A stretch of 64,000 nucleotides of DNA. Source: Gordonia humi (GTDB lineage: Bacteria; Actinomycetota; Actinomycetes; Mycobacteriales; Mycobacteriaceae). A program made the translations under genes and the position numbers. Below are positions 1 through 64,000 of the stretch, in pieces. Location of the stretch: positions 2,108,001 to 2,172,000 of the forward strand of contig NZ_JACIFP010000001.1 in NCBI RefSeq assembly GCF_014197435.1. Reading direction: 5' to 3'. The notes below the pieces were generated by a model, which was not told where the DNA came from, ran no database searches, and saw only the letters and a list, made by a program, of their open reading frames with translations. Each line of letters begins with the position of its first letter. The stretch's first letter is position 1.

Positions 1-522
1 CATCGCGAGCTGTCCGCCCGCGGAATGCCCGGCGACGACGACGTTGTCGGTGTCGATCTCGGGATTGGCGGCGTCGACCTTGGGAATGAAGTCGATGGCC
101 GCGGCGACGTCGGCGAACGTCGTCGGCCACCCGCCGCCCGCGCCGACGCGCCGGTACTCGACGTTGTAGACGGCGAGGCCCCGTTCGGCCAGCCGGCGCG
201 CGAACGTCACGAACACGTCCGCTCCGATCTCCGACTTCCACGCGCCGCCGTGGATCAAGATCACCAGCGGAACCGAGTCCTCCTCGTGCTCGCCCGGCGG
301 CAGGAACAGGTCGCCCCAGTTCTGATCGTCGTCGCGGCCGCCGGTGGTGGTCGGGTACAGGTAGCGGGTCGCATCGACGTTCGTCGAGGCCTTGACCTTG
401 TCGAAGTCGGCGGCCGCCTTGCCCGGATCCGCGGCGACCGCGGCGTCGTCGTCCGAACCGGATGAACACGAGGCGGTCAGGAGCAGGGCGGTGGCTGTGA
501 CCGCGGCGAGGATCTGGCGCAT
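1..522 (-). CDS. Lipoprotein alpha/beta hydrolase (carboxylesterase-like), 3' part missing
   Basis: Reading leftward from the ATG at 520-522, 174 codons run open to the window edge, so the C-terminal part lies outside. The N-terminus is a lipoprotein signal with lipobox LTASC (Cys19), implying export and membrane anchoring. Two esterase landmarks are visible: the oxyanion-hole motif HGGAW and the nucleophile elbow GHSAGGQ close to the edge. This is the HSL/BD-FAE-like carboxylesterase family; substrate unknown. The catalytic Asp and His would lie off the window. The start is 8 bp from the stop of the binding lipoprotein gene upstream in the same direction, so the two are probably cotranscribed. 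Confidence 0.85.
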   Translation of the reverse strand, partial: MRQILAAVTATALLLTASCSSGSDDDAAVAADPGKAAADFDKVKASTNVDATRYLYPTTTGGRDDDQNWGDLFLPPGEHEEDSVPLVILIHGGAWKSEIGADVFVTFARRLAERGLAVYNVEYRRVGAGGGWPTTFADVAAAIDFIPKVDAANPEIDTDNVVVAGHSAGGQLAM

Positions 523-530
523 CGTCGTCC

Positions 531-1412
531 TCACTTGATCGCCGAGTTGACGACGGACTTGTTGATCACACCGCGTTCGAGTCCCCAGCGCCCGGCGATC
601 TCCTTGAGCTCACCGGAGTCGATCAGATGTTGCACCGCCTCCCGCAGGACTGGACCGAGCTCGGACCTCTGCGAGACGGCGAACCCGTACGGGCGGGTGT
701 CGAAGGCTCCGCCGGTGGTCTCCAGCTCGCCGTGCGAGGTCTCGACCGCGTAGGCGCTGACCGGCGAGTCCGCCGACACCGCGTCGACGTCGCCGCGCTT
801 GAGCGCGTCGATCGCCTCGATCTCGGAAGCGAAACCGACGATCTCCAGCGGCTTCTCGCCGGTCGTCTCGCACGCCTGGCTCTTGGCCGGCAGCTCCACC
901 GTCAACTGGACGGTCCCGGTCTGAGCGCCGACGCGGCGCCCGCACGCATCGTGCGGTCCGATGTCGGCACCCGTCTTCCTCGCCCACAGGGTGCCCGCGC
1001 GCAGGTAGGTGACCATGTCGACCTGCTCCTCGCGCGCGGCGGTGTCCGACAATCCCGCCACGGCCACATCGGAGGACCCGCCGACGACCGACGGCAGCAG
1101 ATCCGGGAACGAGACGTCGCGGAGGTCGACTCCCACGCCCAGCAGTTTCGCGACCCGAGTCATCACGTCGACATCGAACCCGACCAGTCGGCCGTCGCGC
1201 CAGAACTCCATCGGTGCGAACGGCGTATGAGTCACCACACGCAACGTGTGCGAGTCGCGGATCGTGGACGGCAGATGCGCGTTCAGCTCGTCGACCGGGA
1301 TGGACGTCGCAGACGACGCCGAGTCGGACTCGTCGTCGGACGAGCAGGCGGCGGTCCCGAGAACGAGCACCGCACACACTGCGATCACCGCCGAGGGCAG
1401 TCGGATCCGCAT
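531..1412 (-). CDS. Family-3 ABC substrate-binding lipoprotein (amino-acid type)
   Basis: 293 aa. A short signal ends in the lipobox LGTAAC, followed by a Ser/Asp-rich linker and a periplasmic-binding-protein domain (about residues 50-275). The stretch LRVVTHTPFAPMEFW...LVGFDVDVMTRVAKLLG is typical of SBP_bac_3 proteins that bind polar amino acids and deliver them to a membrane permease. No permease or ATPase lies beside it, so it may work with components elsewhere or act as a sensor. The ATG follows AAGGAC at good spacing. A two-Cys arrangement (DACG, QACE) inside the domain could form a disulfide. Ligand cannot be read from sequence. Confidence 0.85.
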   Translation of the reverse strand: MRIRLPSAVIAVCAVLVLGTAACSSDDESDSASSATSIPVDELNAHLPSTIRDSHTLRVVTHTPFAPMEFWRDGRLVGFDVDVMTRVAKLLGVGVDLRDVSFPDLLPSVVGGSSDVAVAGLSDTAAREEQVDMVTYLRAGTLWARKTGADIGPHDACGRRVGAQTGTVQLTVELPAKSQACETTGEKPLEIVGFASEIEAIDALKRGDVDAVSADSPVSAYAVETSHGELETTGGAFDTRPYGFAVSQRSELGPVLREAVQHLIDSGELKEIAGRWGLERGVINKSVVNSAIK

Positions 1413-1470
1413 TCACCAGTCCTTCAGGTCGGTTTCGTCTCGTTTCCCACCATAACCGGACCGGGACGGA

Positions 1471-2604
1471 TCACCTCGGTTCGGCAGCGCGTCCGTCACA
1501 CGAATCGGCGACGGCCGAGGCGAACGCCGCCATCCTGTGCCGTGCGACGTCGTAACCCCTCCGCGCGATCAGGGCATCGCGCACCTGCGGATGCACCCGC
1601 GCGGCGACACCGGTCCACCACGGCGTGTGCGACCGGGGCAGATCGCCCAGAAGCCGGTCGGACGCCGCCGTGAACACCGGCGCCAGGCGCAGGTAGTCCG
1701 GGAGGAACTCGCGCAGATCACAGTCGGCGAAGCGGTCCCGGTGCACCTGCGCGATCGCTCGCGGCAGATCGGCGTCGATGTGTGCGGCGACGCCGGACAT
1801 GAGCCCGGCCATCACCGGACGGTGCGGTCGTCGTTCGTCCCGCCGCTCGCACGTCGACCATGCCCGCTGCCACATCGGCTCGCACTCCTCGCCCCGTTCG
1901 TAGGCGTCGAGGTTGCGTGTGTAGAAGGCGTCGAACCGCGGAATCAGCGTGAGCACCCAGTCGGGACGGTCGAGCACGCCGCGGTCGCACGCGGCGATCA
2001 TCTCCTCGGTGACATAGGCGTACACACGCGCGAACCACTGTTTCGGATCGTTCGACGCCGCGAGCCGCTCGGCGATCGCACGCTGGCCGTCCAAGATCCG
2101 CGACGCCTCCTCGCGCAGCGGCGGCAGGAGACGGATGGTGCGAGGGGTCGCTGCGGGCGCGACGGCCGACTCGGGCGGGGTGAGCTCGGCGAGCAGATCC
2201 AGCGACTCGGCCACCTGGCGCCGCACAGTCCGCGCGATCACCGGCGTGGCCGGGCCGATCACCAGCCGCATCCGTACCGTCCACGTGAGCGTGCAGCCGG
2301 ACGCCGTCGGCACGATCTCCTGTGTGCCCGAATGGTCGAGCAGTGCGGGACCGCCGTCGTACACGCGGTAGGAGAAGCTCCGGGCGAACTCGACGCGTTC
2401 GACGACCTCCTTCAACCGCACCCGGCCACCGGGAAGCGTCACCGTCCGCAGCGTACCGACGGCGTCCGGGCGGTCACCGGCTCCGAGCGCACGCAGCGCG
2501 ATGGCCGCGGTGGACCAGCGGTTCATCTGGATCGGATCGGTGAGCATCGTCCACGCCCGCTCGGGCGAGCACGTCAGTTCCCTGGTCAGTCGGAACTCGG
2601 TCAT
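1471..2604 (-). CDS. SRPBCC-domain / DUF5995 fusion protein
   Basis: 377 aa with two parts. Residues 1-about 145 resemble the SRPBCC/polyketide-cyclase fold (TEFRLTRELTCSPERAWTMLTDP at the start, a hydrophobic-ligand helix-grip fold). Residues about 175-377 resemble DUF5995, with the conserved kinds of segment YAYVTEEMI, FDAFYTRNLDAY and a MSGVAAHIDADLPRAI block. Function is unknown; SRPBCC domains bind lipids, steroids or polyketides. Its ATG overlaps the stop of the MpaB-type gene upstream by the four bases ATGA, so the two are translationally coupled and probably act on one lipophilic substrate (inference). The DUF5995 assignment is from memory of the family pattern. Confidence 0.75.
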   Translation of the reverse strand: MTEFRLTRELTCSPERAWTMLTDPIQMNRWSTAAIALRALGAGDRPDAVGTLRTVTLPGGRVRLKEVVERVEFARSFSYRVYDGGPALLDHSGTQEIVPTASGCTLTWTVRMRLVIGPATPVIARTVRRQVAESLDLLAELTPPESAVAPAATPRTIRLLPPLREEASRILDGQRAIAERLAASNDPKQWFARVYAYVTEEMIAACDRGVLDRPDWVLTLIPRFDAFYTRNLDAYERGEECEPMWQRAWSTCERRDERRPHRPVMAGLMSGVAAHIDADLPRAIAQVHRDRFADCDLREFLPDYLRLAPVFTAASDRLLGDLPRSHTPWWTGVAARVHPQVRDALIARRGYDVARHRMAAFASAVADSCDGRAAEPR

Positions 2605-3827
2605 GCGACTCTCCCGTACCGATCCGCGTCGGGTGCGGCCAGATCCATGCCCAATTGGGTGGTCACCATCCGCAGCTCTCGTTCGGCGATCCGACTGTCC
2701 GAGCCGAACACACCCATCGCTCGCAACACCTCCCGGGACCGGACCAGCGGCCGAGCCAGTACGACCAGGTTGTGCAGGGGCGTGGCGCGCAGCCCCAGCG
2801 CGGCCGCGACGTCGTCGTCGACCCAGCGGGTCGACACGCTCGCGAACACGGTCCGGAGCAGTGGCCTGGTCATGCTGTGGACGGCGCCGTTGATCGCCTG
2901 CGCCAGCGGCGGAGGCAGCGGTAACGGGATCTCGGTGCGGTAGCCGTCGTCGAGCAGGGCGGTGACCAGGATCCGCGCGTGCGGATCGGGCTCCATCCGG
3001 AATGCGCGGGCCACCTCGTCGATCTCGGCGGCGTCGGCGAAACTGCGGGGGAGCAGGTCGTCGTCGACGCCCATCAACCATCCGAGCCACCGCCACATGT
3101 GGGTGATCGCCTCCCGCTCGGCGTGTGAGTACCGCAGCCCGAAGTCGTGTCCGACCCGCAACGGCAGCGCCAGGAAGCCCGCGGTGATCGTGAACTGGCT
3201 GTACGTCTGATTGATCGGCACTCCCCACTGCGCGGTGTCCCAGCCCTGACGCTGCACCAGGTGGTAGCGGACCATCGCGTGGACCAGGCGGATCCGCAGC
3301 GTCTGCACCCACCCGGGCGCTCCGGGTTCGGCGTGACCGGGAGCGGTGGCCAGGGCGACCCATCGGGCCGTCGCCTGGACGCGATCCCAGGTCCCCTCGG
3401 TGAGTCGGCCGGTCTCGGCGAGCGGCCGGGTGAACCCCCGAGCCTGATAGCCGTAGATCAACGACTGGTAGAGCGTCGACGACTGCAGTGACCCGAACCG
3501 CCACCAGGCCGTCGCCCCGGCGTGTGCGAGCGCCGGGTCGTACCAGGTCGGCGGAGTGCGGACATGTTCGAGGAAGGCGGCCAGGGCGGGGGTGGCCGCG
3601 GTGACGGAGTCGGGATCGTCGAGGGCGGCCATCACCGCGCCCCACTCCATGGCGTCGGCGCCGCCGCGCCGGGCGAAGAACTCCGCGACGACGGCGTCGC
3701 CCAGGCGATCGCCCTTCATCAGGCCGTCGGCCATGCTCGCGGCACGCGCGGGCCGCTGCGCGGCGACCGTCTCCCAGTTACGTGCGCCGGTGATCGCTGC
3801 TGCTTGCTCCGCCGTGACGTTCCCCAT
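2601..3827 (-). CDS. MpaB/Lcp-family (DUF2236) haem oxygenase-like protein
   Basis: 408 aa from the ATG at 3827. It resembles the oxygenase MpaB / latex-clearing protein family, largely helical b-type haem proteins that cleave polyisoprenoid or act on secondary metabolites. The central segment RIRLVHAMVRYHL...WGVPINQTYSQF and the block SHAEREAITHMWRWLGWLMGVDDDLLP match the family; the His in LVHAMVR is the expected haem ligand region. No Tat or Sec signal is visible, unlike secreted Lcp, so it is probably cytoplasmic. A TTG at 3863 is an in-frame alternative start, but it would include the proposed operator; the ATG has no clear ribosome site, so leaderless translation is possible. Followed by the coupled SRPBCC-DUF5995 gene. 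Confidence 0.8.
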   Translation of the reverse strand: MGNVTAEQAAAITGARNWETVAAQRPARAASMADGLMKGDRLGDAVVAEFFARRGGADAMEWGAVMAALDDPDSVTAATPALAAFLEHVRTPPTWYDPALAHAGATAWWRFGSLQSSTLYQSLIYGYQARGFTRPLAETGRLTEGTWDRVQATARWVALATAPGHAEPGAPGWVQTLRIRLVHAMVRYHLVQRQGWDTAQWGVPINQTYSQFTITAGFLALPLRVGHDFGLRYSHAEREAITHMWRWLGWLMGVDDDLLPRSFADAAEIDEVARAFRMEPDPHARILVTALLDDGYRTEIPLPLPPPLAQAINGAVHSMTRPLLRTVFASVSTRWVDDDVAAALGLRATPLHNLVVLARPLVRSREVLRAMGVFGSDSRIAERELRMVTTQLGMDLAAPDADRYGRVA

Positions 3828-3847
3828 AAAAGACAGTGTGTTCTTTT
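3828..3847. promoter_or_regulatory. Candidate operator, inverted repeat AAAAGA-N8-TCTTTT
   Basis: A perfect 6-bp inverted repeat with an 8-bp spacer sits immediately upstream of the MpaB-type ATG, in an AT-rich island within GC-rich DNA. A TetR gene is next upstream. TetR proteins usually bind such dyads near their own or neighbouring promoters. The pairing of regulator and site is inference. Confidence 0.4.
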
Positions 3848-3875
3848 GTGAGACGAAGGTCAAGGATCGTCTCGG

Positions 3876-3920
3876 TGTGGTGTGGTGTGGTGTGGTGTGG
3901 TGTGGTGTGGTGCGGCGCGG
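3876..3920. repeat. Pentanucleotide microsatellite TGTGG, seven perfect copies plus two degenerate
   Basis: Seven uninterrupted TGTGG units run from 3876 to 3910, followed by TGCGG and CGCGG. The tract lies in the 97-bp gap between the TetR gene and the MpaB-type gene, both read leftward, so a change in copy number would alter the promoter or leader spacing of the oxygenase operon, not a coding frame. Short tandem repeats of this kind are prone to slippage. Confidence 0.85.
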
Positions 3921-3924
3921 TGCG

Positions 3925-4518
3925 CTAGGGATTGGCCGCCGACAGTCCCGACCACAACAGCGAGGTCACGTGGTCGACGAGCTCGTCGCGGCCTATCTCA
4001 CGCGTGACGGCCCACCACTCGACGCTCGCGGCGACGGCGCCGACCATCGCGCGCGCCCACACGGGAGCGGGCGCCGGGTCGAGGTCGCGTGCGGCGAATC
4101 CGGCGGTCAGCACCTGCGTCAGTGTGGTCTCGACGAACGACCGCCCGTCGGTGTGCCACCGCGCCGCCAGGACGGGAGCGAGATCGGGATGATCGTCGAA
4201 CCAGGACGCGAGGAGGTCGACGGCGGCGCGGGTCTGGGCGCGGGGATCGTCGTCGCCCGCCGCGAGCGAGCGCATGCCGTCCACGATCCGACCCGAGTGC
4301 CGAGCGGCGAGCGCGTCGAGCACCGCGTCGCGGTCGGCGAAGGCCGCGTACACCGCCGACCTGGTGAGCCCGGCCTGCGCGGCGACGTCCGCGAGCGAGG
4401 CTCCCGCGCCGGTATGGGCGATCGCCCGTTCGGCGGCGTCGAGCAGTTCCTCGCGACGCACGTCGTGGTCGACGCCGGGCCCGGGCGGGCGGCCTCGTCG
4501 CCGATTGATCTGACTCAC
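3925..4518 (-). CDS. TetR/AcrR-family transcriptional regulator
   Basis: 197 aa, GTG start. The N-terminal helix-turn-helix is clear: REELLDAAERAIAHTGAGASLADVAAQAGLTRSAVYAAFADRDAVLDAL (about residues 22-70). The rest is the helical ligand-binding domain with several Trp residues. It lies directly upstream of the MpaB/DUF5995 pair in the same orientation, with the microsatellite and an AAAAGA/TCTTTT dyad between, and is therefore the likely controller of that pair. The effector is unknown. Confidence 0.88.
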   Translation of the reverse strand: MSQINRRRGRPPGPGVDHDVRREELLDAAERAIAHTGAGASLADVAAQAGLTRSAVYAAFADRDAVLDALAARHSGRIVDGMRSLAAGDDDPRAQTRAAVDLLASWFDDHPDLAPVLAARWHTDGRSFVETTLTQVLTAGFAARDLDPAPAPVWARAMVGAVAASVEWWAVTREIGRDELVDHVTSLLWSGLSAANP

Positions 4519-4615
4519 AGGGGTGACGCTACGGGAACCTCGGCGGGTCGCCGGGAGTTATGTCCTCGATATGGCACCGTAGGTGTCGCTCCCGCTTCGG
4601 AAGGACTGATCAGCT

Positions 4616-5365
4616 GTGTCGACGGCTACCACTCTGCGCCGCCTCACCCTGCCTGTGATGGCGGGCCTGGCAGCCGTCTCGCTGACCGCCTGCAACATCG
4701 AGATGCCGTGGGACGGACCCGAGATCCCCGACGGTCTGCCGCCGGGACCGGGAGTCCAGCAGCCGTTCGTCGACATCGATGCGCCCGGTCGTACCGCGGA
4801 GACCCTCCGTGAGTGGGCGACGCCGATCTCGGAGGACACCGGCATCGACCTGGTCGCGCTCGAGGCGTACGGCAACGCCGCCGAGATACAGCGGCAGCAG
4901 CACCCCGAGTGCGGCATCGCCTGGACGACCATCGCCGGGATCGCAGGTGTGGAGACCAAACACGGCACCCACCGCGGTTCCGAGATCGCCGCCAACGGTG
5001 ATGTACGACCGGTGATCCGAGGCCCGCAACTCGATGGGACCAACGGCAACTGGGAGATCCGCGACACCGACAACGGCAGACTCGACGGTGACAAGGAGTA
5101 CGACCGCGCCGTCGGTCCGTTCCAGTTCATCCCGGAGACGTGGAAGCGCTTCGGCGTCGACGCGAACGGCGACGGCAAGGCCGACCCCGACAACATCGAC
5201 GACGCCGCCCTCTCGGCAGCCCGCTACCTGTGCGTGTCCTCCGGCGGCGACATGACCACGCCGGAAGGATGGGAGAAGGCGATCCTGACCTACAACAACT
5301 CGATGGACTACGTCCTGCGGGTGCGCAACCACGCCAACGCGTACTCGGTCAACGTCAGGTACTGA
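4616..5365 (+). CDS. lpqU: Lytic-transglycosylase-like lipoprotein LpqU
   Basis: 249 aa, GTG start about 10 nt after GGAAGGA. A lipoprotein signal (lipobox VSLTAC) is followed by a Pro/Gly-rich linker and a lysozyme-like domain from about residue 70. The motif GVETKHGTHRGS carries the expected catalytic Glu, and QFIPETWKRFGVDANGDGKADPDNIDDAALSAARYLC is the typical MltB-like second half. Such enzymes cleave peptidoglycan glycan strands on the cell surface. Identity is supported by synteny: in mycobacteria LpqU (Rv1022) directly precedes enolase, as here. Confidence 0.87.
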   Translation: MSTATTLRRLTLPVMAGLAAVSLTACNIEMPWDGPEIPDGLPPGPGVQQPFVDIDAPGRTAETLREWATPISEDTGIDLVALEAYGNAAEIQRQQHPECGIAWTTIAGIAGVETKHGTHRGSEIAANGDVRPVIRGPQLDGTNGNWEIRDTDNGRLDGDKEYDRAVGPFQFIPETWKRFGVDANGDGKADPDNIDDAALSAARYLCVSSGGDMTTPEGWEKAILTYNNSMDYVLRVRNHANAYSVNVRY

Positions 5366-5447
5366 CGGGGCATCGCCGCGGCGAGCCATTACCCTAGTAG
5401 GCGTACCGAAGACGACGTCTGTCCAGGCGTCACCCGCGACCATCTGA

Positions 5448-6740
<1,293 letters not shown>

Positions 6741-6753
6741 GCGGTCGGCACGA

Positions 6754-7380
6754 ATGGCTGAATCGACTTCCGGACGCGGCAACCGGGGCCGGACCACCCG
6801 ACGGGCCGACCGGCCCGGCCGGGCGCGTCCGACCACCCGCCGCGTCCGGAGTCGAGACCAGCACGACGACGATCTCGGAGCGCTCGCCGACGCCGTCTCG
6901 GAGAATCCGTCGCGCCCGCCCGTCGAGGAGGCCCAACCGTATCGCCGGTCGACGCGCGGTCGCGGCGGCACTCGGGGGAGCAGGCCGGGCATCGTGTCGA
7001 GGCTGGGGCGCGTCGATCCGAAGCGCGCCGCGGTGATCACCCTGGTCGTCGTCTTCCTCGCGCTGACGCTGGCCGTCCCCGTCCGAACGTATCTCTCGCA
7101 GCGCAGCGAGTTCAACGAGTTGCGGGCCGAGAACGCCGCATTGCAGGCGGAAGTCGCCGAATACGAGCGCAAGGTGGTCGAGCAGAACGACCCGGCGTAC
7201 ATCGAGGCGCAGGCACGTAAGCGGTTGCAGATGGTCAAACGCGGGGAACGTCAGGTGATCGTCATCGCGCCGAGCAGAGAACAGCAGGAAGCCGCGGAAC
7301 GCGCCGAACGCGAGCGCGAATCCAATCCGTGGTACCAGAACATGTGGGATGCGGTGTCCACACCGCCGGAGGGCAAGTGA
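6754..7380 (+). CDS. FtsB/DivIC-family septum formation initiator
   Basis: 208 aa. A long basic, Arg-rich cytoplasmic region (about residues 1-88) precedes one membrane segment (VITLVVVFLALTLAVPV) and then an extracytoplasmic coiled coil (QRSEFNELRAENAALQAEVAEYERKVVEQNDPAYIEAQARKRL split by the typical NDPAYIE turn). FtsB/DivIC proteins join FtsQ and FtsL in the division complex. The long N-terminal extension is normal for mycolic-acid bacteria (compare Rv1024). The stop overlaps the next start by GTGA. Confidence 0.9.
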   Translation: MAESTSGRGNRGRTTRRADRPGRARPTTRRVRSRDQHDDDLGALADAVSENPSRPPVEEAQPYRRSTRGRGGTRGSRPGIVSRLGRVDPKRAAVITLVVVFLALTLAVPVRTYLSQRSEFNELRAENAALQAEVAEYERKVVEQNDPAYIEAQARKRLQMVKRGERQVIVIAPSREQQEAAERAERERESNPWYQNMWDAVSTPPEGK

Positions 7381-7892
7381 GCGTTTCCGACAACGACCTC
7401 GCGGCCGTCGAGCGACAGCTCGGACGGACGCCGCGCGGCGTTCTTGAAGTGAGTTACCGGACCCCGGACGGTGAGCCGGCGGTGGTGAAGACCGCGCCGC
7501 GGCTGCCCGACGGCACCCCGTTTCCGACGCTCTACTATCTGACCGACCAACGGCTGACCGGCGCGTGCAGCCGTCTCGAGTCCGGCGGCGTGATGCGCGA
7601 GATGCAGGCACGTCTGGCCGACGACGATGAACTCGCCGCAGGATATCTGAGTGCGCACCGGAGCTATCTCGCCGAACGCGACGAGATCGAGTCGCTGGGC
7701 ACCGACTTCACCGGGGGCGGCATGCCCGACCGGGTGAAGTGCCTGCACGTCCTGGTCGCGCACTCGCTGGCCAAGGGGCCGGGCGTCAACCCGCTCGGCG
7801 ACGAGGCCGTCGCGATGCTCGCCGATGTGGAGAAGCTGCGCGGCGTCGCGGTGCCCGCCGACTGGCCCGCGCTGCCGGACTCCGCCGAATGA
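7377..7892 (+). CDS. DUF501 protein
   Basis: 171 aa, GTG start overlapping the preceding stop by four bases. It matches the DUF501 family of unknown function (Rv1025 type): PRGVLEVSYRTPDGEPAVVKTAPRLPDGTPFPTLYYLT near the start, and the Cys/His-containing segment DRVKCLHVLVAHSLAKGPGVNPLGDEAV toward the end. It keeps the conserved position between the division gene and ppx and overlaps ppx by ATGA, so the four genes form one operon. No membrane segment or signal is visible. Confidence 0.9.
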   Translation: MSVSDNDLAAVERQLGRTPRGVLEVSYRTPDGEPAVVKTAPRLPDGTPFPTLYYLTDQRLTGACSRLESGGVMREMQARLADDDELAAGYLSAHRSYLAERDEIESLGTDFTGGGMPDRVKCLHVLVAHSLAKGPGVNPLGDEAVAMLADVEKLRGVAVPADWPALPDSAE

Positions 7893-8848
7893 CCCGCGTC
7901 GCCGCCGTCGACTGCGGCACCAACTCGATTCGCCTGCTCATCGCCGAGCCCGCCGACGACGGCTCACTCGTCGACGTGGCCCGCGACATGCAGGTGGTCC
8001 GTCTGGGGCAGGGGGTCGATGCGACCGGCGAGTTCGCGCCGGAGGCCATCGAACGTGTGCGTGCCGCGCTGGCCGACTACGTCGACGACATGATCGATGC
8101 GAGCGTCGACCGTGTTCGGATGGTCGCGACGTCGGCGACCCGTGACGCCGGCAACCGCGACGAGTTCTTCGCGATGACCGCCGGTCTGCTGGGGGAGGTG
8201 CAGCCGGGCGCCGTCGCCGAGGTGATCTCCGGCGAGGAGGAGGCCCGCCTGTCGTTCCGCGGCGCGGTCGGCGACCTCGACCCCGCCGACGGACCGTTCG
8301 TCGTCACCGATCTGGGCGGTGGCAGCACCGAGGTGGTCGTCGGATCGGTGAGCGGCGGGGACGCCGTCGTCGCCGGTGCCTATTCGACGAACATCGGCTG
8401 CGTCCGTCTGACCGAGCGTGCTCTGGCGTCCGATCCGCCGACCCTCGACGAGGTCGACGCCGCCGTCGGCTATGCCCGGCAGGAGCTGGCGAAGGCGTTC
8501 GCCGCCGTGGACGTCTCGGCCGCGCGGACGTGGGTGGGCGTTGCGGGAACGCTCACGACGTTCGCCGCGCTGCACGCCGAACTCGACCACTACGATCCCG
8601 ACGTGATCCACCTGTCGCGGATTCCGCTGGCCGACCTGCACAGGCTGTGCTCGAAGATCGTGTCGATGACCCGCGCGGAGCGTCTGGCGCTGGGGCCGAT
8701 GCATCCGGGTCGAGCCGACGTGATCGGCGGCGGCGCACTCGTCACGCAGGAGTTGGCTCGCAACTTCGCCGATCGCGCCGCCATCACCGAGATGGTCGTC
8801 TCCGAACACGACATCCTCGACGGGATCGCGCTCGGGCTGCTCGAGTAG
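7889..8848 (+). CDS. Ppx/GppA exopolyphosphatase family protein
   Basis: 319 aa, ATG overlapping the DUF501 stop. It has the ASKHA ATPase-fold motifs of Ppx/GppA: phosphate-1 loop AAVDCGTNSIRLL at the N-terminus, ATSATRDAGNRDEF, the EVISGEEEARLSFRG block and the phosphate-2 loop VTDLGGGSTEVVVG. Members hydrolyse polyphosphate or (p)ppGpp. It is the short (about 320 aa) form, corresponding by synteny to Rv1026 (Ppx2). It ends 30 bp before the oppositely oriented MFS gene. Confidence 0.92.
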   Translation: MTRVAAVDCGTNSIRLLIAEPADDGSLVDVARDMQVVRLGQGVDATGEFAPEAIERVRAALADYVDDMIDASVDRVRMVATSATRDAGNRDEFFAMTAGLLGEVQPGAVAEVISGEEEARLSFRGAVGDLDPADGPFVVTDLGGGSTEVVVGSVSGGDAVVAGAYSTNIGCVRLTERALASDPPTLDEVDAAVGYARQELAKAFAAVDVSAARTWVGVAGTLTTFAALHAELDHYDPDVIHLSRIPLADLHRLCSKIVSMTRAERLALGPMHPGRADVIGGGALVTQELARNFADRAAITEMVVSEHDILDGIALGLLE

Positions 8849-8878
8849 CACGGAAGTGGCCGCCGACTCCGTTCACGT

Positions 8879-10138
8879 TCAGCCCGCGGGGACGGTGCGC
8901 TCGCGCACGGTGGGGTCCGGCGATGTGGAGTCGGTGCGTCGGGACGGTCCAGGCCTCCGTGTGAGGGGCAGGAGCGCCCCCGCGCCGATGAGCGCGATCG
9001 CTCCCGACACGACGAGGAACCGCCAGTCGCCGAGCCAGGCGCCGACCAGCGGACTACTCGCGCGAGCTAAGGCGATCGGAACTGAGATGATCGCGAGAAC
9101 ACTGGCGAATCGAGCTATGCCGAAGGAGTCCGCGACGATCGACGGCCGGGCGATCACCCCGATGCCCTGACCCAAGCCGACAGCGGCCACACACAGCAGG
9201 GTCAACGGGATCGACAGACCTGCTAGGGGGAGCAGCAGCAACCCGGCGCCCTGGATCGCGAACGCGATCGCCGACGCCACCGTCATGGACAGAACCCGGA
9301 CGAACGCACTGATCATCAACCGGGACAAGACCTGGAGGACGCCGATCGCGATCGGGATCGACGTGGCCACCGCTTCGGAATGCCCGACGTCTCGCAGATA
9401 GGTGACGACCAATAGGAGAAACGCCGACACCGACGCGGCCTGAGCGACGAAGGCGACCAGTACCAGCCAGAAGTCGGTGCTGCGCACCGCGGCACCCACT
9501 GACGAACCCGGCCGATGCTGCACGCGCGCCCGGTGATCGTCCCCGCTCGGAAGCGCGAACAGATGCGCGGGCACCGACACCGAGAGCATGACCGCCGCCA
9601 GGACGATCAGTGTCGACCGCCAGCCGAGCGTCGCATTCAGCCACCCCATCAGCGGGTACACCGCGTAGGTGCCGAGCCCGGCGATCATCGTCACCGCGAG
9701 TATCGAGCGATCGCGATGTTCCACTGAGGTAGCGACGACGATGACCGCGAACGCGGCCTCGTACGTCGACATCACGATCGACATTCCGATCAGCACGAAA
9801 GCGCCGTAGACCACGGTGAGCGACGCGGCGTGCGACCACAGCAGCACTCCGACCGCTCCGATCACCGAGCCCGCAGTCATCAACGCACGTCCGCCGTGCC
9901 GATCGAGTGCGACTCCGACCGGAAATGCGGCGGCGGCTCCGACGAGTGTCGACACAGTCGATGCGCCGGCGACAGCGGTCCGCGACACCCCGAGTTCGTC
10001 GGCCATCGGATCAAGGACGACCGGAAGGATCTGAATCATGGCGATGAAGCCGATCATGCTCGTCAGCGAGAACGCTGCGACCAGGAGCTGCCGCGAGCCG
10101 GGTGTGCGCCAGGGGCGTGGTCGAAGCTGGGCGATCAT
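8879..10138 (-). CDS. MFS transporter
   Basis: 419 aa with about twelve hydrophobic segments. A DRHGGR motif between helices 2 and 3 (VGVALDRHGGRALM) is the MFS A-motif equivalent. The ATG overlaps the stop of the SsuD-like gene by ATGA and has the ribosome site AAAGG just upstream, so it is the last gene of the leftward arm. Substrate unknown; position suggests import of the compound handled by the neighbouring monooxygenases or export of a product. Confidence 0.85.
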   Translation of the reverse strand: MIAQLRPRPWRTPGSRQLLVAAFSLTSMIGFIAMIQILPVVLDPMADELGVSRTAVAGASTVSTLVGAAAAFPVGVALDRHGGRALMTAGSVIGAVGVLLWSHAASLTVVYGAFVLIGMSIVMSTYEAAFAVIVVATSVEHRDRSILAVTMIAGLGTYAVYPLMGWLNATLGWRSTLIVLAAVMLSVSVPAHLFALPSGDDHRARVQHRPGSSVGAAVRSTDFWLVLVAFVAQAASVSAFLLLVVTYLRDVGHSEAVATSIPIAIGVLQVLSRLMISAFVRVLSMTVASAIAFAIQGAGLLLLPLAGLSIPLTLLCVAAVGLGQGIGVIARPSIVADSFGIARFASVLAIISVPIALARASSPLVGAWLGDWRFLVVSGAIALIGAGALLPLTRRPGPSRRTDSTSPDPTVRERTVPAG

Positions 10139-11217
10139 CCTTTAAGGAGTGGTAGGAGATCCCGCCCCTGGCGTTCGATCTCTCGGCGATACGGGGTGTC
10201 GGACAGAACGAAATGAGAGATGCCCAGATCTTCGTATCGCTTGAGCGTCTTGGCGACCTCGGCCGCCGAGCCGACGATCCATGTGCTGCCCGCACCGCCG
10301 CCACCGACCCGGGCCGGTGCGGTGTACAGATTGTCGTCCAGTACGTCGCCGCGCGCCGAGAGATCGTACAGCCGCTGTTGCCCGACGGCGCGTCTGCGGT
10401 GCGGGTTGTCCCCGACCCGTGCCGGTCGGTCGGAGCGGGCGGCGTTCTCGGCCATCGCCGCGACCCGCGCCTGTGCATCGGCCCAGGCCTGCTCGGACGT
10501 GTCCCGTACGACAGTGGTGACGCGAAGACCGAACTCGAGCGGCGGTAGATCACGGCACTGGGTCGCCTCCAAAGACTTGAGCCGATCGATGCGTTCGGCG
10601 ACATCGTCGAGCGGTTCTCCCCAGAACAGCTGAACGTCGGCCTGCTGTGCAGCGACCTTCTCCGCAGCTGCGGACGCGCCGCCGAAATAGATGGTCGGGT
10701 GCACTCGATCACCACGCTGTTCGATGCGGGGCACCACCGTGGAGTTCTCGACCTCGAAATGTTCGCCGCGGTATGTCACGTCCTCCTGCGTCCACAGCTT
10801 CCTGGTCAGCTCGATGAACTCGCGGGTCCGGTCGTATCGGTCCGCCTGGGCCGCGTCGGCGTCACCGTATGCGGCGAGATCGTCCTTGCCCGAGACGATG
10901 TTGATGCGCAGTCGTCCGCCGCTGAGGTGGTCGAGGGTGGCGGCGGCCGATGCGAAGTTGGCCGGCCGCCAGTATCCCGGGCGGATCGCGACCAGCGGTT
11001 GGAATGTCGTCGTCCGTGCGGCGAGCGATGCGGCGACCGTGAACGTGTCGGGTCGCCCCCAACCGGTGCCGATGAGTGCGCCGGACCAGCCATGGTCTTC
11101 AAGCGCGACGGCATGGGCGGAGAGGGCTTCGAGGCTGTTGTGGTCGCCGACGGCGTCGTCGCCGCGATGGCCGGGGCTGACCTCGTTGGGGATGTACCAG
11201 AGGAACTGTGAACTCAT
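10135..11217 (-). CDS. SsuD-like FMNH2-dependent monooxygenase (LLM class)
   Basis: 360 aa. It aligns by eye along its length with alkanesulfonate monooxygenase SsuD: FLWYIPNE start, ALIGTGWGRPDTFTVAAS, FQPLVAIRPGYWRPANFASAAATLDHLSGGRLRINIVSGKD, YFGGASAAAEKVAAQQADVQLFWGEP, VGQQRLYDLSARG and the end segment LGISHFVLSDTPY. SsuD uses reduced FMN and O2 to release sulfite from alkanesulfonates. It needs a separate flavin reductase, and none lies in the window. The gene lies 32 bp after the ACAD-fold gene and is coupled to the MFS gene. Substrate remains inference. Confidence 0.85.
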   Translation of the reverse strand: MSSQFLWYIPNEVSPGHRGDDAVGDHNSLEALSAHAVALEDHGWSGALIGTGWGRPDTFTVAASLAARTTTFQPLVAIRPGYWRPANFASAAATLDHLSGGRLRINIVSGKDDLAAYGDADAAQADRYDRTREFIELTRKLWTQEDVTYRGEHFEVENSTVVPRIEQRGDRVHPTIYFGGASAAAEKVAAQQADVQLFWGEPLDDVAERIDRLKSLEATQCRDLPPLEFGLRVTTVVRDTSEQAWADAQARVAAMAENAARSDRPARVGDNPHRRRAVGQQRLYDLSARGDVLDDNLYTAPARVGGGGAGSTWIVGSAAEVAKTLKRYEDLGISHFVLSDTPYRREIERQGRDLLPLLKG

Positions 11218-11249
11218 CGGTGAGTCTCCGATCGTGGGGCGGGAAGGGG

Positions 11250-12350
11250 TCAGCGGGCGAGCTGGGCGAGCTGAGCGTCCCGAATGTCCGAGCGCTGGCC
11301 CTGGACCAGGACGAACAGTGCGTTGCGTGCGTGGAGTTGTGCGGTGTCGTCTGCAGCTAGCCCACGGCCGGCACGTGTGATGACGAGTGCTCGACTGATA
11401 GTGGCCAGCGCCTCGCCGACCGCGACCCTGGTCGCCAGACGCTCCGCGACGCGGTACGCGATGTCGCCTCGGCTCGCGGCCTCGTCGGAGAGCCGGTACG
11501 CAGCGGCGCGGAGCCGGGTCAGGCGTGGCCGCCATACGGCGGCGACGTCGACGGCGCGCGGGTTCGATTCGTCGGACAGTTCGCGGAGGATCGCGGCCGC
11601 CACCCCGAAATGGTGTGCCCGGGCATCGCTCGCCGACGCGCGGTCGACGACGTTCCAGTCGGCGAGCGGTTCCACGTCGAGAACACTGTCGTCGGGAACG
11701 AAGACATCGTCGATGCGGACCCGCTCAGTACGACTGCCGTGCGCGGCGTGCAGATCCAACGGCGACGCCGTCATACGACCGCTGACGGGCACGATCGCGG
11801 TCACCACGCGTTCGGTCTGAGCATGGACGCCGGAGACGAGCAGGGCAGAACTCAGCCCCCATCCGCTCACCCACGAGACGGTGCCGGACAAGATCCATCC
11901 GCCCGACGTCGGGCGAGCCGACACATGACGGTCTGGGTAGCCCCGTACATCGCTCAGAGCGGCGCCGAGGAGCAGTCGGCCGGAGAGGATCTCCATGACC
12001 AACGGTCCCGTGATGCGGTCGCTCGCGGCGGCCTTTGCGACCCGAGCGACGACGGGCGCGTGCTGCGTCCATACCAGCCACGTGTTCAGACAGGCCTCAG
12101 ACAGGATCTCGTGGATCCTGCGGTCCGTGGCGCGGCCGATAGCGGCACCACCGAACGCAGATGGTGCGAGATGATTGAGGAGGCCCAGGTCGGACAGGTC
12201 CGCGACGCGGTCGGCGGGTACCCCGTGTCGGTCGGTGTGCAGTGCCGACGGCGCCAGCACAGTGTCGGCGTATCGCTGCACCCGTCCGATGAACGGGTGG
12301 TCGTCGTCGACGTCTCCCTCTGTTCGGTGGTCCGCAAACGCGGCAGTCAT
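11250..12350 (-). CDS. Acyl-CoA-dehydrogenase-fold flavoprotein (monooxygenase-like, divergent)
   Basis: 366 aa from the ATG at 12350, which has AAAGGACG at good spacing; an upstream GTG/ATG extension has no ribosome site. The order of segments is that of the acyl-CoA dehydrogenase fold: an N-terminal helical domain, a beta domain (GGWILSGTVSWVSGWGLSSALLV), and a C-terminal four-helix bundle. It lacks both the catalytic Glu region (YGGTSE) of true dehydrogenases and the HWRNAR motif of its DszC-like neighbours, so its chemistry is uncertain. Placed first in an operon with an SsuD-like enzyme and an MFS carrier, it is probably a flavin-dependent oxygenase or accessory protein of the same pathway. 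Confidence 0.7.
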   Translation of the reverse strand: MTAAFADHRTEGDVDDDHPFIGRVQRYADTVLAPSALHTDRHGVPADRVADLSDLGLLNHLAPSAFGGAAIGRATDRRIHEILSEACLNTWLVWTQHAPVVARVAKAAASDRITGPLVMEILSGRLLLGAALSDVRGYPDRHVSARPTSGGWILSGTVSWVSGWGLSSALLVSGVHAQTERVVTAIVPVSGRMTASPLDLHAAHGSRTERVRIDDVFVPDDSVLDVEPLADWNVVDRASASDARAHHFGVAAAILRELSDESNPRAVDVAAVWRPRLTRLRAAAYRLSDEAASRGDIAYRVAERLATRVAVGEALATISRALVITRAGRGLAADDTAQLHARNALFVLVQGQRSDIRDAQLAQLAR

Positions 12351-12538
12351 CTGGCAACGTCCTTTCCTCACGCTGCACGTGAGACATGGGAGGGGTGACG
12401 AGGGGAGCCGACCGAGTACCGCCGAACGCACCGGACGGATGGGGGTCGGCACGCCTATGCGGACGACTCGGCGAGCCTGACGTCGAAAGCTACTCGGACG
12501 ACTCGACCGCGCGCGACCGTTTTGTGCGTCGTGAATCC

Positions 12539-12566
12539 AAATCGAGAGTAAGACTCTGTGCGATTT
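12539..12566. promoter_or_regulatory. Stem-loop or operator dyad in the cluster leader
   Basis: Nested inverted repeats: the outer arms AAATCG/CGATTT enclose inner arms AGAGT/ACTCT with an AAG loop and a 3-nt bulge on the right side. It could be an RNA hairpin in the rightward leader or a protein-binding dyad controlling either arm. It lies in a locally AT-rich stretch, as promoters and operators often do here. Confidence 0.4.
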
Positions 12567-12699
12567 GAAGGAGGGCGGCGGCCTAGGGCTGCGGATAGTG
12601 TTCGACTTCAGTGGAAATCTGTTGGTCCGGCAGACCGAATCGGGTCATTCGCCCCTGAAGGACACGATTCCACCGGCAGTGAAGTCTGTCTCCGAATTG

Positions 12700-12725
12700 C
12701 CGGCGAGAACGCTGATTCTCGTCGG
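12700..12725 (+). promoter_or_regulatory. 10-bp leader hairpin overlapping the leader-ORF ribosome site
   Basis: CCGGCGAGAA (12700-12709) pairs with TTCTCGTCGG (12716-12725) around a 6-nt loop, ten pairs with one G-T wobble. The right arm ends inside the GGAGG ribosome site (12724-12728) of the small frame that follows, so folding would partly mask it. There is no U-tract, so it is not a standard terminator. A role in controlling translation of the leader frame and the importer gene is inference. Confidence 0.45.
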
Positions 12726-12736
12726 AGGAAACGTCT

Positions 12737-12790
12737 ATGAACCCGGTGGGAAATCTGGTTCCCGGAGATTATTCGTATGTGTGCATGTGA
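12737..12790 (+). CDS. Candidate 17-aa leader peptide upstream of the ABC importer
   Basis: ATG at 12737 follows GGAGG with 8-nt spacing and opens a frame encoding MNPVGNLVPGDYSYVCM, ending in TGA at 12790. The last two sense codons are Cys and Met. The TGA overlaps the AAAGGA ribosome site of the binding-protein gene, whose GTG starts 12 nt later, so a ribosome finishing the leader would sit on that site. Cys-rich leader frames controlling sulfur genes by translational coupling are known in mycobacteria, but those have several consecutive Cys codons; this has one. A chance frame cannot be excluded. Confidence 0.35.
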   Translation: MNPVGNLVPGDYSYVCM

Positions 12791-12802
12791 AAGGACACGA
12801 TC

Positions 12803-14437
12803 GTGATATCGAACGCCTGGAAGAATGGCGCTGCACTCGTTGTGGCCGGTAGTGTCATCGCGGCGCTGGCCGGGTGCGGCCAACGCCTGGACTCGAATGA
12901 CGGTGGCACGCCCACGTACGGCGGTGCTCTCACCTTTTACGATCCCGTGCAGTACGACGCGTGGAAGCCGACGAACTCGCTGTGGTCGAACAGCCAGGTC
13001 GCCAACAACATCGCTGAGCGTCTGATCTGGCAAGACCCGAAGACCGGCGAATACAAGCCGTGGCTCGCCGAGTCCTGGACGACATCCGACGACGGACTCT
13101 CGTACACCTTCACCCTGAAGGACGGCGTGACTTTCAGCGACGGGACGCCACTCGATTCCGCAGTGGTCAAACGCAACTTCGACCAGCACGGAATAGGCGA
13201 CGAGAACCGAGGAATCACCAAGGATCCGTTCTGGCTGAATTACGCGGGCACGGACACTCCCGATGCGAAGACCGTTGTCGTGCGACTGACCGAGCCGAAT
13301 GCGGCGTTCCTTCAGCTCTTCTCGAACTATCGGGCGAGTTCCATTCTCGCCAATTCGTTCCTCGACCGCGACCTCAACGGACAGAGCGACCTCAAGAACT
13401 GGGTCGGCACCGGACCTTTCGTCGTGGATTCGGTGGACGGCACCAACGGAGTGACATTGACGCGTCGCGACGACTACGACTGGGCGCCCGGCGGGTCGAC
13501 GCACCAGGGCAAGGCGTACCTGGACAAGGTCGTGTTCAAAACGGTGGCCGAAGGTGGAACGCGCGTCGGTGCTCTGACGACGGGCGACGCGCAGATCGCT
13601 CGGAACATCGCGCCCTACGACGAGGAGACGGTCTCCGCGGGTGGAGGCGAGATTCTCGCGGTTCCAGTCCAAGGCGAGACCAACGATCTCACTGCGACCC
13701 TTAATGAGGACTCCCCGATTCGCGACAAGCAAGTGAGGCTCGCGCTGCAGGCTGCGACCGATCGCAAGGCGATCAACGAGACGGCGCTGTCACCGAGCTA
13801 TCCGATTCCGACGAGCGCGCTCGTCAAGGGCACTCCGTTGCGCGCCGACTCGAGCCGATTCCTCGGCTACGACCTGGACAAGGCCAAGGACCTGCTCGAT
13901 GAGGCGGGCTGGAAGGTCGGCTCCGACGGAATCCGTTCGAAGAACGGCCAACGACTCTCCCTCCCGCTGCGCGTCGCGCCGTACTACCAGGTGTCGCAGT
14001 CTGTGCTCGAGGTGCTGCAGTCGCAGTGGCGGAAGGCCGGGGTCGAGATCACGCTCACCAGTCCCTCGCTCACCGAGTACGAGTCGCAGCTCGCGACAGG
14101 CAAGAACTGGTATCTGACGCAGGGACAGAACTCGACGGCTGAGCCGGGCGTCCTAGCGATCACCTACGGCTCTGACCAGCAGAATTCGTTGAAGAACCCG
14201 GTCCCGGATGCGAAACTCGACTCGCTGATCGCGGCGCAGGCCGCCGAGCGGGATCCGGCCGAGCGGAAGAGCCGGATCGCTGACCTCGAAACGTACATCT
14301 TCGAGCAGGGCTATTCGATTCCGTTGTACGACGAGACCCAGGTGTTCGCCCTGGCGCCGAGCGTTCACGGATTCGGTACCGAGTCGACCGCGCGCTCGTG
14401 GTTCTACGACACCTGGCTCACCTCGGGAGGCAACTGA
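12803..14437 (+). CDS. Family-5 (oligopeptide/nickel-type) ABC substrate-binding lipoprotein
   Basis: 544 aa, GTG start after AAAGGA. The lipobox ALAGC gives a lipid-anchored exported protein. The SBP_bac_5 pattern is clear: NIAERLIWQDPKTGEYKPWLAESWTTSDDGLSYTFTLKDGVTFSDGTPLDSAVVKRNF, then VGTGPFVVDS and a C-terminal half with DLDKAKDLLDEAGWK. It captures a solute for the two permeases and the ATPase that follow directly. The family binds peptides, opines, sugars, nickel complexes and other organics, so ligand identity must come from context: the downstream oxygenases point to an organosulfur or similar nutrient. Confidence 0.9.
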   Translation: MISNAWKNGAALVVAGSVIAALAGCGQRLDSNDGGTPTYGGALTFYDPVQYDAWKPTNSLWSNSQVANNIAERLIWQDPKTGEYKPWLAESWTTSDDGLSYTFTLKDGVTFSDGTPLDSAVVKRNFDQHGIGDENRGITKDPFWLNYAGTDTPDAKTVVVRLTEPNAAFLQLFSNYRASSILANSFLDRDLNGQSDLKNWVGTGPFVVDSVDGTNGVTLTRRDDYDWAPGGSTHQGKAYLDKVVFKTVAEGGTRVGALTTGDAQIARNIAPYDEETVSAGGGEILAVPVQGETNDLTATLNEDSPIRDKQVRLALQAATDRKAINETALSPSYPIPTSALVKGTPLRADSSRFLGYDLDKAKDLLDEAGWKVGSDGIRSKNGQRLSLPLRVAPYYQVSQSVLEVLQSQWRKAGVEITLTSPSLTEYESQLATGKNWYLTQGQNSTAEPGVLAITYGSDQQNSLKNPVPDAKLDSLIAAQAAERDPAERKSRIADLETYIFEQGYSIPLYDETQVFALAPSVHGFGTESTARSWFYDTWLTSGGN

Positions 14438-14438
14438 C

Positions 14439-15467
14439 ATGCGCGCCTACGTCCTACGGCGGGCGGCCGCCGCGATCCTCGTCCTCTTCGCCGCGTATAC
14501 CTTGTCGTTCGTTCTGCTCAGTGCGCTGCCCGGCGACGCGGTGACCAACAAGATCCAGAGTCCGGAGGCACAGATGTCGCCGGAGTCCGCGCGCGCACTG
14601 CTCGAGTACTACGGTCTGGATCGGCCGGTCGTCGAGCAGTACCTGCACGGCCTCGGCGCGTTGGCGCACGGTGATCTCGGCTTCTCGATCACCAACGGCC
14701 GTCCGGTGATCGACCTGATCGCCGAAGTGCTGCCGAGCACGGCGGCACTCGCCGGCGCGGCGCTGGTCGTCGGCATCGTCGTCGCCGCCGTCTTGGCTCT
14801 GCTCGGTGAGTACGCGTCGAGTCGTTGGATCCGCACGGCGGCCACCGCGGTGCCGGTACTGTTCGCCTCGGTCCCCACCTTCGTCGTAGGCATCGTCATC
14901 CTGCAGGTCTTCGCGTTCAAACTGTTCGTCATCCCGGCCGCCGACGACGGTACGTTCACCGCGCTCATCGCTCCGGCCGTGACCCTCGGCGTCTTCGTGT
15001 CCGCTCCCCTCGCGCAGGTGTTCGGCCGGTCGATCGAAGCGACGCGCAAGCAGGCGTTCGTGCACGTCCTCTACGCGCGCGGTGCGGCCGAACCGTACGT
15101 GTTCACTCATGGCGTGCTGCGCAATTCGTCGTTGCCGGTGTTGACGCTCCTCGGTCTCGCGGTCGGTGAGCTCATCGCGGGATCCGTCGTGACCGAAGCG
15201 ATCTTCGCTCGACCGGGCATCGGTCAGCTGACGGTGTCCGCGGTGAGCACTCAGGACCTGCCGGTGCTGCAGGGCGTCGTGCTGGTCGCGGCGGCCGCTT
15301 ACGTGTTGGTCAACCTCGTCGTCGATTTGGTGTACCCGGTCATCGACTCGCGGATCCTGATACCGACCTCCGCCGGAGTCTCCGCCGCATGGCGCGTACT
15401 GGCGCGACGTCCGACAGGTCGACGCACCTCAACGTCCGACCTCCCTGTCGAGGCGGTCATGCCGTGA
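14439..15467 (+). CDS. ABC transporter permease, DppB/OppB type
   Basis: 342 aa with an N-terminal membrane anchor, the family-typical periplasmic stretch (LEYYGLDRPVVEQYLHGLGALAHGDLGFSITNGRPV) and about six membrane segments. The coupling-helix motif toward the C-terminus reads FVHVLYARGAAEPYVFTHGVLRNSSLPVLTLLG. It starts one base after the binding-protein stop and overlaps the second permease by GTGA. A Ser/Thr-rich tail of about 30 residues extends beyond the usual end. Confidence 0.9.
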   Translation: MRAYVLRRAAAAILVLFAAYTLSFVLLSALPGDAVTNKIQSPEAQMSPESARALLEYYGLDRPVVEQYLHGLGALAHGDLGFSITNGRPVIDLIAEVLPSTAALAGAALVVGIVVAAVLALLGEYASSRWIRTAATAVPVLFASVPTFVVGIVILQVFAFKLFVIPAADDGTFTALIAPAVTLGVFVSAPLAQVFGRSIEATRKQAFVHVLYARGAAEPYVFTHGVLRNSSLPVLTLLGLAVGELIAGSVVTEAIFARPGIGQLTVSAVSTQDLPVLQGVVLVAAAAYVLVNLVVDLVYPVIDSRILIPTSAGVSAAWRVLARRPTGRRTSTSDLPVEAVMP

Positions 15468-16336
15468 CGATCTCCACCACGCACGGAGCCGCCACCGGCA
15501 GGCTCGCCGATATCGGGCGCCGGCTCCGCGGAAACTGGGCGTTCGCCCTAGCTTCGGCAGTCCTGCTGCTGGCGGTGGCGTGGGCGATCGCGCCCGGGCT
15601 GTTCACGGGTTACGACCCCCTCGGTGTCGACCAGAGCCAGCGCCTGCAGTCGCCGTCCGGCGCGCACTGGTTCGGCACCGACCTGCTGGGGCGCGACGTA
15701 TACGCCCGTACCGTGTACGGGGCCCGCGCGTCTCTCGCGGGAGCGGCGCTGGCGGTCGCCGTCGGTGTGGTGGTCGGGTCCGCGCTCGGCACCGTCGCCG
15801 GCTGGTTCGGCGGATTCGTCGACAACACGGTGATGCGCGCAATCGACGTCGTGCTGTCGATTCCGAGCTTCCTGCTGGCGATCGCGATCGTGGTCATCTA
15901 CACGGCGGGGACCGATGACGCGGGACTGGTACCCGCGGCCTTCGCGGTCGGTCTGACGTCGGCGGCGACTTTCGCCCGGCTGATCCGATCGGAGATCCTC
16001 AGCGTGCGCGTCAGCAGCTACGTGGAGGCAGCCGTCACCAGTGGAGCATCGACGTGGTCGATTCTGCGTCGGCACGTGATTCCCAACTCCATCGGTCCGA
16101 CCGCCGCCCTCGTCACGGTGCAGTTCGGAATCGCGATCATCTGGATCGCCTCGCTGAGCTTCCTCGGGCTCGGAGCTCAACCGCCAGACCCGGAATGGGG
16201 GCTGATGGTGTCCGACGGACGCAAGTACATCGCCACCCGCGAATGGCTGATCCTCTTCCCGGCGGTGACGATCTCAGTCGTCGTACTCGCCGCCAACCAG
16301 GTCTCTCGTCACTTTCAGAACCGGAGCACATCATGA
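15464..16336 (+). CDS. ABC transporter permease, DppC/OppC type
   Basis: 290 aa from the GTG at 15464, which overlaps the previous stop by four bases. It has the N-terminal OppC_N segment (YDPLGVDQSQRLQSPSGAHWFGTDLLGRDVYARTVYGARASL, a family hallmark), five to six membrane helices and the EAA-like loop YVEAAVTSGASTWSILRRHVIPNSIGP. It partners with the DppB-type permease. The stop overlaps the ATPase start by ATGA. Confidence 0.9.
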   Translation: MTISTTHGAATGRLADIGRRLRGNWAFALASAVLLLAVAWAIAPGLFTGYDPLGVDQSQRLQSPSGAHWFGTDLLGRDVYARTVYGARASLAGAALAVAVGVVVGSALGTVAGWFGGFVDNTVMRAIDVVLSIPSFLLAIAIVVIYTAGTDDAGLVPAAFAVGLTSAATFARLIRSEILSVRVSSYVEAAVTSGASTWSILRRHVIPNSIGPTAALVTVQFGIAIIWIASLSFLGLGAQPPDPEWGLMVSDGRKYIATREWLILFPAVTISVVVLAANQVSRHFQNRSTS

Positions 16337-18003
16337 GCGACACTCCTCTCCTGTCCGTCCGTGGTCTGCAGGTCGGCTATCGCACGGGCGAATCCGGCCG
16401 CTCAGCGCTCGCCGGCCGAGCGCTGCCGGTGGTCCACGGCGTCGACTTCGACGTGCGCCCCGGCGAAGTGCTGGCGCTGGTCGGCGAGTCCGGTTCGGGA
16501 AAGACCACGACCGGTCACGCGATTCTGGGCCTTCTTCCCGAGAACGGCGAAGTGATCGGCGGCGACATCACCTTCGACGGCCAGGATCTGACGACGCTCG
16601 ACGCGAAGAGCTGGCGGGCCGTGCGCGGATCGACACTCAGTCTCATCCCGCAGGACCCCACGGTGTCCCTCGACCCCCTCCGACGCGTCGGACACCAGGT
16701 CGAGGACGTGCTCCGCCTCCACACCGGCCTCGACGCCGGCCAGCGTCGCACACGTGTGCTGGACGTGTTCGAGACCGTCGGGTTCCGGGATGTCGAAGCC
16801 GTCTATCGGCGTTATCCGCACGAACTGTCCGGCGGGATGCGCCAACGCGTTCTGATCGCCGCCGCAGTGATCGCCGAACCGGACCTCATCGTCGCCGATG
16901 AGCCGACCTCCGGGCTCGACGCGACTGTGCAGAAGCAGGTCCTCGATCTGATCGACGAGCTCCGCATCCGTTCGTCGACGGCGGTCGTCCTGGTGACCCA
17001 CGATCTCGGCGTCGCCGCTGATCGCGCCGACACTCTTGCGGTGATGCGGGCGGGTCGGGTCGTCGAGTCCGGGCCGACGGCACAGGTCGTCGCCGAGCCC
17101 GCACACGAGTACACGAGGTCGCTGCTGCACGCCGTGAGGTCGCGGTCGGTGCGGCGTCCGACACGTATCGCATCGCTCGACGACAGTCTGTCCGCGGACG
17201 CCGCGATCGAGGTGGATGCGCTGACCAAGACGTTCGGCGACGTCGCTGCCGTCGACGGAATCTCTTTCCGAGTCTCGTTCGGGCAGACGTTCTCGATCGT
17301 CGGCGAGTCGGGGAGCGGAAAGTCGACAACGGCCCGCATCCTGTCCGGACTCACCCGACCGACGTCGGGCGGTGTGCGTGTGCTCGGCAGCGAGACGTCC
17401 GGGTACTCGCGTCGCGACTTCCGTCCACTGCGCCGCGCCGTGCAGATCGTCTATCAGAATCCGTACGCGTCCTTCGATCCGCGTTTCGACGTGTTCGACG
17501 TCGTCGAAGAGCCGTTACGGGCGTTCGCGCCCGCCCGGTTCTGGCGTCACGGCCGAGAACGGCCCGGACGGGAGAGACACCGGGACCGCGTCGCGGCCGC
17601 ACTCGAGTCTGCCGCACTGTCGCCGGACCTGATCGACCGGCATCCTCGCGAGCTGTCGGGTGGCCAACGTCAGCGTGTAGCGATCGCACGAGCCCTGGTC
17701 GGCGATCCGTCGGTGTTGATCCTCGATGAGCCGATCTCGGCGCTCGACGTGTCTGTAGCCGCGCAGATCCTCGAACTTCTGCAGACGCTACAGGACGAGC
17801 GCGGCCTGACCTACGTGTTCATCTCGCACGACTTGGCGGTGGTGTCGGCGATCTCCGACGAGGTCGCCGTGATGCAGAACGGACGCATCGTCGAGCAGGG
17901 GTCGGTCGGTCGGATCTTCGACGCGCCCCGCGAGGACTACACGATCCGGCTGCTCGACGCGATCGCCGGGCGCGACCTGCACACCGTCGGGGCATGCCAA
18001 TGA
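16333..18003 (+). CDS. Fused double ABC ATPase (DppD-DppF type)
   Basis: 556 aa containing two complete nucleotide-binding domains. First: Walker A GESGSGKTTT, signature ELSGGMRQR, Walker B LIVADEPTSGLD, H-loop VTHDLG. Second, from about residue 290: Walker A GESGSGKSTT, signature ELSGGQRQR, Walker B VLILDEPISALD, H-loop ISHDLA. In many Opp/Dpp systems these are two proteins; the fused form serves both sites of one importer. It completes the four-part transporter starting at 12803 and overlaps the next gene by four bases, tying import to the flavoenzymes. Confidence 0.92.
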   Translation: MSDTPLLSVRGLQVGYRTGESGRSALAGRALPVVHGVDFDVRPGEVLALVGESGSGKTTTGHAILGLLPENGEVIGGDITFDGQDLTTLDAKSWRAVRGSTLSLIPQDPTVSLDPLRRVGHQVEDVLRLHTGLDAGQRRTRVLDVFETVGFRDVEAVYRRYPHELSGGMRQRVLIAAAVIAEPDLIVADEPTSGLDATVQKQVLDLIDELRIRSSTAVVLVTHDLGVAADRADTLAVMRAGRVVESGPTAQVVAEPAHEYTRSLLHAVRSRSVRRPTRIASLDDSLSADAAIEVDALTKTFGDVAAVDGISFRVSFGQTFSIVGESGSGKSTTARILSGLTRPTSGGVRVLGSETSGYSRRDFRPLRRAVQIVYQNPYASFDPRFDVFDVVEEPLRAFAPARFWRHGRERPGRERHRDRVAAALESAALSPDLIDRHPRELSGGQRQRVAIARALVGDPSVLILDEPISALDVSVAAQILELLQTLQDERGLTYVFISHDLAVVSAISDEVAVMQNGRIVEQGSVGRIFDAPREDYTIRLLDAIAGRDLHTVGACQ

Positions 18004-19163
18004 GCGAGGTTCCCGTCGACGACTTCCGAGCGGTGTTCGCCGAACTCGCGCGCGGCGCCGCCGATCGCGATCGAACCGGCGAGCACCCGTACGGTCTCGT
18101 CGCCGCCCTTGGCGAAGCCGGATTCGGCAAACTCCGCGTGCCGGTGGAGTACGGCGGCTACGACGTGGACCTTCCGACGCTGTTCGCGCTCCTCGCCGAG
18201 GCGGGGGAGGCGGACTCGAACATTCCGCAGATCTGGCGCGGGCATTTCACTACGACCGAGATCCTGCGACGTGAGTCCGACTGTGCAGTCCGGGACCGGT
18301 GGTCCAGCGCGATCGGCGACGGCGCAGTGTTCGGCAACGCGCAGTCCGAGCCGTCGACGGTCGGCGCCTCGACGCGCGATCTGTCGACTCACGTCCGCGA
18401 AACCGTCGACGGACGGTACGTCTCCGGGACCAAGTTCTACTCGACCGGGGCGCGGTTCGCCGACTACATCCGTGCGGCCGTCGCCGACGGCGCCGAACGC
18501 CGGTTCGTGGTGCTGCCCGCGCGGCATCCAGGCGTCACCCACGTCGACGACTGGGACGGCATCGGCCAACGACAGACCGGCAGCGGGACAACCGTGCTGG
18601 CCGACGTGCCGGTGGAGGACTTGGGTGACATCGGACGCGGTGACGACGCGGTCCGCGGCCTCGATTCGTTCGTTCAGGTGGTGCACTTGGCGAATCTCGT
18701 CGGGATAGCTCGCAATCTGGTGTCCGACACGGTCGAACTGGTCCGCGGCCGCACCCGGACGAGCCTGCACGGACTCACTCAGGTGGCAGCCGAAGACCCG
18801 GAGGTGCTGGGCGTGGTGGGGCGAATCCAGGCGAGCGCCCTCACCGCGGAGACACTCCTCACCCACGTCGCACAACGACTGGAGGACGCGCACGCCGCGG
18901 ACGACGAACGCGGATTCGCGGCGACGTATCTGACGGTCTCGACCGCTCAGGTCGCGATCGTCGACGCGGTGCTGGACGCGGCGTCGTCGGCGTTCCACGC
19001 CGTCGGATCGTCGGCCGTGCGCAACTGTGTCGGTCTGGACCGACACTGGCGGAACGCGCGCACCCTCGCATCACACAACCCGGTCGTCTACAAACCCCGC
19101 ATCGTCGGCGACCACTTGGTCAACGACGTCTACCCGAACTCCGGGTACTACCAACAACCCTAA
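18000..19163 (+). CDS. DszC/SfnC-like flavin monooxygenase (acyl-CoA dehydrogenase fold)
   Basis: 387 aa from the ATG at 18000, which overlaps the ATPase stop and lies 8 nt from GGGG; an ATG at 17994 is the alternative. The ACAD fold has hallmarks of the DszC group: SGTKFYSTGARFADYI in the beta domain and the C-terminal GLDRHWRNARTLASHNPVVYK, where dehydrogenases carry a catalytic Glu instead. DszC-type enzymes use reduced FMN and O2 to oxygenate organosulfur compounds. A second, more distant copy lies at 21367-22590. A flavin reductase must be supplied from elsewhere. Substrate unknown. Confidence 0.85.
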   Translation: MSEVPVDDFRAVFAELARGAADRDRTGEHPYGLVAALGEAGFGKLRVPVEYGGYDVDLPTLFALLAEAGEADSNIPQIWRGHFTTTEILRRESDCAVRDRWSSAIGDGAVFGNAQSEPSTVGASTRDLSTHVRETVDGRYVSGTKFYSTGARFADYIRAAVADGAERRFVVLPARHPGVTHVDDWDGIGQRQTGSGTTVLADVPVEDLGDIGRGDDAVRGLDSFVQVVHLANLVGIARNLVSDTVELVRGRTRTSLHGLTQVAAEDPEVLGVVGRIQASALTAETLLTHVAQRLEDAHAADDERGFAATYLTVSTAQVAIVDAVLDAASSAFHAVGSSAVRNCVGLDRHWRNARTLASHNPVVYKPRIVGDHLVNDVYPNSGYYQQP

Positions 19164-19173
19164 GGACCGCGCC

Positions 19174-20412
19174 GTGAGAGATCGACTCCATCTCAACGTG
19201 AACATCCTCAACGCAGGCGTGTTCGGCGGATCGTGGCGGTTCCCCGGAACCGACCCGGTCGCCAGCTACGGCGTCGAGCATTACACCTCGATCGCCGCGA
19301 AAGCCGAAGCCGCCCGGCTGGACGCCGTCTTCCTCGCCGACGGCCCGGTGCTCGATCCGCACATCAGGCATCGGACCGGCAACAGCCTGGAGCCGAGCAC
19401 CGTCCTCGCACGGATCGCCGCGCAAACCGAGCACATCGGCCTCATCGGGACGTTGTCGTCGTCGTACAACGACCCCGACGAGATCGCCCGTCGTCTCGGC
19501 GACCTCGACTATGTGAGCGGCGGCCGTTTCGGCTGGAACGTGGTGACGACTGCGGGCGGGGCCGCTGCCGCCAACTTCGGTCGCGACGGCGAGCCGGATC
19601 ACGCACTGCGCTACCGACGGGCCGAGCACGTCGTCCGGTCGGTCGTCGCGCAATGGGCGACCCGCACCGAACTCGTGTCCCCGCAGGGGCGCCCGGTGGT
19701 GGTCCAGGCGGGTGGGTCCAGCGACGGGCGGCGTCTCGCCGCGCAGGTCGGAGAGGTCGTCTTCTCCGTGGACCAGAACGTCGCCGACGCCCGAGCCTTT
19801 CGGGCCGGACTGCGCGCCGGCGCTGCAGAGGCCGGACGCGACCCCGCTGACCTCGTCGTTCTTCCCGGTCTGTCCACCGTCATCGGTGGGACGGAAGCGG
19901 AAGCGGCGGCTCGCCGCGCGCTGCTGGACGAGCTTCTGCCCACACCGTATGCGCGTGCCCGGTTGGAGGGCCAGCTCGGGTTCCCTCTCGACGGACTCGA
20001 CGACGACCAGCCGATACCGCTCGCGTTGCTGCACGATCCGGATACGGCGGGTGGTTCGCAGTCGTTCTACCGCATTGTCCGAGACGTCATCATCGCGGAG
20101 CGACCGACGGTACGGCAACTGATCACCAGACTGTCCGGGGGCGGTGGACACCGCATCGTCGTCGGTACCCCCGAACAGATCGCGGACGACATCGAACTGT
20201 GGTTCCGGACCGGTGCCGCCGACGGCTTCAACGTGATGCCCGACGTGCTGCCGTCCGGATTCGACGATTTCGTGGAGCACGTGGTGCCCGAGTTGCAACG
20301 GCGCGACCTGTTCCGCACCGACTACGAGACCGATACCCTCCGCGGGCACCTCGGGCTCGGTCTTCCGTCGGTCCGCAAGGCGGACCCGGATCTGCTCGTG
20401 AGCGCGCGATAG
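19174..20412 (+). CDS. NtaA/SnaA/DszA-family LLM flavin monooxygenase with internal deletion
   Basis: 412 aa from the GTG at 19174, after TAAGGAC. Family segments are intact at the ends: HLNVNILNAGVFGGSWR, LDAVFLADGPVL, YVSGGRFGWNVVTTAGGAAAANFG, VQAGGSSDGR and a normal C-terminal third. At residues 158-172 the sequence passes from the helix preceding strand 5 straight to TELVSPQGRPVVVQAGGS, skipping about 45 residues that carry DRxTGxxADPSR...HRGxxFxVxGPL in the complete homologue at 25832-27223. The flavin-binding segments are kept. The missing part resembles one retained in the next gene. Confidence 0.85.
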   Translation: MRDRLHLNVNILNAGVFGGSWRFPGTDPVASYGVEHYTSIAAKAEAARLDAVFLADGPVLDPHIRHRTGNSLEPSTVLARIAAQTEHIGLIGTLSSSYNDPDEIARRLGDLDYVSGGRFGWNVVTTAGGAAAANFGRDGEPDHALRYRRAEHVVRSVVAQWATRTELVSPQGRPVVVQAGGSSDGRRLAAQVGEVVFSVDQNVADARAFRAGLRAGAAEAGRDPADLVVLPGLSTVIGGTEAEAAARRALLDELLPTPYARARLEGQLGFPLDGLDDDQPIPLALLHDPDTAGGSQSFYRIVRDVIIAERPTVRQLITRLSGGGGHRIVVGTPEQIADDIELWFRTGAADGFNVMPDVLPSGFDDFVEHVVPELQRRDLFRTDYETDTLRGHLGLGLPSVRKADPDLLVSAR

Positions 20413-20431
20413 CGCAGGGAATGGAGACCTC

Positions 20432-21370
20432 ATGACCGTATTCATCGAAGTATCGATCGGCTCGGCGCCGCACCAGGTGCCCTTCGCCCACGCGGAGTCC
20501 GTCGCCGCAGCGGCGGCCGCTGCCGGAGTCACGGGGCTGCGGCTGGTGGAAGGCGACGTGGGAAGTCCCACCGTCGACCCCAGCATCACCGCCGCCTATC
20601 TGGCCGTAGCCGAGCCGGTGCTCGCTTATCTGGTTGACGCGTCGACCAGTCATAATGCGCCCTACAACCTCGCCCGCCGGATCGGCTCACTCGACCGGGC
20701 CACCGGCGGACGAACCGGCCTCGTCCTGCGGCCAGGGGCGGGAGACGAGGTCAGTGACCCGGTGACACCGGATCCGGCCGCCGACACCGACGCGGCTCAG
20801 CGCTGGGGCGAGTACACCGACGTCCTCGCCCAATTATGGGACTCGTTCCCGGCGGACGCCCTCGTCGGCAACCAGACGGCCGGGGTCGTCGTCGACGACG
20901 AGCAACTCGTGCGCATCGACCACGAGGGCGCGCTCTACCGGGTGCGCGGGCCGCTCGACGGTCCGGGCTCCCCGCAGGGCAGACCGCCGTTGGTGACCGA
21001 CCGTCTCGACACGGTCGGAGCCGATGCCGTCGTCGCGCGTGCTGACGCGGTCATCATCGCCGTCGCCGATGTCGCTGACGCCCTGCCCGCACTGACCGAA
21101 GCGCTGTCGGCCGCCGCTCGTCCGCGCGAGACGCTCGCGATCTTGGCACGTGTCGGAGTGGACGAGTCGGCCGACAGGCTCGTCGCGTGGGCGGCCGATG
21201 CGGGCGTCGACGGCTTCGTCGTCGCCGACGCGGGCAACGTCGACGCGACGATCGGTGCCGTCCGCACCGTTGCCGCGGGTCTGGTGGGATCGGGAACGGG
21301 CACCCTGCGCGCGTCGCTAGGCCTGGCGCCGCGGTTGCGCGGCCTCGAGTCGGCGGCGGTTCTCGCATGA
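20432..21370 (+). CDS. Shortened LLM-fold protein lacking flavin-binding motifs (putative partner subunit)
   Basis: 312 aa, about 150 shorter than complete NtaA/DszA-type proteins. The family framework is recognisable: SHNAPYNLARRIGSLDRATGGR aligns with the SSTFNSPYNLARRFQALDHVTKGR region of the 25832 protein, and W136-P186 (LWDSFPADALVG...VRIDHEGALYRVRGPLDGPGSPQGRPP) aligns with the segment absent from its upstream neighbour. The strand motif NVVTT has become GLVLRPG, and the QAGGSxxG phosphate loop is gone. The C-terminal half is short and Ala-rich. I infer a non-catalytic partner, perhaps forming a heterodimer with the 19174 protein as in LuxA/LuxB. It overlaps the next gene by ATGA. Confidence 0.7.
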   Translation: MTVFIEVSIGSAPHQVPFAHAESVAAAAAAAGVTGLRLVEGDVGSPTVDPSITAAYLAVAEPVLAYLVDASTSHNAPYNLARRIGSLDRATGGRTGLVLRPGAGDEVSDPVTPDPAADTDAAQRWGEYTDVLAQLWDSFPADALVGNQTAGVVVDDEQLVRIDHEGALYRVRGPLDGPGSPQGRPPLVTDRLDTVGADAVVARADAVIIAVADVADALPALTEALSAAARPRETLAILARVGVDESADRLVAWAADAGVDGFVVADAGNVDATIGAVRTVAAGLVGSGTGTLRASLGLAPRLRGLESAAVLA

Positions 21371-22590
21371 CGATCTCCACTGCGGTCGACCTTCCGCACG
21401 GTGCTCGGCTCGACCGTCCGACCGTGGCCGGGATCCGCGCGGCGATCGCCCCGATCCTCGACCGGCTCGCCGCCACTGCGGGCGAGCGTGAGGAACGCCG
21501 TGACTACGCGTTCGACGAAGTTCGCGGACTCGCTGCCGCCGGACTGGGCGTCGTCGAGGTCCCGTCAGCCGACGGCGGTGCAGGAGGCACGGTCCGCGAC
21601 GTGGTGGACATCGTTGTCGCCGTGGCTCGGGCCGACTCGTCTGTCGCGCAAGCGCTTCGACCGACGTTCCTGACCGCGCATCAGATCGCGGAGAACCCGG
21701 CCGTTCCGTTTCGGGCCGAGAACGTCGAACGACTCTGCCGGGGTGCATTGTTCGTCGGCACCGGCAACGAGCGCAACGGCGGCGCGAGCGGCAGCGTGAG
21801 CACCACCGCCAGTCGGGTGGACGGCGGCTACCTGGTGAACGGTCGCAAGTTCTATTCGACGGGAGGGCTGTACGCCGACTACTTCTCGTCGCAGGCGGTC
21901 ACCGACGACGGCACGATCATCCGATTCACGATTCCCGTCGACCGTGCCGGGCTGGACCGGATCGACGACTTCGACGCCGTGGGGCAACGACTCACGCAGA
22001 GCGGCTCCACCAGTCTCGACGGGGTGCGCGTCCACGACCACGAAGTGTTCGTGCCGACCGACGAACGCCGAGACAACCCGTGGACCGGATCGTTCGCCCA
22101 GCTCTACCTAGCCGCCGTGCAGGCGGGCATCGCCGCAGCCGCGCTGGACGACGCCGTCGGCTTCGTGCGAGACCGCGCCCGGCCGATCAAACACAGTTCG
22201 GCGAGTCGGAGCGTCGACGACCCGTACGTCCGGGAGACCGTGGGCGAGATCGCGGCCCGTGCCCAGGCCGCGGCCGCCGTCGTCGGAGGGGCCGCCGACG
22301 CGGTGCACTCGGTGCGCGGGCTGACTGGTGCGGCGGCGAGAACGGCTGGAGCTCAGGCTGCGGTGCGCGTCGCCGGCGCGGCAGTCATCGCCATCGAGTC
22401 GGCGCTGCGCGCCGCGGAACTGCTCTTCGACGTCGGCGGCGGCTCGATCACCGACCGGGGCCTCGGATTCGACCGACACTGGCGGAACGCTCGCACCGCC
22501 GCCAACCACAACCCTCGGCAGTGGAAGACCGCGGTCGCCGGGGCCTACCACCTGACCGGTGAGGAACCTCCGACCACGGGTCTCTTCTGA
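21367..22590 (+). CDS. DszC/SfnC-like flavin monooxygenase, second copy
   Basis: 407 aa, ATG overlapping the preceding stop. ACAD fold with DszC-group signatures: VNGRKFYSTGGLYADYFSSQAV in the beta domain and GFDRHWRNARTAANHNPRQWKT near the end. An Ala-rich stretch (about residues 295-340) forms part of the helical bundle. It resembles the 18000-19163 protein in motif order but is not a recent duplicate, since the conserved blocks differ at many positions. Two such enzymes in one operon suggest two successive or alternative oxygenation steps. No catalytic Glu of the YGGTSE type is present. Confidence 0.85.
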   Translation: MTISTAVDLPHGARLDRPTVAGIRAAIAPILDRLAATAGEREERRDYAFDEVRGLAAAGLGVVEVPSADGGAGGTVRDVVDIVVAVARADSSVAQALRPTFLTAHQIAENPAVPFRAENVERLCRGALFVGTGNERNGGASGSVSTTASRVDGGYLVNGRKFYSTGGLYADYFSSQAVTDDGTIIRFTIPVDRAGLDRIDDFDAVGQRLTQSGSTSLDGVRVHDHEVFVPTDERRDNPWTGSFAQLYLAAVQAGIAAAALDDAVGFVRDRARPIKHSSASRSVDDPYVRETVGEIAARAQAAAAVVGGAADAVHSVRGLTGAAARTAGAQAAVRVAGAAVIAIESALRAAELLFDVGGGSITDRGLGFDRHWRNARTAANHNPRQWKTAVAGAYHLTGEEPPTTGLF

Positions 22591-22655
22591 CCACATGTGC
22601 CCTGGCCATCCAGAGCATCTAACCCCGGACACCCACAACCCTAAGGACAGTCTTC

Positions 22656-23678
22656 ATGACCATCGAGGCCGATCGAATCCTCGGACGCACCGGTGCGCGC
22701 ATCACTCCGCTCACCCTGGGCAGTATGAACTTCGGACGCTGGCAGGACGAGACGGAGAGCCTCCGGATCCTTGGCGCGGCGCTCGACGCGGGCATCAATG
22801 CCGTCGACACCGCCGACGTGTACGCACAAGGTGTCACCGAGCGAATCGTCGGCAAGGGGCTCAAGGGGCGTCGCGACGATGTCTTCCTGGCCACCAAGTT
22901 CCACGGCCAGATCGGCGAGAACCCGTCGCATGCAGGCAACTCACGACGGTGGATAACTCGCGCCGTCGACGACAGCCTGCGGCGCCTCGACACCGACTAC
23001 ATCGATCTGTATCAAGCGCATCGCCCCGACCCGGACACGGATCTGCTCGAAACTCTCCACACTTTGAACGACCTGATCCGGGCCGGAAAGATCCGGTACT
23101 ACGGGACATCGGTGTTTCCTGCGCACGAGCAGGTACGTGCGCACTGGCTCGCCGAACGGCACGGTCTGATCGCGCCGCACACCGAGCAACTGCCGTACTC
23201 GCTGTTGGTACGCGGCTCCGAACGGGAGGTGTTTCCGGTGGCTCAACGGTACGGCGTCGGCGTCATCTCCTATGGCCCGCTCGCGGCCGGCTGGCTGTCG
23301 GGCAAGTATCGGGTCGGCGGTGATCAGCCCGAGTCGGCCCGCGCCGAACTGATTCCGGGCCGGTTCGACGTCGCGGCGCCGGCCAACGCCAGGAAGTTGG
23401 CTGCGGCCGACGCCCTGGCCGTCGTCGCCGAGGACGCCGGTCTGAGTCTGATCGACCTCGCGGTCGCGTTCGCGTTGAACCATCCAGCGATCTCGAGCGT
23501 CATCATCGGGCCGCGCACCCACGGCCACCTCGACGCGTATCTGGCTGCGGCTCAGACCGTCCTCAGCGACGAGGTCCTCGACCGAATCGACGAGATCGTC
23601 GAGCCGGGCACACAATTCCATGATCGCGACACCGGACGCGACACTCCCTCCCTGCAACCGGCCGCCCTCCGTCGCTGA
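22656..23678 (+). CDS. Aldo/keto reductase
   Basis: 340 aa, ATG with TAAGGAC upstream. It is a TIM-barrel NAD(P)H oxidoreductase; the catalytic tetrad is visible as Asp in VDTADVY, Tyr in the same segment, Lys in LATKFHG and His in YQAHRPD. C-terminal IIGPRTHGHLDAY is the cofactor-binding end. It would reduce a carbonyl, for example an aldehyde released after C-S bond oxygenation (inference). It follows a 65-bp gap, the longest in the operon; a secondary promoter there is possible but not obvious. Confidence 0.9.
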   Translation: MTIEADRILGRTGARITPLTLGSMNFGRWQDETESLRILGAALDAGINAVDTADVYAQGVTERIVGKGLKGRRDDVFLATKFHGQIGENPSHAGNSRRWITRAVDDSLRRLDTDYIDLYQAHRPDPDTDLLETLHTLNDLIRAGKIRYYGTSVFPAHEQVRAHWLAERHGLIAPHTEQLPYSLLVRGSEREVFPVAQRYGVGVISYGPLAAGWLSGKYRVGGDQPESARAELIPGRFDVAAPANARKLAAADALAVVAEDAGLSLIDLAVAFALNHPAISSVIIGPRTHGHLDAYLAAAQTVLSDEVLDRIDEIVEPGTQFHDRDTGRDTPSLQPAALRR

Positions 23679-23713
23679 CCGGTGAGCCCACCCACGAAAG
23701 GCACCCGCATCCC

Positions 23714-24745
23714 ATGACCGCACGCATTGTCGACACCGTCTACTCGGCCGCCACCGACCGCTACGCGAAAGCGACGTTCCGACGCACCGGCGACTCCGGC
23801 CTCGACCTGCCATCGTTCTCCTTCGGCCTGTGGCAGAAATTCGGCGCGGACTACGCGTACGAGACGCAACGAGAGATCATCCTGCACGCCTTCGACCTCG
23901 GCATCACGCACTTCGACAACGCGGATCGCTACGGTCCGCCGCATCGGGCGGCCCAGATCAACTTCGGCCGCGTCCTCGCCGAGGACCTCGGCCGTTACCG
24001 CGACGAGATCGTGCTGTCGACGAAGGCGGGCAATCCGATCGGCGAGAGCCCGTATCTGAAGGGCGGTTCTCGCAAGGCCCTGCTCGGCTCGCTCGACCAC
24101 AGTCTGCGCGATCTCGGCACCGACTACGTCGACATCTTCTACCACCATCGCCCGGACGCGTCGACGCCGCTCGAAGAGACCGCGAGCGCGCTGGTGTCGG
24201 CAGTGGAGCAGGGCAAGGCGCTGTACGTCGGTGTCTCGAACTACCAGCCCGACCGCGCGCATGAGATCGCTCAGCTGCTGCGGACCGCGGGCGTTCCGTT
24301 GCTGATCCATCAGCCGCGCTACTCGATCTACGACCGCAGCATCGAGCGCAACGGCCTGCTGCAGCTCGCCCAGGACGACGGCTTCGGGCTCATCGTCTAC
24401 TCGCCGCTGGCCCAGGGACTGCTGACCGGAAAGTACCTCGAAGCGATCCCCGACGACGCGCGCGCTGTCAACAGCAGCTTCCTGAGCAGTGCGAACATCA
24501 CCGACGAGTATCGGCAGCGGACCGCCGAACTGAACAAGCTCGCCGAGTCCCGCGGCCAGTCGTTGGCGCAGCTCGCGCTGCAGTGGGTGCTCCGACAACC
24601 GACGGTCAGCTCGGCGCTTATCGGTGCGAGCTCGACCTGGCAGCTCGACCACAACGTCGCCGCGATCGACTTCCCGGATCTGACCGACGACGAGTTGGCG
24701 ATCATCGATGAGCACGGTGTGCACGGCACCGGATTGAATCTCTGA
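23714..24745 (+). CDS. Aldo/keto reductase, YghZ/Kv-beta-like
   Basis: 343 aa. Tetrad residues are visible: Asp and Tyr in FDNADRYGP, Lys in LSTKAGNPIGE, His in FYHHRPD. Segments such as RYSIYDRSIERNGLLQLAQDDGFGLIVYSPLAQGLLTGKYL match the YghZ (GpsA-type, aldehyde-reducing) and potassium-channel-beta-like branch of the superfamily. Sequence is clearly different from the preceding reductase, so the two probably act on different carbonyls. It ends one base before the next LLM gene. Confidence 0.9.
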   Translation: MTARIVDTVYSAATDRYAKATFRRTGDSGLDLPSFSFGLWQKFGADYAYETQREIILHAFDLGITHFDNADRYGPPHRAAQINFGRVLAEDLGRYRDEIVLSTKAGNPIGESPYLKGGSRKALLGSLDHSLRDLGTDYVDIFYHHRPDASTPLEETASALVSAVEQGKALYVGVSNYQPDRAHEIAQLLRTAGVPLLIHQPRYSIYDRSIERNGLLQLAQDDGFGLIVYSPLAQGLLTGKYLEAIPDDARAVNSSFLSSANITDEYRQRTAELNKLAESRGQSLAQLALQWVLRQPTVSSALIGASSTWQLDHNVAAIDFPDLTDDELAIIDEHGVHGTGLNL

Positions 24746-24746
24746 C

Positions 24747-25835
24747 ATGGAGGCACGCGCGGGGACACGGATCGGGGCGGGGGTGCCGGACGGACGGCCC
24801 TTCCGCCTCGGCTTCCTGCTGCACCTCGACGGGGACCTCGAACCAGCCGACGCGTACCGACAGGCCGTCGACCTGTTCGTGACTGCCGAGGAACTCGGCT
24901 ACGACTCCGGCTGGGTGATCCACCGGCACTTCCGACAAGGACGTGAACACGTGTCGTCGCCGTTGGTTCTGCTGGCGGCGATCGCCGAACACACGTCGAG
25001 GATCCGGTTGGGCACCGGCGTCTACGTGCTGCCGCTCGATGATCCGTTGCGGGTCGCTGAAGACGCCGCCACGCTCGATGCACTCAGCGGCGGTCGGCTC
25101 GAACTGGGGGTCGGCTCGGGACCGTTCGCAGGAGCGTGGGAGGCGTTCGGACACGATCTCGGCGACCGTCATCGGCTGTTCGACGCATCGGTCGGCCGTC
25201 TCCGAGAAGTCCTCGACGGCACTGTGTTGAACTCTCGCGGAGAAGCACTGCACCCGCCCGGAGCGGGTGTACGGAGTCGCCTCTGGCAGGCGACGACGAG
25301 CGATCGGGCCATTGCGCTGGATGCGGCGCGCGGCGTCGCCCGCGGCGGTGACGGGCTCCAACTGTCCCGAGCGAATGCTCAGCGGGGCGGAACCGTGACA
25401 CAGGCGCAGGAGCATCAGGCGCGGATCGTCGACGCCTATCTGGGAGCCTGGACGGATCCGGAGAAATCGCCGCGTGTCCAGATCTCGCGCGCGGTGTACC
25501 CGCACCCCGACCGTGCCGCGGCCGTCCGGGAGGTGACGCCCGGCATCCGCCGCTGGCAGAGTTGGAGCACACACGACGATGCGAAGCGCACCGTCGGCGT
25601 CGAGGAGTATCTGGCTGCCGATCGGGCGCTGATCGGGCCGAGCGAACAGATCGCGGGGGAACTGCTCGCCGATCCGGCGCTGGCACAGATGACCGACCTG
25701 CTCGTCAGTTTCGTTCCGGGTGTTCCGGCTTTCGACGAGCATCGGCGACTGCTCGCCGACACTGCCGCCGAGCTGTCCCCGTTGCTGGGGTGGCGACCGA
25801 GCCGGCGGTCGACTCAGATCGGAGCACACCGATGA
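24747..25835 (+). CDS. LLM-class flavin-dependent oxidoreductase
   Basis: 362 aa, a luciferase-like TIM barrel of a different branch from the NtaA/DszA group. Characteristic segments: RLGFLLHLDGD, TAEELGYDSGWVIHRHF, LAAIAEHTSRIRLGTGVYVLPLDDPLRVAEDAATLDALSGGRLELGVGSG. Members use reduced FMN or F420. The region around residues 170-200 (LWQATTSDRAIALDAARGVARGGDGLQLSR) replaces the usual GG-S/T phosphate loop with a divergent sequence, so cofactor choice is uncertain. Coupled to the last gene by ATGA. Confidence 0.85.
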   Translation: MEARAGTRIGAGVPDGRPFRLGFLLHLDGDLEPADAYRQAVDLFVTAEELGYDSGWVIHRHFRQGREHVSSPLVLLAAIAEHTSRIRLGTGVYVLPLDDPLRVAEDAATLDALSGGRLELGVGSGPFAGAWEAFGHDLGDRHRLFDASVGRLREVLDGTVLNSRGEALHPPGAGVRSRLWQATTSDRAIALDAARGVARGGDGLQLSRANAQRGGTVTQAQEHQARIVDAYLGAWTDPEKSPRVQISRAVYPHPDRAAAVREVTPGIRRWQSWSTHDDAKRTVGVEEYLAADRALIGPSEQIAGELLADPALAQMTDLLVSFVPGVPAFDEHRRLLADTAAELSPLLGWRPSRRSTQIGAHR

Positions 25836-27223
25836 CCCGGTTCCACCTCAACCTGTCGTTAATGACACCCGGGCACTTCCGACATGCGTGGCGGCTGTCG
25901 CACGCCGATCCGCTCGCCTATCTCGACGTCGACCACTTCGTCCGGCTGGCTCGCCTCGCCGAGGACGCGAAGGTCGACGCGGTGTTCCTCGGCGATGCGC
26001 CGGCACTGCGCGGCGAGATCGCATCGGCCCCCGGTACCGGTATCGATCCGCTGATTCTGCTCGGGCACATCGCGGCGGTGACCCAGAACCTGGGTGTGAT
26101 CATCACGAGTTCCAGCACGTTCAACTCGCCGTACAACCTGGCGCGGCGCTTTCAAGCTCTCGATCACGTGACGAAGGGGCGTGCCGCAGTCAACGTGGTG
26201 ACGACCGCTGCGACAGCTGCTGCCGCCAACTTCGGACTCGACGAACATCCCGACCGTGCCACTCGGTACCGCCGGGCGTGGGAGTTCCTCGATGTGGTGA
26301 CCCGGCTGTGGGACGGGTGGGCGCCCGATTGGCTGGTCGCCGACCGAGAGACGGGCGAGTACGCTGATCCGTCCCGGATCACCCCGATCGATCACCGGGG
26401 CGAGTTCTTCGCCGTCGCCGGGCCGCTGCCTGTTCCGGCGGGGCCGCAGGGTCGTCCGGTGCTGGTACAGGCGGGTGGTTCTGAGGGCGGTCTGCGGCTG
26501 GCGGGCGATTTCGCCGACGTCGTGTTCACCGTCGCGCAGACCCGCGAGGACGCCGTGGCCTTCCGGAATGAGATCCGAAGCCGTGCCGCAGCGGCTGAGC
26601 GCCGACCCGACGACGTCAAGGTGTCGTTGGGCGTCGTCGTGCTCGTCGGAGAGGATGAGAGGGATGCCGCCCGGCGACTCGATGAACTCGCGGCGACGCT
26701 GCCGATGGGACGGCTTGCCGCCGAGATGGTGCGCAACCTCGGTCTGTCCGTCGAACAGTTCGGTCCGGACGTTCCGATACGTGCGGCCGACCTACCAGAC
26801 GATGTACCGGAATCGGCGTTCTCCGCAGGATTCGGCCGCGCGGTACGTGCGTTGATCGCGCAGGAGCCGAGGACACCGCGGCAACTCGTCATCGGCAGTG
26901 CCGGAGGTTCGGGGCATCGTCTGGTCGTCGGATCACCGGAGAGGGTCGCCGCCGACCTCGCGGACTGGTTCGCCGCAGGCGCCGCAGACGGCTTCACGAT
27001 CATGCCGGCCGACGTCGCGGTGGATCTCGAGAACTTCACTCGGCTGGTTGTTCCGATCCTGCAGCGGCGCGGGATCTTTCAGAGCGAATACTCGGCGCCG
27101 ACCCTCCGCGCGCGGCTGTTCGGCACGTCCTCGGACACCGACCACGAGCACGATGACGTGGTGTCGTGGGCTCCCGTCGGTGAAGTCGACTCGGCGGTAG
27201 TCGAAGGTCTGCGCCTGGGGTGA
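25832..27223 (+). CDS. NtaA/SnaA/DszA-family LLM flavin monooxygenase, full length
   Basis: 463 aa with every family segment: FHLNLSLMTPGHFRHAWR, VDAVFLGDAPAL, SSSTFNSPYNLARRF, AAVNVVTTAATAAAANFG, the middle module DRETGEYADPSR...HRGEFFAVAGPL, VQAGGSEGG and the C-terminal GSGHRLVVGSPERVAADLADWFAAGAADGF. Relatives oxygenate nitrilotriacetate, pristinamycin IIB precursor, or dibenzothiophene sulfone, with FMNH2 from a reductase. It is the last gene of the rightward arm and gives the internal yardstick showing what the 19174 and 20432 proteins have lost. Confidence 0.88.
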   Translation: MTRFHLNLSLMTPGHFRHAWRLSHADPLAYLDVDHFVRLARLAEDAKVDAVFLGDAPALRGEIASAPGTGIDPLILLGHIAAVTQNLGVIITSSSTFNSPYNLARRFQALDHVTKGRAAVNVVTTAATAAAANFGLDEHPDRATRYRRAWEFLDVVTRLWDGWAPDWLVADRETGEYADPSRITPIDHRGEFFAVAGPLPVPAGPQGRPVLVQAGGSEGGLRLAGDFADVVFTVAQTREDAVAFRNEIRSRAAAAERRPDDVKVSLGVVVLVGEDERDAARRLDELAATLPMGRLAAEMVRNLGLSVEQFGPDVPIRAADLPDDVPESAFSAGFGRAVRALIAQEPRTPRQLVIGSAGGSGHRLVVGSPERVAADLADWFAAGAADGFTIMPADVAVDLENFTRLVVPILQRRGIFQSEYSAPTLRARLFGTSSDTDHEHDDVVSWAPVGEVDSAVVEGLRLG

Positions 27224-27341
27224 ACGCTTACGTCGGCCGGGGGCGACGACGGTCGCGTTCGGCGCAGGCGCGGAGGACGCCCGCAACGGGTGACGTCGTG
27301 GGCGGTGAGGTGAATCGTGAACGTGGAAGCCCCGGTTCGGG

Positions 27342-27893
27342 CTATCTCCGTCCGAACAGCGTCACGTCGTTGCACGCCTCGCAGACGTCGTCCGGAATGA
27401 CGCCCGCGCGCTGCAGGTAGCCGAAGCCGATGCAGCCCAGGCACAGCCCGAACGCGAACTCGAGGAAGGCCGCGACGATCAGTGCACCGACGACGATCTG
27501 TGCCGCCAGGCCGAGGCCGACGAGCGAGAGTCCGAATGCGACGGCGGAGAACACGAGGCCGATGGTCTGGGCGAAGCGCTTCGGCGGACCCGGTACCGTC
27601 TTCTCCCGGCGCCAGATGCGCGGGACGATCACGTGGACGGCGAGTCGACCGAACGGGGAGTAGCGCGGTCCGCCGGCCACCCGCAGCAGGAAGCCGAGCG
27701 CCAGAATCCCGTACAGCCACGGTTGATTCACCACGATCGACACGATGGCCAGCAGGATCACCAGTCCGGCCGTGCTGCGGGCCGCATAATCGTTCACCGG
27801 GTTCGGGAAGTCGAGCGCGCCGCGGTGCCACGAACGCCGCTCGACGGCGACGGACGAATCGACCTGCGTGAACAGGGAGTCGGAGGGGCTCAT
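27342..27893 (-). CDS. DUF4395 membrane protein
   Basis: 183 aa from the ATG at 27893; a GTG nine bases upstream is possible. It has about four hydrophobic segments, the conserved opening FPNPVNDYAARSTAG, and the segment GGPRYSPFGRLAVHVIVPRI typical of DUF4395. Two C-x2-C pairs near the C-terminus (CLGC and CEAC) could bind metal or form redox disulfides. DUF4395 proteins are often found near thioredoxin-like or sulfurtransferase genes; function is unproven. It converges with the large LLM operon, ending 118 bp from it. Confidence 0.85.
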   Translation of the reverse strand: MSPSDSLFTQVDSSVAVERRSWHRGALDFPNPVNDYAARSTAGLVILLAIVSIVVNQPWLYGILALGFLLRVAGGPRYSPFGRLAVHVIVPRIWRREKTVPGPPKRFAQTIGLVFSAVAFGLSLVGLGLAAQIVVGALIVAAFLEFAFGLCLGCIGFGYLQRAGVIPDDVCEACNDVTLFGRR

Positions 27894-27938
27894 GCGGCCC
27901 ACGCTACGTCCGCGATCGGGGCGGGTCGAGGATTTGGC

Positions 27939-29765
27939 TCACGCTGCGGTGAACGTCTCGATCACGTCGAGGATGGCCTCGCCGTACCGTTCGAGTTTGG
28001 CCTCGCCGATACCGTTCACCGACAGCAGCTGCTCGTCGCTCGTCGGACGCGTCTGCGCGATGCCCTCGAGGGCCTTGTTCGACAACACCGTGTACGGCGG
28101 GATCGCCGCCTCCTTCGCCACGGAGGTCCGCCAGCGGCGCAGCGCCTCGAAGAGGTCCTTGTCCTCGTCGGACAGATCGACGGTGGCCACCGCGGCCTTC
28201 GGTCGACGAGTTCGTGCCGGTCCCCGCGCATCCTCGCGGAAGAGCTGCGGCACCTTGCCGTGCATCACCGGCACTCCGGCCTCGGTCAGGTAGTACTGCC
28301 CGTACTCGCCGCGGGTCTCGAGATAGCCGGACGCGAGCAGCTGCCGCACCACGCTGCTCCAGGTGTTCGCGTCGAGGTCGTCACCGATGCCGTATGTGCT
28401 GAGATTCTTGTGGCCGAGCTGGTCCATCCGCTTGTTGTCCACGCCGCGGAGGATGTCGATCAGATGGCCCGCACCGTAGTGCTGGCGGTATTCGCGGTCG
28501 AGCCGCCAGATGGTCGCCATCAGCTTCTGCGCGGGCACGGTCCCGTCCCAGGTCGACGGCGGATTCAGGCAGGTGTCACAGTTGCCGCACGGACCCGACT
28601 CCTGGTCGAAGTAGCGAAGCAGCCGCTGCCGCCGGCATGACGCCGTCTCACACAGCGCGAGCATCGCGTTCAAGTGCTCCGACTGACTACGACGGTGCGC
28701 GGCATCGCCGTCGGACATCTGGATCAGCCGCTGCTGCTGTACGACGTCGGCCAGGCCGTACGCCATCCACGCCACCGACGGGAGTCCGTCGCGGCCGGCG
28801 CGGCCGGTCTCCTGGTAGTAGCCCTCGACGCTCTTGGGCAGATCGACATGCGCGACGAATCGCACATCCGGCTTGTCGATGCCCATGCCGAACGCGATGG
28901 TCGCCACGACGACGATCCCGTCTTCGCGGAGGAATCGGTGCAGGGTGTCCTCGCGCAGCCGTTTGTCCAGTCCCGCGTGATACGGCAGCGCGTTGATCCC
29001 GTTCGAGGACAGGAACGCGGCGATGCTCTCCACCGATTTGCGGCTCAGCGCGTACACGATGCCGGTGGCCGGCTCGCCGTCGACGACGCCTTCGGTGCGG
29101 ACGAAGTCGAGCAGCTGCTTGTTGGCCTGCTTCTTCGGCTCGATCCGGTAGGTGATGTTCGGGCGGTCGAAGCTGGACACGAAGTGTCGGGCCCGCTGCA
29201 GATGCAGCCGCTCGGTGATCTCCTCATGAGTGCGACGGGTCGCCGTCGCGGTCAACGCGATCCGCGGAACGTCCGGCCACAGCTCGGCGAGCTCGCCGAG
29301 CGCGAGATAGTCGGGCCGGAAGTCGTGCCCCCACTGCGACACGCAGTGCGCCTCGTCGATCGCGACGAGGGACAGCTGTCCCCGCGAGAGCAGATCGCGC
29401 GTGTACTGACCACTGAGTCGTTCGGGTGCGACGTAGATCAGATCGAGTTCGCCCGCCAGGAAACGGCGCTCGACGTCGGCGCGGTCCTCCGGCGCCTGCG
29501 TCGAGTTCAGGTAGGCCGCCCGGACGCCGAGTTGTCGGAGGGCGCCGACCTGATCGGCCATCAGCGCGATCAACGGCGACACGACGACCGCGCACCCGTC
29601 CCGCACCAGGGCGGGCACCTGGTAGCAGAGGCTCTTGCCGCCGCCCGTCGGCATCAGCACGACGGCGTCGCCGCCGCCGATCACCTGTGCGACGATCTCG
29701 GCCTGATCGCCACGGAACTCGTCGTACCCGAATACGGTCCGCAGTACCTCGTACTGGTCGGTCAC
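27939..29765 (-). CDS. recQ: ATP-dependent DNA helicase RecQ
   Basis: 608 aa, GTG start. The full RecQ layout is present: helicase core with Walker A MPTGGGKSLC, the DEAH box and aromatic-rich loop IDEAHCVSQWGHDFRPDY, motif VI QETGRAGRDG, the zinc-binding cysteines (CETASC...CGNCDTC), a winged-helix RQC domain, and a C-terminal HRDC domain (EALRRWRTSVAKEAAIPPYTVLSN). It unwinds recombination and replication intermediates. Many actinobacterial RecQ proteins keep all these domains; nothing is missing here. Confidence 0.95.
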   Translation of the reverse strand: MTDQYEVLRTVFGYDEFRGDQAEIVAQVIGGGDAVVLMPTGGGKSLCYQVPALVRDGCAVVVSPLIALMADQVGALRQLGVRAAYLNSTQAPEDRADVERRFLAGELDLIYVAPERLSGQYTRDLLSRGQLSLVAIDEAHCVSQWGHDFRPDYLALGELAELWPDVPRIALTATATRRTHEEITERLHLQRARHFVSSFDRPNITYRIEPKKQANKQLLDFVRTEGVVDGEPATGIVYALSRKSVESIAAFLSSNGINALPYHAGLDKRLREDTLHRFLREDGIVVVATIAFGMGIDKPDVRFVAHVDLPKSVEGYYQETGRAGRDGLPSVAWMAYGLADVVQQQRLIQMSDGDAAHRRSQSEHLNAMLALCETASCRRQRLLRYFDQESGPCGNCDTCLNPPSTWDGTVPAQKLMATIWRLDREYRQHYGAGHLIDILRGVDNKRMDQLGHKNLSTYGIGDDLDANTWSSVVRQLLASGYLETRGEYGQYYLTEAGVPVMHGKVPQLFREDARGPARTRRPKAAVATVDLSDEDKDLFEALRRWRTSVAKEAAIPPYTVLSNKALEGIAQTRPTSDEQLLSVNGIGEAKLERYGEAILDVIETFTAA

Positions 29766-29771
29766 AGGTGG

Positions 29772-29975
29772 TCAGGACTCCTTCGAACGCTCGGCCTGTT
29801 CGGCCTTGCGCGCCGCATCGCGCAACTCGAAACCATCGGTCACCAACTCGCCGACCTCGCGGGCGACATCGCCGACCGCCGTGGTGATGATGCTGGTGAT
29901 GTTGCCGACGCGAGTCGCGGTGTTCTGCACCAGCTCCTGCGCGATGTCCTTGGTTCGTTCCGTCCGACCGACCAC
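29772..29975 (-). CDS. Small hypothetical helical protein (67 aa)
   Basis: GTG at 29975 follows GGAGGA at good spacing. The 67-residue product begins MVGRTERTKDIAQELVQNT and is predicted helical: a middle stretch with spaced hydrophobics (VGNITSIITTAVGDVAREVGELV) and a charged Ala/Glu/Lys tail. No signal or clear membrane span. It ends 6 bp before the recQ start and is probably cotranscribed with it. I do not recognise the family; the middle stretch might associate with a membrane surface. Confidence 0.7.
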   Translation of the reverse strand: MVGRTERTKDIAQELVQNTATRVGNITSIITTAVGDVAREVGELVTDGFELRDAARKAEQAERSKES

Positions 29976-30008
29976 GATCTGTCCTCCCTCGGGCTGTTGT
30001 CCATGGTA

Positions 30009-30035
30009 GGGGTCTCGACTCCGCTCGACCAGCGG
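30009..30035. repeat. Dispersed GTCTCGAC...GCTCGACC repeat, copy 1
   Basis: A 27-bp stretch (GGGGTCTCGACTCCGCTCGA onward) recurs with about 24 identities at 56800-56826. Its ends, GGTC and GACC, are complementary, so it is an imperfect dyad. Both copies lie in short noncoding gaps between leftward genes. Elements of this GGTCGAG/CTCGACC type are common between genes in related actinobacteria (general knowledge). Confidence 0.6.
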
Positions 30036-30057
30036 TGGGGCTCGACCAGCGGTGGGG
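30024..30057. repeat. Two tandem 17-bp units CTCGACCAGCGGTGGGG
   Basis: The unit occurs perfectly twice, 30024-30040 and 30041-30057, followed by a third start CTCGA. It extends the dispersed repeat at 30009 and fills most of the 101-bp gap between the small 67-aa gene and the hydrolase end. Confidence 0.8.
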
Positions 30058-30076
30058 CTCGAGATGGGGTGAGGGT

Positions 30077-31000
30077 CTACAGCACCTTCTCGACGAAGGC
30101 CACGATCTCGGCCTCGACCTCGTCGCGGATCTCGGGTTCGTTGTGGACCTCGTGGCGGAAACCGGTGTAGACGCGGGTGCGCACATCGCGGTGCCGGGTG
30201 GCGACGAGTCGGTTCGCGACGTGATAAGCGCCCTCGCCGTAATTGGTCACGGGGTCCTGATCGCCCGCCAGGATCATCACCGGCAGGTCGGTGCGCACCG
30301 ATGCGTACCAGTCGTCGGCGTTGGCGACGTCGTACAGGTCGATGAAGCCGCGCAGGAAGCGGACGGTCATCGGGGCGCCGAAGTTGTTCAGCGGGTCGAT
30401 GCCGTGATCGCGCACCACGTCGGCGCTGCGGGCCACCCAGTCGGTGGGGCCGGCGCCGTCGCCGTAGCGGGACACGAAAGCGTCGAACAGGGTCTCGATG
30501 TACTCGGCCGCGGCCGGACCGGCCTGGTTCGGCTCGGCGGCGAGCGCGGTGCGGTCGACACCGGTCTCGATGCCCGCCATCTGTGCGGCGATCCCGCACA
30601 GGATCAGCCCGTCGATCTGAGTGACCGAGGCCAGCGGTCGCGCGATCATCGACCCCCACGAGTGTCCGAACACGACGTACGGCAGATCCGGGTAGGTCTC
30701 CCGTGCGATCGTCATCAACGACTGTTCGTCGACGACGGCGGTCTGTGCACCGTGATCACCGGTATCCACCCAGAATCCCGATTCGACGGCCGTCTTGCCG
30801 TGGCCGGCGTGATCGTCGGCCACGACGACGAACCCGGCGTCGAGCAGTGTGGTGATCAGGTGCAGATAGCGGCGGGAGTGCTCACCGAGACCGTGGATGA
30901 TCTGGACGATCGCCCGCGCGGGCCGTGTGGGGTGATACATCCACCCGTAGACGGTGTCGCGGCCGTTGTGCGAGGGAAAGGCGAGTTCGGTGAGTGCCAC
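30077..31000 (-). CDS. Alpha/beta hydrolase (lysophospholipase / monoacylglycerol-lipase type)
   Basis: 307 aa, GTG start. Serine hydrolase fold: oxyanion region IIHGLGEHSRRY, nucleophile elbow GHSWGS, Asp in ILAGDQDPV and His in GFRHEVHNEPE. The HGLGEHSRRY plus RHEVHNE pattern is that of the Hydrolase_4 (MGL-like) family that cleaves lysophospholipids or monoacylglycerols. No signal peptide, so cytoplasmic. It lies downstream of the DesA3-type gene but is probably a separate unit, given the strong hairpin between them. Confidence 0.88.
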   Translation of the reverse strand: MALTELAFPSHNGRDTVYGWMYHPTRPARAIVQIIHGLGEHSRRYLHLITTLLDAGFVVVADDHAGHGKTAVESGFWVDTGDHGAQTAVVDEQSLMTIARETYPDLPYVVFGHSWGSMIARPLASVTQIDGLILCGIAAQMAGIETGVDRTALAAEPNQAGPAAAEYIETLFDAFVSRYGDGAGPTDWVARSADVVRDHGIDPLNNFGAPMTVRFLRGFIDLYDVANADDWYASVRTDLPVMILAGDQDPVTNYGEGAYHVANRLVATRHRDVRTRVYTGFRHEVHNEPEIRDEVEAEIVAFVEKVL

Positions 31001-31030
31001 TCTGTCACCGTATCGCAGTGCGCACAGTGG

Positions 31031-31076
31031 AGACGGCGCACGAACGGCGACAGGTGTCGCCGCTCGCGCGCCGTCT
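31031..31076 (-). terminator. 22-bp stem hairpin after the desaturase operon
   Basis: The arms 31031-31052 and 31055-31076 are complementary at 20 of 22 positions around a 2-nt centre. The two exceptions are A-C on the plus strand, which become U-G wobbles in a leftward transcript, so the stem is continuous only in RNA read from the minus strand. It lies 46 bp past the desaturase stop. There is no U-tract, as is frequent for actinobacterial terminators. This orientation bias supports termination of the leftward desaturase transcript. Confidence 0.65.
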
Positions 31077-31121
31077 GTGTCGGCTGCGCGACGCCTCGAC
31101 GCAGACCTAGGGGACGTGGGC

Positions 31122-32273
31122 CTAGGCTGCGTCGACGGCCTTGCTGCGCTCGATGTTGACGATCACGTCGTTGTCGTCGCGGGTCATCCAGTTGGGCAGC
31201 GACAGTTTCGCGATCTTCTTCCAGGTGGAGCCGAGCTGATTGCTCAGCGAACCGGTGTTGTACGGCAGACCGTACTTCTCGCAGATCTCGCGGACCTCGA
31301 CGGCCATCTCCGGGTACCGGTTGGCGGGCACGTCCGGGAACAGGTGGTGCTCGATCTGGTGCGACAGGTTGCCGCTCATGATGTGGAACAGGCGACCGCC
31401 GTCGATGTTGGCCGATCCGAGCATCTGCCGGACGTACCACTGTCCCTTCGTCTCGTCGACACATTCTTCGGCGGTGAACGTCTGTGCGCCGGTGGGGAAG
31501 TGGCCGCAGAAGATGATCGAGTACGCCCACACGTTACGGATCAGGTTGGCGCTCGCATTGCCGACCAGGGTGGAGAGGAAGAACGGTCCGGTCAGGGCCG
31601 GCCACAGGATATAGTCCTTGGCGACCTGCTTGCGGGCCTTGCGCCACATGCCCTTCACCAGGTGCTTGACGTCGCCCCACTTGCGCTTGCCCTGCACGAT
31701 GTTCTCGGCTTCGAGATCGTGCAGCATGACGCCCCACTCGAACAACAGCATCAGGGCGGTCGCGTAGCCGAGGTTGCCGAGGTAATACGGGTTCCACTTC
31801 TGATCGCGCGCCATGCGCAGGATGCCGTAGCCGATGTCGCGGTCTTCGCCGAGGACGTTGGTGAAGGTGTGATGCATGTAGTTGTGGCTGTGCTTCCACT
31901 GATCGCCCGGGCACACGTTGTCCCAGTCGAACTCGCGCGAATTGTAGGTGTCCTCGCGCATCCAGTCGTACTGGCCGTGCATCACGTTGTGGCCGATCTC
32001 CATGTTGTCCAGGATCTTCGCGACGCCGAGCGACGCGACGCCCGCCAGCCACACCGGCGGCAGGAACGGGACGAACATGGCTGCGCGACCCGCGAACTCG
32101 AGCTTTCGCTGAGCGGCGATGATCGAGTAGATGTACTCGCGGTCCTTGTCGCCGAGGTCGGCGACGATGCGCGAGCGCAGGGCGTCGAGTTCGGCGCCGA
32201 GCGCTTCGACCTGCTCATACGAGAGGTCGATCTCGGTGGACGGGGTGCGCTGGGGGAGAAGTGAGACGGTCAT
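31122..32273 (-). CDS. desA3: Membrane acyl-CoA desaturase, DesA3 type
   Basis: 383 aa. Three His boxes of integral-membrane di-iron desaturases are intact: HNVMH (95-99), HSHNYMHH (128-135) and HQIEHH (305-310). Hydrophobic segments flank them. DesA3 (Rv3229c) introduces the delta-9 double bond in stearoyl-CoA using electrons from the reductase Rv3230c; the same pair occurs here, with the reductase gene 39 bp upstream. The E-I-G-H-N-V-M-H-G-Q-Y-D-W-M context matches that group. AAGGGA precedes the ATG. Confidence 0.92.
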   Translation of the reverse strand: MTVSLLPQRTPSTEIDLSYEQVEALGAELDALRSRIVADLGDKDREYIYSIIAAQRKLEFAGRAAMFVPFLPPVWLAGVASLGVAKILDNMEIGHNVMHGQYDWMREDTYNSREFDWDNVCPGDQWKHSHNYMHHTFTNVLGEDRDIGYGILRMARDQKWNPYYLGNLGYATALMLLFEWGVMLHDLEAENIVQGKRKWGDVKHLVKGMWRKARKQVAKDYILWPALTGPFFLSTLVGNASANLIRNVWAYSIIFCGHFPTGAQTFTAEECVDETKGQWYVRQMLGSANIDGGRLFHIMSGNLSHQIEHHLFPDVPANRYPEMAVEVREICEKYGLPYNTGSLSNQLGSTWKKIAKLSLPNWMTRDDNDVIVNIERSKAVDAA

Positions 32274-32312
32274 GGTGTCGATCCCTTCTTTTCAGGTGTG
32301 GTGGCGGTCGGC

Positions 32313-33383
32313 TCAGACGTCGATCTCGACGTCGCCGACGGGGGCGTTGACGCAGATCTGGATGTGGGCGTCGGGCTCGGAGTCGAGCTCCCCGGTCAGC
32401 ACGTTGCGGGTGCAGCCCGACGTGCGGACCTTGGTGCAGCTGAAGCAGATGCCCATGCGGCATCCGTATTCGGGACTCAGGCCGGCGCCCTCGGCCTGTT
32501 CGAGGATGGTGCGGCCGTCGTTCTCGGCGCTCACGTTCGACGTCCCGAAGGTGACCGTGCCACCGACCTGGTCGTCGGGCACCACGGTGGGCAGTGCGAC
32601 GGTGAACGCCTCGCTGTGCAGGTTCTCGGCGATCCCGGCCTCGTCGGCGTACTCCCGGACGGCGTCCATCAGCGTCGCCGGACCGCACATGTACACCTGT
32701 GCACCGGATGCGGCGACGTCGGCGATGTGCTCGGCCTGAAAGTGCGACGGGTCCTCGCCGCGCGTGTAGTACAGGCGCAGCGTCACACCGGCGACGCTAC
32801 GGGCGATCGCTTCGAGTTCGGCGCGGTACGCGACGTCGTCGGCCGAGCGGGCGTAGTGCACGAAGGTGATCGGACCGGGGTGTCCTTCGGCGATCAACGT
32901 GCGCAGCATTGAGAGCACGGGTGTGATTCCGCTGCCGCCGCTGACGAGGACGATCTCGGCGGGGCGTTGGGTCGGCAGGGCGAACTCGCCGGCGGCGGCC
33001 GCGAGCGTCAGCACCTCGCCGGCCTCGACGCGGTCCCGGAGGTGGTTCGAGACGAGGCCGCCGTCGTGTGCCGCGACGGTCAGCTCGATGTCGCCGCGAG
33101 GGTTCTCGGCGTTGGCGGGGGAGAAGAAGCGGCGCTGGCGGATGCCGTCGATCACCACTCCGACCTCGACGTACTGTCCGGCTCGGTGGCCCTTCCACTG
33201 GCGGGTGGGGCGCAGCGTCAGCGTCACTGAGCGATCCGTGCGGTGCTGCACGTCGACGACCTTGGCCCGGGTGTCTCGCCAGGTGAGCATCGGGTCGATG
33301 AACTCCAGGTACCGGTCCACCGGGTAGGGGGTGGCGGTGGCTTCCACGAGCGAACCGACGAGGGTCGCGAGGCGCTTGGCCAT
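32313..33383 (-). CDS. Ferredoxin reductase partner of the desaturase (Rv3230c type)
   Basis: 356 aa with three parts in order: an FAD-binding beta barrel (RQRRFFSPAN, about residues 82-91), a NAD(P)H-binding domain starting at VSGGSGITPVLSML (148-160), and a C-terminal plant-type [2Fe-2S] ferredoxin domain with CRMGICFSCTKV and the final Cys in QICVN. It passes electrons from NADPH to the desaturase. AAGGAG lies in front of the ATG. First gene of the leftward operon, facing the FabR/DesT-like regulator across a dyad. Confidence 0.93.
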   Translation of the reverse strand: MAKRLATLVGSLVEATATPYPVDRYLEFIDPMLTWRDTRAKVVDVQHRTDRSVTLTLRPTRQWKGHRAGQYVEVGVVIDGIRQRRFFSPANAENPRGDIELTVAAHDGGLVSNHLRDRVEAGEVLTLAAAAGEFALPTQRPAEIVLVSGGSGITPVLSMLRTLIAEGHPGPITFVHYARSADDVAYRAELEAIARSVAGVTLRLYYTRGEDPSHFQAEHIADVAASGAQVYMCGPATLMDAVREYADEAGIAENLHSEAFTVALPTVVPDDQVGGTVTFGTSNVSAENDGRTILEQAEGAGLSPEYGCRMGICFSCTKVRTSGCTRNVLTGELDSEPDAHIQICVNAPVGDVEIDV

Positions 33384-33416
33384 ATCGGTCTCCTTCCGGG
33401 GTGTTCGAACTTTTCA

Positions 33417-33432
33417 GTGAACATCTGTACAC
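33417..33432. promoter_or_regulatory. Probable operator GTGAACATCTGTACAC for the FabR/DesT-like regulator
   Basis: The 16-bp site fits GTGnACAnnTGTnCAC, 12 symmetric positions, and lies in the 118-bp gap between the divergent reductase and regulator genes. The left half AGTGAAC resembles what I recall of Pseudomonas DesT sites. Binding would let one regulator control both the desaturase operon and itself. Confidence 0.6.
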
Positions 33433-33501
33433 ACAAAGAATGTCTCTCCGCACCGGGAGGTGTCAAGGTCTTGTGAACGTGTCGGTCATCACCGTGGAGG
33501 G

Positions 33502-34143
33502 GTGAACTACAGTGCACATGTGGCCGGAAGTCGAGCGGAGAAGAAGGAACAGACTCGGCAGGCGCTGCTCGACACCACCGTCGATCTGGTGGACGACCGT
33601 TCATTCGGAAGCATCAGCCTGCGCGAGGTCGCACGTGGTGCGGGCATCGTGCCCACCGCGTTCTATCGGCATTTCGCCTCCATGGAGGACTTGGGCGTCA
33701 CACTCGTCGAAGACGCGATGCGGATGCTGCGGGGAGCGCTGCGCGAGGCGCGTCGGGATCTGTCCGGGCGGGGGATGCCCACCGCGCGAGACTCGCTGGC
33801 CATCCTGCTCAAGAAGGTTCGCAGTGACGAGAGGCAGTTCCGGTTCCTGGTCCGCGAACAGCACGGCGGCGTCGCCGAGGTCCGTCGCGCCATCGGCACC
33901 GAACTGCGGCTGCTCTCTCGTGAACTCGCCATCGATCTCGCGCGGACGCCCGCGTTGGTGTCGTGGGAGGCCGAGGATCTCGAGGTCGCGGCCGATCTGA
34001 TCGTGACGATCATGATGACCGCCGTCGCCGAACTGCTCGACGGCGACGGACGCGAGTCCACCGAGCGGCAGCTCGTCGCGCGAGCGGAGAAACAGTTGGT
34101 GATGGTGTTTCTGGGGATGGCCGCGTGGCGTCCGAACGAATGA
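33502..34143 (+). CDS. TetR-family regulator, FabR/DesT-like (fatty-acid unsaturation)
   Basis: 213 aa from the GTG at 33502 (GGAGG just upstream); a GTG at 33520 is an in-frame alternative. The recognition region SISLREVARGAGIVPTAFYRHFASMEDLGVTLVEDAMRML and the later FRFLVREQHGGVAEVRRAIGTELRLLSRELAIDLA closely follow FabR and DesT, which sense the acyl-CoA/ACP saturation state and repress unsaturated fatty-acid genes. Divergent placement beside a desaturase and its reductase fits that job exactly. Confidence 0.88.
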   Translation: MNYSAHVAGSRAEKKEQTRQALLDTTVDLVDDRSFGSISLREVARGAGIVPTAFYRHFASMEDLGVTLVEDAMRMLRGALREARRDLSGRGMPTARDSLAILLKKVRSDERQFRFLVREQHGGVAEVRRAIGTELRLLSRELAIDLARTPALVSWEAEDLEVAADLIVTIMMTAVAELLDGDGRESTERQLVARAEKQLVMVFLGMAAWRPNE

Positions 34144-34197
34144 CGACTGCGCCGATGTGAGGCACAGTTGTCGGACTCATGAGGAATGATCTACGTC

Positions 34198-35685
34198 ATG
34201 GATGTAGGTTCTCAGTTCGGTCCGTATCGGATCGACGCATTGCTCGGCCGCGGCGGCATGGGACAGGTCTTCCGCGCGTACGACACCGTTCGTGACCGGG
34301 AAGTCGCGCTCAAACTGTTGAACACGAACCTCGCCGAGGATGCGACGTTCCAGGAACGCTTCCGTCGCGAGTCGCAGACGGCGGCGAGACTCGGCGAGCC
34401 GCATATCATCCCGATTCACGACTACGGTGAGATCGACGGCGTCCTCTACCTCGACATGAGGCTCGTGGACGGGCGGGACCTGCGCGCCGTGCTCCGCGGC
34501 GACGGTCCGATGGCGCCGTCGGAAGCGGTCGGCGTCGTCGAGCAGATCGCGTCCGCGCTCGACGCCGCACACACGGTGGGTCTGGTACATCGCGATGTGA
34601 AGCCGGAGAACATTCTCGTCACGTCGAACGGATTCGCCTACCTGGTGGACTTCGGTATCGCGCATCATGCGGGCGACGATCATCTGACCAGGACCGGCAC
34701 CGCGGTCGGTTCGATCGCCTACATGGCGCCCGAGCAACTCGACAACGTGCCCGTCAGTGCGGCGTCGGACGTCTATTCGTTGTCCGCGGTCCTGTTCGAG
34801 CTGCTGACCGGCCGGCAGCCGTACCCCGGCGACTCGGTGAGCGCCGTGCTCAAGGCCACTGTGTTGGCGGCCGTTCCCGCGCCGAGCTCGATCAGCCCGG
34901 CGGTGATGCCCGCGCTCGACGCCGTCGTGATGCGCGGCCTGGCGAAGAACCCGGCCGACCGTTTCGGCTCGGCCGGCGAGTTCGCGGCCGCGGCCCGGGC
35001 CGCCGTCGACGGTGCGCCGATCGACCCTGCGTTCGAGGCGACCCGGATCGGGCAGCCGATTCCGATGCAGCCGCCCGTTCCGAGTACTCGACAGATGTCC
35101 GAACCGATGTCGTTCTCCGGGCCGCAGGCCTACTCGGGGCCTCAGAACTACTCGGGTCCCCAGAACTACTCCGGTCCCCAACAGCAGTTCTCCGGTCCCA
35201 TCGGGCAGCCGCCGCCGAGCTATCCGTACGGCGCGGCGCCCGCGTACGGCGCTGCTCCGCAGGGCGACAGCCGGGTCCTGCACATCGTGCTCGCCGTGCT
35301 GATCGGTCTGCTCGTGGCGGCGCTGATCGGTTTCGCGGTGTACTGGTTCGGCTTCCGGGATTCGGGTGGGTCGAGCACGGCGGCACCCTCGTCGACGACG
35401 ACCGTCACGAGCACCGTTCCGCCCACGACGCCGAGCGCCGCGCCCACGCCGCCCCCGGGGACCGTCCCGTGCGGTGGCGATGTCGGTGTGGCGGGCGGGG
35501 TCACCACCTGTGAGTTCGCCGTCAACGTTCGCAGCGCATACCTGCAGGCGGGGCCCGAGGGGCAGGCGCGCACCGTGGTCGCGAGCAGTCCGGTGACCGG
35601 TATGTCGTACACGATGTCGTGCACCCCGGAGGCGGGCGTGGTGGTCTGTCGCGGCGGGAACAGCGCCGTCGTCGTGATCTACTGA
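34198..35685 (+). CDS. Transmembrane Ser/Thr protein kinase
   Basis: 495 aa from ATG 34198; ATG 34186 adds four residues but sits against its AGGA. Kinase domain: glycine loop LLGRGGMGQV, Lys39 in VALKLL, HRDVKPEN (131-138), DFG (151-153), GTAVGSIAYMAPEQ. Then an Ala/Pro juxtamembrane region with tandem YSGPQN-type repeats (about 305-330), one membrane helix (about 359-384), a Thr/Pro/Ser linker and a small outside domain with four cysteines (PCGG, TCEF, SCTP, VCRG) likely paired. The domain could be a cell-wall sensor. Two exported penicillin-recognising-fold proteins follow. Confidence 0.92.
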   Translation: MDVGSQFGPYRIDALLGRGGMGQVFRAYDTVRDREVALKLLNTNLAEDATFQERFRRESQTAARLGEPHIIPIHDYGEIDGVLYLDMRLVDGRDLRAVLRGDGPMAPSEAVGVVEQIASALDAAHTVGLVHRDVKPENILVTSNGFAYLVDFGIAHHAGDDHLTRTGTAVGSIAYMAPEQLDNVPVSAASDVYSLSAVLFELLTGRQPYPGDSVSAVLKATVLAAVPAPSSISPAVMPALDAVVMRGLAKNPADRFGSAGEFAAAARAAVDGAPIDPAFEATRIGQPIPMQPPVPSTRQMSEPMSFSGPQAYSGPQNYSGPQNYSGPQQQFSGPIGQPPPSYPYGAAPAYGAAPQGDSRVLHIVLAVLIGLLVAALIGFAVYWFGFRDSGGSSTAAPSSTTTVTSTVPPTTPSAAPTPPPGTVPCGGDVGVAGGVTTCEFAVNVRSAYLQAGPEGQARTVVASSPVTGMSYTMSCTPEAGVVVCRGGNSAVVVIY

Positions 35686-35711
35686 GCGGCGGATCTCAGG
35701 TGAACGAGAGG

Positions 35712-36608
35712 ATGCGTGTGGCATCGAAACGGCGTACTACGGGAATCGCCGTCCTGGTTGCGGCTCTGGCGGTCTCGCTCGCCGCGTGCGGTGACGATGC
35801 GGCGTCGGAGGGAGTCGCGACGGTGACCGAGATCGTCACGGCGCCGTCGTCGACGACTCCCCAGGCGCCGTCGTCGACGGAGAAGTCGTCGAACGCCGAG
35901 CGGCGGCTGACGGCGAGCTTCGACGACTTGGCACTGGCTCAGCCGGTGGGGCTGGCAGTCGAGGCGGTCGGCGGCGGGAATTCGATGGTGTTCGGTGATC
36001 AGACGCCGCGGGTCGCCTGGTCGACGATCAAGGTGCCGATCGCGTTGGCCGCCGAACGTCGCAACGGGGCGAGCGACTCGGAGTCGGCGGCGATCATCGA
36101 CTCCGACAATGCGGCGGCCGAGGCGCTGTGGGCGTCTCTCGGCTCGCCCGATCAGGCGGCCGCCGCGGTCACCGAGGTTCTCCGCGAGGGCGGCGATGAG
36201 ACGACCACCGTACCGTCGCAGAAGCTGCGGCCCGAGTACACGGTGTTCGGCCAGACGAGCTGGCCGCTCGCCGATGCGGCGACCTTCACCGCGCATCTTC
36301 CCTGTCTGCCCGGCAGCGAGCACGTCGTGTCGCTGATGGGGCAGGTCGCGGGCAATCAGCAGTGGGGCCTCGAGGTGATTCCGGCGCGCGCCACGGCGGT
36401 CAAAGGCGGTTGGGGGCCCAACGCCGACGGCGGCTACGTCGTCCGGCAGATCGGCCTGGTGACGTTGAAGAACGGTCGGCGGGCGGCGGTCGCAATGAGT
36501 ACGTACGCGCCCGGCGCGTCGATGGATTCGGGTATCGCGGCACTGAATCAGGTCGGCGGCTGGGTGGGCCGCCACCTCGCGTCTCTCCCGGCCGGTCGCT
36601 GCGCATAA
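35712..36608 (+). CDS. Lipoprotein with penicillin-recognising (beta-lactamase-like) fold
   Basis: 298 aa from ATG 35712; GTG 35700 and GTG 35718 are alternatives. A lipobox (VSLAAC) is followed by a low-complexity Thr/Ser linker and a serine-active-site domain with S104-T-I-K107, S131-D-N133 and K231-G-G-W-G. These are equivalents of the SxxK, SDN and KTG motifs of class A beta-lactamases and DD-peptidases, but I see no Glu166-type deacylation residue, so an antibiotic-hydrolysing role is doubtful. Begins 26 bp after the kinase stop, probably cotranscribed. Paralogue of the next gene. Confidence 0.8.
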   Translation: MRVASKRRTTGIAVLVAALAVSLAACGDDAASEGVATVTEIVTAPSSTTPQAPSSTEKSSNAERRLTASFDDLALAQPVGLAVEAVGGGNSMVFGDQTPRVAWSTIKVPIALAAERRNGASDSESAAIIDSDNAAAEALWASLGSPDQAAAAVTEVLREGGDETTTVPSQKLRPEYTVFGQTSWPLADAATFTAHLPCLPGSEHVVSLMGQVAGNQQWGLEVIPARATAVKGGWGPNADGGYVVRQIGLVTLKNGRRAAVAMSTYAPGASMDSGIAALNQVGGWVGRHLASLPAGRCA

Positions 36609-36711
36609 CAGTCCGGCCACGCCCGGATTGCGGGTGAGCCACACGAATAGGCGACTGCGGATCCCGTCGGCTAAGTTACTGGAGTTGTTGATGTGACTGG
36701 AGGGGCTGAAG

Positions 36712-37587
36712 TTGATTCGTCGCGGGTTGATGACCATGTGTGCGGCCGCGGTTCTGGCGGGTGGGGCCGTCGCGGGCGCGGGCAGTGCGGATGCGATTCC
36801 TCTTCCGCCGTTGCCGAACCCGCTGCCGCAGTTGTCGCCGCATGCGTCGCAGGTCGCGCTGATCAAGTCCTTCAACACGCGTTCCAAAGCGATCACCGCG
36901 GCGATTCCGGGTCGCATCGGATTGTCGATCACACCGGTCGGCGGTGACGAGGCGATGAACTTCGGAACGGTCCGGACTGCGCGAGCGTGGTCGACGTTGA
37001 AGGTTCCTGTGTCCATCGCCGCCGAGCGTGCGAACGGCAAGAAGGTGGTCGCCGACATCCGACCGGCCATCCGGGCCTCCGACAACGACGCGGCCGAACG
37101 GCTGTGGGCGTCGATGGACGATGACAAGACCGCGGTCGCCGATGTGACCGCGGTGCTGCGAGAAGGCCACGACTCCGTGACGCGCATCCGATCGAGCCTG
37201 AGCCGACCGTCGAGCTACCCGGGTGCCACGAACTGGACTCTTGAGCAGCAGTCCGTGTTCGGTGCGCATCTGCCGTGCCTGCCCGACTCGTCGCGTGTCC
37301 TCGGCTACATGCGCACGGTCGAGAGCAATCAGCAGTGGGGCGTGAAGACCATGCGCAAACGCGGTGTCACCACCGCGGTGAAGGGCGGCTGGGGGCCGGT
37401 GAACGACGCGACGGGGAAGTACGTCGTGCGCCAGCTCGGAGTCGTCACCACGCCGCGTGGCGCATTCGCGGTCAGCATGGCGGCCCTGCCCTCGAGCGGA
37501 TCGTTCGAGGACGGGATCGCCATGCTGAACCGGGTGGGCGGCTGGGTCGGAGCCAATCTGAACAAGCTGCCCGTCGGAGGCTGCTGA
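36712..37587 (+). CDS. Secreted penicillin-recognising (beta-lactamase-like) protein, paralogue
   Basis: 291 aa, TTG start after GGAGGGG. A Sec signal (RRGLMTMCAAAVLAGGAVAGAGSADA) replaces the lipoprotein signal of its neighbour, so this copy is released or loosely held. Motifs are S94-T-L-K97, S123-D-N125 and K224-G-G-W-G, in the same frame of conserved blocks as the upstream gene (FGAHLPCLP, NQQWGV, AVKGGWGP, GGWVGxxLxxLPxGxC). The pair arose by duplication and then diverged in localisation. Again no clear deacylating Glu. Probable role in cell-wall peptide handling or sensing. Confidence 0.82.
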   Translation: MIRRGLMTMCAAAVLAGGAVAGAGSADAIPLPPLPNPLPQLSPHASQVALIKSFNTRSKAITAAIPGRIGLSITPVGGDEAMNFGTVRTARAWSTLKVPVSIAAERANGKKVVADIRPAIRASDNDAAERLWASMDDDKTAVADVTAVLREGHDSVTRIRSSLSRPSSYPGATNWTLEQQSVFGAHLPCLPDSSRVLGYMRTVESNQQWGVKTMRKRGVTTAVKGGWGPVNDATGKYVVRQLGVVTTPRGAFAVSMAALPSSGSFEDGIAMLNRVGGWVGANLNKLPVGGC

Positions 37588-37596
37588 CGCGGGGCG

Positions 37597-38952
37597 TCAG
37601 CTCCCGAAGCTCGTCAATACGATCGCCTCGGCGAGAGCGGTCCGGCGGATCTCCTCCGGATCGACGCTCTCGTTCGGCGCATGGATGTGGCACAGCGGCT
37701 CCTCGACGCCGAGCAGCGCGATCTCCGCGTTCGGGTGGGCTTCGGCGAGTACCGTGCACAGCGGGATCGACCCGCCCTGTCCGGCGTGGAACACACCGTC
37801 GACGCCGTAGGCGGACTTCAACGCCTCGGTCAGCGCGGCGTAGCCGGGACCGTCGACCTTCGCGCGGAACGGTCGACCGAACGCGTCCGGTTCGACGTCC
37901 ACGCGCACACCCCACGGGATGTGCTTGCGCAGATGCGCGACCAGGGCGTCGTAAGCCGGTTGCGGCTCCATACCCGGCGGAATGCGCAGGTTGAGCATCG
38001 CCGAGGCCTGCGGGATGATCGCCGCCGCGCATTCGGCGGTGCTCGGTGCGTCCATGCCGATCACCGTGACGGCCGGCCGCGCCCACGCCATGTCGGCCGG
38101 GGTCCCGCTGCCGAGTATCGCGGTGCCCTCCAGTGCGCCGACATCGGCACGGAACTGCTCGTCGGAGTAGACGACACCGCCCCACTCCTGGGTGTTCTCC
38201 ACCCCTTCGATGACGGTGTCCCCGCGGTCGTCGCGCAAGGAGGCCAGGCCGGCGACCAACGCCGCCATCGCATCCGGAGTCGGGCCGCCGGCCGCACCGG
38301 AGTGCACCGCGGTCTCGAGCGCGGACACGGTCACCTTCACGTTCACCACGCCGCGCAGGCTGGTGGTGAGCGTCGGCAGTCCGACGGCGACGTTCCCGGC
38401 GTCGCCGATCAGGATCAGATCGGCCGCGAACAGTTCGGGGCGCTCCTTCACGAGGTCGTCGAGGCCTTCGCCGCCGGCTTCTTCCGAGCCTTCGATGATG
38501 ATGCGGACGTTGCACGACAGGTCCTCGGCGGCGGCGCGCAACGCGGTCAGGTGCGCCACGACGTTGCCCTTGCAGTCGGCGCTGCCGCGCCCGTACCAGC
38601 GGCCGTCACGTTCGGTCAACGTGAACGGGTCGTCGGTCCACAGCGCGTCGTCGCCCGCGGGCTGCACGTCGTGGTGGCTGTACAGTGCGACCGTCGGACT
38701 GCCCGCGGGCCCCGCCCGGTGGCCGACGACGGCGGGGGAGCCGTCGCTGGTCACTATCACCTCGGCGTCGAACCCGAGATCGGTGAACGCCTCGCACACC
38801 CACTCCGCGCTGGCGCGCGACGCATCGGACTTGGAGGAGTCGATGTGCACGGACGGGAACGAGACGAGGGTCGCGAGGTCGTTGTGCGCGCGATCCATGA
38901 ACTCGGAGACGGAGGCGGACAGGCTGTCGGCGGTGGGGACCGGAATGCTCAT
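37597..38952 (-). CDS. M20-family dipeptidase
   Basis: 451 aa metallopeptidase. Metal and catalytic positions are visible: His-Asp in LYSHHDVQPA, Asp in GRGSADCKGN, Glu pair in IEGSEEAGGEG, Asp in LIGDAGN, and His in CHIHAPNESV; the lid domain lies between (about residues 200-310). This is the M20 dipeptidase/carnosinase-like group acting on short peptides in the cytoplasm. Convergent with the beta-lactamase-like gene, 9 bp away. No operon partner is certain, although the pirin-like gene starts upstream at 39709 and ends 4 bp before it. Confidence 0.92.
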   Translation of the reverse strand: MSIPVPTADSLSASVSEFMDRAHNDLATLVSFPSVHIDSSKSDASRASAEWVCEAFTDLGFDAEVIVTSDGSPAVVGHRAGPAGSPTVALYSHHDVQPAGDDALWTDDPFTLTERDGRWYGRGSADCKGNVVAHLTALRAAAEDLSCNVRIIIEGSEEAGGEGLDDLVKERPELFAADLILIGDAGNVAVGLPTLTTSLRGVVNVKVTVSALETAVHSGAAGGPTPDAMAALVAGLASLRDDRGDTVIEGVENTQEWGGVVYSDEQFRADVGALEGTAILGSGTPADMAWARPAVTVIGMDAPSTAECAAAIIPQASAMLNLRIPPGMEPQPAYDALVAHLRKHIPWGVRVDVEPDAFGRPFRAKVDGPGYAALTEALKSAYGVDGVFHAGQGGSIPLCTVLAEAHPNAEIALLGVEEPLCHIHAPNESVDPEEIRRTALAEAIVLTSFGS

Positions 38953-38956
38953 GCTT

Positions 38957-39709
38957 TCAGGATCGCACGAGATCGAAGCCCGCGTGCATCTCCCAGTAGA
39001 GGACCTCAGGCTGCGCGTCGTCGTCGACCGGCGTCACCGTCAGCTCGCCGGAGTCGGTGAGCCGCATGGCATCTCCCTGCGCGAGGACGTGCTGCTCGCC
39101 GTCGACGCGCACTGTGGCCGATCCGCGCGCGAGGAAGAGATGTCCGTACGGGGCACCCGGCAGTGTGACGGCGTCGATCGGTCGGGCGATGTGCAGCGTG
39201 GCGTATCGGTTGTTGATCGGCGCGGCCGCGGTGCCCGCGTGCTCGGGCCGACCGGAGGCGACGACCACCGGTCGGCCGGTCGCCAGGGCGTCGGCGAAGT
39301 CGTGTGCTGACTGCTCGGGCGGCAACTCGTCCTGATGCGGGGCGACCCACATCTGGATCACGCGGAGACTCTGCCGGCCGGAGCGCTTGGCGGCGTTGGC
39401 CTCCGAATGGGTGATCCCGGTTCCCGCCGACATCCGGCCGAGCGTCCCGATCCCGAGGGTTTCGACGTTGCCGACCGAATCCTTATGCGTCACAGCGCCG
39501 TCGAGCACCCAGGTGAGGATCTCCATGTTCTGGTGATGGTGCGCGTCGAGGCCTTCGCCCGGGTCGACGACATCGTCGTTGTGCATGACGAGGACCCCGT
39601 GGGCGTTGCCGAACAGGTCATAGTTTCCGGTGCCCGGAAACGACTGGCGCGAGGTGAGCCACTCGTTGGCCCAGTGGAGCCGGTCGGCGGCGGGGATCAC
39701 GGTGATCAT
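38957..39709 (-). CDS. Pirin-family protein (YhhW type)
   Basis: 250 aa, ATG preceded by CTGGAGG. Bicupin fold; the N-terminal cupin carries the metal site region LDAHHHQNMEILTWVLDGAVTHKDS and GTGITHSEANA, as in quercetinase-type pirins. Members bind iron and can have quercetin 2,3-dioxygenase activity or sense redox state. It follows the MarR gene with a 4-base overlap, so three genes (pirin, MarR, pirin) make one operon. Confidence 0.88.
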   Translation of the reverse strand: MITVIPAADRLHWANEWLTSRQSFPGTGNYDLFGNAHGVLVMHNDDVVDPGEGLDAHHHQNMEILTWVLDGAVTHKDSVGNVETLGIGTLGRMSAGTGITHSEANAAKRSGRQSLRVIQMWVAPHQDELPPEQSAHDFADALATGRPVVVASGRPEHAGTAAAPINNRYATLHIARPIDAVTLPGAPYGHLFLARGSATVRVDGEQHVLAQGDAMRLTDSGELTVTPVDDDAQPEVLYWEMHAGFDLVRS

Positions 39710-40158
39710 GATTCCTCCAGGGAGTCGAGGTGGTCGGCGAGGCGGCACATGACGGTCTCGAGAGACTCGCCGTCGTCGGGGGTGAGACCGGCGAAGAAGA
39801 AGCGGTCGACGTCGGCGCCGTGGTGTCGTGCCGCCGCGGCGAAGGCTGCTCGTCCGTCGTCGGTGAGGCAGGCGAAGGAGCCGCGGCCGTCGCCGGGCAC
39901 GGGTTCGCGGCACACCCAGCCGCGTTTGGCGAGAGCGCCGATCTGGTAGGAGAGACGGGACGCGGAGAAGATCATGCGGTGCGACAGATCGCGCATGCGC
40001 ATCCGTCGGTCCGGCGCCTCCGACAGGAGCAGCAGGACGTGGTAGTCCGACAGTGTCATGCCGTCACTCGCGCGGAGCCGCTCGTCGACGGCGGTCTGCA
40101 CGCGGACGCTGTTCTCGATGAACAGGCGCCACGCGGCAGACCGTCGGTCGCCGGTCAT
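39706..40158 (-). CDS. MarR-family transcriptional regulator
   Basis: 150 aa. Winged-helix core: LRASDGMTLSDYHVLLLLSEAPDRRMRMRDLSHRMIFSASRLSYQIGALAKRGWVCREPVPGDGRGSFACLTDDGRAAF. No cysteine-based redox sensor is obvious apart from three Cys residues. It sits between two pirin genes and overlaps both by ATGA; the TTAAAATTTGAA dyad in front of the first pirin gene is its likely operator. Effector unknown; flavonoids or oxidants are plausible given the pirins. Confidence 0.88.
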   Translation of the reverse strand: MTGDRRSAAWRLFIENSVRVQTAVDERLRASDGMTLSDYHVLLLLSEAPDRRMRMRDLSHRMIFSASRLSYQIGALAKRGWVCREPVPGDGRGSFACLTDDGRAAFAAAARHHGADVDRFFFAGLTPDDGESLETVMCRLADHLDSLEES

Positions 40159-41129
40159 CGACCCATACGGTGCGGGCGCAGGGCGTCGGCGGGCACGACG
40201 CCCAGGCGACCTGCCTGGAAGTCCTCCATCGCCTGGACGACCTGCTCCTTGGTGTTCATGACGAACGGACCGTACTGCGCGACGGGCTCGCGGATCGGCT
40301 GTCCGCCGAGCAGCAGCACTTCGAGCGAGGGGCGGTTCGAATCCTGATTCTCGTCGGCGGCGACGGTGATCCGATCGCCGGCGCCGAGCAGAGCGAGCTG
40401 TCCGCCTTCGACGGGGCGCTTCTCGACACCGACGGCGCCCCGTCCGGACAGGACGTAGACCAACGCGTTGAAGTCCTCGCGCCACGGCACCGACAGTTGT
40501 GCGCCCGGCGAGATCGTCGCGTGCGCGAACACGATCGGCGTGTGTGTCGCGCCGGGTCCGGTGCGGCCGTCGAGGTCGCCCGCGACGACGCGGACCAGCG
40601 CTCCGCCGTCCTCTGAGGACAGCAGCAGCGACTGCTCGCCTTCGAGATTCTGGTAGCGCGGCGCGATGAACTTGTCGGTCGACGGCAGATTGACCCACAG
40701 CTGGATGCCGTGGAAGGTGCCGCCGGATTCGACGAGTTCGGCGGGTGGCGTCTCGATGTGCAGGATGCCCGATCCTGCGGTCATCCACTGGGTGGCGCCA
40801 TTCTGGATGAGTCCGCCGCCTCCGGTCGAATCCTGGTGCGCGAACAGGCCGTCGATCATGTAGGTGACGGTCTCGAAACCGCGATGCGGGTGCCAGTCGG
40901 TGCCGCGCGGCTCGCCGGGTTCGTACTCCACCTCGCCCATCTGGTCCATGTGGATGAACGGATCGAGGTCGCGGGCGTGGACTCCGGCGAACGCGCGGAC
41001 GACGGGGAATCCCTCACCCTCGTATCCGCGCGGACCGGTGGTGACGGTGCGGACGCGGCGCTCGGTCGCGTCGATCGGAGCCGAGCTGATGCGCGGCAGG
41101 GTCAGAGTGTCTGCGGTCACGGCGGGCAT
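40155..41129 (-). CDS. Pirin-family protein
   Basis: 324 aa from ATG 41129, with AGGAGAAC upstream. Classical pirin: HPHRGFETVTYMIDGLFAHQDS holds metal-binding His residues, GSGILHIETPP another, and ISPGAQLSVPWREDFNALVYVLSGRGAVG begins the C-terminal cupin. First gene of the pirin-MarR-pirin operon. Iron-dependent cupin oxygenase or transcription cofactor-like roles are known for the family; the actual role here is unproven. Confidence 0.9.
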   Translation of the reverse strand: MPAVTADTLTLPRISSAPIDATERRVRTVTTGPRGYEGEGFPVVRAFAGVHARDLDPFIHMDQMGEVEYEPGEPRGTDWHPHRGFETVTYMIDGLFAHQDSTGGGGLIQNGATQWMTAGSGILHIETPPAELVESGGTFHGIQLWVNLPSTDKFIAPRYQNLEGEQSLLLSSEDGGALVRVVAGDLDGRTGPGATHTPIVFAHATISPGAQLSVPWREDFNALVYVLSGRGAVGVEKRPVEGGQLALLGAGDRITVAADENQDSNRPSLEVLLLGGQPIREPVAQYGPFVMNTKEQVVQAMEDFQAGRLGVVPADALRPHRMGR

Positions 41130-41145
41130 GATGTTCTCCTTTTCC

Positions 41146-41157
41146 TTAAAATTTGAA
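41146..41157. promoter_or_regulatory. Candidate MarR operator TTAAAATTTGAA
   Basis: A 12-bp AT-rich dyad (TTnAAATTTnAA) 17 bp upstream of the first pirin start. AT-rich 10-16-bp dyads are typical MarR sites and the local composition is strikingly low in GC for this DNA. Control by the MarR protein of the same operon is inference. Confidence 0.45.
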
Positions 41158-41369
41158 CTATCTGCCGGGATCAACCGTCCCGCGCGGAGGACTATTCCCG
41201 CGTCGATGATCGGGCTGAGCGGCTCGTCGGCGGTATCGGATCGTTCGGCGCCGAGTCCGTCGGCCGAGCATTCGCATCACGATTAGGCATAATCAGTCGC
41301 GATCTGCGGCGAATCGGGGGATATTCAGTCAATCAGATGAGCGATCACACTATGGGAGGAAATGATCGT

Positions 41370-42152
41370 ATGACTGACACCGTGTCCACGCCCGCCAAAT
41401 GGTTGGCAGAACTGTTCGGAACATTCTGGCTCGTCTTCGGGGGCTGCGGTTCGGCCGTCTTCGCCGCCAAGGTCATCGCAGAGGATGCCGACACCAGCAG
41501 CATGTTCCAAGTCGGCATCGGATTCCTCGGTGTCGCACTCGCTTTCGGTCTGACTGTCGTCACCATGGCGTACGCGGTCGGTCACATCTCCGGCGGACAC
41601 TTCAACCCGGCGGTCACTCTGGGCGCCGCGGTGAGCGGACGCCTGCCGTGGAAGGACCTGCCCGGCTATTGGATCTCGCAGGTCGTCGGCGGCCTGATCG
41701 CCGGTGCCGCGATCTACGGAATCGCATCGGGTAAGGACGGATTCGAGGCGACCGGAAACATGGCGGCCAACGGCTACGGAGACCATTCGCCCGGCGGCTA
41801 CACCCTCGGCGCGGTGATCCTCGCCGAGGTCATCCTGACGGCGTTCTTCTTGATCGTCATCCTCGGGGCGACGGACGCTCGTGCACCGAAGGGCTTCGGT
41901 CCCCTGGCGATCGGCCTGTCTTTGACGCTCATCCACCTCATCTCGATCCCGATCTCCAACACCTCGGTGAATCCGGCACGGTCGACCGCGGTCGCGTTCT
42001 TCAACGGCGCGGGCGCGCCCGGCCAGCTCTGGGCCTTCTGGGTGGCCCCGCTGATCGGTGGACTCATCGGCGGACTGCTGTATCCGCTGCTGTTCGAGAA
42101 CGGCAAGCTCAAGTTCGGCGCCAAGGCCGCGGCGGAGAGTCCGCGCGACTGA
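41370..42152 (+). CDS. aqpZ: Aquaporin Z-type water channel
   Basis: 260 aa from ATG 41370 with GGAGGA 9 nt upstream; an ATG at 41352 is less likely. Six membrane segments and both NPA loops: GGHFNPAVT and [15 protein letters not shown]. The stretch [21 protein letters not shown] matches E. coli AqpZ nearly residue for residue, including the His and Arg of the water-selective filter, so water rather than glycerol is the likely permeant. Tight followed by the lipase-like gene 23 bp downstream. Confidence 0.93.
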
Positions 42153-42175
42153 CGATTCCGGCTACGCTGCACTCC

Positions 42176-43003
42176 ATGCAGACAGTCACAGCGTCAGTCG
42201 CAGGCCTGGGCGGCACCACCATCGTCTACGACGTCCACCGGCCCGACACCGAGCCGGTGGGCGTCGTCTTCCTCGCTCACGGGCTCGGTGAACACGCCGC
42301 TCGATACCGCCACGTCGCTCGGGTGCTCACCGACCGCGGCTACGTCGTCGTCGCCCCCGATCACGCCGGACACGGACGGTCCGGCGGAAAGCGCTTGGGC
42401 GTCACCGACTTCAGCGACTTCACCACCGATCTGCATACCGTGATCGGTGCCGTCGACGTCACCGGGCCGCGATTCCTGATCGGGCACAGCATGGGCGGTG
42501 CGATCGCGCTCTCGTACGCACTCGATCACCAGGACGAACTCGACGGGCTCGTGCTGTCGGGACCGGCGCTGGTGCCCGGCGACGAGCTTCCGCCGATCAT
42601 GGTCAAGCTCGCGCCCGCCCTCGGCAGGATCGTTCCGTGGCTGCCCGCGGCGGCGCTGCCCGCCTCCGGAGTGAGCCGCGACCCGCAGGTGGTCGCCGCC
42701 TACGAGAACGATCCGCTCGTCTGGCACAGCGGTATCAAGGCGGGACTCGGCGGCGCGCTGATCCGTGAGATGAAGACCTTTCCGGAACGGCTTCCGTCCC
42801 TGCGGATCCCGACACTCGTCTTACACGGGGGCGCCGACGTCCTCGCCAACCCCGAGGGGTCGCGGATGGTCGAGCGTCTGGCGGGCGGCGACGATGTGAC
42901 CGTGACGGTCTACCCGGGGCTGTTCCACGAGATCTTCAACGAGCCCGAGCAGGACGAGGTGATCGGGGCGGTCGCCGACTGGATCGTCGCCCACAGCCAC
43001 TGA
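42176..43003 (+). CDS. Monoacylglycerol lipase-like alpha/beta hydrolase (Rv0183 type)
   Basis: 275 aa. Catalytic triad regions: LIGHSMGGAIAL (Ser), LVLHGGADVLANPEG (Asp) and YPGLFHEIFNEPEQ (His), with oxyanion loop LAHGLGEHAARYRHVA. The length and motifs match mycobacterial MGL (Rv0183), which hydrolyses monoacylglycerols. No signal sequence. Convergent with the FadE5-type gene, with only one base between stops. Confidence 0.88.
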   Translation: MQTVTASVAGLGGTTIVYDVHRPDTEPVGVVFLAHGLGEHAARYRHVARVLTDRGYVVVAPDHAGHGRSGGKRLGVTDFSDFTTDLHTVIGAVDVTGPRFLIGHSMGGAIALSYALDHQDELDGLVLSGPALVPGDELPPIMVKLAPALGRIVPWLPAAALPASGVSRDPQVVAAYENDPLVWHSGIKAGLGGALIREMKTFPERLPSLRIPTLVLHGGADVLANPEGSRMVERLAGGDDVTVTVYPGLFHEIFNEPEQDEVIGAVADWIVAHSH

Positions 43004-43004
43004 A

Positions 43005-44792
43005 TCACAGCCAGGCGCTGTCCGTGTCGATGGTCGTGCGGTCCAGCGACTCCAGGAGGTCGAACTGAGCGGTGGTCTTCGGCAGTTCGTATGCGAAGAA
43101 GTAGCGGGCCGCCGCGCGCTTGCCCTGGTAGAAGTCCTCGTCGGAGTTCTCCGCGGCGTCGGCGGCCAGCACCTGCTCCAGCCACATCCAGGCGACGACG
43201 ATGTGCCCTGCGGCCTCGAGATACGCGGTCGCGTTGGCCAGAGCCAGTTTCGGATCGCCCGGCGCCCAGACCGCTGCCGTCGTCTGACCGAGTCGACCCA
43301 CGGCTTCGGCGAGGTGCTCGGCGTGCTCGGCGACCTCGTCGCCTTCGGCGCGCGCCTTGGTGATCGTCTCGCCGATCGCCTCGACGAGGACGCCGAGTCC
43401 CTCGCCGCCGTTCATGATCACCTTGCGCCCCAACAGATCCAGGCCGTGGATACCGTGCGCGCCCTCGTGGATCGGGTTGAGCCGGTTGTCGCGGTAGTTC
43501 TGCTCGACGTCGAACTCCTTGGTGTACCCGTAGCCGCCGTGCACCTGGATGGCGAGACTGTTGGCCTCCAGGCACCACTGGCTCGGCCAGCTCTTGGCGA
43601 TCGGGGTGAGGACTTCGAGGAGCGTGTGCGTACGCTCGCGGGTCTCCGGGCTGCCGGTCTGCTCGTCGTCGAGCAATGCGGCGCAGTACAACAGCAGCGC
43701 GAGGGCGCCTTCGACGTACGATTTCTGCGCCAGCATCATCCGCTTGACGTCCGGGTGCTCGATGATCGCGATCGGCGCCGACTCCGGATCCTTGTTGTCG
43801 ACCGGTCGTCCCTGGGTGCGGACCTTCGCGTACTCCAACGACGAACGGTAGCCTGCGTGACCGAGAGCGGTCGCCATGAAACCGACGCCGATCCGGGCCT
43901 CGTTCATCATGTTGAACATGTACTTCAGGCCCTGGTGGAGATCGCCCACCAGGTAGCCGACGGCGCCGGACTCCGTTGCGGGGGAGAAGGTGCCGTCGCC
44001 GAAGTTCAGCAGCGTGTTGGTGGTACCGCGGTTGCCCATCTTGTGGTTGAGCCCGACCAGGGCGACGTCGTTGCGGGTGCCGTCGGCGAGGACCTTCGGG
44101 ACGATGAACAGCGAGATGCCCTTGGTGCCGGGGCCGCCGCCCGGAGCCTTCGCCAGAACGAGGTGAACGATGTTCTCGGTGAGTTCGTGGTCGCCGCCGG
44201 AGATCCACATCTTGGTGCCGGTGATCCGGTAGCTGCCGTCGTCGGCCGGGACGGCCTTGGTGGTGATGTCCGCCAGCGACGATCCGGCTCCCGGCTCGGA
44301 CAGGCACATGGTGCCGAAGTAGCGGCCCTCCAGCATCGGCCGGACCCACGTGTCGATCTGCTCGGCGGTGCCGTACGTGGTCAGCAGATTGGCGTTGCCG
44401 ACGGTCAGGAACGCGTACGACGCGGTCGGCGTGTTCTCCGACTGGATGAAGCTCATCGCTGCGCGGGCGACGGTGTTCGGCAATTGCATGCCGCCGAGCT
44501 CCTCGTCGAATGTGCCCGCGATCAGGCCCGCCTCGCTGAAGGCGCGGAGCGCCTCGCCGATCTCCGGCAGCAGTACCACCTTGCCGTCGTCGCCGACGTA
44601 GGGCTCGGTCTGGTCGGAGATCTTGTTGTGCGGAGCGAACTTCTTGGTCGCGATGTCCTCGCTCAGGTCGAGGACGGCGTCGAAGGTCTCCCGCGAATGC
44701 TCGGCGAAGCGGGGTCGCGACGTCATCGAGGTGACGTCGAGCCACTCGTGCAGCAGGAAGTCGATGTCGCGGCGGGACAGGTGCTCGGTCAT
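43005..44792 (-). CDS. Acyl-CoA dehydrogenase, FadE5 type
   Basis: 595 aa, the large form of the family. Recognisable: MCLSEPGAGSSLADITTKA (FAD/substrate loop), GTKMWISGGDHELTENI, QVHGGYGYTKEFDVEQNYRDNRLNPIHEGAHGIHGLDLLGRKV (catalytic Glu region) and a C-terminal extension of about 130 residues as in the acetyl-CoA-dehydrogenase-like C-terminal domain. It starts beta-oxidation of acyl-CoAs; mycobacterial FadE5 takes many chain lengths. Cotranscribed with the TetR gene 20 bp upstream. Confidence 0.9.
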   Translation of the reverse strand: MTEHLSRRDIDFLLHEWLDVTSMTSRPRFAEHSRETFDAVLDLSEDIATKKFAPHNKISDQTEPYVGDDGKVVLLPEIGEALRAFSEAGLIAGTFDEELGGMQLPNTVARAAMSFIQSENTPTASYAFLTVGNANLLTTYGTAEQIDTWVRPMLEGRYFGTMCLSEPGAGSSLADITTKAVPADDGSYRITGTKMWISGGDHELTENIVHLVLAKAPGGGPGTKGISLFIVPKVLADGTRNDVALVGLNHKMGNRGTTNTLLNFGDGTFSPATESGAVGYLVGDLHQGLKYMFNMMNEARIGVGFMATALGHAGYRSSLEYAKVRTQGRPVDNKDPESAPIAIIEHPDVKRMMLAQKSYVEGALALLLYCAALLDDEQTGSPETRERTHTLLEVLTPIAKSWPSQWCLEANSLAIQVHGGYGYTKEFDVEQNYRDNRLNPIHEGAHGIHGLDLLGRKVIMNGGEGLGVLVEAIGETITKARAEGDEVAEHAEHLAEAVGRLGQTTAAVWAPGDPKLALANATAYLEAAGHIVVAWMWLEQVLAADAAENSDEDFYQGKRAAARYFFAYELPKTTAQFDLLESLDRTTIDTDSAWL

Positions 44793-44812
44793 GTCGGTCG
44801 GCTCCGGTTCGG

Positions 44813-45451
44813 TTACAGGTCGGTCGGGGTGGTCTCGGCGGACAGCCCGCCGAGGATGATGGTCGCGATCCGGCCGGACAAGGCGGTCAGATCGTCATCG
44901 GTCTGGTCGTCTCGGGGACGGAACCACTGGTCGATCGCCGAGACGCTGGACAGCAGCGTGCGGGTCAGCAGGCCAGGATCCTCGTCTCTGATCGTCCCAT
45001 CCGCGATGCCGTCGACGATCACCCGGTGGAACATCGCCTCGAAATCGTCGCGGAGGTCGTTGAGAGCGCCCAGCGCATCGACCTGTTTCGGCTTCAACGC
45101 GATCGTCGATCGATGATGGACGCCCTGCCGGATCGTGTTGTGGTACGCGATGTGGCGCAGGAGATAGAACGCGTGCGCGCGGGTCATCGCCGTCAGTCTG
45201 GCGAACCCGGTGCCGGGTTCGTCCGCGAACGGCTCCACCCGCGTCCGCACCGAAGTCATGCCGAACTCGTAGACGGCGAGGAAGATGTCGAACTTCGACC
45301 GGTAGTGGTAGTAGATCAGGCCCTTGGTCGCACCGAGGCGAGCCGCGATGTCGTCGATCGTCGTCTGTGCGAAACCCTGCTCGTGAAAGGCTGTCGCGGC
45401 CGCGTCGAGGATGCGGAGCTTGGCGCCGTCGGCGACGGAGAGCTGTGCCAT
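44813..45451 (-). CDS. TetR-family regulator upstream of the FadE5-type gene
   Basis: 212 aa. HTH region ILDAAATAFHEQGFAQTTIDDIAARLGATKGLIYYHYRSKFDIFLAV, followed by a helical ligand domain with LRHIAYHNTIRQGVHHRST. The KGLIYYHY recognition helix is of the type found in KstR2-like regulators of lipid catabolism. A perfect AATACT/AGTATT dyad lies 27 bp upstream of its ATG, pointing to autoregulation with the fadE gene. Effector probably an acyl-CoA (inference). Confidence 0.88.
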   Translation of the reverse strand: MAQLSVADGAKLRILDAAATAFHEQGFAQTTIDDIAARLGATKGLIYYHYRSKFDIFLAVYEFGMTSVRTRVEPFADEPGTGFARLTAMTRAHAFYLLRHIAYHNTIRQGVHHRSTIALKPKQVDALGALNDLRDDFEAMFHRVIVDGIADGTIRDEDPGLLTRTLLSSVSAIDQWFRPRDDQTDDDLTALSGRIATIILGGLSAETTPTDL

Positions 45452-45477
45452 CTCGAATCGTCACCTCTCTCACCAGC

Positions 45478-45493
45478 AATACTACAGAGTATT
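45478..45493. promoter_or_regulatory. Candidate TetR operator AATACTACAGAGTATT
   Basis: Perfect 6-bp arms separated by ACAG, just upstream of the TetR-fadE operon, in an AT-rich patch. Position and symmetry fit an autoregulatory operator that would overlap the promoter. Confidence 0.5.
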
Positions 45494-45538
45494 ATGTTCT
45501 CCGGGTGCGGCTCGGTCAAGGCCGTGCGATGTGGATTC

Positions 45539-46414
45539 TCAGATGCCGAGGCGGGTGATGACCCGGCCCATGATGCGCGGCGAGACGTCGCCGATTGCGC
45601 GCAGCACGCCCGTGTACGCCGGATACAGTTCGGCCGGGCGCTCGTCGATCGCGCGCAGTATCCACGCGGCGGCCTGCTCGGCCGAGATCATCGGTGCGTC
45701 GTCGTACGATGCGGTCGGTGCGATCATCGGGGTGCGTACCAGCGGGAAGCCCGCGTTCGTCACGGCCACTCCGGTGCCGTCGCACTCGGCGTCCAACGAT
45801 CGGCCGAATGCCGCCAGCGCCGACTTCGAGGCGTGGTAGGCCCCGAATCGGGGCATGGCGCCCGCGTCGACGCCCCACGTGACGACGTTGACGATGTGAC
45901 CGCTGCCGCGGTCGATCATCGCGGGCAGCAGGCCGAGGGTCAGGGCGGCGGGGCCGAAGTAGTTCACGGCCATCGTGCGCTGGTAGTCGTGAAAGCGGTC
46001 CACCGATTCCAACGCGGTTCGGCGGATCGATCGGCCCGCGTTGTTGACCAGGACGTCGGGGACGCCGAATCGGTCGAGTACCTCCCGGGCCAGACGCTGA
46101 GCATCGTCCGGGTCGGAGAGGTCCGCGGTGAGCGGATACGCTGTGCCGCCGGACTCGGAGATCTCGCTGCAGACCTCCTGGAGCGGCTCGAGGGTGCGTG
46201 CGACGGCCAGGACCGTCGCGCCGCGAGAGGCCAGGAGTCGGGCGGTGGCTTCGCCGATGCCCGACGAGGCGCCGGTGAGGAGTACGACGGTGCCGCTCAG
46301 ATCGGCGGGCGACCCGCCGATCACGCGCCGCAGGCTCCGCAGCCCGAGCGGCGGATTCAGCATGGCGTCCATCACGGGCCGCAACGCCGTCTCGACCGCG
46401 CGTGTCACGGGCAT
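45539..46414 (-). CDS. Short-chain dehydrogenase/reductase with altered catalytic Ser position
   Basis: 291 aa. Rossmann motif TGASSGIG (47-54), NNAG (124-127) and YHASK (Tyr193, Lys197) are normal. At the position 13 residues before the Tyr, where SDRs have the catalytic Ser, there is Trp180, preceded by Thr179 (VVTWGVDAG). Thr179 might substitute if the loop is shifted; otherwise activity would be altered. An amphipathic N-terminal extension of 40 residues and a C-terminal tail suggest membrane association. It starts two bases after the 53-aa gene stop. Confidence 0.85.
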   Translation of the reverse strand: MPVTRAVETALRPVMDAMLNPPLGLRSLRRVIGGSPADLSGTVVLLTGASSGIGEATARLLASRGATVLAVARTLEPLQEVCSEISESGGTAYPLTADLSDPDDAQRLAREVLDRFGVPDVLVNNAGRSIRRTALESVDRFHDYQRTMAVNYFGPAALTLGLLPAMIDRGSGHIVNVVTWGVDAGAMPRFGAYHASKSALAAFGRSLDAECDGTGVAVTNAGFPLVRTPMIAPTASYDDAPMISAEQAAAWILRAIDERPAELYPAYTGVLRAIGDVSPRIMGRVITRLGI

Positions 46415-46416
46415 GA

Positions 46417-46578
46417 CTACTTGTAATCCTTGATCACGTCTCGCACTTCGTCGGCGCCGATGTTCTTCGCCACCAGCTTGCCGTTCTTCACCTTGCGCAC
46501 GCTGTACTTATTCGCCTTCTTACCTGCGGCGACGTGCAGGCCGGCCTTCTTCGCCTTCTTGTTCAGTTCTTCCAGCAC
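46417..46578 (-). CDS. Lysine-rich 53-aa protein
   Basis: GTG at 46578 opens a frame of 53 codons ending in TAG. Thirteen of the residues are Lys, with little else basic: it begins MLEELNKKAKKAGLHVAAGK and ends EVRDVIKDYK. No signal or membrane span. AAGGA near its end serves as ribosome site of the SDR gene two bases after, so the two are coupled. No family recognised; the codon pattern (G/C in third positions) supports a real gene. A nucleic-acid-binding role is possible but only by charge. Confidence 0.7.
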   Translation of the reverse strand: MLEELNKKAKKAGLHVAAGKKANKYSVRKVKNGKLVAKNIGADEVRDVIKDYK

Positions 46579-46681
46579 GCCTGGATCGTAGCTTGTGAAA
46601 GTGAACTCGCACGTCGAGGTTGCGCCAGTCGGTCCTGAATCGTGAATCGGCGGATGATCGAGCCGCGAGATCGGGCGGACG

Positions 46682-48112
46682 TCAGCACACGTCGACGCCG
46701 ACGGCGGTGACGTCGTCGAGGCGTCGTGCGTAGGCGTCGCCGCCCACCTCGGCCTTGATTCGGCAGGTCTCGGCGAGGGAGGAACCCGCCAGGTAGACGG
46801 CGTAGACGGGGTTGCCGTTCAGGTGTTGCCGCAGCGAGGAGCACGACCGGTCGGTGCGCAGATACGACGATCCCGGATGCCGCGCCAGAGCAGTGGCCAC
46901 CTCTTGTACGTACGTGCCCGGGTCGACGGCGTTGTAGACGAACGTCACGGTTCGGCCGTCGCACGGCGGGGAGGTGATCGGCGTCGACAGTCCGAGGTCC
47001 CCTGCGCCGCGTGTCGGAGTCGTCGTCTCGGTGATCGTCGGTCTCGTGACCGTCGGAGCGGGCGTCCCGGTGACGGTGGTCGTCAGCGGAGGCGGCGGAT
47101 CGGCCGAGGGCTCGAGGAGCGTCGAGGTGTCCGCGGCGGTCGTCGGCGCACCCTGATCGGTGCCGCGTACCGCGAACCAGGTGCCGGTCGCGACGGCCGC
47201 GACCACCACCGCGGCGAGCGCGGCGATGAGCGCGATCTTCCCGCGGTGAGATTCCGGGGGCAGCGGGACGTACTGCGCGGACGGCGCCACGAGCGTGGGG
47301 GCGTACTGGCCGGCCAGTGCACCGCGGGCGGCGTCGGCGAACGCCCCGCACGACGGGATGCGGGCGGCGCGATCCTTCATCGAGCCCGCGGCGATCACCG
47401 GGTCGAGCACGGTGCCGGTCGGTGGGACGGGGCGGGACAGGTGGCCGCTGATGATCTGCTCGATGCTGGTCACCGCGAAAGGCGGAGAGCCTGTGATCGT
47501 CTCGTACAGCACGCAGGCCAGCGAGTAGACGTCACTGGCGGGGGTGAGGTCCGCGTCGCCGAATCGTTCCGGCGCCATATACGCGAACGAGCCGATCGCC
47601 GTCCCGGTCTGGGTGAGCCTGGTGGCGCCCGCGGTCTGCGCGATTCCGAAGTCGACGAGGTACGCGAAGTCGTTCTCGTCGACGAGGATGTTGTCGGGCT
47701 TCACGTCCCGGTGCAGGAGGCCGGACGAATGCGCGGCGTCGAGAGCGCCCGCGATCTGCGCGATGATCGCGACGGCGCGCCCGGGCGGCAGCGGGCCGTC
47801 GTCGATGATCGAGCGGAGATCGCGGCCGCGCACGATCCGCATGTCCAGGAACAGTCGGCCGTCGATCTCGCCGTAGTCGTGGATCGGGACGACATGCGGA
47901 TCGCCCAAGCGCGCGACGGTCTGCGACTCCCGTAGGAAGCGCGCACGGAAGCCCTCGTCGTCGGCGAGGTGGGCGGGCAGGATCTTCAGGGCGACCGTAC
48001 GATCCTTCACCTCGTCGACGGCCTCGTACACTTCGCCCATGCCGCCGCGCCCGAGGAGTCGGACGAGGCGGTACGGGCCCAGGGTGGAACCGGACTCGTC
48101 TGGGGTGGCCAT
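46682..48112 (-). CDS. Transmembrane Ser/Thr protein kinase
   Basis: 476 aa. Kinase domain: LLGRGGMGEVYEAV, Lys in VALKILPAH, LLHRDVKPDN, VDFGIAQ, GTAIGSFAYMAPERF. One membrane helix (IALIAALAAVVVAAVATGTWFAV) follows at about residues 300-322, then a Pro/Thr linker and an outside domain with four Cys (PPCDG, RSCSS, ETCRI, terminal VDVC). It shares kinase sequence features with the kinase at 34198, but the outside domain differs. It lies 25 bp after the TetR gene that follows the MmpL gene, so may be in that transcript. Confidence 0.92.
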   Translation of the reverse strand: MATPDESGSTLGPYRLVRLLGRGGMGEVYEAVDEVKDRTVALKILPAHLADDEGFRARFLRESQTVARLGDPHVVPIHDYGEIDGRLFLDMRIVRGRDLRSIIDDGPLPPGRAVAIIAQIAGALDAAHSSGLLHRDVKPDNILVDENDFAYLVDFGIAQTAGATRLTQTGTAIGSFAYMAPERFGDADLTPASDVYSLACVLYETITGSPPFAVTSIEQIISGHLSRPVPPTGTVLDPVIAAGSMKDRAARIPSCGAFADAARGALAGQYAPTLVAPSAQYVPLPPESHRGKIALIAALAAVVVAAVATGTWFAVRGTDQGAPTTAADTSTLLEPSADPPPPLTTTVTGTPAPTVTRPTITETTTPTRGAGDLGLSTPITSPPCDGRTVTFVYNAVDPGTYVQEVATALARHPGSSYLRTDRSCSSLRQHLNGNPVYAVYLAGSSLAETCRIKAEVGGDAYARRLDDVTAVGVDVC

Positions 48113-48137
48113 GCCGGGAGTGTAACGGTTGCCGTGG

Positions 48138-48764
48138 CTAGACCGGCAGACCCGCTTCGAGAAGGTCCAGCGCTTCGAGGCATTCCTCCAGGGTGGGGAT
48201 CTCCCCGTCGCCGGTGTGGCCGACCACGTGGAACAGTGCGCCGACACAGGCCGCGATGAACACGCGGAGCCGGAGATCGTCGGGACTCACCCCCAGATAC
48301 GCACCGATGAATCCGCGCATCTCGACCAGTGCGCGATCGGCCTCGGCCTGTTGGGCCGCGACGAGTGCGGGCTCGGTCTGCACCAGACGGAGGCGGGCCT
48401 TGTTCGCGGCCCACTCGTCGTTGACGCCCACCTGGTACAGGTCGACGATGATCCTGCGGACCAGGTCGAAGCGGTCCAGGCCGGGCGCGATCGCGTGCAG
48501 GAGTTCGTTCCGCCGCTCGTCGAGGTCGTCGGCCAGGACCACTTGTTCTTTGCTCTGGAAGTAGCGGAAGAACGTGGTGTGGCTGACCTCGGCGGCGTCG
48601 GCGATCTGCGCGACGGTGGTCGTCGTGTATCCCTGTTTCTCGAACAGGTCCATCGCGGCGGCGCGGATGGCGTTGCGAGTCCGGGCCTTGTTGCGCTCCC
48701 GGAGACCGGGCCGCGGCCCCGGAGCGCTCTCCGGGGCCGCGGCCGACAGCGGTGTGTATGACAT
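48138..48764 (-). CDS. TetR-family regulator of the MmpL unit
   Basis: 208 aa. HTH: RNAIRAAAMDLFEKQGYTTTTVAQIADAAEVSHTTFFRYFQSKEQVVLAD, then a helical domain including FIAACVGALFHVVGHTGDGEIPTLEECLEALDLL. It starts 6 bp after the MmpL stop in the same direction, so it is cotranscribed with the pump. The dyad upstream of mmpL is its likely site. Ligand unknown. Confidence 0.88.
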   Translation of the reverse strand: MSYTPLSAAAPESAPGPRPGLRERNKARTRNAIRAAAMDLFEKQGYTTTTVAQIADAAEVSHTTFFRYFQSKEQVVLADDLDERRNELLHAIAPGLDRFDLVRRIIVDLYQVGVNDEWAANKARLRLVQTEPALVAAQQAEADRALVEMRGFIGAYLGVSPDDLRLRVFIAACVGALFHVVGHTGDGEIPTLEECLEALDLLEAGLPV

Positions 48765-48770
48765 GACCGG

Positions 48771-50999
48771 CTACCCGACCTCGACGACTTCCTGCTGCTC
48801 GGTGTGCAGGCCGCGGTCGCGGACCTTGCTTCCTTCGATGTCGAAGTCGAGGACCAGCTTGTCGAGCCATTTCGGCAGTCTCCAGGCGCGGTCGCCCAGC
48901 AGGGCCAGCACCGCCGGGACGACGATCATGCGGATGAGGAACGCGTCGAAGAACACCGCGACGGCGAGCGCGAAGCCCATCATCTTGGCGGTGGTGTCCG
49001 GTGCCATCATGAACGCTGCGAACACGCTGATCATGATGATCGCGGCGGAGGTGACCACGCGGGAGCCGTGTTTGAATCCCGCGACGATCGCGTCCTTGGC
49101 GTTCATGCCGTGGATGAACTCCTCCCGCATCCGGGTCACCAGGAACACCTGGTAATCCATCGCGAGACCGAAGACCACGCCCACCAGGAAGATCGGCAGG
49201 AACGAGAGCATCGGCTTGGTGTGCTCGATGAGGCCGAGTGCGCCGTCGGAGAAGATCCAGGTGGTGATGCCGAACGTGGCCAGGACCGAGAACACGAATC
49301 CGAGAGTGCCGATCAGCGGCACCCACAGGGAGCGGAACACGCCGATCATGATGAGGAACGCCAGACCGACGACCACGGCGATGTACGGGATCAGCGCCGA
49401 GTCGAGCTTGGCCGACAGATCGGACATGATCGCGGTCTGACCGCCCACGTGCAGTTCGGCGCCCTGAGCCTCCGTGGTGGACGCCAGACCCCGGATCTTC
49501 TCCATGAGTTCGTGCGTGGCGTCCGATGACGGTGAGCTGACCGGGGTCACGACGATCATGGCGCTGTCGGCGCCGATGTTCGGATTGGCCGGGTCGGCGG
49601 TGCCGTTGCCCGTCCACGTGAGGGATTGCGGGGCGACCACGCCGTCGAGCTTCTTGATGCCCTCTACCGCGCTGTTCGCGGCGGCGTCGACGGTGCCGTC
49701 GTCGGTGTGCATGACGACGAACAACTCGCCGCCGATGCCTTCTCCGAAGCCTTCGGCCATCAATTCCTGGGCGGCGACCTGGTCGTCGGTGACCATGTCC
49801 ATGCCGAGCTTCATGCCGCTGACCGGGATGGCCGCGACGATCAGCACGATCAGGCTGCCGGCGATGAACGGGATCGGACGCTTGACGACCGAACGACCGA
49901 AGCGGGTGCCGAGCGTCTCGGAGTCGTCACCGGGGGCCGCATGCTTGATCCACGGGATGCGCGGAGAGAAGGCGAAGCGGCCGAATGCGCCGAGCAGCGC
50001 CGGGATCAGGGTGAGCGCGCCGAGAACGGCGACGACGACCGCGACGGCGGCTCCCATTCCCATCTGGGTGATCAGCGGAATGCCGATGACCATGAGGGCG
50101 GCGACCGCGATGACGACGGTCAGACCGGCGAACACGACTGCGGTGCCCGCCGTGCCGACGGCGCGGCCCGCGGCGTCGGCGGGATCACCGCCGCGCGCTC
50201 GTTCTGTCCGGTATCGGGACACGATGAACAGCGCGTAGTCGATCGACACGGCGATGCCGAGCATCATCACGATCGCTGTGGCGGTCTGGTTGATCGACAT
50301 GAACTCGGCCGACAGAGTCAGCAGGCCGATGGTCAGGCCGACGCCGACGATACCGGTGAGCAGTGGGATGAATGCGGCGATCAGGGCGCCGAAGGCGACG
50401 ATCATGATCACGAAGGCGATCGCGAAGCCGATCAGCTCGGACTTGCCGCCCGTCTCCATGCCTTCCATGACGCCGCCCATGGCCTCGACTTGCAGTCCGT
50501 CGCCGCGGTGCTTGTCGAGCACCGAGACGAGCGCATCCTTGTCGTCGACGGTGATGTCCATGCGGTCGATGCTCTGGTGCAGGGAGATCAGGCCCACACG
50601 GCCGTCGTCGCCGAGTACCGATCCGGCGAGCTGCGGCATCGCCTGCGCGACGTCGACCGGGTTCGCGACCTTGTCCGGATCGGTGACCTCGGGCAGCGCC
50701 CGCAGATCGGTGACGAGGGCGTTGATCTCCTCGCTGTGACCGGCGAGGCCGTCCTTGGCCCCGATCACGATGTTGGTGGTGGCTTCGTTCTGCTGCTCGG
50801 TGATCGCAGGGAAGTAGTCCTGCATCTGCTCCATGGCGGTGCCGCCGTCGGTGCCGGGCATTTCGAAGTCCTGGGCGAATTTCGGATTGAGTGCGCCGAT
50901 CAGGGCGAAGACCGCGGCGAGAGCCGCGATCCAGGCACCGAGGACCCACCACTTGTGGCGGAACGAGAACCGCCCGACGTGGTACAGGAAGGATGACAT
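48771..50999 (-). CDS. MmpL-family RND transporter
   Basis: 742 aa, about eleven or twelve membrane helices with two large extracytoplasmic loops. Proton-relay Asp-Tyr pairs are visible in AVSIDYALFIVSRYRTERARGGD and FGLAMDYQVFLVTRMREEFIHG. It belongs to the MMPL group that exports lipids or hydrophobic compounds across the inner membrane of actinobacteria. It is the short form, lacking a long cytoplasmic C-terminal tail. Cotranscribed with the TetR gene; a strong dyad sits just in front of its ATG. Confidence 0.92.
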   Translation of the reverse strand: MSSFLYHVGRFSFRHKWWVLGAWIAALAAVFALIGALNPKFAQDFEMPGTDGGTAMEQMQDYFPAITEQQNEATTNIVIGAKDGLAGHSEEINALVTDLRALPEVTDPDKVANPVDVAQAMPQLAGSVLGDDGRVGLISLHQSIDRMDITVDDKDALVSVLDKHRGDGLQVEAMGGVMEGMETGGKSELIGFAIAFVIMIVAFGALIAAFIPLLTGIVGVGLTIGLLTLSAEFMSINQTATAIVMMLGIAVSIDYALFIVSRYRTERARGGDPADAAGRAVGTAGTAVVFAGLTVVIAVAALMVIGIPLITQMGMGAAVAVVVAVLGALTLIPALLGAFGRFAFSPRIPWIKHAAPGDDSETLGTRFGRSVVKRPIPFIAGSLIVLIVAAIPVSGMKLGMDMVTDDQVAAQELMAEGFGEGIGGELFVVMHTDDGTVDAAANSAVEGIKKLDGVVAPQSLTWTGNGTADPANPNIGADSAMIVVTPVSSPSSDATHELMEKIRGLASTTEAQGAELHVGGQTAIMSDLSAKLDSALIPYIAVVVGLAFLIMIGVFRSLWVPLIGTLGFVFSVLATFGITTWIFSDGALGLIEHTKPMLSFLPIFLVGVVFGLAMDYQVFLVTRMREEFIHGMNAKDAIVAGFKHGSRVVTSAAIIMISVFAAFMMAPDTTAKMMGFALAVAVFFDAFLIRMIVVPAVLALLGDRAWRLPKWLDKLVLDFDIEGSKVRDRGLHTEQQEVVEVG

Positions 51000-51012
51000 G
51001 GTCCCTATTGTT

Positions 51013-51042
51013 ACTGACTAACACTTTTCAGTGCTACACAGT
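51013..51042. promoter_or_regulatory. 30-bp dyad ACTGnnTAnCACT-TTTC-AGTGnTAnnCAGT before mmpL
   Basis: The core TAACACTTTTCAGTGCTA (51019-51036) has arms symmetric at 6 of 7 positions, and outer ACTG/CAGT extend the symmetry. It lies 14 bp upstream of the MmpL start and overlaps the YibE/F stop codon (51034-51036). Regulation by the TetR protein encoded after mmpL is the simple model. With no U-tract it is a poor terminator. Confidence 0.5.
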
Positions 51043-52509
51043 TTTTCGTGACGCTGCTCTCGTAGTGCGACGGATCGCCGGGTCCGACGCTCCGGCGGAA
51101 GAGCCGCCCGGCACCACCAGCGCCGCCGCGACGGCCGTCGTCAGCGGCACCGACAGTGCCAACGCGATGCCGCCGACGAACGCGCGCGCCAGTTCGATGG
51201 CGACCTCCTCGGAGGTCAACAGCGAGGAGAACGGTTGCGCGGCGACGGAGAACAGGAGCAGAAGGGGCAGCGCGCTGCCCGCGTACGCGAACACCAGCGT
51301 GTAGACGGTGCTCGCGATGTGGTCGCGGCCCACGCGCATGGCGGCGCGGAACGCGCCGAGCCTCGTCTGGCCGGGCATCGCCGCCAATTCGAAGGTCGCC
51401 GACGCCTGGGTGATCGTCACGTCGTTCAAGACGCCGAGCGTGCCGATCACGAACCCCGCCAACAGGAGTCCGTTCAACGAGAGCGAGCCCTGATACAACT
51501 GCAGGCTCTTGGTCGACTCCGCGGACAGTCCGGTCAGCGCCAGGCTGCTGATCGCCGCCCAGCTCAGCAGACCGGCGAGAACGAGCGACAGCAGGGTCCC
51601 GACGAGTGCGGAACTGGTCCGCAGACTGACCCCGTGCGCCAGGTACAGGACGACGAACAGGATCGCCGCCGCGGAGACGATGGCGACCAGGACGACGTTG
51701 TTGCCGTCCAGGATGGACGGGAGGGTGAAGAAGCCGAGGACCGCGAACGCGACGGCCAGGCCGATGATCGCGCGCAGCCCGCGCCAGGTGGCGACCACGA
51801 CGACGGCCAAGACGAACGCCACCGCCCAGAAGATCAGCGGAGTGCCGCGCGTGTAGTCGTAGAACGCGTACGTCAGTGTCTTCGACGCCGGGTCGGACTG
51901 CGAGGCCATCGCGCTGACCCGGATGGAGTCGTCGACGCGCAGACTCGGCTGCCCCGGTTGCGGATCGTCGGGCGCGCCGGCGTCGATGCCCGCCGAGTCC
52001 GGTCCCGTCCCCGACTGCGCGGCATTGGTCGGAATCGACAGCACCGCGTATCGGCCCTCGTCCGGACCGGAGTCGATGTGGATGACGGTCGCGATGCACG
52101 GCCCGCCGGTGGTCGGGATCTGCGGGAAGTCGGCGGTCGTCGTGCCCGTGTCCAGCGTGGAGCAGTCCGCGCGTGTCTGCGAGACGACGGTCGCGTCGTA
52201 GACCTGCAGCGGTCCGCCGTCGGACGAGCGGTACTGCAGCGGGATGGGGTGGTCGTCGTGCGAGGGCCACGACAGGGCGGCGCCGACCGCGATGAACACG
52301 GCGAACACGGCCAACACCGCGACGACGGCGGGTCTGGCGTAGCGGGCGAGCACGCCGGGCACATCGCCTCCGCCGTGATGGTGGTGGTGATGGCCCGGCG
52401 CGGGCACCGGAGGGGTCGACCGTTTCGGCTTCGGCTTCGGAGTCGGCTTCGGACGCTCCTGCGGAGCGGGTGTCGGCCTGGGCTCGGGTTCCGGAAGTCG
52501 GTGGCTCAC
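51034..52509 (-). CDS. YibE/F-family membrane protein with His-rich N-terminus
   Basis: 491 aa, GTG start. A Pro/Lys-rich cytoplasmic lead of 50 residues contains a natural run of six His (GHHHHHHGGG). Then a membrane helix, an exposed domain of about 130 residues with two Cys (DCST, PCIA) and seven or eight further helices of the YibE/F domain (LTYAFYDYTRGTPLIFWAVAFVLAVVVV; GTLGVLNDVTITQASATFEL). Function unknown; the family is a multi-pass putative transporter or scaffold. It lies 33 bp after the ACAD gene and runs into mmpL. Confidence 0.88.
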   Translation of the reverse strand: MSHRLPEPEPRPTPAPQERPKPTPKPKPKRSTPPVPAPGHHHHHHGGGDVPGVLARYARPAVVAVLAVFAVFIAVGAALSWPSHDDHPIPLQYRSSDGGPLQVYDATVVSQTRADCSTLDTGTTTADFPQIPTTGGPCIATVIHIDSGPDEGRYAVLSIPTNAAQSGTGPDSAGIDAGAPDDPQPGQPSLRVDDSIRVSAMASQSDPASKTLTYAFYDYTRGTPLIFWAVAFVLAVVVVATWRGLRAIIGLAVAFAVLGFFTLPSILDGNNVVLVAIVSAAAILFVVLYLAHGVSLRTSSALVGTLLSLVLAGLLSWAAISSLALTGLSAESTKSLQLYQGSLSLNGLLLAGFVIGTLGVLNDVTITQASATFELAAMPGQTRLGAFRAAMRVGRDHIASTVYTLVFAYAGSALPLLLLFSVAAQPFSSLLTSEEVAIELARAFVGGIALALSVPLTTAVAAALVVPGGSSAGASDPAIRRTTRAASRKTV

Positions 52510-52542
52510 GCCCTCCAGCGTCGCACGATTCGGGTGCGCCGG

Positions 52543-53700
52543 TCAGAGCCCCATGTTCTTCGCGATGATCGAGCGCATCACTTCGCTGGTGCCGCCGTAG
52601 ATGCGGGCCACGCGGTTGTCCGCGTACAGGCGCGCGATCGGGTACTCGTTCATGTAGCCGTACCCGCCGTGCAACTGCAGGCAGCGGTCGATGATGTCCG
52701 ATGCGGCTTCGGTGGTGAACAGCTTGGCCGAGGCGGCGTCGGCGGCCGACAGCGCACCCTTGTCGTAGGCCTCGATGGCGCGGTCGACGACGGCCTCCAT
52801 CGCGTCGAGCTTTGCCTTGCAGGCGGCCAGCTCGAACTTCGAGTTCTGGAAGGAGGCGACCGGCTTGCCGAACACCTGGCGCTCGGAGGTGTAGGCCTTG
52901 GTGAACTCGATGGCGGCCATGGCCTGCGCGAACACGCCGACGGCGATCGACAGGCGCTCGCGCGGGAGATGCTGACCCAGGTAGTAGAAGCCCTGGTTCT
53001 CCTCGCCGAGAAGATCCTCGACGGGGACGAGGACGTCGGTGAAGGAGAGCTCCGCGGTGTCGGAGACGCGCAGACCGATCTTGTCGAGCTTGCGGCCGAC
53101 CTCGTAGCCCTTCGACGTCGTGTCGACGACGAGCAGGCTGATGCCGAAGCGTCGGTCGGTCTCGCTCGGGGCACTGGTGCGGGCGCAGACGATGACACGG
53201 TCGGCGTTGACGCCGCCGGTGATGAACGTCTTCGAACCGTTGAGAACGTAGTGCGTGCCGTCCTCGGTGAGCTTGGCGGTGGTCCGCATGCCCGCGAGAT
53301 CGCTGCCGGTGCCCGGCTCCGTCATCGCGATGGCGAACATGGCCTCGGCCGACGCCATCGCCGGAAGCCATCGCTGCTTCTGCTCCTCGTTCGCCTGCGC
53401 CAGCAGGTACGGCAGACACAACGGGATGTGGACCGACGAGCCGCCGAGGCTGACACCGGCGAGCGCGAGCTCCTCGGTCATGACCGACTCGTACTTGTAC
53501 GACGTGACACCCGCCCCGCCGTACTCTTCGGGCACCTCGATGCCGAAGACGCCGAGTTCGGCGATCTTGTTGTAGAACTCACGCGGAACGATGCCTGCTT
53601 CGAGCCAATCGTCGTAGACCGGCACGATCTCCGAGGCGATGAAGCCTCGGATGGTCTTGCGAAACGCTTCGTGGTCTTCGGTGTAGATTTCGCGGCGCAC
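52543..53700 (-). CDS. Acyl-CoA dehydrogenase
   Basis: 385 aa, GTG start after GAAGGAGG. Standard length and motifs: FGIEVPEEYGGAG, AMTEPGTGSDLAGMRTTA, GSKTFITGG, LQLHGGYGYMNEYPIARLYADNRVARIYGGTSEVMRSIIAKNMGL. The Glu in YGGTSEVM is the expected catalytic base. It oxidises acyl-CoA thioesters to enoyl-CoA with electron-transfer flavoprotein. The next gene upstream is a TetR gene (67 bp), diverging from an SDR gene, so the three probably form one regulated group. Confidence 0.92.
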   Translation of the reverse strand: MRREIYTEDHEAFRKTIRGFIASEIVPVYDDWLEAGIVPREFYNKIAELGVFGIEVPEEYGGAGVTSYKYESVMTEELALAGVSLGGSSVHIPLCLPYLLAQANEEQKQRWLPAMASAEAMFAIAMTEPGTGSDLAGMRTTAKLTEDGTHYVLNGSKTFITGGVNADRVIVCARTSAPSETDRRFGISLLVVDTTSKGYEVGRKLDKIGLRVSDTAELSFTDVLVPVEDLLGEENQGFYYLGQHLPRERLSIAVGVFAQAMAAIEFTKAYTSERQVFGKPVASFQNSKFELAACKAKLDAMEAVVDRAIEAYDKGALSAADAASAKLFTTEAASDIIDRCLQLHGGYGYMNEYPIARLYADNRVARIYGGTSEVMRSIIAKNMGL

Positions 53701-53767
53701 GGCGCCTCCTTCTTCCTCGATCGGACATCCCGCCCGCGCCGGATGCGCGGAGTCGGAAGTTTGTCGG

Positions 53768-54352
53768 TCAGGCGCTGGCGCCGACCATGCGCAGGGTCAG
53801 TTCGGCGTAGTAGTCGCCGACCGATTCCGGGCTCCACGCCCGGCCGTCACGGAACCATCGGGAGACGTCCACGCCCAGTGACGACACGGCCGTCGTCGTC
53901 ATCCGGACGTCGGGGACGGTGAACTCTCCGCGCCGGACGCCGTCCTCCAAGACGTCCGTGAACACGGCGTCGATCTGCACCCGGAGCTCGACGACCTCGG
54001 CCAGATGCTCGGGATCGAGCTTGGTCATCTCGTAGTTCACCACTCGCGAACTCGCATGATGCTGCGCGTGGTAGACGACGAATTCGCGGATCACGCAGGC
54101 CAACCGTGTGGACGCGTCCGGAGCCGATGCCGCGGCAGCCTGCACGATCTCGAGGATCTGCCGGTGGCCGCGCAGGGTGATCTCATACAGCAGTTCCTCT
54201 TTCGACGCGTAATGCACGTACACGGCGGCCGGACTCATCCCGGCCGCCGCCGCGATGTGTCGGGTGCTCGTGCCGTGGAAGCCGTGCTCGGCGAAGGAGG
54301 TCATCGCGCCGTCGAGGAGTCGAGCCCGCGTGAGTTCGGATTTCGATACCAC
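53768..54352 (-). CDS. TetR-family regulator
   Basis: 194 aa from the GTG at 54352 with AAGGGAG upstream. HTH: ARLLDGAMTSFAEHGFHGTSTRHIAAAAGMSPAAVYVHYASKEELLYEI, then a ligand domain with RVVNYEMTKLDPEHLAEVVELRVQ, as in the TetR regulators of fatty-acid and sterol catabolism. It diverges from an SDR gene; the ATAAGC/GCTTAT dyad between them is the probable operator for both directions, including the acyl-CoA dehydrogenase gene downstream. Confidence 0.88.
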   Translation of the reverse strand: MVSKSELTRARLLDGAMTSFAEHGFHGTSTRHIAAAAGMSPAAVYVHYASKEELLYEITLRGHRQILEIVQAAAASAPDASTRLACVIREFVVYHAQHHASSRVVNYEMTKLDPEHLAEVVELRVQIDAVFTDVLEDGVRRGEFTVPDVRMTTTAVSSLGVDVSRWFRDGRAWSPESVGDYYAELTLRMVGASA

Positions 54353-54387
54353 CGCCGGTCTCCCTTCTGGCACACTGAACGATGAAA

Positions 54388-54403
54388 ATAAGCAATCGCT
54401 TAT
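54388..54403. promoter_or_regulatory. Candidate TetR operator ATAAGCAATCGCTTAT
   Basis: Perfect 6-bp arms with a 4-bp spacer, in the AT-rich 84-bp gap between divergent TetR and SDR genes. Placement fits joint control of both promoters. Confidence 0.55.
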
Positions 54404-54436
54404 ATTTTGGCAGCCTACACGAAAAGGACGGATCTC

Positions 54437-55213
54437 ATGACCTCTGACTCCGCAGTACGGCGCATCGTCGTGACCGGCGCGGCGGCGGGTATCGGCCGGG
54501 CGATCGCCACCAAGGCGGCCGCCGAAGGTGCGAAGGTGATGGTCAACGACCTCGACGCCGACGCCGTTCATGCGTTGGCCCACGAGATCGGCGCGATCGC
54601 GGCGCCCGGCGACGCGGCGTCGCCGGAGGGCGCCGACGGTCTCGTCGCGATCGCGAACGAATGGCTCGGCGGCGTCGACGTGTGGTTCGGCAACGCGGGC
54701 ATCGACCGGGGGCGTGGCCTCGCCGCGTCCGAGGACGACTGGACCGACTCGTGGGAGGTCAACGTGATGGCGCACGTGCGGGCGGCCCGCGCGCTGGTCC
54801 CGCAGTGGGTGGCGCAGGGCGGTGGCCGCTATGTGGTCACGGCGTCGGCAGCGGGCATGCTCACCATGCTGGGCGCGCCCGCGTACTCGACCACGAAACA
54901 CGGCGTGATCGGCTTCGCGGAATGGCTCTCGGCCAGTTACCGGCACAAGGGCGTCGTCGTGCAGGCGATCTGCCCGCAGGGGGTGCGCACCCGCATCTAC
55001 GAGGAGTCCGGCGACCTGAAGGAGGTCCTCTCGCACGACGCCGTGCTCGAACCGTCCGACATCGCCGACGCCGCCTGGGCCGCCCTGGGCAACGAGGACT
55101 TCTACATCCTGCCGCACGAGCGGGTCGGCGACTACTACCTCGCGCGTGCGACGGCTCCCGATCGGTGGCTCACGGGGATGAATCGGATCCAACAGAGTCT
55201 GGAGAAGCGGTAG
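54437..55213 (+). CDS. Short-chain dehydrogenase/reductase
   Basis: 258 aa from ATG 54437 with AAAAGGACG upstream. Rossmann motif TGAAAGIG, NAGID, catalytic Ser in VVTASAAGM exactly 13 residues before Tyr of YSTTK, and Lys. So the classical SDR tetrad is complete, in contrast to the SDR at 45539. C-terminal INDPxx-like part is replaced by FYILPHERVGDYYLARATAPDRWLTGM. Substrate unknown; the shared promoter region with the TetR-ACAD pair suggests a lipid or alcohol catabolic step. Confidence 0.9.
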   Translation: MTSDSAVRRIVVTGAAAGIGRAIATKAAAEGAKVMVNDLDADAVHALAHEIGAIAAPGDAASPEGADGLVAIANEWLGGVDVWFGNAGIDRGRGLAASEDDWTDSWEVNVMAHVRAARALVPQWVAQGGGRYVVTASAAGMLTMLGAPAYSTTKHGVIGFAEWLSASYRHKGVVVQAICPQGVRTRIYEESGDLKEVLSHDAVLEPSDIADAAWAALGNEDFYILPHERVGDYYLARATAPDRWLTGMNRIQQSLEKR

Positions 55214-55215
55214 TT

Positions 55216-56049
55216 CTACGTGAGAGGGCTGTCCAGCTGGACGTCCACCGGGCGCCGATGTTCGCCCCGTCGCATCATCGCGCGGATCTGTCGTAGCGCC
55301 CACGCCCAGTCGCCCGTCACCTGGCGGTAGGTCAGACGGATCGTGTGGAATCCTAGCGCGTGTGCTTCGGAGTCCCGGCGCTTGTCGTTCTCGCCGGCAT
55401 CGGGCGAGGAATGGAACTCGACGCCGTCGGTCTCGATGATCAGTGACGTCCCGATGAGGAGGTCGACGCGCCCGACCATCGGGATTCTCACCTGCGGACG
55501 CGCGTGAATGTTCAGCGCCTGCAGTCGCAGTCTGACCATCGTCTCGATACCGGACTCGGCCCGACCGTCGATCTTGTCCAGGACCCGCTGAAACTTGGCC
55601 GATCGGTCCACGAATTCTGCGATCAGGTCGGACCGGTCCATCAGGCCCTTGTTGACGATGGAATCGCACACGACGACGAAGTCTTCCGGCGGGAGGCAGC
55701 GTGCCGCGTGACGAAGCGCGGTGAGCATGTCGTCGACGGACTCGAACTCGCGAGGCTGACGGCCGTGTTGCCGGCACCACAGCGGATGCGTGCGCGCGGC
55801 CCCGTCGTTCCCGCGCACGTGCAGGCGATTGCGCTGCGCGGGCACCCATACGCCGTGCATCTCGAGCGCCGTCGCGCAGGACACGACGCCGCCGATCCGC
55901 ACGGCGTGCTCGACTCGCTTGTCGGCCGCCGGGGTCGAGTACCAGCCGTGTCTGAGCTTGGTCACCATACCGTCCGCGATCGCCAGCTCGATGTCCTTCT
56001 TCGGTGCGAGCCGGCACAACTGTCCCCACCGATAGACCCCCGTGTCCAT
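55216..56049 (-). CDS. AbiEi-type N-terminal / DUF559 nuclease-fold protein
   Basis: 277 aa. N-terminal part (about 1-75: VYRWGQLCRLAPKKDIELAIADGMVTKLRHGWYSTPAAD, then SCATALEMHGVW) follows the winged-helix domain of type IV antitoxin AbiEi. The C-terminal part (about 190-265) resembles the Vsr/DUF559 nuclease fold: VGRVDLLIGTSLIIETDGVEFHSS...DKRRDSEAHALGFHTIRLTYRQV, with Asp, Glu and Arg/Lys spaced as in PD-(D/E)XK proteins. No AbiEii toxin gene lies beside it, so it is an orphan. Convergent with the SDR gene. Confidence 0.78.
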   Translation of the reverse strand: MDTGVYRWGQLCRLAPKKDIELAIADGMVTKLRHGWYSTPAADKRVEHAVRIGGVVSCATALEMHGVWVPAQRNRLHVRGNDGAARTHPLWCRQHGRQPREFESVDDMLTALRHAARCLPPEDFVVVCDSIVNKGLMDRSDLIAEFVDRSAKFQRVLDKIDGRAESGIETMVRLRLQALNIHARPQVRIPMVGRVDLLIGTSLIIETDGVEFHSSPDAGENDKRRDSEAHALGFHTIRLTYRQVTGDWAWALRQIRAMMRRGEHRRPVDVQLDSPLT

Positions 56050-56138
56050 GGTGGAGATTGTGCTCTATGCGATACTTGGCCGGGTCGGGATCTCCGGATC
56101 CGAGAACTACTCTCACGTATGCCGCCGACTACGGCCTA

Positions 56139-56161
56139 TAGGCGGGGTGGTTGGTCGCCTA
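56139..56161 (-). terminator. Weak stem TAGGCG...CGCCTA at the trpF end
   Basis: 6-bp arms around an 11-nt loop, overlapping the trpF stop codon (56159-56161). No U-tract. It could end the trpF transcript before the AbiEi/DUF559 gene, which is read in the same direction 110 bp further on. Arms this short may be chance. Confidence 0.3.
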
Positions 56162-56776
56162 CGTGAGACTGGTTCCGGCAGCCTTCGCCGCCACGATGAA
56201 ATCGCGGACCTTCGCGTGGTCCTTCACGCCGGGGGAGGCCTCCACTCCGCTGGAGGTGTCGACGCCCCACGGGGCCGCCTGTGCGATCGCATCGGCGACG
56301 TTCGACGGATTCAGGCCGCCTGCCAGGAGCCAGTGGCCGGTGACGCCGGCGTCGGCCAGCGACGACAGGTCCCAGGTGCGGCCCGATCCGGGCTTCGGTG
56401 CGTCGAGCAGCAGGAACTGCTCGCCGTAGGCGCCGACCTGGAGCGGGGGATCGTTCGCGAGCGACGTCGCGCGCCACAGCCGGGGGTGGATCCGTGCGGC
56501 GGCCGCGAAGTCGTCAGCCGTGTACGCGCCGTGCAACTGCACCACGGCGAAGCCGAGATCCGCGGCGATGCGGGCCGCGTCGGCGGCCGGCATGTCGTTG
56601 ACGACCAGCACCGCGTCGATCCGACCGGCCGCGCGCTCGACTATCGAGCGGGCGACGTCGGCGTCGACCGCCCGCGAACTCGTCCGATTCATCACGACGC
56701 CGATCGCGTCGGCGCCTGCGTCGACGGCCACGTCGACCGTCGCCGGATCGGTGAGCCCGCACACCTTCACGTACAT
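56159..56776 (-). CDS. trpF: Phosphoribosylanthranilate isomerase
   Basis: 205 aa from ATG 56776; GTG 56785 would add three residues. TIM barrel with YVKVCGLT (Cys as catalytic base), VVMNRTSSRAVD, VQLHG, LLLDAPKPGSGRTWDLS (Asp as catalytic acid), LAGGLNPSNVADA and the GVDTSSGVEASPGVKDHAKV phosphate-binding end. Third step of tryptophan synthesis. No other trp gene is nearby. Most actinobacteria use the bifunctional PriA instead, so a separate TrpF is notable. Confidence 0.93.
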   Translation of the reverse strand: MYVKVCGLTDPATVDVAVDAGADAIGVVMNRTSSRAVDADVARSIVERAAGRIDAVLVVNDMPAADAARIAADLGFAVVQLHGAYTADDFAAAARIHPRLWRATSLANDPPLQVGAYGEQFLLLDAPKPGSGRTWDLSSLADAGVTGHWLLAGGLNPSNVADAIAQAAPWGVDTSSGVEASPGVKDHAKVRDFIVAAKAAGTSLT

Positions 56777-56799
56777 GGGGAACACGGTACCCAGTGCGA

Positions 56800-56826
56800 G
56801 GGGTCTCGACGTCGCTCGACCGGCGG
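56800..56826. repeat. Dispersed GTCTCGAC...GCTCGACC repeat, copy 2
   Basis: Matches the 27-bp copy at 30009-30035 at about 24 positions; differences are in the central triplet and one later base. It lies in the 58-bp gap between nagE-like and trpF genes, both read leftward, as copy 1 lies between leftward genes. Confidence 0.6.
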
Positions 56827-56834
56827 AGGGCCGC

Positions 56835-58853
56835 TCAGCGGAGCTCGACGACCGCCGACTTGTCGTTCATCACGATCACCGGGGTGATGGTCGAGTGGCC
56901 CGCCGCTTCGACGGCGGCGAGGTCGACGTTCAGGATCGGTTGCCCGGCGGTGACGGTGTCGCCGGCCGCGACCAGGGGCTCGAAGCCCTCGCCTTTCATC
57001 TTCACGGTGTCCAGACCGACGTGGACCAGAACCTCCTTGCCGTTGTCCAGACGCAGACCGATCGCATGGCCGGTCGGGAAGACGGTCACCACGGTCGCGT
57101 CGGAGGGTGCGGTGACCTCGCCCGACGTCGGGATCACGGCCATACCCGGCCCCATCATCCCGGACGAGAAGGTCTTGTCCGGGACCTCCGACAACGCGAT
57201 CACATACCCGGGGACCGGCCGCGTCAGCACGACGACGTCGGAATCGGAGAGGGTGGCGACCGATGCATCGGCCGTGGCCTCGGGCACGGGGTCCGGAACC
57301 TCGTCGGGATGCGGCGCCTCGATCTGCCCGGCCATGATCTTCTCCATCGCGTCCTTCACGAACTGGACGTTGAGACCGTAGACCACCTGCACGGAATGTC
57401 CGCCGGGCTTCATGGTCCCCGCGGCGCCCGCGCGCTTGAGCGCGCCCTCGTCGATCACCGAGGTGTCATTGATCTCCATGCGCAGACGCGTCGCGCAGTT
57501 GTCGAGCTCGGCGATGTTGTCCTTGCCGCCCAGCGCGTCGAGGAACTTGGCGGCGGTTCCGACGAAGTTCGACGAGGCGCCCTCCTCCTGCTCGTCGGCG
57601 GGGTCGTCGTCCTCGCGGCCGGGGGTCTTGAGCTGGAATCGGAGGATGACCCAGCGGAACACGAAGAAGTAGATGACGAACCAGACCGCACCCATCACGA
57701 AGATGATCCACGGGTTCTCGGCCATCGGGTTGGTCCAGTTGAGCATCAGGTCGACGAAGCCGCCGGAGAAGCCGAATCCCATCCGGACGGGCAGGAGTTG
57801 GGAGACGGCCATCGAGATGCCCATGAACAGCGCGTGGATCAGGTACAGCGGCGGTGCCAGGAACATGAACGCGAACTCGAGCGGCTCGGTGACGCCGACG
57901 AAGAACGACGACACCGCGCCCGACAGCAGGATGCCGTAGGCGATCTTCTTGCGCTTGGTCTTGGCGGTCACGTACATGGCCAGTGCCGCGCCGGGCAGAC
58001 CGAACATCATGACCGGGAAGAATCCGGTCATGTACTGGCCGGTGACACCGAACTCGCCCTTGCCCGACAGGAAGTTGTTGAGGTCGTTGATGCCTGCGAC
58101 GTCGAACCAGAACACCGAGTTCAACGCATGGTGCAGGCCGAACGGAATGAGCAGACGGTTGAAGAAGCCGTAGAGGCCGGTGCCGACCGCGCCCAGATCG
58201 ACGATGTGCTCGCCGAACCAGACCAGACCGCTGTAGATCAGCGGCCAGAGGAACAGCAGGATCAGCGCGACGATCAGCGAGACGCCCGCGGTGACGATCG
58301 CGACCGAGCGTCGCCCCGAGAAGAACGACAGCGCGTCGGGGAGTTTCACGTCTTTGAAGCGGTTGTAACAGACCGCGCCGATGATGCCGCACAGGATGCC
58401 GATGAACGCGTTCTGGAACGAGCCGGGGGCGAATGCCGCATTGACGTCGGGGGCCTGCACGAGCCACTGCCCGTGGTCCTGGACCAGCTGCTGACCGTCG
58501 CCGACGGTGGTCCCGTCGGTCAGCGGTGTCGAGGTGTAGTCGCGCGAGAGCAGCGTCATCACCGATGACGGGGCGAGCAGACTGGTGATCACCAGCCAGG
58601 ACACCAGACCGGCCAGGGCCGAGGTGCCGTCGGACTTGCGTGCCATGCCGATCGACACACCGACGGCGAACAGGAGCGCCATGTTGTCGAGGATCGCCAG
58701 GCCCGCGGTCTGCAGGAACGAGGTGACGACGTTCGCCTGATCGTCATTGATGCCGATGATCCAGTTGGCGATGCCGACGAGGATCGCGGCCACCGGCAAG
58801 ACGGCGACCGGAAGCATGATCGATTTGCCGAGGTTCTGCAGGAACTTCATCAT
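56835..58853 (-). CDS. PTS transporter IICBA, N-acetylglucosamine/glucose type (NagE-like)
   Basis: 672 aa with all domains in one chain: EIIC (about 1-395, ten hydrophobic segments; FGLHHALNSVFWFDVAGINDLNNF and GVTEPLEFAFMFLAP), EIIB (LDNCATRLRM, phosphocysteine about 453) and EIIA (VLVHVGLDTVKM, phospho-His about 611, with PVPGYVIALSEVPDKTFSSGMMGPGMAV). It phosphorylates sugar during uptake using EI and HPr from elsewhere. The NDLNNFLSGKG stretch after LNSVFWF resembles the GlcNAc branch, but glucose cannot be excluded. No nagA/nagB in the window. Start at 58853 chosen by homology; an upstream extension lacks a ribosome site. Confidence 0.9.
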   Translation of the reverse strand: MMKFLQNLGKSIMLPVAVLPVAAILVGIANWIIGINDDQANVVTSFLQTAGLAILDNMALLFAVGVSIGMARKSDGTSALAGLVSWLVITSLLAPSSVMTLLSRDYTSTPLTDGTTVGDGQQLVQDHGQWLVQAPDVNAAFAPGSFQNAFIGILCGIIGAVCYNRFKDVKLPDALSFFSGRRSVAIVTAGVSLIVALILLFLWPLIYSGLVWFGEHIVDLGAVGTGLYGFFNRLLIPFGLHHALNSVFWFDVAGINDLNNFLSGKGEFGVTGQYMTGFFPVMMFGLPGAALAMYVTAKTKRKKIAYGILLSGAVSSFFVGVTEPLEFAFMFLAPPLYLIHALFMGISMAVSQLLPVRMGFGFSGGFVDLMLNWTNPMAENPWIIFVMGAVWFVIYFFVFRWVILRFQLKTPGREDDDPADEQEEGASSNFVGTAAKFLDALGGKDNIAELDNCATRLRMEINDTSVIDEGALKRAGAAGTMKPGGHSVQVVYGLNVQFVKDAMEKIMAGQIEAPHPDEVPDPVPEATADASVATLSDSDVVVLTRPVPGYVIALSEVPDKTFSSGMMGPGMAVIPTSGEVTAPSDATVVTVFPTGHAIGLRLDNGKEVLVHVGLDTVKMKGEGFEPLVAAGDTVTAGQPILNVDLAAVEAAGHSTITPVIVMNDKSAVVELR

Positions 58854-58961
58854 CGCTGGTGACCAATCGTCGTCACGTGCAGGGCGTTGTTCTCGAAGGA
58901 CGTTACCGTGGTCACAGGACGTTTCGGGCCGTTCTCTCATGCATCCGTGCCGATGTTACGG

Positions 58962-58980
58962 TTAGGGCAGCCTATCTAAA
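58962..58980. promoter_or_regulatory. IdeR/DtxR-like iron box TTAGGGCAGCCTATCTAAA
   Basis: Agrees with the 19-bp consensus TTAGGTTAGGCTAACCTAA at 13 positions, with both ends TTAGG and CTA..AA-like halves kept. It lies 34 bp upstream of the siderophore-binding protein GTG. Iron-bound IdeR would repress the operon. A weaker TTAGGTTTACCAACC half-like match follows at about 58983. Confidence 0.65.
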
Positions 58981-59014
58981 ATTAGGTTTACCAACCCAGC
59001 GAAAGGCATTCGAC

Positions 59015-60028
59015 GTGCGCAAGACCCGATTGCTCTCCCTCCTCTGCGCCGGCGCACTCGTGCTCACTGCCACCGCTTGCTCAGGCTCCGACGACGCATC
59101 GTCGTCCGGCGCCGGCGGAGAAGGCTTCCCGATCACCGTCGAACACGCGCTCGGCACGACGACGATCGAGTCTGCGCCCGACCGGGTAGCCACCATCGGA
59201 TGGGCCAACCACGAGGTGGCGTTGGCGCTCGGTGTCGTCCCGGTCGGCATGGCGAAGGCCACGTGGGGCGACGACAACGGCGACGGCATCCTTCCGTGGG
59301 TCGACGACAAGCTGCACGAACTCGGCGGCGACGAGCCCGCGCTCTACGACGAGACCGACGGTGTCGACGCCGAAGCCGTCAGCAACACCGAACCGGACGT
59401 GATCCTCGGCGCCTATTCCGGTCTGACCCAGGAGCAGTACGACACGCTCAGCAAGATCGCGCCGACCGTGGCGTACCCGGGCGTCGCATGGGGCACCACC
59501 TGGCAGGAGATGGTGCGACTCGACTCGAAGGCGCTCGGTCGCGAGGCGGACGGCGAGAACCTCGTCTCCGACTTCACGGCGCAGATCGAGGCCGCCGTCT
59601 CGAAGCATCCCGAACTCACACGCACCAAGACGATGTTCGCCTATCTCGATCCGACCGACACGAGCAAGATCGGGTACTACAACACGAACGATCCGCGTGC
59701 GGCGTTCCTGCGTGACGCCGGTATCCCGGTTCCGTCGGCCGTCGAGGAGGACTCCAAGTCCAGTAAGGAGTTCTACACCGAGGTCAGCGCCGAGCAGGCC
59801 GACCAGTTCAACGACGTCGGCCTGATCATCACCTACGGCGACGAGAACACCGTGAGACGACTGCAGGCTGATCCACTGCTCGGCAGGGTTCCGGCGATCA
59901 AGGCGGGCCATGTCGCGGTTCTGCAGAACGACACGCCGCTGGCCGCATCGTCGAACCCGACGCCGCTGTCGATCCCCTGGGGCATCGACAGGTACATGGA
60001 CGCGCTCGGCTCCGCGCTCACGTCTTGA
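59015..60028 (+). CDS. Iron-siderophore ABC substrate-binding lipoprotein (FecB/FepB type)
   Basis: 337 aa from GTG 59015, eight bases after GAAAGG. Lipobox TATAC; then the PBP class III fold: ITVEHALGTTTIESAPDRVATIGWANHEVALALGVVPVG, NTEPDVILGAYSGLTQEQYDTLSKIAPTVAYPG, and C-terminal QADPLLGRVPAIKAGHVAVL. Binds ferric siderophore at the outside of the membrane. First gene of a five-gene operon with two permeases, an ATPase and a reductase, behind an IdeR-like box. Confidence 0.92.
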   Translation: MRKTRLLSLLCAGALVLTATACSGSDDASSSGAGGEGFPITVEHALGTTTIESAPDRVATIGWANHEVALALGVVPVGMAKATWGDDNGDGILPWVDDKLHELGGDEPALYDETDGVDAEAVSNTEPDVILGAYSGLTQEQYDTLSKIAPTVAYPGVAWGTTWQEMVRLDSKALGREADGENLVSDFTAQIEAAVSKHPELTRTKTMFAYLDPTDTSKIGYYNTNDPRAAFLRDAGIPVPSAVEEDSKSSKEFYTEVSAEQADQFNDVGLIITYGDENTVRRLQADPLLGRVPAIKAGHVAVLQNDTPLAASSNPTPLSIPWGIDRYMDALGSALTS

Positions 60029-61014
60029 CCCGTCGTGTCGCCTGGCTGCTCGTGGGCGTCGTCGTACTCGGTGCGCTCTTCTGCGTATCGGTCGCGTTCG
60101 GCGCCCGCGACGTCGCATTCGGTGAGATCTGGAGCGGACTGTTCGGCGATGCCGACTCGTTCGGCGCGGCGGCCGTCCAGAAGCGCCTTCCGCGCACCGT
60201 GCTCGCGGTGATCATCGGTGCGGCACTGGCGGTCTCGGGTGCGGGCATGCAGGCAGTGACCCGCAATCCGGTGGCCGACCCGGGAATCCTCGGGGTGTCC
60301 GGCGGAGCATCATTGGCCGTGGTGTGCGGGATCGTCTTCTTCGGTATGACCGACCCGTATTGGTACATCGCCGCGGCCGTCGTCGGAGCCGCGATCACCG
60401 CCGTGCTCGTCTACGCGGTCGGCTCGATGGGCGGGGGCGGAGCCACCCCGCTCAAGCTGGCCCTGTCGGGTGCGGCCACCGCGGCGGCGCTGACCTGCCT
60501 GATCAGTGCTGTTCTATTACCGCGCGTCGATGTGATGACCAGGTTCCAGCACTGGCAGGTCGGCGGCGTCGGCGGCGTGGACTGGCATCGGATCGGCGTC
60601 GTCTCCCCGGTCCTCGCGGCGGGCGCGCTGCTGGCGTTCACGTGCGCCCGAGGCATGAACTCGCTGGCCCTCGGCGACGACATCGCAACCGGACTCGGCG
60701 AGAACGTGGCGCGGACGCGGGTCCTGACCGGCGTGTCCGCCGTCGTCCTGGCGGGCGCGGCGACGGCCGTCGCCGGTCCCATCGCCTTCGTCGGCCTGCT
60801 CGTCCCGCACGCCTGCCGCGCGCTGATCGGCACCGACCATCGCTGGGTGCTGCCGTTCTCGGCGCTCCTCGGTGCGGCCCTGCTGGTGCTGTCCGACGTG
60901 GTGGGACGCATCATCGTGCGTCCGGAGGAGGTGGACGTCGGTGTCGTGACCGCGATCATCGGCGCGCCGTTCTTCATCTGGATCGTCCGTAGGCAGAAGG
61001 TGCGTGAACTGTGA
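60025..61014 (+). CDS. FecCD-family siderophore permease
   Basis: 329 aa, TTG start overlapping the preceding stop (TTGA). About nine or ten membrane helices; FecCD landmarks RLPRTVLAVIIGAALAVSGAGMQAVTRNPVADPGILGVSGGASLAVV and GPIAFVGLLVPHACRALIGTDHRWVLP. It forms half of the importer pore with the next permease. The TTG is required by the frame: no in-frame ATG or GTG with a ribosome site is nearer. Confidence 0.9.
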   Translation: MTRRVAWLLVGVVVLGALFCVSVAFGARDVAFGEIWSGLFGDADSFGAAAVQKRLPRTVLAVIIGAALAVSGAGMQAVTRNPVADPGILGVSGGASLAVVCGIVFFGMTDPYWYIAAAVVGAAITAVLVYAVGSMGGGGATPLKLALSGAATAAALTCLISAVLLPRVDVMTRFQHWQVGGVGGVDWHRIGVVSPVLAAGALLAFTCARGMNSLALGDDIATGLGENVARTRVLTGVSAVVLAGAATAVAGPIAFVGLLVPHACRALIGTDHRWVLPFSALLGAALLVLSDVVGRIIVRPEEVDVGVVTAIIGAPFFIWIVRRQKVREL

Positions 61015-62042
61015 GCACCGTCGAGACAGTCAAGGCCGGACGCCGATCCCGGGCGCGTCGTCGCATCGCGATCCTGTCGATTCTGATCGCCCTCGTCGTG
61101 GTGATCTTCTTCGTATCGCTGATGGTGGGGCAGCGGTTCTATCCGCTCGACGACGTGTTGAAGGTCATCGGCGGTCGGACCGTCCCGGGGGCGTCGTTCA
61201 CCGTAGGCGACCTGCGTCTACCGCGCGTCTGCCTGGCGATGCTGGCCGGTTTCGCATTCGGTCTGGCCGGTGTCACGTTTCAGACGCTGCTGCGCAATCC
61301 GCTGGCGTCGCCCGACATCATCGGCATCTCGTGGGGTGCCTCGGCGGCGGCCGTCGTCGCCATCGTCGTCTTCGGACTCTCCGGGACCAGTGTCTCGATC
61401 GTCGCGTTGCTCGGAGCTCTGATCGCGGCGGCCGCGGTGTACGGGCTCTCGCACAACGAGGGGTTCTCGGCGACGCGGCTGATTCTCATCGGCATCGGCG
61501 TGGCCGCGATGCTCTCGAGCGTCGTCTCGTACGTCCTCGCGCGCGCCGCCGACTGGGATGTCGCCAACGCGCTGCGCTGGATCACCGGCAGCCTCGCCGA
61601 ACCCTCGTGGGGTCGCGTGGTCCCCCTCGCCGTCCTGATGGCCGTCGTCGTTCCGGTGATGCTGCTCCTCTCTCGCGATATGGGGATGCTGCGACTGGGC
61701 GACGACACGGCCGCCGGGATGGGGGTGCGAGTCGAACGCACCCGCCTGCTGGTGCTGTTCGGTGCGGTCCTTCTGCTGGCGTTCGCCACCGCCGGCGCCG
61801 GGCCGATCTCGTTCGTCGCGTTCATGTCCGGGCCGATCGCGACTCGATTGTTCACCCGCGCGGGCGGCTCCATGCTGTTGCCCGCCGGACTCGTCGGCGG
61901 GGTGTTGGTCTCCTGCGCCGATCTCATCGCGCAGTTCGCGCTGCCGCATCGGTACCCGGTCGGCGTCGTCACCGGTGTGCTGGGCGCACCGTTCCTGATC
62001 TACCTGCTCATCCGTGTCAACCGGTCGGGAGGAACTCTGTGA
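61011..62042 (+). CDS. FecCD-family siderophore permease
   Basis: 343 aa, GTG start overlapping by GTGA. Landmarks: LRLPRVCLAMLAGFAFGLAGVTFQTLLRNPLASPDIIGISWGASAAAV and GPISFVAFMSGPIATRLFTRAGGSMLLPAGLVGGVLV. Second half of the siderophore importer pore. It ends in a GTGA overlap with the ATPase gene. Confidence 0.9.
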   Translation: MSTVETVKAGRRSRARRRIAILSILIALVVVIFFVSLMVGQRFYPLDDVLKVIGGRTVPGASFTVGDLRLPRVCLAMLAGFAFGLAGVTFQTLLRNPLASPDIIGISWGASAAAVVAIVVFGLSGTSVSIVALLGALIAAAAVYGLSHNEGFSATRLILIGIGVAAMLSSVVSYVLARAADWDVANALRWITGSLAEPSWGRVVPLAVLMAVVVPVMLLLSRDMGMLRLGDDTAAGMGVRVERTRLLVLFGAVLLLAFATAGAGPISFVAFMSGPIATRLFTRAGGSMLLPAGLVGGVLVSCADLIAQFALPHRYPVGVVTGVLGAPFLIYLLIRVNRSGGTL

Positions 62043-62839
62043 CCGTCGAACGTCAGCTGTCCGCCGAGAAGATCCGGCTCGCCTACGGTGACCGGGTGAT
62101 CGTCGACGGCCTGGACCTGGAGGTGGCGCAGGGTGAGATCACCTCGATCGTGGGCGCCAACGGATGCGGTAAGTCGACGCTACTGCGTGCCCTCGCGCGA
62201 CTGCTGCCGCCGTCGTCCGGGCGGGTGGTGCTCGACGGTCGGGACATCTCGATGCGCAAGTCGCGGGAGGTGGCGCAGATCCTCGGGCTGCTACCGCAGA
62301 GCCCGGTGGCGCCGGAAGGCATCACGGTGGCCGATCTGGTCGGACGTGGACGCCACCCGCACCAGAAGCTGCTCGCACGGTGGAGCACGCGCGACTACGA
62401 AGCCGTCGCCGACGCCCTCGATGCGACCGGAACCGCCGATCTGGCGGACCGGTCGGTGGACGAGCTCTCCGGCGGACAGCGTCAACGCGTGTGGATCGCG
62501 ATGGCGCTCGCGCAGGAGACCGACATCGTGCTGCTCGACGAGCCGACGACCTTCCTCGACCTGGCTCACCAGGTGGAGGTGCTCGATCTGCTGACCGACC
62601 TCCGCGAACGATGCGGTACCACGATCGTCATGGTGCTGCACGACCTCAACCTCGCCGCTCGCTACTCCGATCAGCTCATCGCCATGAGAACCGGGCGAAT
62701 CCATGCGATCGGAACGCCCGACGAGGTGATGACCGCCGAACTCGTCGACGACGTGTTCGGACTCAAGAGCACGATCCTGCAAGACCCCGTCTCGGGTAAA
62801 CCCGCCGTCATGCCGATTGGGAGGCATCATGTCCGATAG
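62039..62839 (+). CDS. Siderophore ABC transporter ATPase (FecE/FepC type)
   Basis: 266 aa, GTG start. Walker A GANGCGKSTL, Q-loop LLPQSP, signature LSGGQRQRVWIAM, Walker B IVLLDEPTTFLD, H-loop VLHDLN. The segment VADLVGRGRHPHQKLLARWS is typical of iron-siderophore ATPases. Its last codons overlap the reductase gene by 11 bp. Confidence 0.93.
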   Translation: MTVERQLSAEKIRLAYGDRVIVDGLDLEVAQGEITSIVGANGCGKSTLLRALARLLPPSSGRVVLDGRDISMRKSREVAQILGLLPQSPVAPEGITVADLVGRGRHPHQKLLARWSTRDYEAVADALDATGTADLADRSVDELSGGQRQRVWIAMALAQETDIVLLDEPTTFLDLAHQVEVLDLLTDLRERCGTTIVMVLHDLNLAARYSDQLIAMRTGRIHAIGTPDEVMTAELVDDVFGLKSTILQDPVSGKPAVMPIGRHHVR

Positions 62840-63761
62840 TCAGAGCCCGTACGTCCTCGGTCGCGGCCGCGTCAGCGCCGTAGAGCCGGTGTCGCCGAAC
62901 TTCGTGCGGATCACGTTCACCGGCGACCACGTGGACCGCCTCGGCAATCCGGGGAACACCTTCGATCAACGGATCAAGGTGATCTTCCCGTCGCCGGGAC
63001 GCGCCCTGCCCGACCTCGCCGACGGCGATGACTGGTATCGGCGGTGGTTGGAGTCGCCCGAGGACGAGCGCGGGGCGATCCGCACCTACTCGATCCGCGA
63101 CGTGCGCGTCGCCGACGACGGCGCCACCGACCTCATCGTCGACTTCGTGCTCCACATGGTTCCGGGAGCGACCGGACCCGCGTCGTCGTGGGCTGCCCGG
63201 GCCACCGAGGGCGACGAGGTGTATCTCGTCGCTCCGCGACGCGGCCGGCTCGACGGCGGCGGACTCGAATACGCGCCGGGCGAGGCGAAGTCGGTGCTGC
63301 TGGCCGGCGACGAGACGGCGGCGCCCGCCATCGCGCGGATCCTCGAGGACGCGCCGGCGGATCTGCGTGGCACCGCGTTCATCGAAGTGCCGACCGGCGA
63401 CGACGTGCTGCCGTGCGCCGCACCCGCCGGGGTCAGCGTGCACTGGCTGGCCCGCGACGGCGTCGACCACGGCGCGCGTCTGCGCCCGGCCGTGCTGGAC
63501 CACCTCGGGTCGACCGACGTCGACTCGGCGGTGGTCGACGAGAGCCCTGACGAGCCGATGGTGTGGGAGACGCCGATCTTCTCCAACCTCGGCGAAGACC
63601 TCGGACCCGCGCCGGAGCCGGGTGAGCGCTACTACTGGATAGCGGGCGAGAGCAAGGTCGTCACCGGACTTCGCCGCCACCTCGTCAAGGACCTGGGCAT
63701 CGCCCGCTCCCAGGTCGCCTTCATGGGCTACTGGCGCCACGGCGTGGCGATGAAGGCCTGA
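62829..63761 (+). CDS. Siderophore-interacting protein (FAD-binding ferric-siderophore reductase)
   Basis: 310 aa from ATG 62829 with GGGAGG upstream. SIP family: [18 protein letters not shown], the FAD-binding [53 protein letters not shown], and the C-terminal [36 protein letters not shown]. It reduces iron from ferric siderophores in the cytoplasm with NAD(P)H, releasing Fe2+ after import by the transporter encoded just before it. Confidence 0.92.
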
Positions 63762-63804
63762 GAGCACCGGGAACACCACCACACCACGAAAGGTTGTACT
63801 GACC

Positions 63805-64000
63805 ATGGCTGATGACACCGAATACCGGATCGAACACGACACGATGGGCGAGGTCCGAGTCCCCGCCGCAGCACTCTGGCGCGCGCAGACTCAGCGGGCC
63901 GTCGAGAACTTCCCGATCAGCTTTCGGCCGCTGGAGCGCACGCAGATCCGTGCGCTCGGTCTGCTGAAAGCGGCCACCGCACTGGTCAACAAAGACCTCG
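63805..64000 (+). CDS. fumC: Class II fumarate hydratase, N-terminal fragment
   Basis: 65 codons from ATG 63805, after GAAAGG, run open to the window end. The start [34 protein letters not shown] followed by [14 protein letters not shown] is the N-terminus of FumC, which hydrates fumarate to malate in the TCA cycle. It has [10 protein letters not shown] where most homologues read ALWGAQTQR. The active-site His and the SS loop lie beyond the window. In mycobacteria fumC is next to glpX; that cannot be checked here. Confidence 0.9.

Follow-up and report, generated by a model that had tools for sequence, protein, structure and literature searches.

The present study asks what is achieved by a cluster of 15 genes in Gordonia humi, in which an ABC importer is joined to DszC-type flavoproteins, LLM proteins and two aldo-keto reductases (AKRs), and whether its target is a sulfur or a nitrogen compound. 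Much soil sulfur is organic and, to our knowledge, the organic sulfur compounds that bacteria use are poorly known. Patterns detected in the 64,000 nucleotides analyzed here (the window) and in 42 related actinobacterial loci make it likely that these genes form an operon for scavenging sulfur under sulfate limitation, which would be expressed when sulfur is scarce. According to gene calls and family scans, three genes run leftward and 12 rightward, the latter over 14.4 kb (12803-27223), and all 15 were found in place with the families given to them in a first-pass annotation (Table 1). That annotation had counted six tight junctions in the rightward run, but the number is seven of 11 (five 4-bp overlaps and two 1-bp gaps). 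The MFS gene probably starts at 10138, producing a 4-bp overlap with the SsuD-like gene, as called in two of four relatives (L148 and L168). The borders of the cluster are confirmed as first placed because the nearest flanking genes scanned encode, to the left, enolase, DUF501 and Ppx/GppA proteins and, to the right, DUF4395 and RecQ proteins; three ORFs beside the cluster (two right, one left) that the gene caller did not support had no match in the family scan.

Table 1. Features of the Gordonia humi cluster, in window coordinates.
Feature	Position	Strand	Remarks
MFS transporter, PF07690	8879..10138	-	419 aa from ATG 10138, or 392 aa from 10057
SsuD-like LLM protein, 360 aa	10135..11217	-	
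ACADx, divergent ACAD-fold protein, 366 aa	11250..12350	-	
Divergent intergenic region, 452 bp	12351..12802	.	
Candidate leader peptide MCACERTRS	12777..12806	+	GTGA-coupled (RTGA type) to SBP gene
Substrate-binding protein (SBP), SBP_bac_5, importer type A	12803..14437	+	nearest NCBIfam TIGR04028
Opp/Nik-type permease B	14439..15467	+	
Opp/Nik-type permease C	15464..16336	+	
ATPase, double ABC domain	16333..18003	+	
DszC1, DszC/MsuC/SfnB-type flavoprotein	18000..19163	+	
NtaA1, NtaA/DmoA-family LLM	19198..20412	+	FMN-site HxxRY kept
LLM2, short LLM partner without HxxRY	20432..21370	+	
DszC2, DszC/SfnB-type flavoprotein, core marker	21367..22590	+	
AKR1, aldo-keto reductase	22656..23678	+	nearest PRK10625 and Kv_beta
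AKR2, aldo-keto reductase	23714..24745	+	nearest PRK09912
KPN-LLM, LLM	24747..25835	+	nearest TIGR04027
NtaA2, NtaA/DmoA-family LLM	25832..27223	+	

Cysteine plus methionine, a low content of which is the criterion for the sulfur-sparing proteins of sulfate starvation, make up less than 0.9% of 14 of the 15 cluster proteins, compared with none of the 42 remaining genes in the window that reach 100 aa; two shorter ones (67 and 53 aa), both free of Cys and Met, were excluded. ACADx has 0.82%, and AKR2 contains neither residue past its start. Members of the same families elsewhere in the genome, taken from family matches only and with one measure for all, had means of 2.49% for LLM (n = 28, from the best 30 of 43 matches; cluster LLM 0.81 and 0.67), 3.23% for ACAD (n = 28, from the best 30 of 62; cluster ACAD 1.03 and 0.26), 1.82% for AKR (n = 5, from seven of 12 matches after five short ones were dropped; cluster AKR 0.30 and 0) and 1.69% for SBP (n = 4, all five matches examined; cluster SBP 0). 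Contents below 1.1% did occur outside the cluster among the matches examined, in 5/28 LLM, 3/28 ACAD and 1/4 SBP. The depletion is conserved: 356 orthologous proteins from the 42 loci averaged 0.29% against 2.06% for 188 unmatched neighbours, 21% of the unmatched genes having less than 1%, in a comparison that left out 114 genes with sub-threshold cluster matches (mean 0.68%) and 58 genes shorter than 150 aa. In Gordonia NB4-1Y, oxygenases that increase on organic sulfur contain 0.88–1.33% sulfur amino acids against 3.01% for the proteome (PMC7661421). The MFS transporter is the only cluster protein with a normal content (2.8–2.9%), and this ordinary composition counts against a sulfur-sparing reading.

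Low Cys and Met could instead reflect selection against oxidation by flavin peroxide, in a cluster that catabolises an unrelated compound for carbon or detoxifies it, since peroxide can escape from flavin monooxygenases and AKRs often take part in detoxification. This would not account for the depletion of the binding protein, permeases and ATPase (0.18–0.72%), nor for the observation that the genome's other LLM and ACAD proteins, as far as measured, are mostly not depleted, and we regard it as very unlikely.

The relatives share an enzyme core of NtaA1, LLM2, DszC2, AKR1, AKR2, KPN-LLM and NtaA2, which was accompanied by importer A and DszC1 in 18 of the 42 loci and by importer B, the more distant of the two, without DszC1 in 18. 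DszC1 was thus present in 18/18 importer A loci and 0/18 importer B loci, and in 3/6 that had no SBP in the stretch. As judged from sequence, the distribution of the core among actinobacteria is patchy; a tree of DszC2 made from 44 rows by a quick method, with stars on 7 of its 41 inner branches, bears only on the core's spread. Other sulfur-poor proteins join in: a nitroreductase-family protein in five of 42 loci, an O-acetylhomoserine/O-acetylserine sulfhydrylase inside the Cellulomonas cluster and a TauD-family protein adjoining a Nocardia cluster. Ten extra genes of relatives were scanned, chosen mostly for low Cys/Met, and six (SDR, enoyl-CoA hydratase, alpha/beta hydrolase, cation efflux protein, ROK and LysR regulator) had no evident sulfur link. 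Import and multi-step flavin-dependent oxidation of an organosulfur compound, as first proposed, is well supported, mainly because Cys/Met depletion is conserved in orthologs and sulfur-metabolism genes join the clusters of some relatives. On the same evidence a sulfur target is far likelier than nitrogen, so that of the two substrate classes initially offered, organosulfur stands and organonitrogen has become unlikely.

Profile searches of the LLM proteins, also proposed in the first-pass annotation, place NtaA1 (375.8 bits) and NtaA2 (433) in the NtaA/DmoA family (TIGR03860, cut-off 279.7) and leave LLM2 (106.5) below it. The best solved matches of NtaA1 and LLM2 are chains B and A of 7e36, at 226.0 bits for NtaA1, a lead of 0.8 bits over YtnJ (225.2), and 104.4 bits for LLM2, the next being 72.6. 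In alignments the HxxRY motif is kept in NtaA1 and replaced (A, W) in LLM2, and the pair shows the features of NtfO1-NtfO2, i.e. an FMN subunit short of a side loop and a partner that has the loop and is without the C-terminal part; we read the segment missing from NtaA1 as the side loop of that published heterodimer. Four LLM-type genes are present as first counted, but because NtaA1 and LLM2 look like the paired chains of a heterodimer of known structure and may form one themselves, the four genes may give three enzymes. NtaA2 cannot be assigned to one characterised reaction, and a single such reaction was dropped, because its scores against solved NtaA (236.4 bits), YtnJ (CmoJ; 234.8), DszA (232.7) and EmoA (about equal) are too close. 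KPN-LLM scores 218.2 bits against TIGR04027 (cut-off 412.9). That NtaA1 and NtaA2 exceed the TIGR03860 cut-off, together with the similarity of NtaA2 to EmoA and a NikA-like binding protein, could suggest scavenging of organonitrogen or metal chelates, by analogy with NTA/EDTA monooxygenases and a chelate importer; EDTA degraders reportedly pair EmoA with an Opp-type importer. Conserved Cys/Met depletion, the sulfur-metabolism partners of some relatives and the presence of DszC/MsuC-type flavoproteins all argue against this explanation, which appears highly improbable.

A further alternative within sulfur metabolism is that paralogous enzymes with a dedicated importer salvage or desulfurise a known substrate class, such as S-alkylcysteine conjugates (as CmoO/CmoJ), dibenzothiophene-type thioethers or dialkyl sulfones. 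It would fit with NtaA2 scoring YtnJ/CmoJ and DszA as high as NtaA, and with the solved relatives of DszC1 and DszC2, which are DszC, TdsC, MsuC and an unassigned monooxygenase. CmoJ, DszA and YxeK are stated to be homologues that cut C-S bonds (PMC10863075). The scores of DszC1 and DszC2 are, however, only 119.1 and 148.8 bits against NF043015 (DszC, cut-off 850) and 262.8 and 269.4 bits against TIGR04022 (SfnB, cut-off 430.9), SfnG and SfnB genes above their cut-offs lie elsewhere in the genome, DszB is absent from the 15 genes, and seven enzyme genes would seem to exceed the needs of such routes. We therefore consider a known substrate class possible but rather unlikely. A look at 30 of 547 plasmid records for DszC2 relatives turned up no named dsz gene. 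The AKRs also fall below their nearest models (AKR1 159.8 bits against PRK10625, cut-off 415; AKR2 369.8 against PRK09912, cut-off 448). An AlphaFold2 model of ACADx built with 13 sequences has a mean pLDDT of 88; the fold assignment relies solely on Pfam and secondary structure.

The SsuD-like enzyme belongs to the LLM family as annotated, but a sulfonate role appears doubtful because it scores far below the SsuD model (224.4 bits against TIGR03565, cut-off 518.2) and the key arginine is unaligned. The sulfonate motif of MsuD/SsuD is W195, R225, R296 and A/S299 in MsuD numbering. The protein keeps W196 and R226 of SsuD, has a gap in the R297 column that is preceded at a short distance by a basic residue, and differs at H228 and at C54, Y331 and H333, the last three of which we take to be residues that matter in SsuD. 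Equivalents of W195 and R225 occur in 23/23 SsuD-like sequences and that of A299 in 22/23; the R296/297 column is gapped in 23/23, but a few residues before it, in a loop that is shorter, all have a basic amino acid (14 Arg, 9 Lys).

With respect to regulation, the ORF of the candidate leader peptide is present, but the leader is unsupported because no short ORF with at least two Cys occurs near the SBP start in any of 18 type-A relatives (50 of 520 other gene starts have one), and a cysteine attenuator was rejected for that reason. Of the two Gordonia relatives inspected, L028 has no such ORF and L030 has a different Cys-bearing one (-19 to +56) that is not RTGA-coupled. Both Cys-rich and RTGA-coupled short ORFs are reported from mycobacteria (PMC4633059). 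An Rfam search of 8000-28500 gave no match to a riboswitch or other known RNA up to E 1, and among 21 divergent-region sequences, which count one genome twice (L028 and L142), no shared inverted repeat stood out and a search for a common sulfur-responsive motif found none. The word shared most often, GAAAGGAC (9/21), was discarded as an operator; in the window and L030, the two looked at, it forms the ribosome-binding region upstream of the SBP gene. As the first-pass annotation noted, none of the 15 proteins matches a flavin reductase or regulator family in the scans. FMNH2 may be supplied in trans by a Flavin_Reduct protein free of Cys and Met at L212:13449-13961 in the same genome, grouped with genes for SfnG (606 bits, cut-off 383) and SfnB (431.5 bits, cut-off 430.9). 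A single reductase, MsuE, is reported to power many such monooxygenases (PMC13352529).

In the reaction order that we infer for sulfur scavenging, uptake of a hydrophilic organosulfur compound by the Opp/Nik-type importer would be followed by oxygenation of its sulfur by at least one DszC/MsuC-type flavoprotein, and NtaA/DszA/CmoJ-type LLM monooxygenases (a putative NtaA1-LLM2 heterodimer, NtaA2 and KPN-LLM) would cut C-S bonds with O2 and FMNH2, the latter plausibly from the reductase of the other sulfur cluster. Cleavage would give an oxidised sulfur product and aldehydes, the AKRs may reduce the aldehydes, and the released sulfur would enter cysteine/homocysteine synthesis. Family scans found no DszB-like desulfinase among the 15 genes, and, given the doubt that the SsuD-like enzyme acts on sulfonates, the last step is unaccounted for within the cluster. 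The chances are evenly poised that this is a new organosulfur pathway apart from Ssu, Sfn/Msu, Dsz and Cmo, with a heterodimeric LLM C-S monooxygenase, two more LLM proteins, a divergent enzyme of the SsuD fold and as many as three flavoproteins of the ACAD fold acting on a thioether- or sulfone-type metabolite from soil, its core having changed importers in evolution. A conserved multi-enzyme core with two alternative importers in several actinobacterial orders offers a concrete route to the substrate, and is an example in which Cys/Met depletion, read from nothing but sequence, links a pathway to sulfur.

The cluster is probably a variant of flavin-dependent organosulfur scavenging, which is known as a kind, and the literature searched gave no description of this gene combination. 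As in NtfO1-NtfO2 and StmO1-StmO2 (7E36), an FMN subunit of 404-421 aa goes with a partner of 312-324 aa, but those enzymes act in antibiotic biosynthesis and the NtaA1-LLM2 complex is a prediction. The KPN_01854-KPN_01858 pair, for which no functional assignment was found, combines a TIGR04028 binding protein with a TIGR04027 LLM, and both families also meet here. In G038 a TIGR04027 member above the cut-off (518 bits) stands behind an importer of the type seen in the window, but the two proteins of the window score below the curated cut-offs (SBP 389.5 bits against 468.5) and have 36-37% identity to the G038 proteins. CmoO/CmoJ and YxeK salvage of alkylcysteines shares NtaA-family LLM enzymes cutting C-S bonds, NtaA2 being about equally close to CmoJ/YtnJ; the cluster differs in its Opp/Nik-type importer, and its 15 genes include neither an acetyl-transfer nor a deacetylase gene, both of which those operons are said to contain. 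The sfn/msu systems (SfnG, MsuC, MsuD/SsuD) share ACAD-fold S-oxygenases, LLM proteins and possibly a single reductase in trans, but the cluster misses the SfnB and SsuD cut-offs and the SfnG/SfnB group sits at L212. Finally, dsz (4S) shares DszC-type and NtaA/DszA-type flavin monooxygenases, and a presumed role in sulfur limitation. Unlike dsz, the cluster has no DszB among its 15 genes, its DszC-type proteins score far below the DszC model, and it carries a dedicated ABC importer as well as AKRs and additional LLM proteins.

The 15 genes analyzed here form a real and coherent cluster that is very probably sulfur-related. The window belongs to Gordonia, since L142, a stretch of G. polyisoprenivorans NBRC 16320, is identical to part of a contig of G034, a genome assigned to the same genus as the window. 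The genes are arranged in two arms (table below) between unrelated neighbors, with enolase, DUF501 and Ppx/GppA genes on one side and DUF4395 and RecQ genes on the other, and the gene families named in the first-pass annotation were borne out by Pfam and NCBIfam matches. Its description of tight rightward junctions was correct as to type but not number, with 7 of 11 found (five 4-bp overlaps and two 1-bp gaps) rather than six, while its candidate leader peptide, MCACERTRS, did not hold up across relatives.

Locations of the cluster arms and of other loci discussed (L, individual stretches of DNA; G000, the genome containing the window)
Feature	Location	Strand	Remarks
Leftward arm	8879-12350	-	3 genes
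Rightward arm	12803-27223	+	12 genes
Short ORF MCACERTRS	12777-12806	+	GTGA-coupled to SBP gene; conservation absent
Separate sulfur-poor group, own genome	L212:8575-14374 = G000:C1:3233574-3239373		
SfnG through flavin reductase	L212:8575-13961		
PF01613 flavin reductase	G000:C1:3238448-3238960		no Cys/Met after start
Mostly sulfur-poor run, own genome	L213:864-11895		
Hydrolase and ACAD-fold group, own genome	L214:7111-10433		
Second Opp-type importer, own genome	L215:2200-10964		
MFS matches, Gordonia G078	L048:759-2255		split over three open frames
NMT1/THI5-like binding protein	L152:17050-18162		

What most favors sulfur over nitrogen is the depletion of cysteine and methionine in the cluster relative to controls, together with the precedent of Gordonia NB4-1Y, in which oxygenases with raised expression on organic sulfur sources contain 0.88-1.33% sulfur amino acids versus 3.01% in the proteome (PMC7661421). 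A custom script predicted 59 genes in the window, i.e. the 15 of the cluster, 42 others of at least 100 aa and 2 shorter ones that were excluded, and residues were counted excluding the start codon. All cluster proteins but one (14 of 15) contained less than 0.9%, whereas none of the 42 other proteins did (lowest value 1.13%; Fisher p 2e-12), with means of 0.59% and 2.78%; once the MFS protein is omitted, Cys and Met together account for 24 of 5462 residues in the cluster, compared with 401 of 13857 in the 42 others, and LLM2 and AKR2 had none after the start. Family controls from the same genome, comprising part of the LLM, ACAD and AKR matches, averaged 2.49% for LLM (n=28), 3.23% for ACAD (n=28), 1.82% for AKR (n=5) and 1.69% for SBP (n=4). 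Nine of these 65 fell below 1.1%, and eight of the nine lie in other sulfur-poor groups (L056, L061, L113 and L115 in L212; L058 and L080 in L213; L120 in L214; L095 in L215); the ninth, L068 at 1.06%, is not accounted for by any such group.

In L212, SfnG exceeds its cut-off and SfnB does so narrowly; the group also comprises a DszC-like protein, an SsuD-like LLM that reaches 417 bits against a cut-off of 518, a flavin reductase devoid of Cys/Met and a 138-aa protein for which Pfam gave no match. Genes identified in L213 include an ABC ATPase, a family-3 binding protein and four of LLM type, and in L214 an alpha/beta hydrolase sits between two ACAD-fold proteins, all three with zero Cys/Met after the start. 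The L215 importer (SBP_bac_5, permease, double ATPase) adjoins sulfatase-family and TauD-family proteins, all below 0.8% Cys+Met.

Distribution of the cluster is patchy. When DszC2 was searched against 84,980 species genomes, the best 80 of 91 relatives, taken as loci, comprised 42 actinobacterial (L130-L170, L206) and 38 proteobacterial loci, compared using self-set identity thresholds and flanks of up to 10 kb, many ended by contig ends. Of the 42 actinobacterial loci, 40 had three or more of the seven genes of the core, 30 had five or more and 15 had all of them, with orthologs of LLM2 in 36, NtaA1 in 35, AKR2 in 34, AKR1 in 28, NtaA2 in 27 and KPN-LLM in 25; outside the core, SsuD-like was found in 22, DszC1 in 21, ACADx in 20 and MFS in 4. 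Sulfur sparing extended to these orthologs (356 proteins of at least 150 aa, 4 MFS orthologs excluded), which averaged 0.29% Cys+Met, 96.9% of them below 1%, versus 2.06% and 21.3% for 188 unmatched genes at the same loci. None of the 38 proteobacterial loci reached the thresholds for any of the 15 genes; their DszC2 relatives (L171-L205, L207-L209; 45-51%) often follow an Opp-type importer in loci that lack the core seen in actinobacteria. Among 59 genomes of the genus, NtaA1 orthologs (75-78% identity) occurred in 3 others, with a 47% relative in a fourth, and SBP orthologs (69-70%) in 2 others; 11 of 59 had any SBP match at E <=1e-60, the non-orthologs at 33-36%. At E <=1e-110, DszC2 was found in its own genome alone among 396 across the phylum, a count based on four scored candidates per listed genome, so that misses are possible.

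Importer A, the type in the window, and DszC1 seem to be gained or lost as a single unit next to a more stable core. This is suggested by the presence of DszC1 at all 18 of 42 loci with an importer A ortholog and at none of the 18 with the more distant importer B (a member of the same superfamily, SBP 32-37% identical to that of the window), by Gordonia G078, where core and left arm are present, importer A and DszC1 are absent at the locus and importer B is convergent to the core, and by a quick DszC2 tree with many weakly supported branches, on which importer type requires four changes and type A is confined to the Mycobacteriales clade. In the remaining six loci the stretch showed no SBP; DszC1 was present in three of these. 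In Nocardia alba (L168), divergent importer B genes (SBP, two permeases) adjoin importer A and the core. The MFS gene of Gordonia G078 looks broken, unlike SsuD-like and ACADx, which matched over nearly full length.

Best solved matches of DszC1 and DszC2 were TdsC, DszC, MsuC and one unassigned monooxygenase, and both proteins missed the curated DszC and SfnB cut-offs; the predicted structure of ACADx had a mean pLDDT of 88. NtaA1 and NtaA2 both scored above the TIGR03860 cut-off. NtaA2, in which Arg replaces the His of HxxRY, was about equally near solved NtaA, YtnJ/CmoJ, DszA and EmoA, and therefore no one reaction is assignable to it. We infer that NtaA1 and LLM2 may form one heterodimeric enzyme, because NtaA1 best matched 7e36 chain B (226.0 bits; YtnJ 225.2) and LLM2 chain A (104.4 bits; next 72.6), a segment of LLM2 is missing from NtaA1, and HxxRY is kept in NtaA1 with A and W instead in LLM2. 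7E36 is the NtfO1-NtfO2 heterodimer, in which NtfO2, the FMN subunit, is missing a side loop found in NtfO1, and NtfO1 is without the lid (PMC8027225); the T133, H151 and Y155 named in that paper align to chain B.

W196 and R226 of SsuD are kept in the SsuD-like protein and 22 orthologs, but all 23 carry other residues at C54 and H228, and 22 do so at Y331 and H333, where the remaining one is gapped; the R297 column is gapped throughout. A basic residue a few positions ahead of the gap (14 Arg, 9 Lys) might replace R297. In MsuD, sulfite formation was no longer measurable with alanine at R296, R225 or W195, but changes to the SsuD residues that match H10 and H227 had little effect (PMC8234197). 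Judged from the alignment, the sulfonate site is doubtful.

Some relatives carry further sulfur-poor partners. In 5 of 42 loci the core is adjoined by a nitroreductase family protein (PF00881, from scans of two of the five; mean Cys+Met 0.4%) that may reduce FMN. In Cellulomonas chitinilytica (L170), LLM2 and DszC2 are separated by an O-acetylhomoserine/O-acetylserine sulfhydrylase with 0.2% Cys+Met, and in Nocardia miyunensis (L159) the core is next to a TauD-family protein that has zero Cys/Met; 6 of 10 extra genes scanned had no evident sulfur link. Relatives of an NMT1/THI5-like binding protein occur in 4 of 42 loci (L143, L149, L152, L163; mean Cys+Met 1.6%). In the window's own genome, the PF01613 flavin reductase lies downstream of SfnG, DszC-like, SfnB and SsuD-like proteins, and one reductase serving many monooxygenases is described for Acinetobacter baylyi (PMC13352529).

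The best account of the gene-level facts would be that the ABC importer takes up the substrate, DszC-type proteins oxygenate its sulfur, LLM enzymes cleave C-S bonds using FMNH2 from a shared reductase, the AKRs reduce aldehydes and the sulfur passes to cysteine/homocysteine. The cluster encodes no DszB and its SsuD-like site is doubtful; the final step could be completed by a CmoJ-like LLM, CmoJ releasing a sulfenic acid (PMC10863075), or by the separate sulfur groups of the genome. In iron-limited Klebsiella, KPN_01858 was higher (PMC7194016). The open-licence literature searched contained no description of this cluster, which probably represents a further variation on flavin-dependent organosulfur scavenging.
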